Shown: one piece after another, positions 1-64,000 of the stretch
Position numbering within the stretch: position 1 is the stretch's first letter
How the letters are laid out: every line of letters starts with the position of its first letter
Assembly (NCBI GenBank): GCA_916048095.2
Contig: OU696595.1
Coordinates: forward strand, 6,541,832 to 6,605,831
Source of the DNA: Sacculina carcini
Lineage: Eukaryota; Arthropoda; Thecostraca; Sacculinidae
Length of the DNA: 64,000 nt
Direction: 5' to 3'
Notes under the pieces: generated by a model
What the model was told of the DNA's origin: nothing
The model's input: only the letters and a program-made list of their open reading frames with translations
Database searches by the model: none
Made by a program: the position numbers and the translations under genes

Positions 1-22
1 TTGAGGCACACTTAGTTAACAC
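1..22 (+). repeat. F-D landmark pair (first of about 64)
   Basis: TTGAGGCACAC followed by TTAGTTAACAC. I find F units starting at 1, 760, 1189, 2080, 3851, 5644, 6788, 7635, 8064, 8955, 10341, 10649, 11298, 11441, 12607, 12948, 13091, 15841, 16391, 17051, 18822, 21319, 21693, 22617, 23167, 23827, 25598, 28095, 28469, 32275, 34772, 35146, 39073, 40107, 40723, 41680, 41977, 42461, 42604, 43033, 43924, 44848, 46036, 46333, 47598, 47895, 48555, 48698, 49864, 50964, 52185, 55023, 57058, 57663, 57806, 58950, 59258, 59929, 60072, 60996, 61645, 61788, 62448 and 63977. D is replaced by B after 2080, 8955, 12607, 43924, 44848 and 49864. Confidence 0.9.
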
Positions 23-582
23 TTAGGGCACACTTAGGTAACACTTAGGGCATACTTAGGTAACACTTAGGTAACACTTAGGTAACACTTAGGTAACACT
101 TAGGTAACACTTAGGTAACACTTAGGTAACACTTAGGGCACACTTAGTTAACACTTAGGGCACACTTAGGTAACACTTAGGTAACACTTAGGGCACACTT
201 AGGTAACACTTAGGGCACACTTAGGTAACACTTATGTAACACTTAGGTAACATTTATGTAACACTTAGGTAACACTTAGGGCACACTTAGGTAACACTTA
301 GGGCACACTTAGGTAACACTTAGGGCACACTTAGGTAACACTTAGGGCACACTTAGGTAACACTTAGGGCACACTTAGGTAACACTTAGGTAACACTTAG
401 GTAACACTTAGGTAACACTTAGGTAACACTTATGTAACACTTAGGTAACATTTATGTAACACTTAGGTAACACTTAGGTAACACTTAGGTAACACTTAGG
501 TAACACTTAGGGCACACTTAGGTAACACTTAGGTAACACTTAGGGCACACTTAGGTAACACTTAGGGCACACTTAGGTAACA

Positions 583-3500
583 CTTATGTAACACTTAGGT
601 AACATTTATGTAACACTTAGGTAACACTTAGGGCATACTTAGGTAACACTTAGGTAACACTTAGGGCACACTTAGGCAACACTTAGGGCACACTTAGGTA
701 ACACTTAGGGCACACTTAGGTAACACTTAGGGCACACTTAGGGTACACTTAGGTAACACTTGAGGCACACTTAGTTAACACTTAGGGCACACTTAGGGCA
801 CACTTAGGGCATACTTAGGTAACACTTAGGTAACACTTAGGTAACACTTAGGTAACACTTAGGTAACACTTAGGGTACACTTAGTTAACACTTAGGGCAC
901 ACTTAGGTAACACTCAGGTAACACTTAGGGCACACTTAGGGCACACTTAGGGCACACTTAGGTAACACTTGGGTTACACTTAGGTAACACTTAGGGTACA
1001 CTTAGGTAACACTTAGGTAACACTTAGGGCACACTTAGGTAACACTTAGGGCACACTTAGGGCACACTTAGGTAACACTTAGGGCACACTTAGGAAACAC
1101 TTAGGTAACACTTAGGTAACACTTAGGGCACACTTAGGTAACACTTAGGTAACACTTAGGTAACACTTAGGGTACACTTAGGTAACACTTGAGGCACACT
1201 TAGTTAACACTTAGGGCACACTTAGGTAACACTTAGGGCATACTTAGGTAACACTTAGGTAACACTTAGGTAACACTTAGGGCACACTTAGGTAACACTT
1301 AGGGCACACTTAGGTAAAACTTAGGGAACACTTAGGTAACACTTAGGGCACACTTAGGGCATACTTAGGTAACACTTAGGTAACACTTAGGGCACACTTA
1401 GGTAACACTTAGGGCACACTTAGGTAACACTTAGGTAACACTTAGGGCACACTTAGGTAACACTTAGGGCACACTTAGGTAACACTTAGGTAACACTTAG
1501 GGCACACTTAGGTAACACTTAGGTAACACTTAGGGCACACTTAGGTAACACTTAGGTAACACTTAGGTAACACTTAGGGTACACTTAGGTAACACTTAGG
1601 GCACACTTAGGTAACACTTAGGTAACACTTAGGGCACACTTAGGTAACACTTAGGGCACACTTAGGTAACACTTATGTAACACTTAGGTAACATTTATGT
1701 AACACTTAGGTGACACTTAGGGCACACTTAGGTAACACTTAGGGCACACTTAGGTAACACTTAGGGCACACTTAGGTAACACTTAGGGCACACTTAGGTA
1801 ACACTTAGGGCACACTTAGGTAACACTTAGGTAACACTTAGGGCACACTTAGGTAACACTTAGGTAACACTTAGGGCACACTTAGGTAACACTTAGGGCA
1901 CACTTAGGTAACACTTATGTAACACTTAGGTAACATTTATGTAACACTTAGGTAACACTTAGGGCACACTTAGGTAACACTTAGGGCACACTTAGGTAAC
2001 ACTTAGGGCACACTTAGGTAACACTTAGGGCACACTTAGGTAACACTTAGGGCACACTTAGGTAACACTTAGGTAACACTTGAGGCACACTTAGGGCACA
2101 CTTAGGTAACACTTAGGGCATACTTAGGTAACACTTAGGAAACACTTAGGTAACACTTAGGTAACACTTAGGTAACACTTAGGTAACACTTAGGTAACAC
2201 TTAGGGTACACTTAGTTAACACTTCGGGCACACTTAGGTAACACTTAGGTAACACTTAGGTAACACTTAGGGCACACTTAGGGCATACTTAGGTAACACT
2301 TAGGTAACACTTAGGGCACACTTAGGTAACACTTAGGGCACACTTAGGTAACACTTAGGTAACACTTAGGGCACACTTAGGTAACACTTAGGGCACACTT
2401 AGGTAACACTTAGGTAACACTTAGGGCACACTTAGGTAACACTTAGGTAACACTTAGGGCACACTTAGGTAACACTTAGGTAACACTTAGGTAACACTTA
2501 GGGTACACTTAGTTAACACTTAGGGCACACTTAGGTAACACTTAGGTAACACTTAGGGCACACTTAGGTAACACTTAGGGCACACTTAGGTAACACTTAT
2601 GTAACACTTAGGTAACATTTATGTAACACTTAGGTGACACTTAGGGCACACTTAGGTAACACTTAGGGCACACTTAGGTAACACTTAGGGCACACTTAGG
2701 TAACACTTAGGGCACACTTAGGTAACACTTAGGGCACACTTAGGTAACACTTAGGTAACACTTAGGGCACACTTAGGTAACACTTAGGTAACACTTAGGG
2801 CACACTTAGGTAACACTTAGGGCACACTTAGGTAACACTTATGTAACACTTAGGTAACATTTATGTAACACTTAGGTAACACTTAGGGCACACTTAGGTA
2901 ACACTTAGGGCACACTTAGGTAACACTTAGGTAACACTTAGGTAACACTTAGGGCACACTTAGGTAACACTTAGGTAACACTTAGGGCACACTTAGGTAA
3001 CACTTAGGTAACACTTAGGGCACACTTAGGTAACACTTAGGTAACACTTAGGTAACACTTAGGTAACACTTAGGGCACACTTAGGTAACACTTAGGTAAC
3101 ACTTAGGTAACATTTAGGTAACACTTAGGTAACACTTAGGGCACACTTAGGTAACACTTAGGTAACACTTAGGGCACACTTAGGTAACACTTAGGTAACA
3201 CTTAGGGTACACTTAGTTAACACTTAGGGCACACTTAGGTAACACTTAGGTAACACTTAGGGCACACTTAGGTAACACTTAGGGCACACTTAGGTAACAC
3301 TTAGGTAAAACTTAGGGAACACTTAGCTAACACTTAGGGCACACTTAGGGCACACTTAGGTAACACTTAGGTAACACTTAGGGCACACTTAGGTAACACT
3401 TAGGGCACACTTAGGTAACACTTAGGTAACACTTAGGGCACACTTAGGTAACACTTAGGGCACACTTAGGTAACACTTAGGTAACACTTAGGGCACACTT

Positions 3501-4060
3501 AGGTAACACTTAGGTAACACTTAGGGCACACTTAGGTAACACTTAGGTAACACTTAGGTAACACTTAGGGTACACTTAGTTAACACTTAGGGCACACTTA
3601 GGTAACACTTAGGTAACACTTAGGGCACACTTAGGTAACACTTAGGGCACACTTAGGTAACACTTATGTAACACTTAGGTAACATTTATGTAACACTTAG
3701 GTGACACTTAGGGCACACTTAGGTAACACTTAGGGCACACTTAGGTAACACTTAGGGCACACTTAGGTAACACTTAGGGCACACTTAGGTAACACTTAGG
3801 GCACACTTAGGTAACACTTAGGGCACACTTAGGTAACACTTAGGTAACACTTGAGGCACACTTAGTTAACACTTAGGGCACACTTAGGTAACACTTAGGG
3901 CATACTTAGGTAACACTTAGGTAACACTTAGGTAACACTTAGGTAACACTTAGGTAACACTTAGGTAACACTTAGGTAACACTTAGGGTACACTTAGTTA
4001 ACACTTAGGGCACACTTAGGTAACACTTAGGTAACACTTAGGGCACACTTAGGTAACACT
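583..4060 (+). repeat. Super-repeat segment P, copy 1
   Basis: Landmarks here recur at a fixed distance of 6,875 bp (625 units) in copy 2 up to about base 3455: N 672, F 760, 1189 and 2080, Z 913, the I unit with AAAAC at 1316, K 1712 and 2636, the GGAAAC unit at 2138, O 2223, and Q with GCT at 3326. The same landmarks recur in copy 3 at 41,844 bp, and after a 341-bp length difference at 42,185 bp, to about base 4060. Ends are approximate. Confidence 0.85.
672..979 (+). repeat. 28-unit N...R block, copy 1 of 9
   Basis: A 308-bp block that starts with N (TTAGGCAACAC), carries F at +88 and Z (CTCAGG) at +241, then three consecutive B units, and ends with R (TTGGGTTACAC) at +297. All nine copies found have exactly these spacings, with no unit gained or lost, unlike surrounding cassettes. 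It is confined to the two flank domains. Confidence 0.9.
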
Positions 4061-4150
4061 TAGGGCACACTTAGGTAACACTTATGTAACACTTAGGTAA
4101 CATTTATGTAACACTTAGGTAACACTTAGGGCACACTTAGGTAACACTTA
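2300..4150 (+). repeat. 1,793-bp HOR, copy 1
   Basis: Landmarks recur exactly 1,793 bp (163 units) later: K 2636 to 4429 and 3703 to 5496, Q 3326 to 5119, F 3851 to 5644, the E unit GGG 2501 to 4294, and the G unit 4081 to 5874. Inside the period the K units are unevenly spaced by 1,067 and 726 bp, so the HOR has an asymmetric internal order rather than two equal halves. Confidence 0.8.
3851..4136 (+). repeat. Representative F-D cassette
   Basis: A clean example of the mid-scale cassette that recurs across the window. Unit order is F, D, B, A, C, then seven A, then E, D, B, A, A, B, A, B, A, then G (4082), H, G, A, B. Elsewhere the A-run between C and E varies, commonly 5-8 units, and the stretch after G-H-G is usually an A-B alternation of varying length. 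The order C, A-run, E, D is maintained in most cassettes, so the rare units act as ordered markers rather than random mutations. Confidence 0.85.
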
Positions 4151-5943
4151 GGTAACACTTAGGGCACACTTAGGTAACACTTAGGGCACACTTAGGTAAC
4201 ACTTAGGTAACACTTAGGGCACACTTAGGTAACACTTAGGTAACACTTAGGGCACACTTAGGTAACACTTAGGTAACACTTAGGTAACACTTAGGGTACA
4301 CTTAGTTAACACTTAGGGCACACTTAGGTAACACTTAGGTAACACTTAGGGCACACTTAGGTAACACTTAGGGCACACTTAGGTAACACTTATGTAACAC
4401 TTAGGTAACATTTATGTAACACTTAGGTGACACTTAGGGCACACTTAGGTAACACTTAGGGCACACTTAGGTAACACTTAGGGCACACTTAGGTAACACT
4501 TAGGGCACACTTAGGTAACACTTAGGGCACACTTAGGTAACACTTAGGTAACACTTAGGGCACACTTAGGTAACACTTAGGTAACACTTAGGGCACACTT
4601 AGGTAACACTTAGGGCACACTTAGGTAACACTTATGTAACACTTAGGTAACATTTATGTAACACTTAGGTAACACTTAGGGCACACTTAGGTAACACTTA
4701 GGGCACACTTAGGTAACACTTAGGTAACACTTAGGTAACACTTAGGGCACACTTAGGTAACACTTAGGTAACACTTAGGGCACACTTAGGTAACACTTAG
4801 GTAACACTTAGGGCACACTTAGGTAACACTTAGGTAACACTTAGGTAACACTTAGGTAACACTTAGGGCACACTTAGGTAACACTTAGGTAACACTTAGG
4901 TAACATTTAGGTAACACTTAGGTAACACTTAGGGCACACTTAGGTAACACTTAGGTAACACTTAGGGCACACTTAGGTAACACTTAGGTAACACTTAGGG
5001 TACACTTAGTTAACACTTAGGGCACACTTAGGTAACACTTAGGTAACACTTAGGGCACACTTAGGTAACACTTAGGGCACACTTAGGTAACACTTAGGTA
5101 AAACTTAGGGAACACTTAGCTAACACTTAGGGCACACTTAGGGCATACTTAGGTAACACTTAGGTAACACTTAGGGCACACTTAGGTAACACTTAGGGCA
5201 CACTTAGGTAACACTTAGGTAACACTTAGGGCACACTTAGGTAACACTTAGGGCACACTTAGGTAACACTTAGGTAACACTTAGGGCACACTTAGGTAAC
5301 ACTTAGGTAACACTTAGGGCACACTTAGGTAACACTTAGGTAACACTTAGGTAACACTTAGGGTACACTTAGTTAACACTTAGGGCACACTTAGGTAACA
5401 CTTAGGTAACACTTAGGGCACACTTAGGTAACACTTAGGGCACACTTAGGTAACACTTATGTAACACTTAGGTAACATTTATGTAACACTTAGGTGACAC
5501 TTAGGGCACACTTAGGTAACACTTAGGGCACACTTAGGTAACACTTAGGGCACACTTAGGTAACACTTAGGGCACACTTAGGTAACACTTAGGGCACACT
5601 TAGGTAACACTTAGGGCACACTTAGGTAACACTTAGGTAACACTTGAGGCACACTTAGTTAACACTTAGGGCACACTTAGGTAACACTTAGGGCATACTT
5701 AGGTAACACTTAGGTAACACTTAGGTAACACTTAGGTAACACTTAGGTAACACTTAGGTAACACTTAGGTAACACTTAGGGTACACTTAGTTAACACTTA
5801 GGGCACACTTAGGTAACACTTAGGTAACACTTAGGGCACACTTAGGTAACACTTAGGGCACACTTAGGTAACACTTATGTAACACTTAGGTAACATTTAT
5901 GTAACACTTAGGTAACACTTAGGGCACACTTAGGTAACACTTA
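4093..5943 (+). repeat. 1,793-bp HOR, copy 2
   Basis: Second tandem copy, ending about 5945 where A-B order diverges from copy 1. It contains the second Q unit (GCT at 5119), K 4429 and 5496, and F 5644. The region from Q through F also matches 45511-46036 at an offset of 40,392 bp, so this HOR is shared with the right flank. Confidence 0.8.
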
Positions 5944-7457
5944 GGGCACACTTAGGTAACACTTAGGGCACACTTAGGTAACACTTAGGGCACACTTAGG
6001 TAACACTTAGGGCACACTTAGGTAACACTTAGGTAACACTTAGGTAACACTTAGGTAACACTTAGGTAACACTTATGTAACACTTAGGTAACATTTATGT
6101 AACACTTAGGTAACACTTAGGTAACACTTAGGTAACACTTAGGTAACACTTAGGGCACACTTAGGTAACACTTAGGTAACACTTAGGGCACACTTAGGTA
6201 ACACTTAGGGCACACTTAGGTAACACTTATGTAACACTTAGGTAACATTTATGTAACACTTAGGTAACACTTAGGGCATTCTTAGGTAACACTTAGGTAA
6301 CACTTAGGTAACACTTAGGTAACACTTAGGTAACACTTAGGTAACACTTAGGTAACACTTAGGGTACACTTAGTTAACACTTCGGGCACACTTAGGTAAC
6401 ACTTAGGTAACACTTAGGGCACACTTAGGGCATACTTAGGTAACACTTAGGTAACACTTAGGGCACACTTAGGTAACACTTAGGGCACACTTAGGTAACA
6501 CTTAGGTAACACTTAGGTAACACTTAGGGCACACTTAGGTAACACTTAGGTAACACTTAGGGCACACTTAGGTAACACTTAGGGCACACTTAGGTAACAC
6601 TTATGTAACACTTAGGTAACATTTATGTAACACTTAGGTGACACTTAGGGCACACTTAGGTAACACTTAGGGCACACTTAGGTAACACTTAGGGCACACT
6701 TAGGTAACACTTAGGGCACACTTAGGTAACACTTAGGGCACACTTAGGTAACACTTAGGGCACACTTAGGTAACACTTAGGTAACACTTGAGGCACACTT
6801 AGTTAACACTTAGGGCACACTTAGGTAACACTTAGGGCATACTTAGGTAACACTTAGGTAACACTTAGGTAACACTTAGGTAACACTTAGGTAACACTTA
6901 GGTAACACTTAGGTAACACTTAGGGTACACTTAGTTAACACTTAGGGCACACTTAGGTAACACTTAGGTAACACTTAGGGCACACTTAGGTAACACTTAG
7001 GGCACACTTAGGTAACACTTATGTAACACTTAGGTAACATTTATGTAACACTTAGGTAACACTTAGGGCACACTTAGGTAACACTTAGGGCACACTTAGG
7101 TAACACTTAGGGCACACTTAGGTAACACTTAGGGCACACTTAGGTAACACTTAGGGCACACTTAGGTAACACTTAGGTAACACTTAGGTAACACTTAGGT
7201 AACACTTAGGTAACACTTATGTAACACTTAGGTAACATTTATGTAACACTTAGGTAACACTTAGGTAACACTTAGGTAACACTTAGGTAACACTTAGGGC
7301 ACACTTAGGTAACACTTAGGTAACACTTAGGGCACACTTAGGTAACACTTAGGGCACACTTAGGTAACACTTATGTAACACTTAGGTAACACTTAGGTAA
7401 CACTTAGGTAACACTTAGGTAACACTTATGTAACACTTAGGTAACATTTATGTAACA

Positions 7458-10330
7458 CTTAGGTAACACTTAGGTAACATTTATGTAACACTTAGGTAAC
7501 ACTTAGGGCATTCTTAGGTAACACTTAGGTAACACTTAGGGCACACTTAGGCAACACTTAGGGCACACTTAGGTAACACTTAGGGCACACTTAGGTAACA
7601 CTTAGGGCACACTTAGGGTACACTTAGGTAACACTTGAGGCACACTTAGTTAACACTTAGGGCACACTTAGGGCACACTTAGGGCATACTTAGGTAACAC
7701 TTAGGTAACACTTAGGTAACACTTAGGTAACACTTAGGTAACACTTAGGGTACACTTAGTTAACACTTAGGGCACACTTAGGTAACACTCAGGTAACACT
7801 TAGGGCACACTTAGGGCACACTTAGGGCACACTTAGGTAACACTTGGGTTACACTTAGGTAACACTTAGGGTACACTTAGGTAACACTTAGGTAACACTT
7901 AGGGCACACTTAGGTAACACTTAGGGCACACTTAGGGCACACTTAGGTAACACTTAGGGCACACTTAGGAAACACTTAGGTAACACTTAGGTAACACTTA
8001 GGGCACACTTAGGTAACACTTAGGTAACACTTAGGTAACACTTAGGGTACACTTAGGTAACACTTGAGGCACACTTAGTTAACACTTAGGGCACACTTAG
8101 GTAACACTTAGGGCATACTTAGGTAACACTTAGGTAACACTTAGGTAACACTTAGGGCACACTTAGGTAACACTTAGGGCACACTTAGGTAAAACTTAGG
8201 GAACACTTAGGTAACACTTAGGGCACACTTAGGGCATACTTAGGTAACACTTAGGTAACACTTAGGGCACACTTAGGTAACACTTAGGGCACACTTAGGT
8301 AACACTTAGGTAACACTTAGGGCACACTTAGGTAACACTTAGGGCACACTTAGGTAACACTTAGGTAACACTTAGGGCACACTTAGGTAACACTTAGGTA
8401 ACACTTAGGGCACACTTAGGTAACACTTAGGTAACACTTAGGTAACACTTAGGGTACACTTAGTTAACACTTAGGGCACACTTAGGTAACACTTAGGTAA
8501 CACTTAGGGCACACTTAGGTAACACTTAGGGCACACTTAGGTAACACTTATGTAACACTTAGGTAACATTTATGTAACACTTAGGTGACACTTAGGGCAC
8601 ACTTAGGTAACACTTAGGGCACACTTAGGTAACACTTAGGGCACACTTAGGTAACACTTAGGGCACACTTAGGTAACACTTAGGGCACACTTAGGTAACA
8701 CTTAGGTAACACTTAGGGCACACTTAGGTAACACTTAGGTAACACTTAGGGCACACTTAGGTAACACTTAGGGCACACTTAGGTAACACTTATGTAACAC
8801 TTAGGTAACATTTATGTAACACTTAGGTAACACTTAGGGCACACTTAGGTAACACTTAGGGCACACTTAGGTAACACTTAGGGCACACTTAGGTAACACT
8901 TAGGGCACACTTAGGTAACACTTAGGGCACACTTAGGTAACACTTAGGTAACACTTGAGGCACACTTAGGGCACACTTAGGTAACACTTAGGGCATACTT
9001 AGGTAACACTTAGGAAACACTTAGGTAACACTTAGGTAACACTTAGGTAACACTTAGGTAACACTTAGGTAACACTTAGGGTACACTTAGTTAACACTTC
9101 GGGCACACTTAGGTAACACTTAGGTAACACTTAGGTAACACTTAGGGCACACTTAGGGCATACTTAGGTAACACTTAGGTAACACTTAGGGCACACTTAG
9201 GTAACACTTAGGGCACACTTAGGTAACACTTAGGTAACACTTAGGGCACACTTAGGTAACACTTAGGGCACACTTAGGTAACACTTAGGTAACACTTAGG
9301 GCACACTTAGGTAACACTTAGGTAACACTTAGGGCACACTTAGGTAACACTTAGGTAACACTTAGGTAACACTTAGGGTACACTTAGTTAACACTTAGGG
9401 CACACTTAGGTAACACTTAGGTAACACTTAGGGCACACTTAGGTAACACTTAGGGCACACTTAGGTAACACTTATGTAACACTTAGGTAACATTTATGTA
9501 ACACTTAGGTGACACTTAGGGCACACTTAGGTAACACTTAGGGCACACTTAGGTAACACTTAGGGCACACTTAGGTAACACTTAGGGCACACTTAGGTAA
9601 CACTTAGGGCACACTTAGGTAACACTTAGGTAACACTTAGGGCACACTTAGGTAACACTTAGGTAACACTTAGGGCACACTTAGGTAACACTTAGGGCAC
9701 ACTTAGGTAACACTTATGTAACACTTAGGTAACATTTATGTAACACTTAGGTAACACTTAGGGCACACTTAGGTAACACTTAGGGCACACTTAGGTAACA
9801 CTTAGGTAACACTTAGGTAACACTTAGGGCACACTTAGGTAACACTTAGGTAACACTTAGGGCACACTTAGGTAACACTTAGGTAACACTTAGGGCACAC
9901 TTAGGTAACACTTAGGTAACACTTAGGTAACACTTAGGTAACACTTAGGGCACACTTAGGTAACACTTAGGTAACACTTAGGTAACATTTAGGTAACACT
10001 TAGGTAACACTTAGGGCACACTTAGGTAACACTTAGGTAACACTTAGGGCACACTTAGGTAACACTTAGGTAACACTTAGGGTACACTTAGTTAACACTT
10101 AGGGCACACTTAGGTAACACTTAGGTAACACTTAGGGCACACTTAGGTAACACTTAGGGCACACTTAGGTAACACTTAGGTAAAACTTAGGGAACACTTA
10201 GCTAACACTTAGGGCACACTTAGGGCATACTTAGGTAACACTTAGGTAACACTTAGGGCACACTTAGGTAACACTTAGGGCACACTTAGGTAACACTTAG
10301 GTAACACTTAGGGCACACTTAGGTAACACT
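7458..10330 (+). repeat. Super-repeat segment P, copy 2
   Basis: All landmarks sit exactly 6,875 bp after those of copy 1: N 7547, F 7635, 8064 and 8955, Z 7788, AAAAC 8191, K 8587 and 9511, O 9098, Q 10201. Upstream, the variant unit TTAGGGCATTC near 7515 replaces the C unit seen at the matching place in copy 1. Homology ends just before the F unit at 10341, where copy 1 has no F. Confidence 0.85.
7547..7854 (+). repeat. N...R block, copy 2
   Basis: N 7547, F 7635, Z (CTCAGG) 7788, R 7844. It lies 6,875 bp from copy 1, inside segment P copy 2. Confidence 0.9.
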
Positions 10331-11110
10331 TAGGTAACACTTGAGGCACACTTAGTTAACACTTAGGGCACACTTAGGGCACACTTAGGTAACACTTAGG
10401 GCATACTTAGGTAACACTTAGGTAACACTTAGGTAACACTTAGGTAACACTTAGGTAACACTTAGGTAACACTTAGGTAACACTTAGGGTACACTTAGTT
10501 AACACTTCGGGCACACTTAGGGCACACTTAGGGCACACTTAGGTAACACTTAGGGCACACTTAGGTAACACTTAGGGCACACTTAGGTAACACTTAGGGC
10601 ACACTTAGGTAACACTTAGGGCACACTTAGGTAACACTTAGGTAACACTTGAGGCACACTTAGTTAACACTTAGGTAACACTTAGGTAACACTTAGGTAA
10701 CACTTAGGTAACACTTAGGTAACACTTAGGGCACACTTAGGGCACACTTAGGTAACACTTAGGTAACACTTAGGGCACACTTAGGTAACACTTAGGTAAC
10801 ACTTAGGCCACACTTAGGTAACACTTAGGTAACACTTAGGTAACACTTAGGTAACACTTAGGTAACACTTAGGGCACACTTAGGTAACACTTAGGTAACA
10901 CTTAGGTAACACTTAGGTAACACTTAGGGCACACTTAGGCAACACTTAGGTAACACTTAGGTAACACTTAGGGCACACTTAGGTAACACTTAGGGCACAC
11001 TTAGGGCACACTTAGGTAACACTTAGGGCACACTTAGGTAACACTTAGGTAACACTTAGGGCACACCTAGGCAACACTTAGGTAACACTTAGGGCACACT
11101 TAGGTAAAAC

Positions 11111-11165
11111 TTAGGGCACACTTAGGGCACACTTAGGGCACACTTAGGGCACACTTAGGGCACAC
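11111..11165 (+). repeat. B-run of five units
   Basis: Five consecutive TTAGGGCACAC units directly after an I unit, where I is normally followed by J. Homologous runs have five units at 12761-12815, four at 42307-42350 and six at 48357-48422, so this is a whole-unit length-variable site. Confidence 0.85.
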
Positions 11166-11352
11166 TTAGGTAACACTTAGGGCACACTTAGGTAACACTT
11201 AGGGCACACTTAGGTAACACTTAGGGCACACTTAGGTAACACTTAGGGCACACTTAGGTAACACTTAGGGCACACTTAGGTAACACTTAGGTAACACTTG
11301 AGGCACACTTAGTTAACACTTAGGTAACACTTAGGTAACACTTAGGGCACAC

Positions 11353-11660
11353 TTAGGCAACACTTAGGGCACACTTAGGTAACACTTAGGGCACACTTAG
11401 GTAACACTTAGGGCACACTTAGGGTACACTTAGGTAACACTTGAGGCACACTTAGTTAACACTTAGGGCACACTTAGGGCACACTTAGGGCATACTTAGG
11501 TAACACTTAGGTAACACTTAGGTAACACTTGGGTAACACTTAGGTAACACTTAGGGTACACTTAGTTAACACTTAGGGCACACTTAGGTAACACTCAGGT
11601 AACACTTAGGGCACACTTAGGGCACACTTAGGGCACACTTAGGTAACACTTGGGTTACAC
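11353..11660 (+). repeat. N...R block, copy 3 (X-bearing subtype)
   Basis: N 11353, F 11441, Z 11594, R 11650. It differs from copies 1 and 2 by an X unit (TTGGGTAACAC, start 11529) in the A-run and by a TTAGGTACCAC unit shortly after R. Both changes are shared with the copies at 13003 and 48610, which defines a subtype. Confidence 0.9.
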
Positions 11661-12760
11661 TTAGGTAACACTTAGGGTACACTTAGGTACCACTTAGGTA
11701 ACACTTAGGTAACACTTAGGACACACTTAGGTAACACTTAGGTAACACTTAGGGTACACTTAGTTAACACTTAGGGCACACTTATGTAACACTTAGGTAA
11801 CACTTAGGGCACACTTAGGTAACACTTAGGGCACACTTAGGTAAAACTTAGGGAACACTTAGGTAACACTTAGGGCACACTTAGGGCATACTTAGGTAAC
11901 ACTTAGGTAACACTTAGGGCACACTTAGGTAACACTTAGGGCACACTTAGGTAACACTTAGGTAACACTTAGGGCACACTTAGGTAACACTTAGGGCACA
12001 CTTAGGTAACACTTAGGTAACACTTAGGGCACACTTAGGTAACACTTAGGTAACACTTAGGGCACACTTAGGTAACACTTAGGTAACACTTAGGTAACAC
12101 TTAGGGTACACTTAGTTAACACTTAGGGCACACTTAGGTAACACTTAGGTAACACTTAGGGCACACTTAGGTAACACTTAGGGCACACTTAGGTAACACT
12201 TATGTAACACTTAGGTAACATTTATGTAACACTTAGGTGACACTTAGGGCACACTTAGGTAACACTTAGGGCACACTTAGGTAACACTTAGGGCACACTT
12301 AGGTAACACTTAGGGCACACTTAGGTAACACTTAGGGCACACTTAGGTAACACTTAGGTAACACTTAGGGCACACTTAGGTAACACTTAGGTAACACTTA
12401 GGGCACACTTAGGTAACACTTAGGGCACACTTAGGTAACACTTATGTAACACTTAGGTAACATTTATGTAACACTTAGGTAACACTTAGGGCACACTTAG
12501 GTAACACTTAGGGCACACTTAGGTAACACTTAGGGCACACTTAGGTAACACTTAGGGCACACTTAGGTAACACTTAGGGCACACTTAGGTAACACTTAGG
12601 TAACACTTGAGGCACACTTAGGGCACACTTAGGTAACACTTAGGGCATACTTAGGTAACACTTAGGTAACACTTAGGTAACACTTAGGTAACACTTAGGT
12701 AACACTTAGGGCACACCTAGGCAACACTTAGGTAACACTTAGGGCACACTTAGGTAAAAC

Positions 12761-12815
12761 TTAGGGCACACTTAGGGCACACTTAGGGCACACTTAGGGC
12801 ACACTTAGGGCACAC
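12761..12815 (+). repeat. B-run of five units
   Basis: Second homologous copy, equal in length to the one 1,650 bp upstream. Confidence 0.85.
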
Positions 12816-13002
12816 TTAGGTAACACTTAGGGCACACTTAGGTAACACTTAGGGCACACTTAGGTAACACTTAGGGCACACTTAGGTAACACTTAGGGCA
12901 CACTTAGGTAACACTTAGGGCACACTTAGGTAACACTTAGGTAACACTTGAGGCACACTTAGTTAACACTTAGGTAACACTTAGGTAACACTTAGGGCAC
13001 AC

Positions 13003-13310
13003 TTAGGCAACACTTAGGGCACACTTAGGTAACACTTAGGGCACACTTAGGTAACACTTAGGGCACACTTAGGGTACACTTAGGTAACACTTGAGGCACA
13101 CTTAGTTAACACTTAGGGCACACTTAGGGCACACTTAGGGCATACTTAGGTAACACTTAGGTAACACTTAGGTAACACTTGGGTAACACTTAGGTAACAC
13201 TTAGGGTACACTTAGTTAACACTTAGGGCACACTTAGGTAACACTCAGGTAACACTTAGGGCACACTTAGGGCACACTTAGGGCACACTTAGGTAACACT
13301 TGGGTTACAC
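13003..13310 (+). repeat. N...R block, copy 4 (X-bearing subtype)
   Basis: N 13003, F 13091, Z 13244, R 13300. Exactly 1,650 bp after copy 3, as part of a tandem duplication. This is the last block before the core domain. Confidence 0.9.
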
Positions 13311-13449
13311 TTAGGTAACACTTAGGGTACACTTAGGTACCACTTAGGTAACACTTAGGTAACACTTAGGACACACTTAGGTAACACTTAGGTAACACTT
13401 AGGGTACACTTAGTTAACACTTAGGGCACACTTAGGTAACACTTAGGTA

Positions 13450-15945
13450 ACACTTAGGGTACACTTAGTTAACACTTAGGGCACACTTATGTAACACTTA
13501 GGTAACACTTAGGGTACACTTAGGTAACACTTAGGGTACACTTAGGTAACACTTAGGTAACACTTAGGTAACACTTAGGACACACTTAGGTAACACTTAG
13601 GTAACACTTAGGTAACACTTAGGTAACACTTAGGTAACACTTAGGGCACACTTAGGGCACACTTAGGTAACACTTAGGTATCACTTAGGGCACACTTAGG
13701 TAACACTTAGGGCACACTTAGGTAACACTTAGGTAACACTTAGGTAACACTTAGGTAACACTTAGGGTACACTTAGTTAACACTTAGGGCACACTTATGT
13801 AACACTTAGGTAACACTTAGGGCACACTTAGGTAACACTTAGGGCACACTTAGGTAAAACTTAGGGAACACTTAGGTAACACTTAGGGCACACTTAGGGC
13901 ATACTTAGGTAACACTTAGGTAACACTTAGGGCACACTTAGGTAACACTTAGGGCACACTTAGGTAACACTTAGGTAACACTTAGGGCACACTTAGGTAA
14001 CACTTAGGGCACACTTAGGTAACACTTAGGTAACACTTAGGGCACACTTAGGTAACACTTAGGTAACACTTAGGGCACACTTAGGTAACACTTAGGTAAC
14101 ACTTAGGTAACACTTAGGGTACACTTAGTTAACACTTAGGGCACACTTAGGTAACACTTAGGTAACACTTAGGGTACACTTAGGTAACACTTAGGGCACA
14201 CTTAGGTAACACTTATGTAACACTTAGGTAACATTTATGTAACACTTAGGTAACACTTAGGGCACACTGAGGTAACACTTAGGGCACACTTAGGTAACAC
14301 TTAGGGCACACTTAGGTAACACTTAGGGCACACTTAGGTAACACTTAGGTAACACTTATGTAACACTTAGGTAACATTTATGTAACACTTAGGTAACACT
14401 TAGGGCACACTTAGGTAACACTTAGGGCACACTTAGGTAACACTTAGGGCACACTTAGGTAACACTTAGGGCACACTTAGGTAACACTTAGGTAACACTT
14501 AGGGCACACTTAGGTAACACTTAGGTAACACTTAGGTAACACTTAGGGTACACTTAGTTAACACTTAGGGCACACTTAGGTAACACTTAGGGCATACTTA
14601 GGTAACACTTAGGGCATACTTAGGTAACACTTAGGTAACACTTAGGTAACACTTAGGTAACACTTAGGTAACACTTAGGTAACACTTAGGTAACACTTAG
14701 GTAACACTTAGGGTACACTTAGTTAACACTTGGGGCACACTTAGGTAACACTTAGGGCACACTTAGGTAACACTTAGGGCACACTTAGGTAACACTTATG
14801 TAACACTTAGGTAACATTTATGTAACACTTAGGTAACACTTAGGTAACACTTAGGTAACACTTAGGTAACACTTAGGGCACACTTAGGTAACACTTAGGG
14901 CACACTTAGGGCACACTTAGGTAACACTTAGGGCACACTTAGGTAACACTTAGGTAACACTTAGGGTACACTTAGGTAACACTTAGGGTACACTTAGGTA
15001 ACACTTAGGTAACACTTAGGTAACACTTAGGACACACTTAGGTAACACTTAGGTAACACTTAGGTAACACTTAGGTAACACTTAGGGCACACTTAGGGCA
15101 CACTTAGGTAACACTTAGGTAACACTTAGGGCACACTTAGGTAACACTTAGGGCACACTTAGGTAACACTTAGGTAACACTTAGGTAACACTTAGGTAAC
15201 ACTTAGGGTACACTTAGTTAACACTTAGGGCACACTTATGTAACACTTAGGTAACACTTAGGGCACACTTAGGTAACACTTAGGGCACACTTAGGTAAAA
15301 CTTAGGGAACACTTAGGTAACACTTAGGGCACACTTAGGGCATACTTAGGTAACACTTAGGTAACACTTAGGGCACACTTAGGTAACACTTAGGGCACAC
15401 TTAGGTAACACTTAGGTAACACTTAGGGCACACTTAGGTAACACTTAGGGCACACTTAGGTAACACTTAGGTAACACTTAGGGCACACTTAGGTAACACT
15501 TAGGTAACACTTAGGGCACACTTAGGTAACACTTAGGTAACACTTAGGTAACACTTAGGGTACACTTAGTTAACACTTAGGGCACACTTAGGTAACACTT
15601 ATGTAACACTTAGGTAACACTTAGGTAACACTTAGGGCACACTTAGGTAACACTTAGGGCACACTTAGGTAACACTTAGGTAACACTTAGGTAACATTTA
15701 TGTAACACTTAGGTAACACTTAGGGCACACTTAGGTAACACTGAGGGCACACTTAGGTAACACTTAGGGCACACTTAGGTAACACTTAGGGCACACTTAG
15801 GTAACACTTAGGGCACACTTAGGTAACACTTAGGTAACACTTGAGGCACACTTAGTTAGCACTTAGGGCACACTTAGGTAACACTTAGGGCATACTTAGG
15901 TAACACTTAGGTAACACTTAGGTAACACTTAGGTAACACTTAGGG
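13450..15945 (+). repeat. 5,478-bp-spaced duplication, copy 1
   Basis: M (13680 versus 19158), the TGAGG unit (14268 versus 19746) and F (15841 versus 21319) all recur 5,478 bp (498 units) later. The copy has some substitutions, for example TTGGGGCACAC near 14730 where the partner has a plain B. It diverges near 15945, where the A-run lengths differ. Confidence 0.78.
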
Positions 15946-16350
15946 CACACTTAGGTAACACTTAGGGCACACTTAGGTAACACTTATGTAACACTTAGGT
16001 AACATTTATGTAACACTTAGGTAACACTTAGGGCACACTTAGGTAACACTTAGGGCACACTTAGGTAACACTTAGGTAACACTTAGGGTACACTTAGGTA
16101 ACACTTAGGGTACACTTAGGTAACACTTAGGTAACACTTAGGTAACACTTAGGACACACTTAGGTAACACTTAGGTAACACTTAGGTAACACTTAGGTAA
16201 CACTTAGGGCACACTTAGGGCACACTTAGGTAACACTTAGGTAACACTTAGGGCACACTTAGGGCACACTTAGGTAACACTTAGGTAACACTTAGGTAAC
16301 ACTTAGGTAACACTTAGGTAACACTTAGGTAACACTTAGGGCACACTTAG
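15480..16350 (+). repeat. 1,210-bp HOR, copy 1
   Basis: F-W at 15841 followed by B, A, C, four A, B, then G-H-G and L (GGAC near 16152) recurs 1,210 bp (110 units) later at 17051. I found no unit difference over 15841-16350. Just upstream, near 15677, this copy has A where the partner has G. Confidence 0.82.
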
Positions 16351-16689
16351 GTAACACTTAGGGCACACTTAGGTAACACTTAGGTAACACTTGAGGCACA
16401 CTTAGTTAGCACTTAGGGCACACTTAGGTAACACTTAGGGCATACTTAGGTAACACTTAGGTAACACTTAGGTAACACTTAGGTAACACTTAGGGCACAC
16501 TTAGTTAACACTTAGGGCACACTTAGGTAACACTTATGTAACACTTAGGTAACACTTAGGTAACACTTAGGGCACACTTAGGTAACACTTAGGGCACACT
16601 TAGGTAACACTTAGGTAACACTTAGGGCACACTTAGGTAACACTTAGGGCACACTTAGGTAACACTTAGGTAACACTTAGGTAACACTT

Positions 16690-17560
16690 AGGGCACACTT
16701 AGGTAACACTTAGGTAACACTTAGGGCACACTTAGGTAACACTTAGGTAACACTTAGGTAACACTTAGGGTACACTTAGTTAACACTTAGGGCACACTTA
16801 GGTAACACTTATGTAACACTTAGGTAACACTTAGGTAACACTTAGGGCACACTTAGGTAACACTTAGGGCACACTTAGGTAACACTTATGTAACACTTAG
16901 GTAACATTTATGTAACACTTAGGTAACACTTAGGGCACACTTAGGTAACACTGAGGGCACACTTAGGTAACACTTAGGGCACACTTAGGTAACACTTAGG
17001 GCACACTTAGGTAACACTTAGGGCACACTTAGGTAACACTTAGGTAACACTTGAGGCACACTTAGTTAGCACTTAGGGCACACTTAGGTAACACTTAGGG
17101 CATACTTAGGTAACACTTAGGTAACACTTAGGTAACACTTAGGTAACACTTAGGGCACACTTAGGTAACACTTAGGGCACACTTAGGTAACACTTATGTA
17201 ACACTTAGGTAACATTTATGTAACACTTAGGTAACACTTAGGGCACACTTAGGTAACACTTAGGGCACACTTAGGTAACACTTAGGTAACACTTAGGGTA
17301 CACTTAGGTAACACTTAGGGTACACTTAGGTAACACTTAGGTAACACTTAGGTAACACTTAGGACACACTTAGGTAACACTTAGGTAACACTTAGGTAAC
17401 ACTTAGGTAACACTTAGGGCACACTTAGGGCACACTTAGGTAACACTTAGGTAACACTTAGGGCACACTTAGGGCACACTTAGGTAACACTTAGGTAACA
17501 CTTAGGTAACACTTAGGTAACACTTAGGTAACACTTAGGTAACACTTAGGGCACACTTAT
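16690..17560 (+). repeat. 1,210-bp HOR, copy 2
   Basis: Starts with the E-D context near 16766, F-W at 17051. A third F-W at 16391 lies between the two copies, giving an alternating F spacing of 550 and 660 bp. The same 550/660 pattern recurs at 22617, 23167 and 23827. Confidence 0.82.
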
Positions 17561-18927
17561 GTAACACTTAGGTAACACTTAGGGCACACTTAGGTAACAC
17601 TTAGGGCACACTTAGGTAAAACTTAGGGAACACTTAGGTAACACTTAGGGCACACTTAGGGCATACTTAGGTAACACTTAGGTAACACTTAGGGCACACT
17701 TAGGTAACACTTAGGTAACACTTAGGTAACACTTAGGTAACACTTAGGTAACACTTAGGTAACACTTAGGTAACACTTAGGTAACACTTAGGGTACACTT
17801 AGTTAACACTTAGGGCACACTTAGGTAACACTTAGGTAACACTTAGGGCACACTTAGGTAACACTTAGGGCACACTTAGGTAACACTTATGTAACACTTA
17901 GGTAACATTTATGTAACACTTAGGTAACACTTAGGTAACACTTAGGTAACACTTAGGTAACACTTAGGGCACACTTAGGTAACACTTAGGGCACACTTAG
18001 GGCACACTTAGGTAACACTTAGGGCACACTTAGGTAACACTTAGGTAACACTTAGGGTACACTTAGGTAACACTTAGGGTACACTTAGGTAACACTTAGG
18101 TAACACTTAGGTAACACTTAGGACACACTTAGGTAACACTTAGGTAACACTTAGGTAACACTTAGGTAACACTTAGGGCACACTTAGGGCACACTTAGGT
18201 AACACTTAGGTAACACTTAGGGCACACTTAGGGCACACTTAGGTAACACTTAGGTAACACTTAGGTAACACTTAGGTAACACTTAGGTAACACTTAGGTA
18301 ACACTTAGGGCACACTTATGTAACACTTAGGTAACACTTAGGGCACACTTAGGTAACACTTAGGGCACACTTAGGTAAAACTTAGGGAACACTTAGGTAA
18401 CACTTAGGGCACACTTAGGGCATACTTAGGTAACACTTAGGTAACACTTAGGGCACACTTAGGTAACACTTAGGGCACACTTAGGTAACACTTAGGGCAC
18501 ACTTAGGTAACACTTATGTAACACTTAGGTAACATTTATGTAACACTTAGGTAACACTTAGGGCACACTTAGGTAACACTTAGGGCACACTTAGGTAACA
18601 CTTAGGGCACACTTAGGTAACACTTAGGGCACACTTAGGTAACACTTAGGTAACACTTATGTAACACTTAGGTAACATTTATGTAACACTTAGGTAACAC
18701 TTAGGGCACACTTAGGTAACACTTAGGGCACACTTAGGTAACACTTAGGGCACACTTAGGTAACACTTAGGGCACACTTAGGTAACACTTAGGGCACACT
18801 TAGGTAACACTTAGGTAACACTTGAGGCACACTTAGTTTACACTTAGGGCACACTTAGGTAACACTTAGGGCATACTTAGGTAACACTTAGGTAACACTT
18901 AGGTAACACTTAGGTAACACTTAGGTA

Positions 18928-21423
18928 ACACTTAGGTAACACTTAGATAACACTTAGGGTACACTTAGTTAACACTTAGGGCACACTTAGGTAACACTTA
19001 GGGTACACTTAGGTAACACTTAGGGTACACTTAGGTAACACTTAGGTAACACTTAGGTAACACTTAGGACACACTTAGGTAACACTTAGGTAACACTTAG
19101 GTAACACTTAGGTAACACTTAGGGCACACTTAGGGCACACTTAGGTAACACTTAGGTATCACTTAGGGCACACTTAGGTAACACTTAGGGCACACTTAGG
19201 TAACACTTAGGTAACACTTAGGTAACACTTAGGTAACACTTAGGGTACACTTAGTTAACACTTAGGGCACACTTATGTAACACTTAGGTAACACTTAGGG
19301 CACACTTAGGTAACACTTAGGGCACACTTAGGTAAAACTTAGGGAACACTTAGGTAACACTTAGGGCACACTTAGGGCATACTTAGGTAACACTTAGGTA
19401 ACACTTAGGGCACACTTAGGTAACACTTAGGGCACACTTAGGTAACACTTAGGTAACACTTAGGGCACACTTAGGTAACACTTAGGGCACACTTAGGTAA
19501 CACTTAGGTAACACTTAGGGCACACTTAGGTAACACTTAGGTAACACTTAGGGCACACTTAGGTAACACTTAGGTAACACTTAGGTAACACTTAGGGTAC
19601 ACTTAGTTAACACTTAGGGCACACTTAGGTAACACTTAGGTAACACTTAGGGTACACTTAGGTAACACTTAGGGCACACTTAGGTAACACTTATGTAACA
19701 CTTAGGTAACATTTATGTAACACTTAGGTAACACTTAGGGCACACTGAGGTAACACTTAGGGCACACTTAGGTAACACTTAGGGCACACTTAGGTAACAC
19801 TTAGGGCACACTTAGGTAACACTTAGGTAACACTTATGTAACACTTAGGTAACATTTATGTAACACTTAGGTAACACTTAGGGCACACTTAGGTAACACT
19901 TAGGGCACACTTAGGTAACACTTAGGGCACACTTAGGTAACACTTAGGGCACACTTAGGTAACACTTAGGTAACACTTAGGGCACACTTAGGTAACACTT
20001 AGGTAACACTTAGGTAACACTTAGGGTACACTTAGTTAACACTTAGGGCACACTTAGGTAACACTTAGGGCATACTTAGGTAACACTTAGGGCATACTTA
20101 GGTAACACTTAGGTAACACTTAGGTAACACTTAGGTAACACTTAGGTAACACTTAGGTAACACTTAGGTAACACTTAGGTAACACTTAGGGTACACTTAG
20201 TTAACACTTAGGGCACACTTAGGTAACACTTAGGGCACACTTAGGTAACACTTAGGGCACACTTAGGTAACACTTATGTAACACTTAGGTAAAATTTATG
20301 TAACACTTAGGTAACACTTAGGTAACACTTAGGTAACACTTAGGTAACACTTAGGGCACACTTAGGTAACACTTAGGGCACACTTAGGGCACACTTAGGT
20401 AACACTTAGGGCACACTTAGGTAACACTTAGGTAACACTTAGGGTACACTTAGGTAACACTTAGGGTACACTTAGGTAACACTTAGGTAACACTTAGGTA
20501 ACACTTAGGACACACTTAGGTAACACTTAGGTAACACTTAGGTAACACTTAGGTAACACTTAGGGCACACTTAGGGCACACTTAGGTAACACTTAGGTAA
20601 CACTTAGGGCACACTTAGGTAACACTTAGGGCACACTTAGGTAACACTTAGGTAACACTTAGGTAACACTTAGGTAACACTTAGGGTACACTTAGTTAAC
20701 ACTTAGGGCACACTTATGTAACACTTAGGTAACACTTAGGGCACACTTAGGTAACACTTAGGGCACACTTAGGTAACACTTAGGGAACACTTAGGTAACA
20801 CTTAGGGCACACTTAGGGCACACTTAGGTAACACTTAGGTAACACTTAGGGCACACTTAGGTAACACTTAGGGCACACTTAGGTAACACTTAGGTAACAC
20901 TTAGGGCACACTTAGGTAACACTTAGGGCACACTTAGGTAACACTTAGGTAACACTTAGGGCACACTTAGGTAACACTTAGGTAACACTTAGGGCACACT
21001 TAGGTAACACTTAGGTAACACTTAGGTAACACTTAGGGTACACTTAGTTAACACTTAGGGCACACTTAGGTAACACTTATGTAACACTTAGGTAACACTT
21101 AGGTAACACTTAGGGCACACTTAGGTAACACTTAGGGCACACTTAGGTAACACTTATGTAACACTTAGGTAACATTTATGTAACACTTAGGTAACACTTA
21201 GGGCACACTTAGGTAACACTGAGGGCACACTTAGGTAACACTTAGGGCACACTTAGGTAACACTTAGGGCACACTTAGGTAACACTTAGGGCACACTTAG
21301 GTAACACTTAGGTAACACTTGAGGCACACTTAGTTAGCACTTAGGGCACACTTAGGTAACACTTAGGGCATACTTAGGTAACACTTAGGTAACACTTAGG
21401 TAACACTTAGGTAACACTTAGGT
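18928..21423 (+). repeat. 5,478-bp-spaced duplication, copy 2
   Basis: Partner of 13450-15945, carrying M 19158, TGAGG 19746 and F 21319. The J unit near 20780 is preceded by A instead of the usual I here; the partner at 15297 keeps I. Confidence 0.78.
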
Positions 21424-21849
21424 AACACTTAGGTAACACTTAGGGTACACTTAGTTAACACTTAGGGCACACTTAGGTAACACTTAGGTAACACTTAGGG
21501 CACACTTAGGTAACACTTAGGTAACACTTAGGTAACACTTAGGTAACATTTATGTAACACTTAGGTAACACTTAGGGCACACTTAGGTAACACTTAGGGC
21601 ACACTTAGGTAACACTTAGGGCACACTTAGGTAACACTTAGGGCACACTTAGGTAACACTTAGGGCACACTTAGGTAACACTTAGGTAACACTTGAGGCA
21701 CACTTAGTTAACACTTAGGGCACACTTAGGTAACACTTAGGGCATACTTAGGTAACACTTAGGGCATACTTAGGTAACACTTAGGTAACACTTAGGTAAC
21801 ACTTAGGTAACACTTAGGTAACACTTAGGTAACACTTAGGTAACACTTA

Positions 21850-24800
21850 GGTAACACTTAGGTAACACTTAGGTAACACTTAGGGCACACTTAGGGCACA
21901 CTTAGGTAACACTTAGGTAACACTTAGGGCACACTTAGGTAACACTTAGGGCACACTTAGGTAACACTTAGGTAACACTTAGGTAACACTTAGGTAACAC
22001 TTAGGGTACACTTAGTTAACACTTAGGGCACACTTATGTAACACTTAGGTAACACTTAGGGCACACTTAGGTAACACTTAGGGCACACTTAGGTAAAACT
22101 TAGGGAACACTTAGGTAACACTTAGGGCACACTTAGGGCATACTTAGGTAACACTTAGGTAACACTTAGGGCACACTTAGGTAACACTTAGGTAACACTT
22201 AGGGCACACTTAGGTAACACTTAGGGCACACTTAGGTAACACTTAGGTAACACTTAGGGCACACTTAGGTAACACTTAGGTAACACTTAGGGCACACTTA
22301 GGTAACACTTAGGTAACACTTAGGTAACACTTAGGGTACACTTAGTTAACACTTAGGGCACACTTAGGTAACACTTATGTAACACTTAGGTAACACTTAG
22401 GTAACACTTAGGGCACACTTAGGTAACACTTAGGGCACACTTAGGTAACACTTATGTAACACTTAGGTAACATTTATGTAACACTTAGGTAACACTTAGG
22501 GCACACTTAGGTAACACTGAGGGCACACTTAGGTAACACTTAGGGCACACTTAGGTAACACTTAGGGCACACTTAGGTAACACTTAGGGCACACTTAGGT
22601 AACACTTAGGTAACACTTGAGGCACACTTAGTTAGCACTTAGGGCACACTTAGGTAACACTTAGGGCATACTTAGGTAACACTTAGGTAACACTTAGGTA
22701 ACACTTAGGTAACACTTAGGGCACACTTAGGTAACACTTAGGGCACACTTAGGTAACACTTATGTAACACTTAGGTAACATTTATGTAACACTTAGGTAA
22801 CACTTAGGGCACACTTAGGTAACACTTAGGGCACACTTAGGTAACACTTAGGTAACACTTAGGGTACACTTAGGTAACACTTAGGGTACACTTAGGTAAC
22901 ACTTAGGTAACACTTAGGTAACACTTAGGACACACTTAGGTAACACTTAGGTAACACTTAGGTAACACTTAGGTAACACTTAGGGCACACTTAGGGCACA
23001 CTTAGGTAACACTTAGGTAACACTTAGGGCACACTTAGGGCACACTTAGGTAACACTTAGGTAACACTTAGGTAACACTTAGGTAACACTTAGGTAACAC
23101 TTAGGTAACACTTAGGGCACACTTAGGTAACACTTAGGGCACACTTAGGTAACACTTAGGTAACACTTGAGGCACACTTAGTTAGCACTTAGGGCACACT
23201 TAGGTAACACTTAGGGCATACTTAGGTAACACTTAGGTAACACTTAGGTAACACTTAGGTAACACTTAGGGCACACTTAGTTAACACTTAGGGCACACTT
23301 AGGTAACACTTATGTAACACTTAGGTAACACTTAGGTAACACTTAGGGCACACTTAGGTAACACTTAGGGCACACTTAGGTAACACTTAGGTAACACTTA
23401 GGGCACACTTAGGTAACACTTAGGGCACACTTAGGTAACACTTAGGTAACACTTAGGTAACACTTAGGGCACACTTAGGTAACACTTAGGTAACACTTAG
23501 GGCACACTTAGGTAACACTTAGGTAACACTTAGGTAACACTTAGGGTACACTTAGTTAACACTTAGGGCACACTTAGGTAACACTTATGTAACACTTAGG
23601 TAACACTTAGGTAACACTTAGGGCACACTTAGGTAACACTTAGGGCACACTTAGGTAACACTTATGTAACACTTAGGTAACATTTATGTAACACTTAGGT
23701 AACACTTAGGGCACACTTAGGTAACACTGAGGGCACACTTAGGTAACACTTAGGGCACACTTAGGTAACACTTAGGGCACACTTAGGTAACACTTAGGGC
23801 ACACTTAGGTAACACTTAGGTAACACTTGAGGCACACTTAGTTAGCACTTAGGGCACACTTAGGTAACACTTAGGGCATACTTAGGTAACACTTAGGTAA
23901 CACTTAGGTAACACTTAGGTAACACTTAGGGCACACTTAGGTAACACTTAGGGCACACTTAGGTAACACTTATGTAACACTTAGGTAACATTTATGTAAC
24001 ACTTAGGTAACACTTAGGGCACACTTAGGTAACACTTAGGGCACACTTAGGTAACACTTAGGTAACACTTAGGGTACACTTAGGTAACACTTAGGGTACA
24101 CTTAGGTAACACTTAGGTAACACTTAGGTAACACTTAGGACACACTTAGGTAACACTTAGGTAACACTTAGGTAACACTTAGGTAACACTTAGGGCACAC
24201 TTAGGGCACACTTAGGTAACACTTAGGTAACACTTAGGGCACACTTAGGGCACACTTAGGTAACACTTAGGTAACACTTAGGTAACACTTAGGTAACACT
24301 TAGGTAACACTTAGGTAACACTTAGGGCACACTTATGTAACACTTAGGTAACACTTAGGGCACACTTAGGTAACACTTAGGGCACACTTAGGTAAAACTT
24401 AGGGAACACTTAGGTAACACTTAGGGCACACTTAGGGCATACTTAGGTAACACTTAGGTAACACTTAGGGCACACTTAGGTAACACTTAGGTAACACTTA
24501 GGTAACACTTAGGTAACACTTAGGTAACACTTAGGTAACACTTAGGTAACACTTAGGTAACACTTAGGGTACACTTAGTTAACACTTAGGGCACACTTAG
24601 GTAACACTTAGGTAACACTTAGGGCACACTTAGGTAACACTTAGGGCACACTTAGGTAACACTTATGTAACACTTAGGTAACATTTATGTAACACTTAGG
24701 TAACACTTAGGTAACACTTAGGTAACACTTAGGTAACACTTAGGGCACACTTAGGTAACACTTAGGGCACACTTAGGGCACACTTAGGTAACACTTAGGG

Positions 24801-27800
24801 CACACTTAGGTAACACTTAGGTAACACTTAGGGTACACTTAGGTAACACTTAGGGTACACTTAGGTAACACTTAGGTAACACTTAGGTAACACTTAGGAC
24901 ACACTTAGGTAACACTTAGGTAACACTTAGGTAACACTTAGGTAACACTTAGGGCACACTTAGGGCACACTTAGGTAACACTTAGGTAACACTTAGGGCA
25001 CACTTAGGGCACACTTAGGTAACACTTAGGTAACACTTAGGTAACACTTAGGTAACACTTAGGTAACACTTAGGTAACACTTAGGGCACACTTATGTAAC
25101 ACTTAGGTAACACTTAGGGCACACTTAGGTAACACTTAGGGCACACTTAGGTAAAACTTAGGGAACACTTAGGTAACACTTAGGGCACACTTAGGGCATA
25201 CTTAGGTAACACTTAGGTAACACTTAGGGCACACTTAGGTAACACTTAGGGCACACTTAGGTAACACTTAGGGCACACTTAGGTAACACTTATGTAACAC
25301 TTAGGTAACATTTATGTAACACTTAGGTAACACTTAGGGCACACTTAGGTAACACTTAGGGCACACTTAGGTAACACTTAGGGCACACTTAGGTAACACT
25401 TAGGGCACACTTAGGTAACACTTAGGTAACACTTATGTAACACTTAGGTAACATTTATGTAACACTTAGGTAACACTTAGGGCACACTTAGGTAACACTT
25501 AGGGCACACTTAGGTAACACTTAGGGCACACTTAGGTAACACTTAGGGCACACTTAGGTAACACTTAGGGCACACTTAGGTAACACTTAGGTAACACTTG
25601 AGGCACACTTAGTTTACACTTAGGGCACACTTAGGTAACACTTAGGGCATACTTAGGTAACACTTAGGTAACACTTAGGTAACACTTAGGTAACACTTAG
25701 GTAACACTTAGGTAACACTTAGATAACACTTAGGGTACACTTAGTTAACACTTAGGGCACACTTAGGTAACACTTAGGGTACACTTAGGTAACACTTAGG
25801 GTACACTTAGGTAACACTTAGGTAACACTTAGGTAACACTTAGGACACACTTAGGTAACACTTAGGTAACACTTAGGTAACACTTAGGTAACACTTAGGG
25901 CACACTTAGGGCACACTTAGGTAACACTTAGGTATCACTTAGGGCACACTTAGGTAACACTTAGGGCACACTTAGGTAACACTTAGGTAACACTTAGGTA
26001 ACACTTAGGTAACACTTAGGGTACACTTAGTTAACACTTAGGGCACACTTATGTAACACTTAGGTAACACTTAGGGCACACTTAGGTAACACTTAGGGCA
26101 CACTTAGGTAAAACTTAGGGAACACTTAGGTAACACTTAGGGCACACTTAGGGCATACTTAGGTAACACTTAGGTAACACTTAGGGCACACTTAGGTAAC
26201 ACTTAGGGCACACTTAGGTAACACTTAGGTAACACTTAGGGCACACTTAGGTAACACTTAGGGCACACTTAGGTAACACTTAGGTAACACTTAGGGCACA
26301 CTTAGGTAACACTTAGGTAACACTTAGGGCACACTTAGGTAACACTTAGGTAACACTTAGGTAACACTTAGGGTACACTTAGTTAACACTTAGGGCACAC
26401 TTAGGTAACACTTAGGTAACACTTAGGGTACACTTAGGTAACACTTAGGGCACACTTAGGTAACACTTATGTAACACTTAGGTAACACTTAGGTAACACT
26501 TAGGTAACACTTAGGGCACACTGAGGTAACACTTAGGGCACACTTAGGTAACACTTAGGGCACACTTAGGTAACACTTAGGGCACACTTAGGTAACACTT
26601 AGGTAACACTTATGTAACACTTAGGTAACATTTATGTAACACTTAGGTAACACTTAGGGCACACTTAGGTAACACTTAGGGCACACTTAGGTAACACTTA
26701 GGGCACACTTAGGTAACACTTAGGGCACACTTAGGTAACACTTAGGTAACACTTAGGGCACACTTAGGTAACACTTAGGTAACACTTAGGTAACACTTAG
26801 GGTACACTTAGTTAACACTTAGGGCACACTTAGGTAACACTTAGGGCATACTTAGGTAACACTTAGGGCATACTTAGGTAACACTTAGGTAACACTTAGG
26901 TAACACTTAGGTAACACTTAGGTAACACTTAGGTAACACTTAGGTAACACTTAGGTAACACTTAGGGTACACTTAGTTAACACTTAGGGCACACTTAGGT
27001 AACACTTAGGGCACACTTAGGTAACACTTAGGGCACACTTAGGTAACACTTATGTAACACTTAGGTAAAATTTATGTAACACTTAGGTAACACTTAGGTA
27101 ACACTTAGGTAACACTTAGGTAACACTTAGGGCACACTTAGGTAACACTTAGGGCACACTTAGGGCACACTTAGGTAACACTTAGGGCACACTTAGGTAA
27201 CACTTAGGTAACACTTAGGGTACACTTAGGTAACACTTAGGGTACACTTAGGTAACACTTAGGTAACACTTAGGTAACACTTAGGACACACTTAGGTAAC
27301 ACTTAGGTAACACTTAGGTAACACTTAGGTAACACTTAGGGCACACTTAGGGCACACTTAGGTAACACTTAGGTAACACTTAGGGCACACTTAGGTAACA
27401 CTTAGGGCACACTTAGGTAACACTTAGGTAACACTTAGGTAACACTTAGGTAACACTTAGGGTACACTTAGTTAACACTTAGGGCACACTTATGTAACAC
27501 TTAGGTAACACTTAGGGCACACTTAGGTAACACTTAGGGCACACTTAGGTAAAACTTAGGGAACACTTAGGTAACACTTAGGGCACACTTAGGGCATACT
27601 TAGGTAACACTTAGGTAACACTTAGGGCACACTTAGGTAACACTTAGGGCACACTTAGGTAACACTTAGGTAACACTTAGGGCACACTTAGGTAACACTT
27701 AGGGCACACTTAGGTAACACTTAGGTAACACTTAGGGCACACTTAGGTAACACTTAGGTAACACTTAGGGCACACTTAGGTAACACTTAGGTAACACTTA

Positions 27801-28640
27801 GGTAACACTTAGGGTACACTTAGTTAACACTTAGGGCACACTTAGGTAACACTTATGTAACACTTAGGTAACACTTAGGTAACACTTAGGGCACACTTAG
27901 GTAACACTTAGGGCACACTTAGGTAACACTTATGTAACACTTAGGTAACATTTATGTAACACTTAGGTAACACTTAGGGCACACTTAGGTAACACTGAGG
28001 GCACACTTAGGTAACACTTAGGGCACACTTAGGTAACACTTAGGGCACACTTAGGTAACACTTAGGGCACACTTAGGTAACACTTAGGTAACACTTGAGG
28101 CACACTTAGTTAGCACTTAGGGCACACTTAGGTAACACTTAGGGCATACTTAGGTAACACTTAGGTAACACTTAGGTAACACTTAGGTAACACTTAGGTA
28201 ACACTTAGGTAACACTTAGGGTACACTTAGTTAACACTTAGGGCACACTTAGGTAACACTTAGGTAACACTTAGGGCACACTTAGGTAACACTTAGGTAA
28301 CACTTAGGTAACACTTAGGTAACATTTATGTAACACTTAGGTAACACTTAGGGCACACTTAGGTAACACTTAGGGCACACTTAGGTAACACTTAGGGCAC
28401 ACTTAGGTAACACTTAGGGCACACTTAGGTAACACTTAGGGCACACTTAGGTAACACTTAGGTAACACTTGAGGCACACTTAGTTAACACTTAGGGCACA
28501 CTTAGGTAACACTTAGGGCACACTTAGGTAACACTTAGGGCATACTTAGGTAACACTTAGGTAACACTTAGGTAACACTTAGGTAACACTTAGGTAACAC
28601 TTAGGTAACACTTAGGTAACACTTAGGTAACACTTAGGGT
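21850..28640 (+). repeat. Core super-repeat T, copy 2
   Basis: F 22617, 23167, 23827, 25598, 28095 and 28469; AAAAC 24394; L 24897; TGAGG 26522; TAAAAT 27067. The unit order matches copy 1 at every landmark checked. Local H loss near 26480 (A in place of H) is a private change. Confidence 0.85.
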
Positions 28641-31600
28641 ACACTTAGTTAACACTTAGGGCACACTTAGGTAACACTTAGGTAACACTTAGGGCACACT
28701 TAGGTAACACTTAGGGCACACTTAGGTAACACTTATGTAACACTTAGGTAACATTTATGTAACACTTAGGTAACACTTAGGTAACACTTAGGTAACACTT
28801 AGGTAACACTTAGGGCACACTTAGGTAACACTTAGGGCACACTTAGGGCACACTTAGGTAACACTTAGGGCACACTTAGGTAACACTTAGGTAACACTTA
28901 GGGTACACTTAGGTAACACTTAGGGTACACTTAGGTAACACTTAGGTAACACTTAGGTAACACTTAGGACACACTTAGGTAACACTTAGGTAACACTTAG
29001 GTAACACTTAGGTAACACTTAGGGCACACTTAGGGCACACTTAGGGCACACTTAGGTAACACTTAGGTAACACTTAGGGCACACTTAGGTAACACTTAGG
29101 TAACACTTAGGTAACACTTAGGTAACACTTAGGTAACACTTAGGTAACACTTAGGGCACACTTATGTAACACTTAGGTAACACTTAGGGCACACTTAGGT
29201 AACACTTAGGGCACACTTAGGTAAAACTTAGGGAACACTTAGGTAACACTTAGGGCACACTTAGGGCACACTTAGGTAACACTTAGGTAACACTTAGGGC
29301 ACACTTAGGTAACACTTAGGTAACACTTAGGGCACACTTAGGGCACACTTAGGTAACACTTAGGTAACACTTAGGGCACACTTAGGGCACACTTAGGTAA
29401 CACTTAGGTAACACTTAGGTAACACTTAGGTAACACTTAGGTAACACTTAGGTAACACTTAGGGCACACTTATGTAACACTTAGGTAACACTTAGGGCAC
29501 ACTTAGGTAACACTTAGGGCACACTTAGGTAAAACTTAGGGAACACTTAGGTAACACTTAGGGCACACTTAGGGCATACTTAGGTAACACTTAGGTAACA
29601 CTTAGGGCACACTTAGGTAACACTTAGGTAACACTTAGGTAACACTTAGGTAACACTTAGGTAACACTTAGGTAACACTTAGGTAACACTTAGGTAACAC
29701 TTAGGTAACACTTAGGTAACACTTAGGGTACACTTAGTTAACACTTAGGGCACACTTAGGTAACACTTAGGTAACACTTAGGGCACACTTAGGTAACACT
29801 TAGGGCACACTTAGGTAACACTTATGTAACACTTAGGTAACATTTATGTAACACTTAGGTAACACTTAGGTAACACTTAGGTAACACTTAGGTAACACTT
29901 AGGGCACACTTAGGTAACACTTAGGGCACATTTAGGGCACACTTAGGTAACACTTAGGGCACACTTAGGTAACACTTAGGTAACACTTAGGGTACACTTA
30001 GGTAACACTTAGGGTACACTTAGGTAACACTTAGGTAACACTTAGGTAACACTTAGGACACACTTAGGTAACACTTAGGTAACACTTAGGTAACACTTAG
30101 GTAACACTTAGGGCACACTTAGGGCACACTTAGGTAACACTTAGGTAACACTTAGGGCACACTTAGGGCACACTTAGGTAACACTTAGGTAACACTTAGG
30201 TAACACTTAGGTAACACTTAGGTAACACTTAGGTAACACTTAGGTAACACTTAGGGCACACTTATGTAACACTTAGGTAACACTTAGGGCACACTTAGGT
30301 AACACTTAGGGCACACTTAGGTAAAACTTAGGGAACACTTAGGTAACACTTAGGGCACACTTAGGGCATACTTAGGTAACACTTAGGTAACACTTAGGGC
30401 ACACTTAGGTAACACTTAGGGCACACTTAGGTAACACTTAGGGCACACTTAGGTAACACTTATGTAACACTTAGGTAACATTTATGTAACACTTAGGTAA
30501 CACTTAGGGCACACTTAGGTAACACTTAGGGCACACTTAGGTAACACTTAGGTAACACTTAGGGTACACTTAGGTAACACTTAGGGTACACTTAGGTAAC
30601 ACTTAGGTAACACTTAGGTAACACTTAGGACACACTTAGGTAACACTTAGGTAACACTTAGGTAACACTTAGGTAACACTTAGGGCACACTTAGGGCACA
30701 CTTAGGTAACACTTAGGTAACACTTAGGGCACACTTAGGGCACACTTAGGTAACACTTAGGTAACACTTAGGTAACACTTAGGTAACACTTAGGTAACAC
30801 TTAGGTAACACTTAGGGCACACTTATGTAACACTTAGGTAACACTTAGGGCACACTTAGGTAACACTTAGGGCACACTTAGGTAAAACTTAGGGAACACT
30901 TAGGTAACACTTAGGGCACACTTAGGGCATACTTAGGTAACACTTAGGTAACACTTAGGGCACACTTAGGTAACACTTAGGTAACACTTAGGTAACACTT
31001 AGGTAACACTTAGGTAACACTTAGGTAACACTTAGGTAACACTTAGGTAACACTTAGGGTACACTTAGTTAACACTTAGGGCACACTTAGGTAACACTTA
31101 GGTAACACTTAGGGCACACTTAGGTAACACTTAGGGCACACTTAGGTAACACTTATGTAACACTTAGGTAACATTTATGTAACACTTAGGTAACACTTAG
31201 GTAACACTTAGGTAACACTTAGGTAACACTTAGGGCACACTTAGGTAACACTTAGGGCACACTTAGGGCACACTTAGGTAACACTTAGGGCACACTTAGG
31301 TAACACTTAGGTAACACTTAGGGTACACTTAGGTAACACTTAGGGTACACTTAGGTAACACTTAGGTAACACTTAGGGCACACTTAGGTAACACTTAGGG
31401 CACACTTAGGTAACACTTAGGGCACACTTAGGTAACACTTATGTAACACTTAGGTAACATTTATGTAACACTTAGGTAACACTTAGGGCACACTTAGGTA
31501 ACACTTAGGGCACACTTAGGTAAAACTTAGGGAACACTTAGGTAACACTTAGGGCACACTTAGGGCATACTTAGGTAACACTTAGGTAACACTTAGGGCA
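25500..31600 (+). repeat. Core super-repeat, 6,677-bp-spaced copy 1
   Basis: F 25598, 28095 and 28469; TGAGG 26522; TAAAAT 27067; L 28967; and five I units (AAAAC at 29223, 29531, 30323, 30884 and 31522) all recur exactly 6,677 bp (607 units) later. That is 99 bp (9 units) shorter than the 6,776-bp spacing of the previous pair, so the super-repeat length itself varies. This copy overlaps T copy 2. Confidence 0.85.
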
Positions 31601-32179
31601 CACTTAGGTAACACTTAGGTAACACTTAGGTAACACTTAGGTAACACTTAGGTAACACTTAGGTAACACTTAGGTAACACTTAGGGCACACTTAGGGCAC
31701 ACTTAGGGCACACTTAGGTAACACTTAGGTAACACTTAGGGCACACTTAGGTAACACTTAGGTAACACTTAGGTAACACTTAGGTAACACTTAGGTAACA
31801 CTTAGGTAACACTTAGGGCACACTTATGTAACACTTAGGTAACACTTAGGGCACACTTAGGTAACACTTAGGGCACACTTAGGTAAAACTTAGGGAACAC
31901 TTAGGTAACACTTAGGGCACACTTAGGGCATACTTAGGTAACACTTAGGTAACACTTAGGGCACACTTAGGTAACACTTAGGTAACACTTAGGGCACACT
32001 TAGGGCACACTTAGGTAACACTTAGGTAACACTTAGGGCACACTTAGGGCACACTTAGGTAACACTTAGGTAACACTTAGGTAACACTTAGGTAACACTT
32101 AGGTAACACTTAGGTAACACTTAGGGCACACTTATGTAACACTTAGGTAACACTTAGGGCACACTTAGGTAACACTTAG

Positions 32180-35100
32180 GGCACACTTAGGTAACACTTA
32201 GGGCACACTTAGGTAACACTTAGGGCACACTTAGGTAACACTTAGGGCACACTTAGGTAACACTTAGGTAACACTTGAGGCACACTTAGTTTACACTTAG
32301 GGCACACTTAGGTAACACTTAGGGCATACTTAGGTAACACTTAGGTAACACTTAGGTAACACTTAGGTAACACTTAGGTAACACTTAGGTAACACTTAGA
32401 TAACACTTAGGGTACACTTAGTTAACACTTAGGGCACACTTAGGTAACACTTAGGGTACACTTAGGTAACACTTAGGGTACACTTAGGTAACACTTAGGT
32501 AACACTTAGGTAACACTTAGGACACACTTAGGTAACACTTAGGTAACACTTAGGTAACACTTAGGTAACACTTAGGGCACACTTAGGGCACACTTAGGTA
32601 ACACTTAGGTATCACTTAGGGCACACTTAGGTAACACTTAGGGCACACTTAGGTAACACTTAGGTAACACTTAGGTAACACTTAGGTAACACTTAGGGTA
32701 CACTTAGTTAACACTTAGGGCACACTTATGTAACACTTAGGTAACACTTAGGGCACACTTAGGTAACACTTAGGGCACACTTAGGTAAAACTTAGGGAAC
32801 ACTTAGGTAACACTTAGGGCACACTTAGGGCATACTTAGGTAACACTTAGGTAACACTTAGGGCACACTTAGGTAACACTTAGGGCACACTTAGGTAACA
32901 CTTAGGTAACACTTAGGGCACACTTAGGTAACACTTAGGGCACACTTAGGTAACACTTAGGTAACACTTAGGGCACACTTAGGTAACACTTAGGTAACAC
33001 TTAGGGCACACTTAGGTAACACTTAGGTAACACTTAGGTAACACTTAGGTAACACTTAGTTAACACTTAGGGCACACTTAGGTAACACTTAGGTAACACT
33101 TAGGGTACACTTAGGTAACACTTAGGGCACACTTAGGTAACACTTATGTAACACTTAGGTAACATTTATGTAACACTTAGGTAACACTTAGGGCACACTG
33201 AGGTAACACTTAGGGCACACTTAGGTAACACTTAGGGCACACTTAGGTAACACTTAGGGCACACTTAGGTAACACTTAGGTAACACTTATGTAACACTTA
33301 GGTAACATTTATGTAACACTTAGGTAACACTTAGGGCACACTTAGGTAACACTTAGGGCACACTTAGGTAACACTTAGGGCACACTTAGGTAACACTTAG
33401 GGCACACTTAGGTAACACTTAGGTAACACTTAGGGCACACTTAGGTAACACTTAGGTAACACTTAGGTAACACTTAGGGTACACTTAGTTAACACTTAGG
33501 GCACACTTAGGTAACACTTAGGGCATACTTAGGTAACACTTAGGGCATACTTAGGTAACACTTAGGTAACACTTAGGTAACACTTAGGTAACACTTAGGT
33601 AACACTTAGGTAACACTTAGGTAACACTTAGGTAACACTTAGGGTACACTTAGTTAACACTTAGGGCACACTTAGGTAACACTTAGGGCACACTTAGGTA
33701 ACACTTAGGGCACACTTAGGTAACACTTATGTAACACTTAGGTAAAATTTATGTAACACTTAGGTAACACTTAGGTAACACTTAGGTAACACTTAGGTAA
33801 CACTTAGGGCACACTTAGGTAACACTTAGGGCACACTTAGGGCACACTTAGGTAACACTTAGGGCACACTTAGGTAACACTTAGGTAACACTTAGGGTAC
33901 ACTTAGGTAACACTTAGGGTACACTTAGGTAACACTTAGGTAACACTTAGGTAACACTTAGGACACACTTAGGTAACACTTAGGTAACACTTAGGTAACA
34001 CTTAGGTAACACTTAGGGCACACTTAGGGCACACTTAGGTAACACTTAGGTAACACTTAGGGCACACTTAGGTAACACTTAGGGCACACTTAGGTAACAC
34101 TTAGGTAACACTTAGGTAACACTTAGGTAACACTTAGGGTACACTTAGTTAACACTTAGGGCACACTTATGTAACACTTAGGTAACACTTAGGGCACACT
34201 TAGGTAACACTTAGGGCACACTTAGGTAACACTTAGGGAACACTTAGGTAACACTTAGGGCACACTTAGGGCATACTTAGGTAACACTTAGGTAACACTT
34301 AGGGCACACTTAGGTAACACTTAGGGCACACTTAGGTAACACTTAGGTAACACTTAGGGCACACTTAGGTAACACTTAGGGCACACTTAGGTAACACTTA
34401 GGTAACACTTAGGGCACACTTAGGTAACACTTAGGTAACACTTAGGGCACACTTAGGTAACACTTAGGTAACACTTAGGTAACACTTAGGGTACACTTAG
34501 TTAACACTTAGGGCACACTTAGGTAACACTTATGTAACACTTAGGTAACACTTAGGTAACACTTAGGGCACACTTAGGTAACACTTAGGGCACACTTAGG
34601 TAACACTTATGTAACACTTAGGTAACATTTATGTAACACTTAGGTAACACTTAGGGCACACTTAGGTAACACTGAGGGCACACTTAGGTAACACTTAGGG
34701 CACACTTAGGTAACACTTAGGGCACACTTAGGTAACACTTAGGGCACACTTAGGTAACACTTAGGTAACACTTGAGGCACACTTAGTTAGCACTTAGGGC
34801 ACACTTAGGTAACACTTAGGGCATACTTAGGTAACACTTAGGTAACACTTAGGTAACACTTAGGTAACACTTAGGTAACACTTAGGTAACACTTAGGGTA
34901 CACTTAGTTAACACTTAGGGCACACTTAGGTAACACTTAGGTAACACTTAGGGCACACTTAGGTAACACTTAGGTAACACTTAGGTAACACTTAGGTAAC
35001 ATTTATGTAACACTTAGGTAACACTTAGGGCACACTTAGGTAACACTTAGGGCACACTTAGGTAACACTTAGGGCACACTTAGGTAACACTTAGGGCACA

Positions 35101-38100
35101 CTTAGGTAACACTTAGGGCACACTTAGGTAACACTTAGGTAACACTTGAGGCACACTTAGTTAACACTTAGGGCACACTTAGGTAACACTTAGGGCATAC
35201 TTAGGTAACACTTAGGGCATACTTAGGTAACACTTAGGTAACACTTAGGTAACACTTAGGTAACACTTAGGTAACACTTAGGTAACACTTAGGTAACACT
35301 TAGGTAACACTTAGGGTACACTTAGTTAACACTTAGGGCACACTTAGGTAACACTTAGGTAACACTTAGGGCACACTTAGGTAACACTTAGGGCACACTT
35401 AGGTAACACTTATGTAACACTTAGGTAACATTTATGTAACACTTAGGTAACACTTAGGTAACACTTAGGTAACACTTAGGTAACACTTAGGGCACACTTA
35501 GGTAACACTTAGGGCACACTTAGGGCACACTTAGGTAACACTTAGGGCACACTTAGGTAACACTTAGGTAACACTTAGGGTACACTTAGGTAACACTTAG
35601 GGTACACTTAGGTAACACTTAGGTAACACTTAGGTAACACTTAGGACACACTTAGGTAACACTTAGGTAACACTTAGGTAACACTTAGGTAACACTTAGG
35701 GCACACTTAGGGCACACTTAGGGCACACTTAGGTAACACTTAGGTAACACTTAGGGCACACTTAGGTAACACTTAGGTAACACTTAGGTAACACTTAGGT
35801 AACACTTAGGTAACACTTAGGTAACACTTAGGGCACACTTATGTAACACTTAGGTAACACTTAGGGCACACTTAGGTAACACTTAGGGCACACTTAGGTA
35901 AAACTTAGGGAACACTTAGGTAACACTTAGGGCACACTTAGGGCATACTTAGGTAACACTTAGGTAACACTTAGGGCACACTTAGGTAACACTTAGGTAA
36001 CACTTAGGGCACACTTAGGGCACACTTAGGTAACACTTAGGTAACACTTAGGGCACACTTAGGGCACACTTAGGTAACACTTAGGTAACACTTAGGTAAC
36101 ACTTAGGTAACACTTAGGTAACACTTAGGTAACACTTAGGGCACACTTATGTAACACTTAGGTAACACTTAGGGCACACTTAGGTAACACTTAGGGCACA
36201 CTTAGGTAAAACTTAGGGAACACTTAGGTAACACTTAGGGCACACTTAGGGCATACTTAGGTAACACTTAGGTAACACTTAGGGCACACTTAGGTAACAC
36301 TTAGGTAACACTTAGGTAACACTTAGGTAACACTTAGGTAACACTTAGGTAACACTTAGGTAACACTTAGGTAACACTTAGGTAACACTTAGGTAACACT
36401 TAGGGTACACTTAGTTAACACTTAGGGCACACTTAGGTAACACTTAGGTAACACTTAGGGCACACTTAGGTAACACTTAGGGCACACTTAGGTAACACTT
36501 ATGTAACACTTAGGTAACATTTATGTAACACTTAGGTAACACTTAGGTAACACTTAGGTAACACTTAGGTAACACTTAGGGCACACTTAGGTAACACTTA
36601 GGGCACATTTAGGGCACACTTAGGTAACACTTAGGGCACACTTAGGTAACACTTAGGTAACACTTAGGGTACACTTAGGTAACACTTAGGGTACACTTAG
36701 GTAACACTTAGGTAACACTTAGGTAACACTTAGGACACACTTAGGTAACACTTAGGTAACACTTAGGTAACACTTAGGTAACACTTAGGGCACACTTAGG
36801 GCACACTTAGGTAACACTTAGGTAACACTTAGGGCACACTTAGGGCACACTTAGGTAACACTTAGGTAACACTTAGGTAACACTTAGGTAACACTTAGGT
36901 AACACTTAGGTAACACTTAGGTAACACTTAGGGCACACTTATGTAACACTTAGGTAACACTTAGGGCACACTTAGGTAACACTTAGGGCACACTTAGGTA
37001 AAACTTAGGGAACACTTAGGTAACACTTAGGGCACACTTAGGGCATACTTAGGTAACACTTAGGTAACACTTAGGGCACACTTAGGTAACACTTAGGGCA
37101 CACTTAGGTAACACTTAGGGCACACTTAGGTAACACTTATGTAACACTTAGGTAACATTTATGTAACACTTAGGTAACACTTAGGGCACACTTAGGTAAC
37201 ACTTAGGGCACACTTAGGTAACACTTAGGTAACACTTAGGGTACACTTAGGTAACACTTAGGGTACACTTAGGTAACACTTAGGTAACACTTAGGTAACA
37301 CTTAGGACACACTTAGGTAACACTTAGGTAACACTTAGGTAACACTTAGGTAACACTTAGGGCACACTTAGGGCACACTTAGGTAACACTTAGGTAACAC
37401 TTAGGGCACACTTAGGGCACACTTAGGTAACACTTAGGTAACACTTAGGTAACACTTAGGTAACACTTAGGTAACACTTAGGTAACACTTAGGGCACACT
37501 TATGTAACACTTAGGTAACACTTAGGGCACACTTAGGTAACACTTAGGGCACACTTAGGTAAAACTTAGGGAACACTTAGGTAACACTTAGGGCACACTT
37601 AGGGCATACTTAGGTAACACTTAGGTAACACTTAGGGCACACTTAGGTAACACTTAGGTAACACTTAGGTAACACTTAGGTAACACTTAGGTAACACTTA
37701 GGTAACACTTAGGTAACACTTAGGTAACACTTAGGGTACACTTAGTTAACACTTAGGGCACACTTAGGTAACACTTAGGTAACACTTAGGGCACACTTAG
37801 GTAACACTTAGGGCACACTTAGGTAACACTTATGTAACACTTAGGTAACATTTATGTAACACTTAGGTAACACTTAGGTAACACTTAGGTAACACTTAGG
37901 TAACACTTAGGGCACACTTAGGTAACACTTAGGGCACACTTAGGGCACACTTAGGTAACACTTAGGGCACACTTAGGTAACACTTAGGTAACACTTAGGG
38001 TACACTTAGGTAACACTTAGGGTACACTTAGGTAACACTTAGGTAACACTTAGGGCACACTTAGGTAACACTTAGGGCACACTTAGGTAACACTTAGGGC

Positions 38101-38280
38101 ACACTTAGGTAACACTTATGTAACACTTAGGTAACATTTATGTAACACTTAGGTAACACTTAGGGCACACTTAGGTAACACTTAGGGCACACTTAGGTAA
38201 AACTTAGGGAACACTTAGGTAACACTTAGGGCACACTTAGGGCATACTTAGGTAACACTTAGGTAACACTTAGGGCACAC
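32180..38280 (+). repeat. Core super-repeat, 6,677-bp-spaced copy 2
   Basis: F 32275, 34772 and 35146; TGAGG 33199; TAAAAT 33744; L 35644; AAAAC at 35900, 36208, 37000, 37561 and 38199. Homology fails after about 38.3 kb. In the partner the next I unit (31885) would map to 38562, but the observed one is at 38628. A private E-to-A change occurs near 33050. Confidence 0.85.
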
Positions 38281-38829
38281 TTAGGTAACACTTAGGTAAC
38301 ACTTAGGTAACACTTAGGTAACACTTAGGTAACACTTAGGTAACACTTAGGTAACACTTAGGACACACTTAGGTAACACTTAGGTAACACTTAGGTAACA
38401 CTTAGGTAACACTTAGGGCACACTTAGGGCACACTTAGGTAACACTTAGGTAACACTTAGGGCACACTTAGGGCACACTTAGGTAACACTTAGGTAACAC
38501 TTAGGTAACACTTAGGTAACACTTAGGTAACACTTAGGTAACACTTAGGTAACACTTAGGGCACACTTATGTAACACTTAGGTAACACTTAGGGCACACT
38601 TAGGTAACACTTAGGGCACACTTAGGTAAAACTTAGGGAACACTTAGGTAACACTTAGGGCACACTTAGGGCATACTTAGGTAACACTTAGGTAACACTT
38701 AGGGCACACTTAGGTAACACTTAGGGCACACTTAGGTAACACTTAGGGCACACTTAGGTAACACTTATGTAACACTTAGGTAACATTTATGTAACACTTA
38801 GGTAACACTTAGGGCACACTTAGGTAACA

Positions 38830-39460
38830 CTTAGGGCACACTTAGGTAACACTTAGGGCACACTTAGGTAACACTTAGGGCACACTTAGGTAACACTTAG
38901 GTAACACTTATGTAACACTTAGGTAACATTTATGTAACACTTAGGTAACACTTAGGGCACACTTAGGTAACACTTAGGGCACACTTAGGTAACACTTAGG
39001 GCACACTTAGGTAACACTTAGGGCACACTTAGGTAACACTTAGGGCACACTTAGGTAACACTTAGGTAACACTTGAGGCACACTTAGTTAACACTTAGGG
39101 CACACTTAGGTAACACTTAGGGCATACTTAGGTAACACTTAGGTAACACTTAGGTAACACTTAGGTAACACTTAGGTAACACTTAGGTAACACTTAGATA
39201 ACACTTAGGGTACACTTAGTTAACACTTAGGGCACACTTAGGTAACACTTAGGGTACACTTAGGTAACACTTAGGGTACACTTAGGTAACACTTAGGTAA
39301 CACTTAAGTAACACTTAGGACACACTTAGGTAACACTTAGGTAACACTTAGGTAACACTTAGGTAACACTTAGGGCACACTTAGGGCATACTTAGGTAAC
39401 ACTTAGGTATCACTTAGGGCACACTTAGGTAACACTTAGGGCACACTTAGGTAACACTTA
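38830..39460 (+). repeat. 1,650-bp-spaced duplication near core right edge, copy 1
   Basis: G 38908, F 39073 and the TTAGATAACAC unit (GATA 39197) recur exactly 1,650 bp later. Confidence 0.8.
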
Positions 39461-40070
39461 GGTAACACTTAGGTAACACTTAGGTAACACTTAGGGTACA
39501 CTTAGTTAACACTTAGGGCACACTTATGTAACACTTAGGTAACACTTAGGGCACACTTAGGTAACACTTAGGGCACACTTAGGTAAAACTTAGGGAACAC
39601 TTAGGTAACACTTAGGGCACACTTAGGGCATACTTAGGTAACACTTAGGTAACACTTAGGGCACACTTAGGTAACACTTAGGGCACACTTAGGTAACACT
39701 TAGGTAACACTTAGGGCACACTTAGGTAACACTTAGGGCACACTTAGGTAACACTTAGGTAACACTTAGGGCACACTTAGGTAACACTTAGGTAACACTT
39801 AGGGCACACTTAGGTAACACTTAGGTAACACTTAGGTAACACTTAGGGTACACTTAGTTAACACTTAGGGCACACTTAGGTAACACTTAGGTAACACTTA
39901 GGGTACACTTAGGTAACACTTAGGGCACACTTAGGTAACACTTATGTAACACTTAGGTAACATTTATGTAACACTTAGGTAACACTTAGGGCACACTGAG
40001 GTAACACTTAGGGCACACTTAGGTAACACTTAGGGCACACTTAGGTAACACTTAGGGCACACTTAGGTAA
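38980..40070 (+). repeat. Partial fourth copy of the core super-repeat
   Basis: F 39073 and TGAGG 39997 are 6,798 bp after F 32275 and TGAGG 33199. The F here is followed by D, whereas F 18822, 25598 and 32275 are followed by TTAGTTTACAC, so this copy lacks the core-specific change. A TTAAGTAACAC unit near 39305 is private. Confidence 0.75.
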
Positions 40071-40479
40071 CACTTAGGGCACACTTAGGTAACACTTAGG
40101 TAACACTTGAGGCACACTTAGTTAACACTTAGGGCACACTTAGGTAACACTTAGGGCACACTTAGGTAACACTTAGGTAACACTTAGGTAACACTTAGGT
40201 AACACTTAGGTAACACTTAGGTAACACTTAGGTAACACTTAGGTAACACTTAGGGTACACTTAGTTAACACTTCGGGCACACTTAGGTAACACTTAGGTA
40301 ACACTTAGGGCACACTTAGGTAACACTTAGGGCACACTTAGGTAACACTTATGTAACACTTAGGTAACATTTATGTAACACTTAGGTAACACTTAGGTAA
40401 CACTTAGGTAACACTTAGGTAACACTTAGGGCACACTTAGGTAACACTTAGGGCACACTTAGGGCACACTTAGGTAACA

Positions 40480-41110
40480 CTTAGGGCACACTTAGGTAAC
40501 ACTTAGGGCACACTTAGGTAACACTTAGGGCACACTTAGGTAACACTTAGGTAACACTTATGTAACACTTAGGTAACATTTATGTAACACTTAGGTAACA
40601 CTTAGGGCACACTTAGGTAACACTTAGGGCACACTTAGGTAACACTTAGGGCACACTTAGGTAACACTTAGGGCACACTTAGGTAACACTTAGGGCACAC
40701 TTAGGTAACACTTAGGTAACACTTGAGGCACACTTAGTTAACACTTAGGGCACACTTAGGTAACACTTAGGGCATACTTAGGTAACACTTAGGTAACACT
40801 TAGGTAACACTTAGGTAACACTTAGGTAACACTTAGGTAACACTTAGATAACACTTAGGGTACACTTAGTTAACACTTAGGGCACACTTAGGTAACACTT
40901 AGGGTACACTTAGGTAACACTTAGGGTACACTTAGGTAACACTTAGGTAACACTTAGGTAACACTTAGGACACACTTAGGTAACACTTAGGTAACACTTA
41001 GGTAACACTTAGGTAACACTTAGGGCACACTTAGGGCACACTTAGGTAACACTTAGGTATCACTTAGGGCACACTTAGGTAACACTTAGGGCACACTTAG
41101 GTAACACTTA
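40480..41110 (+). repeat. 1,650-bp-spaced duplication near core right edge, copy 2
   Basis: G 40558, F 40723, GATA 40847 and M near 41059. It ends at the core/right-flank border. The stretch after it (41140-41190) holds TTAGGCCACAC units, also seen near 10808, 42145 and 48054, all close to segment S. Confidence 0.8.
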
Positions 41111-41679
41111 GGGCACACTTAGGTAACACTTAGGTAACACTTAGGCCACACTTAGGTAACACTTAGGTAACACTTAGGCCACACTTAGGTAACACTTAGG
41201 TAACACTTAGGTAACACTTAGGGCACACTTAGGGCACACTTAGGTAACACTTAGGGCACACTTAGGTAACACTTAGGTAACACTTAGGGCACACTTAGGT
41301 AACACTTAGGGCACACTTAGGTAACACTTAGGTAACACTTAGGGCACACTTAGGTAACACTTAGGTAACACTTAGGGCACACTTAGGTAACACTTAGGTA
41401 ACACTTAGGTAACACTTAGGGTACACTTAGTTAACACTTAGGGCACACTTAGGTAACACTTAGGTAACACTTAGGGCACACTTAGGTAACACTTAGGGCA
41501 CACTTAGGTAACACTTATGTAACACTTAGGTAACATTTATGTAACACTTAGGTAACACTTAGGGCACACTTAGGTAACACTTAGGGCACACTTAGGTAAC
41601 ACTTAGGGCACACTTAGGTAACACTTAGGGCACACTTAGGTAACACTTAGGGCACACTTAGGTAACACTTAGGTAACAC

Positions 41680-42440
41680 TTGAGGCACACTTAGTTAACA
41701 CTTAGGGCACACTTAGGTAACACTTAGGGCATACTTAGGTAACACTTAGGTAACACTTAGGTAACACTTAGGTAACACTTAGGTAACACTTAGGTAACAC
41801 TTAGGTAACACTTAGGGTACACTTAGTTAACACTTCGGGCACACTTAGGGCACACTTAGGGCACACTTAGGTAACACTTAGGGCACACTTAGGTAACACT
41901 TAGGGCACACTTAGGTAACACTTAGGGCACACTTTGGTAACACTTAGGGCACACTTAGGTAACACTTAGGTAACACTTGAGGCACACTTAGTTAACACTT
42001 AGGTAACACTTAGGTAACACTTAGGTAACACTTAGGTAACACTTAGGTAACACTTAGGGCACACTTAGGTAACACTTAGGTAACACTTAGGTAACACTTA
42101 GGGCACACTTAGGTAACACTTAGGTAACACTTAGGTAACACTTAGGCCACACTTAGGTAACACTTAGGTAACACTTAGGTAACACTTAGGGCACACTTAG
42201 GGCACACTTAGGTAACACTTAGGGCACACTTAGGTAACACTTAGGTAACACTTAGGGCACACCTAGGCAACACTTAGGTAACACTTAGGGCACACTTAGG
42301 TAAAACTTAGGGCACACTTAGGGCACACTTAGGGCACACTTAGGGCACACTTAGGTAACACTTAGGGCACACTTAGGTAACACTTAGGGCACACTTAGGT
42401 AACACTTAGGGCACACTTAGGTAACACTTAGGGCACACTT
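41680..42440 (+). repeat. Super-repeat segment S, partial copy 3
   Basis: F 41680 and 41977, CCTAGG 42252 and a shortened B-run match the first part of segment S (F 10341 and 10649; offset 31,339 then 31,328 bp). It is followed directly by segment P copy 3. With S copy 2 at 47.6 kb this gives the order S-P-S and a spacing of 5,918 bp (538 units) between S starts. Confidence 0.8.
42307..42350 (+). repeat. B-run of four units
   Basis: Shortest of the four homologous B-runs, in the partial segment S copy. Confidence 0.85.
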
Positions 42441-42493
42441 AGGTAACACTTAGGTAACACTTGAGGCACACTTAGTTAACACTTAGGTAACAC

Positions 42494-45400
42494 TTAGGTA
42501 ACACTTAGGGCACACTTAGGCAACACTTAGGGCACACTTAGGTAACACTTAGGGCACACTTAGGTAACACTTAGGGCACACTTAGGGTACACTTAGGTAA
42601 CACTTGAGGCACACTTAGTTAACACTTAGGGCACACTTAGGGCACACTTAGGGCATACTTAGGTAACACTTAGGTAACACTTAGGTAACACTTAGGTAAC
42701 ACTTAGGTAACACTTAGGGTACACTTAGTTAACACTTAGGGCACACTTAGGTAACACTCAGGTAACACTTAGGGCACACTTAGGGCACACTTAGGGCACA
42801 CTTAGGTAACACTTGGGTTACACTTAGGTAACACTTAGGGTACACTTAGGTAACACTTAGGTAACACTTAGGGCACACTTAGGTAACACTTAGGGCACAC
42901 TTAGGGCACACTTAGGTAACACTTAGGGCACACTTAGGAAACACTTAGGTAACACTTAGGTAACACTTAGGGCACACTTAGGTAACACTTAGGTAACACT
43001 TAGGTAACACTTAGGGTACACTTAGGTAACACTTGAGGCACACTTAGTTAACACTTAGGGCACACTTAGGTAACACTTAGGGCATACTTAGGTAACACTT
43101 AGGTAACACTTAGGTAACACTTAGGGCACACTTAGGTAACACTTAGGGCACACTTAGGTAAAACTTAGGGAACACTTAGGTAACACTTAGGGCACACTTA
43201 GGGCATACTTAGGTAACACTTAGGTAACACTTAGGGCACACTTAGGTAACACTTAGGGCACACTTAGGTAACACTTAGGTAACACTTAGGGCACACTTAG
43301 GTAACACTTAGGGCACACTTAGGTAACACTTAGGTAACACTTAGGGCACACTTAGGTAACACTTAGGTAACACTTAGGGCACACTTAGGTAACACTTAGG
43401 TAACACTTAGGTAACACTTAGGGTACACTTAGTTAACACTTAGGGCACACTTAGGTAACACTTAGGTAACACTTAGGGCACACTTAGGTAACACTTAGGG
43501 CACACTTAGGTAACACTTATGTAACACTTAGGTAACATTTATGTAACACTTAGGTGACACTTAGGGCACACTTAGGTAACACTTAGGGCACACTTAGGTA
43601 ACACTTAGGGCACACTTAGGTAACACTTAGGGCACACTTAGGTAACACTTAGGGCACACTTAGGTAACACTTAGGTAACACTTAGGGCACACTTAGGTAA
43701 CACTTAGGTAACACTTAGGGCACACTTAGGTAACACTTAGGGCACACTTAGGTAACACTTATGTAACACTTAGGTAACATTTATGTAACACTTAGGTAAC
43801 ACTTAGGGCACACTTAGGTAACACTTAGGGCACACTTAGGTAACACTTAGGGCACACTTAGGTAACACTTAGGGCACACTTAGGTAACACTTAGGGCACA
43901 CTTAGGTAACACTTAGGTAACACTTGAGGCACACTTAGGGCACACTTAGGTAACACTTAGGGCATACTTAGGTAACACTTAGGAAACACTTAGGTAACAC
44001 TTAGGTAACACTTAGGTAACACTTAGGTAACACTTAGGTAACACTTAGGGTACACTTAGTTAACACTTCGGGCACACTTAGGTAACACTTAGGTAACACT
44101 TAGGTAACACTTAGGGCACACTTAGGGCATACTTAGGTAACACTTAGGTAACACTTAGGGCACACTTAGGTAACACTTAGGGCACACTTAGGTAACACTT
44201 AGGTAACACTTAGGGCACACTTAGGTAACACTTAGGGCACACTTAGGTAACACTTAGGTAACACTTAGGGCACACTTAGGTAACACTTAGGTAACACTTA
44301 GGGCACACTTAGGTAACACTTAGGTAACACTTAGGTAACACTTAGGGTACACTTAGTTAACACTTAGGGCACACTTAGGTAACACTTAGGTAACACTTAG
44401 GGCACACTTAGGTAACACTTAGGGCACACTTAGGTAACACTTATGTAACACTTAGGTAACATTTATGTAACACTTAGGTGACACTTAGGGCACACTTAGG
44501 TAACACTTAGGGCACACTTAGGTAACACTTAGGGCACACTTAGGTAACACATAGGGCACACTTAGGTAACACTTAGGGCACACTTAGGTAACACTTAGGT
44601 AACACTTAGGGCACACTTAGGTAACACTTAGGTAACACTTAGGGCACACTTAGGTAACACTTAGGGCACACTTAGGTAACACTTATGTAACACTTAGGTA
44701 ACATTTATGTAACACTTAGGTAACACTTAGGGCACACTTAGGTAACACTTAGGGCACACTTAGGTAACACTTAGGGCACACTTAGGTAACACTTAGGGCA
44801 CACTTAGGTAACACTTAGGGCACACTTAGGTAACACTTAGGTAACACTTGAGGCACACTTAGGGCACACTTAGGTAACACTTAGGGCATACTTAGGTAAC
44901 ACTTAGGTAACACTTAGGTAACACTTAGGTAACACTTAGGTAACACTTAGGTAACACTTAGGTAACACTTAGGGTACACTTAGTTAACACTTCGGGCACA
45001 CTTAGGTAACACTTAGGTAACACTTAGGGCACACTTAGGGCATACTTAGGTAACACTTAGGTAACACTTAGGGCACACTTAGGTAACACTTAGGGCACAC
45101 TTAGGTAACACTTAGGTAACACTTAGGTAACACTTAGGGCACACTTAGGTAACACTTAGGTAACACTTAGGGCACACTTAGGTAACACTTAGGTAACACT
45201 TAGGGCACACTTAGGTAACACTTAGGTAACACTTAGGTAACACTTAGGTAACACTTAGGGCACACTTAGGTAACACTTAGGTAACACTTAGGTAACATTT
45301 AGGTAACACTTAGGTAACACTTAGGGCACACTTAGGTAACACTTAGGTAACACTTAGGGCACACTTAGGTAACACTTAGGTAACACTTAGGGTACACTTA

Positions 45401-46240
45401 GTTAACACTTAGGGCACACTTAGGTAACACTTAGGTAACACTTAGGGCACACTTAGGTAACACTTAGGGCACACTTAGGTAACACTTAGGTAAAACTTAG
45501 GGAACACTTAGCTAACACTTAGGGCACACTTAGGGCATACTTAGGTAACACTTAGGTAACACTTAGGGCACACTTAGGTAACACTTAGGGCACACTTAGG
45601 TAACACTTAGGTAACACTTAGGGCACACTTAGGTAACACTTAGGGCACACTTAGGTAACACTTAGGTAACACTTAGGGCACACTTAGGTAACACTTAGGT
45701 AACACTTAGGGCACACTTAGGTAACACTTAGGTAACACTTAGGTAACACTTAGGGTACACTTAGTTAACACTTAGGGCACACTTAGGTAACACTTAGGTA
45801 ACACTTAGGGCACACTTAGGTAACACTTAGGGCACACTTAGGTAACACTTATGTAACACTTAGGTAACATTTATGTAACACTTAGGTGACACTTAGGGCA
45901 CACTTAGGTAACACTTAGGGCACACTTAGGTAACACTTAGGGCACACTTAGGTAACACTTAGGGCACACTTAGGTAACACTTAGGGCACACTTAGGTAAC
46001 ACTTAGGGCACACTTAGGTAACACTTAGGTAACACTTGAGGCACACTTAGTTAACACTTAGGGCACACTTAGGTAACACTTAGGGCATACTTAGGTAACA
46101 CTTAGGTAACACTTAGGTAACACTTAGGTAACACTTAGGTAACACTTAGGTAACACTTAGGGTACACTTAGTTAACACTTAGGGCACACTTAGGTAACAC
46201 TTAGGTAACACTTAGGGCACACTTAGGTAACACTTAGGGC
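42494..46240 (+). repeat. Super-repeat segment P, copy 3, with 341-bp internal gain
   Basis: This copy lies 41,844 bp (3,804 units) after copy 1: N 42516, F 42604, 43033 and 43924, Z 42757, AAAAC 43160, K 43556 and 44480, O 44067. Between K 44480 and Q 45511 it is 341 bp (31 units) longer than copies 1 and 2. The extra stretch holds a second F (44848) and O (44991), each 924 bp after the previous F and O. It looks like a local in-register exchange that re-copied part of the cassette. A unique ATAGGG unit occurs near 44550. Confidence 0.85.
42516..42823 (+). repeat. N...R block, copy 5
   Basis: N 42516, F 42604, Z 42757, R 42813. It has no X unit, so it belongs to the same subtype as copies 1 and 2. 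It marks the return of flank-type sequence after the core. Confidence 0.9.
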
Positions 46241-47570
46241 ACACTTAGGTAACACTTAGGGCACACTTAGGTAACACTTAGGGCACACTTAGGTAACACT
46301 TAGGGCACACTTAGGTAACACTTAGGTAACACTTGAGGCACACTTAGTTAACACTTAGGGCACACTTAGGTAACACTTAGGGCATACTTAGGTAACACTT
46401 AGGTAACACTTAGGTAACACTTAGGTAACACTTAGGTAACACTTAGGTAACACTTAGGGTACACTTAGTTAACACTTAGGGCACACTTAGGTAACACTTA
46501 GGTAACACTTAGGGCACACTTAGGTAACACTTAGGGCATACTTAGGTAACACTTAGGTAACACTTAGGTAACACTTAGGTAACACTTAGGTAACACTTAG
46601 GTAACACTTAGGGTACACTTAGTTAACACTTAGGGCACACTTAGGTAACACTTAGGTAACACTTAGGGCACACTTAGGTAACACTTAGGGCACACTTAGG
46701 TAACACTTATGTAACACTTAGGTAACATTTATGTAACACTTAGGTAACACTTAGGGCACACTTAGGTAACACTTAGGGCACACTTAGGTAACACTTAGGG
46801 CACACTTAGGTAACACTTAGGGCACACTTAGGTAACACTTAGGGCACACTTAGGTAACACTTAGGTAACACTTAGGTAACACTTAGGTAACACTTAGGTA
46901 ACACTTATGTAACACTTAGGTAACATTTATGTAACACTTAGGTAACACTTAGGTAACACTTAGGTAACACTTAGGTAACACTTAGGGCACACTTAGGTAA
47001 CACTTAGGTAACACTTAGGGCACACTTAGGTAACACTTAGGGCACACTTAGGTAACACTTATGTAACACTTAGGTAACATTTATGTAACACTTAGGTAAC
47101 ACTTAGGGCATACTTAGGTAACACTTAGGTAACACTTAGGTAACACTTAGGTAACACTTAGGTAACACTTAGGTAACACTTAGGTAACACTTAGGGTACA
47201 CTTAGTTAACACTTCGGGCACACTTAGGTAACACTTAGGTAACACTTAGGGCACACTTAGGGCATACTTAGGTAACACTTAGGTAACACTTAGGGCACAC
47301 TTAGGTAACACTTAGGGCACACTTAGGTAACACTTAGGTAACACTTAGGTAACACTTAGGGCACACTTAGGTAACACTTAGGTAACACTTAGGGCACACT
47401 TAGGTAACACTTAGGGCACACTTAGGTAACACTTATGTAACACTTAGGTAACATTTATGTAACACTTAGGTAACACTTAGGGCACACTTAGGTAACACTT
47501 AGGGCACACTTAGGTAACACTTAGGGCACACTTAGGTAACACTTAGGGCACACTTAGGTAACACTTAGGG
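46240..47570 (+). repeat. Cassette stretch between segments P and S
   Basis: Ordinary cassettes with F 46333, two C units, two E-D pairs, three G-H-G motifs and O 47213. The right part aligns with 5.6-6.5 kb (O 6381 to 47213, 40,832 bp), while upstream Q and F align at 40,392 bp, so 440 bp (40 units) were gained here relative to the left flank. Nothing other than satellite is present. Confidence 0.7.
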
Positions 47571-48356
47571 CACACTTAGGTAACACTTAGGTAACACTTG
47601 AGGCACACTTAGTTAACACTTAGGGCACACTTAGGTAACACTTAGGGCATACTTAGGTAACACTTAGGTAACACTTAGGTAACACTTAGGTAACACTTAG
47701 GTAACACTTAGGTAACACTTAGGTAACACTTAGGGTACACTTAGTTAACACTTCGGGCACACTTAGGGCACACTTAGGGCACACTTAGGTAACACTTAGG
47801 GCACACTTAGGTAACACTTAGGGCACACTTAGGTAACACTTAGGGCACACTTAGGTAACACTTAGGGCACACTTAGGTAACACTTAGGTAACACTTGAGG
47901 CACACTTAGTTAACACTTAGGTAACACTTAGGTAACACTTAGGTAACACTTAGGTAACACTTAGGTAACACTTAGGGCACACTTAGGGCACACTTAGGTA
48001 ACACTTAGGTAACACTTAGGGCACACTTAGGTAACACTTAGGTAACACTTAGGCCACACTTAGGTAACACTTAGGTAACACTTAGGTAACACTTAGGTAA
48101 CACTTAGGTAACACTTAGGGCACACTTAGGTAACACTTAGGTAACACTTAGGTAACACTTAGGTAACACTTAGGGCACACTTAGGCAACACTTAGGTAAC
48201 ACTTAGGTAACACTTAGGGCACACTTAGGTAACACTTAGGGCACACTTAGGGCACACTTAGGTAACACTTAGGGCACACTTAGGTAACACTTAGGTAACA
48301 CTTAGGGCACACCTAGGCAACACTTAGGTAACACTTAGGGCACACTTAGGTAAAAC

Positions 48357-48422
48357 TTAGGGCACACTTAGGGCACACTTAGGGCACACTTAGGGCACAC
48401 TTAGGGCACACTTAGGGCACAC
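48357..48422 (+). repeat. B-run of six units
   Basis: Longest of the four homologous B-runs. It accounts for the change in offset from 37,246 to 37,257 bp between segment S copies. Confidence 0.85.
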
Positions 48423-48609
48423 TTAGGTAACACTTAGGGCACACTTAGGTAACACTTAGGGCACACTTAGGTAACACTTAGGGCACACTTAGGTAACACT
48501 TAGGGCACACTTAGGTAACACTTAGGGCACACTTAGGTAACACTTAGGTAACACTTGAGGCACACTTAGTTAACACTTAGGTAACACTTAGGTAACACTT
48601 AGGGCACAC

Positions 48610-48917
48610 TTAGGCAACACTTAGGGCACACTTAGGTAACACTTAGGGCACACTTAGGTAACACTTAGGGCACACTTAGGGTACACTTAGGTAACACTTG
48701 AGGCACACTTAGTTAACACTTAGGGCACACTTAGGGCACACTTAGGGCATACTTAGGTAACACTTAGGTAACACTTAGGTAACACTTGGGTAACACTTAG
48801 GTAACACTTAGGGTACACTTAGTTAACACTTAGGGCACACTTAGGTAACACTCAGGTAACACTTAGGGCACACTTAGGGCACACTTAGGGCACACTTAGG
48901 TAACACTTGGGTTACAC
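48610..48917 (+). repeat. N...R block, copy 6 (X-bearing subtype)
   Basis: N 48610, F 48698, Z 48851, R 48907. It shares the X unit and the TTAGGTACCAC unit with copies 3 and 4, consistent with the 37,257-bp duplication of segment S. Confidence 0.9.
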
Positions 48918-50413
48918 TTAGGTAACACTTAGGGTACACTTAGGTACCACTTAGGTAACACTTAGGTAACACTTAGGACACACTTAGGTAACACTTAGGT
49001 AACACTTAGGGTACACTTAGTTAACACTTAGGGCACACTTATGTAACACTTAGGTAACACTTAGGGCACACTTAGGTAACACTTAGGGCACACTTAGGTA
49101 AAACTTAGGGAACACTTAGGTAACACTTAGGGCACACTTAGGGCATACTTAGGTAACACTTAGGTAACACTTAGGGCACACTTAGGTAACACTTAGGGCA
49201 CACTTAGGTAACACTTAGGTAACACTTAGGGCACACTTAGGTAACACTTAGGGCACACTTAGGTAACACTTAGGTAACACTTAGGGCACACTTAGGTAAC
49301 ACTTAGGTAACACTTAGGGCACACTTAGGTAACACTTAGGTAACACTTAGGTAACACTTAGGGTACACTTAGTTAACACTTAGGGCACACTTAGGTAACA
49401 CTTAGGTAACACTTAGGGCACACTTAGGTAACACTTAGGGCACACTTAGGTAACACTTATGTAACACTTAGGTAACACTTATGTAACACTTAGGTGACAC
49501 TTAGGGCACACTTAGGTAACACTTAGGGCACACTTAGGTAACACTTAGGGCACACTTAGGTAACACTTAGGGCACACTTAGGTAACACTTAGGGCACACT
49601 TAGGTAACACTTAGGTAACACTTAGGGCACACTTAGGTAACACTTAGGTAACACTTAGGGCACACTTAGGTAACACTTAGGGCACACTTAGGTAACACTT
49701 ATGTAACACTTAGGTAACATTTATGTAACACTTAGGTAACACTTAGGGCACACTTAGGTAACACTTAGGGCACACTTAGGTAACACTTAGGGCACACTTA
49801 GGTAACACTTAGGGCACACTTAGGTAACACTTAGGGCACACTTAGGTAACACTTAGGTAACACTTGAGGCACACTTAGGGCACACTTAGGTAACACTTAG
49901 GGCATACTTAGGTAACACTTAGGTAACACTTAGGTAACACTTAGGTAACACTTAGGTAACACTTAGGTAACACTTAGGTAACACTTAGGGTACACTTAGT
50001 TAACACTTCGGGCACACTTAGGTAACACTTAGGTAACACTTAGGGCACACTTAGGGCATACTTAGGTAACACTTAGGTAACACTTAGGGCACACTTAGGT
50101 AACACTTAGGGCACACTTAGGTAACACTTAGGTAACACTTAGGTAACACTTAGGGCACACTTAGGTAACACTTAGGTAACACTTAGGGCACACTTAGGTA
50201 ACACTTAGGTAACACTTAGGGCACACTTAGGTAACACTTAGGTAACACTTAGGTAACACTTAGGTAACACTTAGGGCACACTTAGGTAACACTTAGGTAA
50301 CACTTAGGTAACATTTAGGTAACACTTAGTTAACACTTAGGGCACACTTAGGTAACACTTAGGTAACACTTAGGGCACACTTAGGTAACACTTAGGGCAC
50401 ACTTAGGTAACAC

Positions 50414-51634
50414 TTAGGTAAAACTTAGGGAACACTTAGGTAACACTTAGGGCACACTTAGGGCATACTTAGGTAACACTTAGGTAACACTTAGGGCACA
50501 CTTAGGTAACACTTAGGGCACACTTAGGTAACACTTAGGTAACACTTAGGGCACACTTAGGTAACACTTAGGGCACACTTAGGTAACACTTAGGTAACAC
50601 TTAGGGCACACTTAGGTAACACTTAGGTAACACTTAGGGCACACTTAGGTAACACTTAGGTAACACTTAGGTAACACTTAGGGTACACTTAGTTAACACT
50701 TAGGGCACACTTAGGTAACACTTAGGTAACACTTAGGGCACACTTAGGTAACACTTAGGGCACACTTAGGTAACACTTATGTAACACTTAGGTAACATTT
50801 ATGTAACACTTAGGTGACACTTAGGGCACACTTAGGTAACACTTAGGGCACACTTAGGTAACACTTGGGTAACACTTAGGTAACACTTAGGTAACACTTA
50901 GGTAACACTTAGGGTACACTTAGTTAACACTTAGGGCACACTTAGGTAACACTTAGGTAACACTTGAGGCACACTTAGTTAACACTTAGGGCACACTTAG
51001 GTAACACTTAGGGCATACTTAGGTAACACTTAGGTAACACTTAGGTAACACTTAGGTAACACTTAGGTAACACTTAGGTAACACTTAGGTAACACTTAGG
51101 GTACACTTAGTTAACACTTAGGGCACACTTAGGTAACACTTAGGTAACACTTAGGGCACACTTAGGTAACACTTAGGGCACACTTAGGTAACACTTATGT
51201 AACACTTAGGTAACACTTAGGGCACACTTAGGTAACACTTAGGGCACACTTAGGTAACACTTAGGTAACACTTAGGTAACACTTAGGGCACACTTAGGTA
51301 ACACTTAGGTAACACTTAGGGCACACTTAGGTAACACTTAGGTAACACTTAGGGCACACTTAGGTAACACTTAGGTAACACTTAGGTAACACTTAGGTAA
51401 CACTTAGGGCACACTTAGGTAACACTTAGGTAACACTTAGGTAACATTTAGGTAACACTTAGGTAACACTTAGGGCACACTTAGGTAACACTTAGGTAAC
51501 ACTTAGGGCACACTTAGGTAACACTTAGGTAACACTTAGGGTACACTTAGTTAACACTTAGGGCACACTTAGGTAACACTTAGGTAACACTTAGGGCACA
51601 CTTAGGTAACACTTAGGGCACACTTAGGTAACAC
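50414..51634 (+). repeat. 1,221-bp HOR, copy 1
   Basis: A 111-unit HOR that starts with I-J. It carries K (50816), X (50865), F-D (50964), C, an A-run, E-D, G, and an H unit followed by A near 51445. The next I units are exactly 1,221 bp apart (50414, 51635, 52856). Confidence 0.88.
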
Positions 51635-52855
51635 TTAGGTAAAACTTAGGGAACACTTAGGTAACACTTAGGGCACACTTAGGGCATACTTAGGTAACAC
51701 TTAGGTAACACTTAGGGCACACTTAGGTAACACTTAGGGCACACTTAGGTAACACTTAGGTAACACTTAGGGCACACTTAGGTAACACTTAGGGCACACT
51801 TAGGTAACACTTAGGTAACACTTAGGGCACACTTAGGTAACACTTAGGTAACACTTAGGGCACACTTAGGTAACACTTAGGTAACACTTAGGTAACACTT
51901 AGGGTACACTTAGTTAACACTTAGGGCACACTTAGGTAACACTTAGGTAACACTTAGGGCACACTTAGGTAACACTTAGGGCACACTTAGGTAACACTTA
52001 TGTAACACTTAGGTAACATTTATGTAACACTTAGGTGACACTTAGGGCACACTTAGGTAACACTTAGGGCACACTTAGGTAACACTTGGGTAACACTTAG
52101 GTAACACTTAGGTAACACTTAGGTAACACTTAGGGTACACTTAGTTAACACTTAGGGCACACTTAGGTAACACTTAGGTAACACTTGAGGCACACTTAGT
52201 TAACACTTAGGGCACACTTAGGTAACACTTAGGGCACACTTAGGTAACACTTAGGTAACACTTAGGTAACACTTAGGTAACACTTAGGTAACACTTAGGT
52301 AACACTTAGGTAACACTTAGGGTACACTTAGTTAACACTTAGGGCACACTTAGGTAACACTTAGGTAACACTTAGGGCACACTTAGGTAACACTTAGGGC
52401 ACACTTAGGTAACACTTATGTAACACTTAGGTAACACTTAGGGCACACTTAGGTAACACTTAGGGCACACTTAGGTAACACTTAGGTAACACTTAGGTAA
52501 CACTTAGGGCACACTTAGGTAACACTTAGGTAACACTTAGGGCACACTTAGGTAACACTTAGGTAACACTTAGGGCACACTTAGGTAACACTTAGGTAAC
52601 ACTTAGGTAACACTTAGGTAACACTTAGGGCACACTTAGGTAACACTTAGGTAACACTTAGGTAACATTTAGGTAACACTTAGGTAACACTTAGGGCACA
52701 CTTAGGTAACACTTAGGTAACACTTAGGGCACACTTAGGTAACACTTAGGTAACACTTAGGGTACACTTAGTTAACACTTAGGGCACACTTAGGTAACAC
52801 TTAGGTAACACTTAGGGCACACTTAGGTAACACTTAGGGCACACTTAGGTAACAC
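51635..52855 (+). repeat. 1,221-bp HOR, copy 2
   Basis: Same unit order as copy 1: K 52037, X 52086, F 52185, H-A near 52666. The clear difference I see is B in place of C after F-D (near 52230). Confidence 0.88.
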
Positions 52856-54160
52856 TTAGGTAAAACTTAGGGAACACTTAGGTAACACTTAGGGCACACT
52901 TAGGGCATACTTAGGTAACACTTAGGTAACACTTAGGGCACACTTAGGTAACACTTAGGGCACACTTAGGTAACACTTAGGTAACACTTAGGGCACACTT
53001 AGGTAACACTTAGGGCACACTTAGGTAACACTTAGGTAACACTTAGGGCACACTTAGGTAACACTTAGGTAACACTTAGGGCACACTTAGGTAACACTTA
53101 GGTAACACTTAGGTAACACTTAGGGTACACTTAGTTAACACTTAGGGCACACTTAGGTAACACTTAGGTAACACTTAGGGCACACTTAGGTAACACTTAG
53201 GGCACACTTAGGTAACACTTATGTAACACTTAGGTAACATTTATGTAACACTTAGGTGACACTTAGGGCACACTTAGGTAACACTTAGGGCACACTTAGG
53301 TAACACTTAGGGCACACTTAGGTAACACTTAGGGCACACTTAGGTAACACTTAGGGCACACTTAGGTAACACTTAGGTAACACTCGAGGCACACTTAGTT
53401 AACACTTAGGGCACACTTAGGTAACACTTAGGGCATACTTAGGTAACACTTAGGTAACACTTAGGTAACACTTAGGTAACACTTAGGTAACACTTAGGTA
53501 ACACTTAGGTAACACTTAGGGTACACTTAGTTAACACTTAGGGCACACTTAGGTAACACTTAGGTAACACTTAGGGCACACTTAGGTAACACTTAGGGCA
53601 CACTTAGGTAACACTTATGTAACACTTAGGTAACATTTATGTAACACTTAGGTAACACTTAGGGCACACTTAGGTAACACTTAGGGCACACTTAGGTAAC
53701 ACTTAGGGCACACTTAGGTAACACTTAGGGCACACTTAGGTAACACTTAGGGCACACTTAGGTAACACTTAGGTAACACTTAGGTAACACTTAGGTAACA
53801 CTTAGGTAACACTTAGGTAACACTTATGTAACACTTAGGTAACATTTATGTAACACTTAGGTAACACTTAGGTAACACTTAGGTAACACTTAGGTAACAC
53901 TTAGGGCACACTTAGGTAACACTTAGGGCACACTTAGGGCACACTTAGGTAACACTTAGGGCACACTTAGGTAACACTTAGGGTACACTTAGGTAACACT
54001 TAGGGTACACTTAGATAACACTTAGGTAACACTTAGGGCACGCTTAGGTAACACTTAGGGCACACTTAGGTAACACTTAGGGCACACTTAGGTAACACTT
54101 AGGGCACACTTAGGTAACACTTAGGTAACACTTAGGTAACACTTAGGTAACACTTAGGGC
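52750..54160 (+). repeat. ~2,440-bp-spaced duplication, copy 1 (CTCGAG variant)
   Basis: E-D near 52760, I 52856, K 53258, the TCGAGGCACAC unit at 53384 and the CACGC unit (CGC at 54041) recur 2,442 bp later, or 2,431 bp at the last marker. TCGAGG is an F unit with one extra change, creating a CTCGAG hexamer found at only two places in the window. Confidence 0.83.
52856..53300 (+). repeat. 1,221-bp HOR, truncated copy 3
   Basis: I 52856 and K 53258 keep the 1,221-bp spacing. The X unit is then missing and the next F-type unit comes two units early, at 53384. Confidence 0.82.
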
Positions 54161-55189
54161 ACACTTAGGTAACACTTAGGGCACACTTAGGTAACACTTA
54201 GGTAACACTTAGGGCACACTTAGGTAACACTTAGGTAACACTTAGGGCACACTTAGGTAACACTTAGGTAACACTTAGGGCACACTTAGGTAACACTTAG
54301 GTAACACTTAGGTAACACTTAGGTAACACTTAGGGCACACTTAGGTAACACTTAGGTAACACTTAGGTAACATTTAGGTAACACTTAGTTAACACTTAGG
54401 GCACACTTAGGTAACACTTAGGTAACACTTAGGGCACACTTAGGTAACACTTAGGGCACACTTAGGTAACACTTAGGTAAAACTTAGGGAACACTTAGGT
54501 AACACTTAGGGCACACTTAGGGCATACTTAGGTAACACTTAGGTAACACTTAGGGCACACTTAGGTAACACTTAGGGCACACTTAGGTAACACTTAGGTA
54601 ACACTTAGGGCACACTTAGGTAACACTTAGGGCACACTTAGGTAACACTTAGGTAACACTTAGGGCACACTTAGGTAACACTTAGGTAACACTTAGGGCA
54701 CACTTAGGTAACACTTAGGTAACACTTAGGTAACACTTAGGGTACACTTAGTTAACACTTAGGGCACACTTAGGTAACACTTAGGTAACACTTAGGGCAC
54801 ACTTAGGTAACACTTAGGGCACACTTAGGTAACACTTATGTAACACTTAGGTAACATTTATGTAACACTTAGGTGACACTTAGGGCACACTTAGGTAACA
54901 CTTAGGGCACACTTAGGTAACACTTAGGTAACACTTAGGTAACACTTAGGTAACACTTAGGTAACACTTAGGGTACACTTAGTTAACACTTAGGGCACAC
55001 TTAGGTAACACTTAGGTAACACTTGAGGCACACTTAGTTAACACTTAGGGCACACTTAGGTAACACTTAGGGCATACTTAGGTAACACTTAGGTAACACT
55101 TAGGTAACACTTAGGTAACACTTAGGTAACACTTAGGGCACACTTAGGTAACACTTAGGTAACACTTAGGGCACACTTAGGTAACACTT

Positions 55190-56590
55190 AGGTAACACTT
55201 AGGGTACACTTAGTTAACACTTAGGGCACACTTAGGTAACACTTAGGTAACACTTAGGGCACACTTAGGTAACACTTAGGGCACACTTAGGTAACACTTA
55301 GGTAAAACTTAGGGAACACTTAGGTAACACTTAGGGCACACTTAGGGCATACTTAGGTAACACTTAGGTAACACTTAGGGCACACTTAGGTAACACTTAG
55401 GGCACACTTAGGTAACACTTAGGTAACACTTAGGGCACACTTAGGTAACACTTAGGGCACACTTAGGTAACACTTAGGTAACACTTAGGGCACACTTAGG
55501 TAACACTTAGGTAACACTTAGGGCACACTTAGGTAACACTTAGGTAACACTTAGGTAACACTTAGGGTACACTTAGTTAACACTTAGGGCACACTTAGGT
55601 AACACTTAGGTAACACTTAGGGCACACTTAGGTAACACTTAGGGCACACTTAGGTAACACTTATGTAACACTTAGGTAACATTTATGTAACACTTAGGTG
55701 ACACTTAGGGCACACTTAGGTAACACTTAGGGCACACTTAGGTAACACTTAGGGCACACTTAGGTAACACTTAGGGCACACTTAGGTAACACTTAGGGCA
55801 CACTTAGGTAACACTTAGGTAACACTCGAGGCACACTTAGTTAACACTTAGGGCACACTTAGGTAACACTTAGGGCATACTTAGGTAACACTTAGGTAAC
55901 ACTTAGGTAACACTTAGGTAACACTTAGGTAACACTTAGGTAACACTTAGGTAACACTTAGGGTACACTTAGTTAACACTTAGGGCACACTTAGGTAACA
56001 CTTAGGTAACACTTAGGGCACACTTAGGTAACACTTAGGGCACACTTAGGTAACACTTATGTAACACTTAGGTAACATTTATGTAACACTTAGGTAACAC
56101 TTAGGGCACACTTAGGTAACACTTAGGGCACACTTAGGTAACACTTAGGGCACACTTAGGTAACACTTAGGGCACACTTAGGTAACACTTAGGGCACACT
56201 TAGGTAACACTTAGGTAACACTTAGGTAACACTTAGGTAACACTTAGGTAACACTTATGTAACACTTAGGTAACATTTATGTAACACTTAGGTAACACTT
56301 AGGTAACACTTAGGTAACACTTAGGTAACACTTAGGGCACACTTAGGTAACACTTAGGGCACACTTAGGGCACACTTAGGTAACACTTAGGGCACACTTA
56401 GGTAACACTTAGGGTACACTTAGGTAACACTTAGGGTACACTTAGATAACACTTAGGTAACACTTAGGGCACGCTTAGGTAACACTTAGGGCACACTTAG
56501 GTAACACTTAGGGCACACTTAGGTAACACTTAGGGCACACTTAGGTAACACTTAGGTAACACTTAGGTAACACTTAGGTAACACTTAGGG
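55190..56590 (+). repeat. ~2,440-bp-spaced duplication, copy 2 (CTCGAG variant)
   Basis: K 55700, TCGAGG 55826, CGC 56472. One unit is missing relative to copy 1 between TCGAGG and CGC (646 versus 657 bp), while an extra A unit follows. Confidence 0.83.
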
Positions 56591-57369
56591 CACACTTAGG
56601 TAACACTTAGGGCACACTTAGGTAACACTTAGGTAACACTTAGGGCACACTTAGGTAACACTTAGGGCACACTTAGGTAACACTTAGGTAACACTTAGGG
56701 CACACTTAGGTAACACTTAGGTAACACTTAGGGCACACTTAGGTAACACTTAGGTAACACTTAGGTAACACTTAGGGTACACTTAGTTAACACTTAGGGC
56801 ACACTTAGGTAACACTTAGGTAACACTTAGGGCACACTTAGGTAACACTTAGGGCACACTTAGGTAACACTTATGTAACACTTAGGTAACATTTATGTAA
56901 CACTTAGGTGACACTTAGGGCACACTTAGGTAACACTTAGGGCACACTTAGGTAACACTTAGGGCACACTTAGGTAACACTTAGGGCACACTTAGGTAAC
57001 ACTTAGGGCACACTTAGGTAACACTTAGGGCACACTTAGGTAACACTTAGGTAACACTTGAGGCACACTTAGTTAACACTTAGGGCACACTTAGGTAACA
57101 CTTAGGGCATACTTAGGTAACACTTAGGTAACACTTAGGTAACACTTAGGTAACACTTAGGTAACACTTAGGTAACACTTAGGTAACACTTAGGGTACAC
57201 TTAGTTAACACTTAGGGCACACTTAGGTAACACTTAGGTAACACTTAGGGCACACTTAGGTAACACTTAGGGCACACTTAGGTAACACTTATGTAACACT
57301 TAGGTAACATTTATGTAACACTTAGGTAACACTTAGGGCACACTTAGGTAACACTTAGGGCACACTTAG

Positions 57370-58260
57370 GTAACACTTAGGTAACACTTAGGTAACACTT
57401 AGGTAACACTTAGGTAACACTTATGTAACACTTAGGTAACATTTATGTAACACTTAGGTAACACTTAGGTAACACTTAGGTAACACTTAGGTAACACTTA
57501 GGGCACACTTAGGTAACACTTAGGTAACACTTAGGGCACACTTAGGTAACACTTAGGGCACACTTAGGTAACACTTATGTAACACTTAGGGCACACTTAG
57601 GTAACACTTAGGGCACACTTAGGTAACACTTAGGGCACACTTAGGTAACACTTAGGTAACACTTGAGGCACACTTAGTTAACACTTAGGTAACACTTAGG
57701 TAACACTTAGGGCACACTTAGGCAACACTTAGGGCACACTTAGGTAACACTTAGGGCACACTTAGGTAACACTTAGGGCACACTTAGGGTACACTTAGGT
57801 AACACTTGAGGCACACTTAGTTAACACTTAGGGCACACTTAGGGCACACTTAGGGCATACTTAGGTAACACTTAGGTAACACTTAGGTAACACTTAGGTA
57901 ACACTTAGGTAACACTTAGGGTACACTTAGTTAACACTTAGGGCACACTTAGGTAACACTCAGGTAACACTTAGGGCACACTTAGGGCACACTTAGGGCA
58001 CACTTAGGTAACACTTGGGTTACACTTAGGTAACACTTAGGGTACACTTAGGTAACACTTAGGTAACACTTAGGTAACACTTAGGACACACTTAGGTAAC
58101 ACTTAGGTAACACTTAGGTAACACTTAGGTAACACTTAGGGCACACTTAGGGCACACTTAGGTAACACTTAGGTATCACTTAGGGCACACTTAGGTAACA
58201 CTTAGGGCACACTTAGGTAACACTTAGGTTACACTTAGGTAACACTTAGGTAACACTTAG
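57370..58260 (+). repeat. Right-flank HOR with N...R block, copy 1
   Basis: G 57421, F 57663 and 57806, Z, R, L 58084 and M 58174 recur 2,266 bp later. A single TTAGGTTACAC unit occurs near 58227. Confidence 0.83.
57718..58025 (+). repeat. N...R block, copy 7
   Basis: N 57718, F 57806, Z 57959, R 58015. First of three copies in the local HOR at 57.4-62.2 kb. Confidence 0.9.
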
Positions 58261-59635
58261 GGTACACTTAGTTAACACTTAGGGCACACTTATGTAACAC
58301 TTAGGTAACACTTAGGGCACACTTAGGTAACACTTAGGGCACACTTAGGTAAAACTTAGGGAACACTTAGGTAACACTTAGGGCACACTTAGGGCATACT
58401 TAGGTAACACTTAGGTAACACTTAGGGCACACTTAGGTAACACTTAGGGCACACTTAGGTAACACTTAGGTAACACTTAGGTAACACTTAGGTAACACTT
58501 AGGGCACACTTAGGTAACACTTAGGGCACACTTAGGTAACACTTAGGTAACACTTAGGGCACACTTAGGTAACACTTAGGGCACACTTAGGTAACACTTA
58601 GGTAACACTTAGGGCACACTTAGGTAACACTTAGGTAACACTTAGGGCACACTTAGGTAACACTTAGGTAACACTTAGGTAACACTTAGGGTACACTTAG
58701 TTAACACTTAGGGCACACTTAGGTAACACTTAGGTAACACTTAGGGCACACTTAGGTAACACTTAGGGCACACTTAGGTAACACTTATGTAACACTTAGG
58801 TAACATTTATGTAACACTTAGGTGACACTTAGGGCACACTTAGGTAACACTTAGGGCACACTTAGGTAACACTTAGGGCACACTTAGGTAACACTTAGGG
58901 CACACTTAGGTAACACTTAGGGCACACTTAGGTAACACTTAGGTAACACTTGAGGCACACTTAGTTAACACTTAGGGCACACTTAGGTAACACTTAGGGC
59001 ATACTTAGGTAACACTTAGGTAACACTTAGGTAACACTTAGGTAACACTTAGGTAACACTTAGGTAACACTTAGGTAACACTTAGGGTACACTTAGTTAA
59101 CACTTAGGGCACACTTAGGTAACACTTAGGTAACACTTAGGGCACACTTAGGTAACACTTAGGGCACACTTAGGTAACACTTATGTAACACTTAGGTAAC
59201 ATTTATGTAACACTTAGGTAACACTTAGGGCACACTTAGGTAACACTTAGGTAACACTTGAGGCACACTTAGTTAACACTTAGGGCACACTTAGGTAACA
59301 CTTAGGGCATACTTAGGTAACACTTAGGTAACACTTAGGTAACACTTAGGTAACACTTAGGTAACACTTAGGTAACACTTAGGTAACACTTAGGGTACAC
59401 TTAGTTAACACTTAGGGCACACTTAGGTAACACTTAGGTAACACTTAGGGCACACTTAGGTAACACTTAGGGCACACTTAGGTAACACTTATGTAACACT
59501 TAGGTAACATTTATGTAACACTTAGGTAACACTTAGGGCACACTTAGGTAACACTTAGGGCACACTTAGGTAACACTTAGGGCACACTTAGGTAACACTT
59601 AGGGCACACTTAGGTAACACTTAGGGCACACTTAG

Positions 59636-60525
59636 GTAACACTTAGGTAACACTTAGGTAACACTTAGGTAACACTTAGGTAACACTTATGTAACACTTA
59701 GGTAACATTTATGTAACACTTAGGTAACACTTAGGTAACACTTAGGTAACACTTAGGTAACACTTAGGGCACACTTAGGTAACACTTAGGTAACACTTAG
59801 GGCACACTTAGGTAACACTTAGGGCACACTTAGGTAACACTTATGTAACACTTAGGGCACACTTAGGTAACACTTAGGGCACACTTAGGTAACACTTAGG
59901 GCACACTTAGGTAACACTTAGGTAACACTTGAGGCACACTTAGTTAACACTTAGGTAACACTTAGGTAACACTTAGGGCACACTTAGGCAACACTTAGGG
60001 CACACTTAGGTAACACTTAGGGCACACTTAGGTAACACTTAGGGCACACTTAGGGTACACTTAGGTAACACTTGAGGCACACTTAGTTAACACTTAGGGC
60101 ACACTTAGGGCACACTTAGGGCATACTTAGGTAACACTTAGGTAACACTTAGGTAACACTTAGGTAACACTTAGGTAACACTTAGGGTACACTTAGTTAA
60201 CACTTAGGGCACACTTAGGTAACACTCAGGTAACACTTAGGGCACACTTAGGGCACACTTAGGGCACACTTAGGTAACACTTGGGTTACACTTAGGTAAC
60301 ACTTAGGGTACACTTAGGTAACACTTAGGTAACACTTAGGTAACACTTAGGACACACTTAGGTAACACTTAGGTAACACTTAGGTAACACTTAGGTAACA
60401 CTTAGGGCACACTTAGGGCACACTTAGGTAACACTTAGGTATCACTTAGGGCACACTTAGGTAACACTTAGGGCACACTTAGGTAACACTTAGGTAACAC
60501 TTAGGTAACACTTAGGTAACACTTA
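59636..60525 (+). repeat. Right-flank HOR with N...R block, copy 2
   Basis: G 59687, F 59929 and 60072, L 60350, M 60440. It ends with B where copies 1 and 3 continue E-D, so copy 2 has a different right-hand junction. Confidence 0.83.
59984..60291 (+). repeat. N...R block, copy 8
   Basis: N 59984, F 60072, Z 60225, R 60281, exactly 2,266 bp (206 units) after copy 7. Confidence 0.9.
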
Positions 60526-61351
60526 GGGCACACTTAGGTAACACTTAGGGCACACTTAGGTAACACTTAGGTAACACTTAGGGCACACTTAGGTAACACT
60601 TAGGGCACACTTAGGTAACACTTAGGTAACACTTAGGGCACACTTAGGTAACACTTAGGTAACACTTAGGGCACACTTAGGTAACACTTAGGTAACACTT
60701 AGGTAACACTTAGGGTACACTTAGTTAACACTTAGGGCACACTTAGGTAACACTTAGGTAACACTTAGGGCACACTTAGGTAACACTTAGGGCACACTTA
60801 GGTAACACTTATGTAACACTTAGGTAACATTTATGTAACACTTAGGTGACACTTAGGGCACTCTTAGGTAACACTTAGGGCACACTTAGGTAACACTTAG
60901 GGCACACTTAGGTAACACTTAGGGCACACTTAGGTAACACTTAGGGCACACTTAGGTAACACTTAGGGCACACTTAGGTAACACTTAGGTAACACTTGAG
61001 GCACACTTAGTTAACACTTAGGGCACACTTAGGTAACACTTAGGGCATACTTAGGTAACACTTAGGTAACACTTAGGTAACACTTAGGTAACACTTAGGT
61101 AACACTTAGGTAACACTTAGGTAACACTTAGGGTACACTTAGTTAACACTTAGGGCACACTTAGGTAACACTTAGGTAACACTTAGGGCACACTTAGGTA
61201 ACACTTAGGGCACACTTAGGTAACACTTATGTAACACTTAGGTAACATTTATGTAACACTTAGGTAACACTTAGGGCACACTTAGGTAACACTTAGGGCA
61301 CACTTAGGTAACACTTAGGGCACACTTAGGTAACACTTAGGGCACACTTAG

Positions 61352-62240
61352 GTAACACTTAGGTAACACTTAGGTAACACTTAGGTAACACTTAGGTAAC
61401 ACTTATGTAACACTTAGGTAACATTTATGTAACACTTAGGTAACACTTAGGTAACACTTAGGTAACACTTAGGTAACACTTAGGGCACACTTAGGTAACA
61501 CTTAGGTAACACTTAGGGCACACTTAGGTAACACTTAGGGCACACTTAGGTAACACTTATGTAACACTTAGGGCACACTTAGGTAACACTTAGGGCACAC
61601 TTAGGTAACACTTAGGGCACACTTAGGTAACACTTAGGTAACACTTGAGGCACACTTAGTTAACACTTAGGTAACACTTAGGTAACACTTAGGGCACACT
61701 TAGGCAACACTTAGGGCACACTTAGGTAACACTTAGGGCACACTTAGGTAACACTTAGGGCACACTTAGGGTACACTTAGGTAACACTTGAGGCACACTT
61801 AGTTAACACTTAGGGCACACTTAGGGCACACTTAGGGCATACTTAGGTAACACTTAGGTAACACTTAGGTAACACTTAGGTAACACTTAGGTAACACTTA
61901 GGGTACACTTAGTTAACACTTAGGGCACACTTAGGTAACACTCAGGTAACACTTAGGGCACACTTAGGGCACACTTAGGGCACACTTAGGTAACACTTGG
62001 GTTACACTTAGGTAACACTTAGGGTACACTTAGGTAACACTTAGGTAACACTTAGGTAACACTTAGGACACACTTAGGTAACACTTAGGTAACACTTAGG
62101 TAACACTTAGGTAACACTTAGGGCACACTTAGGGCACACTTAGGTAACACTTAGGTATCACTTAGGGCACACTTAGGTAACACTTAGGGCACACTTAGGT
62201 AACACTTAGGTAACACTTAGGTAACACTTAGGTAACACTT
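61352..62240 (+). repeat. Right-flank HOR with N...R block, copy 3
   Basis: G 61403, F 61645 and 61788, L 62066, M 62156. It continues past 62240 in step with copy 1 (I unit AAAAC 58351 versus 62333, offset 3,982 bp) to about 62430. Confidence 0.83.
61700..62007 (+). repeat. N...R block, copy 9
   Basis: N 61700, F 61788, Z 61941, R 61997, exactly 1,716 bp (156 units) after copy 8. Confidence 0.9.
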
Positions 62241-62470
62241 AGGGTACACTTAGTTAACACTTAGGGCACACTTATGTAACACTTAGGTAACACTTAGGGC
62301 ACACTTAGGTAACACTTAGGGCACACTTAGGTAAAACTTAGGGAACACTTAGGTAACACTTAGGGCACACTTAGGGCATACTTAGGTAACACTTAGGTAA
62401 CACTTAGGGCACACTTAGGTAACACTTAGGGCACACTTAGGTAACACTTGAGGCACACTTAGTTAACACT
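62060..62470 (+). repeat. ~1,530-bp-spaced duplication, copy 1
   Basis: L 62066, M 62156, I (AAAAC 62333) and F 62448 recur 1,540 then 1,529 bp later, with one A unit lost in the second copy between L and M. Confidence 0.78.
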
Positions 62471-63200
62471 TAGGGCACACTTAGGTAACACTTAGGGCAT
62501 ACTTAGGTAACACTTAGGTAACACTTAGGTAACACTTAGGTAACACTTAGGTAACACTTAGGTAACACTTAGGTAACACTTAGGTAACACTTAGGGTACA
62601 CTTAGTTAACACTTAGGGCACACTTAGGTAACATTTAGGTAACACTTAGGGCACACTTAGGTAACACTTAGGGCACACTTAGGTAACACTTATGTAACAC
62701 TTAGGTAACATTTATGTAACACTTAGGTAACACTTAGGGCACACTTAGGTAACACTTAGGGCACACTTAGGTAACACTTAGGGCACACTTAGGTAACACT
62801 TAGGGCACACTTAGGTAACACTTAGGGCACACTTAGGTAACACTTAGGTAACACTTAGGTAACACTTAGGTAACACTTAGGTAACACTTATGTAACACTT
62901 AGGTAACATTTATGTAACACTTAGGTAACACTTAGGTAACACTTAGGTAACACTTAGGTAACACTTAGGGCACACTTAGGTAACACTTAGGGCACACTTA
63001 GGGCACACTTAGGTAACACTTAGGGCACACTTAGGTAACACTTAGGGTACACTTAGGTAACACTTAGGGTACACTTAGATAACACTTAGGTAACACTTAG
63101 GGCACGCTTAGGTAACACTTAGGGCACACTTAGGTAACACTTAGGGCACACTTAGGTAACACTTAGGGCACACTTAGGTAACACTTAGGTAACACTTAGG
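62448..63200 (+). repeat. Third copy of the F-to-CACGC block
   Basis: F 62448 to CGC 63105 is 657 bp, the same as 53384-54041, with TTAGATAACAC near 63075 in the matching place. Here the first unit is ordinary TTGAGG, so the CTCGAG change is derived and specific to the 53-56 kb pair. Confidence 0.78.
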
Positions 63201-63489
63201 TAACACTTAGGTAACACTTAGGGTACACTTAGTTAACACTTAGGGCACACTTATGTAACACTTAGGTAACACTTTGGGCACACTTAGGTAACACTTAGGG
63301 CACACTTAGGTAAAACTTAGGGAACACTTAGGTAACACTTAGGGCACACTTAGGGCATACTTAGGTAACACTTAGGTAACACTTAGGGCACACTTAGGTA
63401 ACACTTAGGGCACACTTAGGTAACACTTAGGTAACACTTAGGGCACACTTAGGTAACACTTAGGGCACACTTAGGTAACACTTAGGTAA

Positions 63490-63610
63490 CACTTAGGTAA
63501 CACTTAGGGCACACTTAGGGCACACTTAGGTAACACTTGGGTTACACTTAGGTAACACTTAGGGTACACTTAGGTAACACTTAGGTAACACTTAGGTAAC
63601 ACTTAGGACA
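63490..63610 (+). repeat. Hybrid partial N...R block
   Basis: R occurs at 63537 followed by the usual E and L (GGAC at 63606) context. The upstream Z, F and N markers are missing; only two B units and an A-run precede R. This looks like a recombinant junction that joined the right half of an N...R block to ordinary cassette sequence. Confidence 0.7.
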
Positions 63611-64000
63611 CACTTAGGTAACACTTAGGTAACACTTAGGTAACACTTAGGGCACACTTAGGGCACACTTAGGTAACACTTAGGTATCACTTAGGGCACA
63701 CTTAGGTAACACTTAGGGCACACTTAGGTAACACTTAGGTAACACTTAGGTAACACTTAGGTAACACTTAGGGTACACTTAGTTAACACTTAGGGCACAC
63801 TTATGTAACACTTAGGTAACACTTAGGGCACACTTAGGTAACACTTAGGGCACACTTAGGTAAAACTTAGGGAACACTTAGGTAACACTTAGGGCACACT
63901 TAGGGCATACTTAGGTAACACTTAGGTAACACTTAGGGCACACTTAGGTAACACTTAGGGCACACTTAGGTAACACTTGAGGCACACTTAGTTAACACTT
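63600..64000 (+). repeat. ~1,530-bp-spaced duplication, copy 2 (cut by window end)
   Basis: L 63606, M 63685, F 63977. The window ends inside the D unit after this F, so the copy and the array very probably continue beyond base 64000. Confidence 0.78.

Follow-up and report, generated by a model that had tools for sequence, protein, structure and literature searches.

The window, the whole 64,000-bp stretch of DNA analyzed here, is occupied by one array of 11-bp units arranged head to tail. Cut from its first base, it yields 5,818 complete units and two residual bases (TT). The units fall into 40 kinds, two of which serve as consensus: TTAGGTAACAC (kind A; 3,098 copies) and TTAGGGCACAC (kind B; 1,536 copies), together 80% of all units. 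Relative to the nearer consensus, 4,634 units carry no substitution, 1,087 carry one, 95 carry two, and 2 carry three. Each of the six commonest kinds, checked singly, occurs exclusively at positions leaving remainder 1 on division by 11, and its reverse complement occurs 0 times. TRF likewise reports a single array (8-64000, period 22 or 187) with 0% indels. The array has no coding capacity, the longest stop-free stretch on either strand being 21 codons.

An earlier note on this DNA had described an unbroken 11-bp register on the basis of landmark units. This was borne out, since all 5,818 units are in step and in a single orientation, and no off-register word or local fit was found. The tiling from the first base takes in the landmarks O, K, N, and R of the earlier note; the nine positions given there for landmark F all carry TTGAGGCACAC at remainder 1, and a search in every frame placed each of the 64 copies of this unit at that remainder. 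Cutting the window into 11-mers, the check that had been proposed, left 0 of 5,818 units more than three substitutions away from both TTAGGTAACAC and TTAGGGCACAC. The figures of about 5,816 units and about 30 kinds of substitution needed correction to 5,818 units and to 38 nonconsensus kinds.

Base-level tests across the whole window gave the same picture. None of the 606 distinct 14-mers, 970 distinct 20-mers, or 2,712 distinct 40-mers occurs in more than one register, and nowhere does an 11-mer read out of register match as closely as the pair of in-register units that it spans. The window thus contains no compensating frameshift pair longer than one unit, an arrangement that had been envisaged between landmarks. 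Within a single unit, two kinds have an ambiguous origin: in TTGAGGCACAC (64 copies) and TTGGGTTACAC (10 copies), an insertion accompanied by a deletion a few bases away costs the same as two substitutions, so that these kinds may descend from a compensated indel. Coordinates of the array and of its internal features are compiled in Table 1.

Table 1. Features of the 64,000-bp window. The phase that sets the limits of the higher-order repeats was chosen by the analyst (copy 1).
Feature	Position	Strand	Basis and remarks
Uninterrupted head-to-tail 11-bp array	1..64000	+	Tiling and TRF; the window contains no array edge
TTGAGGCACAC, first of 64 copies of landmark F	1..11	+	Possible compensated insertion and deletion
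Left stretch, marker CGCL	1673..12243	+	9 of 20 CGCL occurrences; limits are those of the marker, no sharp edges
Middle stretch, marker ADADAAAK	13498..40975	+	21 of 21 occurrences
Higher-order repeat copy 1, 616 units (6,776 bp)	15379..22154	+	Lag-616 block; versus copy 2, 594 units match and 9 mismatch, with one internal 13-unit gap
Higher-order repeat copy 2, 616 units	22155..28930	+	Lag comparison and gapped comparison; contains the longest exact copy
Higher-order repeat copy 3, 607 units	28931..35607	+	Lag-607 block; versus copy 2, 509 units match and 20 mismatch, with 10 whole-unit gaps
Right stretch, marker CGCL again	43517..60852	+	11 of 20 occurrences

The unit kinds are ordered in copied blocks. 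Rewritten as a string with one letter per kind, the array was parsed into 305 copied phrases, versus 1,299 to 1,313 for three shuffled strings and 914 to 951 for three first-order Markov strings. At a score of at least 50, 118 duplicated blocks together cover 5,522 of the 5,818 units, and the longest exact copy extends over 342 units (3.8 kb; bases 22716-26477), with its source 616 units upstream. Repetition is layered. At a lag of 2 units (22 bp), AB alternation gives a match fraction of 0.448 versus 0.358 expected; blocks of approximately 80 to 250 units form an intermediate layer; and the top layer, in the middle of the window, consists of near-tandem repeats that are 616 and 607 units long (6.7 to 6.8 kb). 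Near-tandem lags among the 45 of the 118 blocks listed are 616, 607, and 163 units. Compared with the copy one period on, a 589-unit block at lag 616 and a 566-unit block at lag 607 each contain 6 mismatched units. Two markers of the unit string delimit left, middle, and right stretches (Table 1). A third, BCABABIJABFA, occurs 26 times, mostly in the middle stretch and also at 11771, 49028, 58279, 62261, and 63790; it thus crosses the stretch limits, and the three domains are not pure.

Array length changes often and invariably by whole units. All 190 pairings of 20 CGCL blocks (90 units each; the pairs are non-independent) revealed 779 whole-unit gaps, most commonly of 1 and 2 units. A left-to-right copying model required 130, 109, and 100 switches at switch penalties of 2, 3, and 4, respectively, and of the 140, 194, and 229 mismatched units at these penalties, 92, 107, and 116 were one-base mismatches. 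Both the model and the gapped block comparisons were run on whole units, so that multiples of 11 are built into them, a choice justified by the base-level register tests. In-register exchange is therefore well supported as the way in which array length changes, since pairing of misaligned homologous copies accounts for whole-unit length change and would make a special factor unneeded. The earlier proposal that indels are purged by in-register exchange holds in this first part, to which the approximately 100 to 130 switches and the whole-unit gaps attest; its second part, purging, is taken up below.

Variant kinds are few, and the mutations behind them are far fewer than the mismatched bases, which total 1,283 relative to the nearer consensus. 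Reading these as independent mutations was rejected, given that block duplication makes nearly all of them copies. At minimum, 39 substitutions connect the 40 kinds. This figure was in turn rejected as the true number of mutations, being probably too low, and a range was used instead: grouping the origins of the 38 nonconsensus kinds by context under four rules gave 59, 79, 81, and 103, counts that exchange can inflate. The seven single-copy kinds each lie one base away from another kind and stand, by eye, in familiar unit contexts. All 11 unit positions vary, with 2 to 7 variant kinds each in a simple tally, and thus no base is strictly kept. The unit is poor in slippage sites; the longest homopolymer runs in the window are of 4 bases, and there are 50 of them.

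A long array in one orientation, devoid of coding capacity and homogenized in blocks and higher-order repeats, is a satellite. The window is thus a short-unit, noncoding satellite array with layered higher-order repeats, of a known type and unusually clean. The size and organization of the array point to a eukaryotic origin. An exact search with one 27-base pattern per collection retrieved 0 matches in a viral contig collection and 0 in prokaryote genome contigs, and bases 1-4000 had no plasmid match (blastn, low-complexity filter on); these searches gave no indication of a prokaryotic, phage, or plasmid repeat. The same 4,000 bases gave one weak phage match under the same filter (68% over 4% of the query, the phage being present as two records), which was rejected as a relative: the matching phage sequence is an array of 15-bp units with TTAGGTAAC at their core and was taken as unrelated. 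A literature search with 9 of the 22 rotation and strand forms of TTAGGTAACAC and 3 of the 22 of TTAGGGCACAC, conducted mostly outside subscription papers, did not show either as a recognized satellite among the matches listed; to judge by titles and abstract openings, these papers deal with other topics, and the text matches were taken as chance. Phrase searches for an 11-bp satellite brought up papers on a fission yeast genome, an oat mitochondrial genome, and Neisseria.

We estimate at roughly 80% the probability that block copying in register, by homologous exchange and with no dedicated register-keeping factor, explains this satellite array. The exchange that maintains it would comprise unequal sister exchange, gene conversion, and break-induced or template-switch copying, whereby blocks from one unit up to several kilobases would be duplicated, deleted, or overwritten. 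Misaligned copies would pair whole units apart, and exchange between them would alter length by multiples of 11 bp while leaving the register intact. Through repeated block copying, the 64 kb would descend from few templates and would display only tens of independent point mutations. That no indel survives among those mutations may be due to chance or to modest selection or repair against indels.

Zero off-register indels were found in the window, against at least 39 substitutions. We simulated neutral evolution in which blocks were duplicated and deleted in register, running each of two mutation rates 20 times under a single block-length law and treating exchange as independent of local homology; from an input indel share of 0.10, shares of 0.094 and 0.096 resulted. 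Runs free of indels numbered 3 of 20 with approximately 17 substitution kinds and 1 of 20 with approximately 53 kinds. The idea that in-register exchange necessarily purges indels was therefore rejected, because the simulated share stays near the input; this is the part of the earlier proposal that found no support. On the assumption of neutral copying, under which a visible mutation has a chance f, the mutational indel share, of being an indel, the probability of zero indels was computed for 39, 59, 81, and 103 events. For 39 events, it amounts to 0.30 at a share of 3%, 0.14 at 5%, 0.039 at 8%, 0.011 at 11%, and 0.002 at 15%; for 81 events, the corresponding values are 0.085, 0.016, 0.0012, 0.00008, and <0.00001. 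Upper 95% limits on the indel share are 7.4% (39 events), 5.0% (59), 3.6% (81), and 2.9% (103). Zero indels is thus unremarkable as long as indels make up no more than approximately 3 to 7% of mutations, and surprising from a share of 10% upward.

The accessible parts of published mutation studies offer a yardstick. Mutation accumulation in Daphnia obtusa yielded 180 indels and 1,463 single-nucleotide mutations, from which we compute a share of approximately 11% (PMC12926508), and the rates quoted for two Chlamydomonas species correspond by our computation to 26 to 32% (PMC8383909). In Schizosaccharomyces pombe, indels are as numerous as substitutions, i.e., a share of about half; they fall mostly in low-complexity intergenic sequence, and indel rates in Saccharomyces cerevisiae are 10- to 35-fold lower (PMC4704713). 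The window's upper limits (7.4% to 2.9%) lie below our values for Daphnia, Chlamydomonas, and S. pombe, and some purge may therefore exist, in which heteroduplexes with loops of 1 to 10 bases would be rejected or repaired toward the in-register majority while substitutions pass. The absence of indels alongside at least 39 substitutions speaks for such a purge. However, the genome-wide shares are boosted by slippage sites, scarce in a unit whose longest run is 4 bases, so that the array's own f should fall under them; the shares also vary widely among species, with S. cerevisiae far lower, and 39 events at a 3% share leave no indel in 30% of cases. We regard this purge as a tentative possibility. 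It overlaps with block copying in register, on top of which it would act. Small insertions and deletions may be rarer than expected, and a modest real deficit is conceivable though doubtful. What allows a count of zero is mostly the small number of independent mutations displayed, together with the few slippage sites. An active process tied to exchange or chromatin that eliminates indels disrupting the register yet lets dozens of substitutions stand, be it rejection of looped heteroduplexes or a tracker of 11-bp spacing, seems to us unlikely. The stronger reading advanced in the earlier note, on which some factor penalizes departure from the register, is a possibility and not a result.

Other explanations fare less well. 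A protein or chromatin structure might require that units be spaced 11 bp apart, roughly one turn each, with selection removing out-of-register arrays; 11 bp is indeed close to one helical turn, and the register is kept across 64 kb. However, an 11-bp period drifts relative to a uniform helix of 10.2 or 10.5 bp per turn within 13 to 21 units, variants occupy all 11 unit positions, and whole-unit gaps are frequent, which together make a spacing requirement quite improbable. For a uniform helix, phase coherence at 10.2 bp per turn is 0.02 over 13 units (approximately the length of a nucleosome) and 0.17 over 21 units; at 10.5 bp per turn it is 0.48 and 0.00, respectively, and at 11.0 bp per turn it is 1.00 by definition. 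These values concern the uniform helix, separate protein binding to each unit lying outside their scope. Rotational phasing is accordingly a poor reason for keeping 11 bp, and the one-turn phasing put forward earlier finds no support in the coherence of 0.02 (10.2 bp per turn, 13 units) or of 0.48 and 0.00 (10.5 bp per turn, 13 and 21 units). A literature search on register and helical turn, again mostly outside subscription papers, returned no match. The perfect register could also be a product of assembly or polishing that removed real indels, as a highly repetitive array is prone to consensus errors. Survival of 40 kinds, seven single-copy variants included, argues that the consensus was not leveled toward the common unit, and runs of at most 4 bases offer little substrate for run-length errors; such an artifact is improbable. 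If telomerase had copied an 11-nt template into a telomere, this would fit the TTAGG start of the common units. According to the accessible text of a study of Hymenoptera, telomeric motifs of 11 bp exist there, e.g., TTAGGTCTGGG, and two of three motifs start with TTAGG (PMC10632776). The array differs from these in having no G-rich strand and in its strong kilobase higher-order repeats. The G/T-rich strand of a telomerase repeat is absent from the window (G+T, 46%; GC skew, 0.002), and variants are not scattered as template errors would be but keep a fixed order within the 616- and 607-unit repeats, with exact copies of up to 342 units. A telomeric nature is very improbable.

Long reads now resolve satellite arrays to single bases. 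An array that permits separate counts of substitutions, whole-unit length changes, and off-register indels provides a clean test of whether exchange merely copies mutations or also filters them. A real indel deficit would make it possible to tell heteroduplex repair bias apart from neutral drift as satellites evolve, and if the register were actively kept, indel purity would be a measurable signature of homogenization frequency. If there is no deficit, the window illustrates well how block copying makes a 64-kb array seem far more constrained than its independent mutations warrant.

Comparison with known systems places the array among familiar ones. Variants in short-unit eukaryotic satellites are likewise organized into larger repeats. 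Human HSat1A, HSat2, and HSat3 resemble the array in their short unit (5 to 42 bp) and in a long head-to-tail organization, with arrays of megabase size, as far as the available text of PMC10199239 goes. What would set the array apart is its zero off-register indels in 64 kb, a count made in this window. A tapeworm study of a 179-bp unit, in the accessible part of PMC7653826, was of no help here. Block duplication and deletion through misaligned homologous exchange are shared with satellites that evolve by unequal crossing-over and recurrent amplification according to the model of Smith and later work, as outlined in the portion of PMC8822648 available to us, in which the term "indel" does not appear and point indels are not addressed. 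No feature tested here departs from that model, the one possible exception being the proportion of point indels. The same text states that short satellite units degenerate faster (PMC8822648), and an array of such short units that is this clean suggests recent amplification.

Two kinds of unit, TTGAGGCACAC (64 units in the window) and TTGGGTTACAC (10 units), may each be read as the product of an insertion and a compensating deletion within one unit. Cut into 11-mers throughout, the window tiles wholly and contains no 10- or 12-bp units, and therefore no intermediate of either length for TTGAGGCACAC or TTGGGTTACAC.

Positions 1-64000 hold just 16 CG dinucleotides, where base composition would predict 2,728, and CHG sites on the plus strand of the same interval number no more than 21. 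Neither is present in the common units, which leaves the array with hardly any sites for symmetric methylation. This scarcity is probably a by-product of the 11-bp unit sequence. The two consensus units, A and B, start with TTAGG and TTAGGG, which are the arthropod and vertebrate telomere words, respectively; apart from these starts, the array does not look telomere-like.

The tandem array at L001, the phage locus that gave a weak blastn match to bases 1-4000 of the window, lies in a gap between annotated genes and shows 72% matches and 7% indels.

Tandem array in the phage locus
Feature	Locus	Coordinates	Source	Unit and copies
15-bp-unit tandem array	L001	499-966	Corynebacterium phage Darwin, NC_042086.1	CTAAGTTAGGTAACC, ~30 copies
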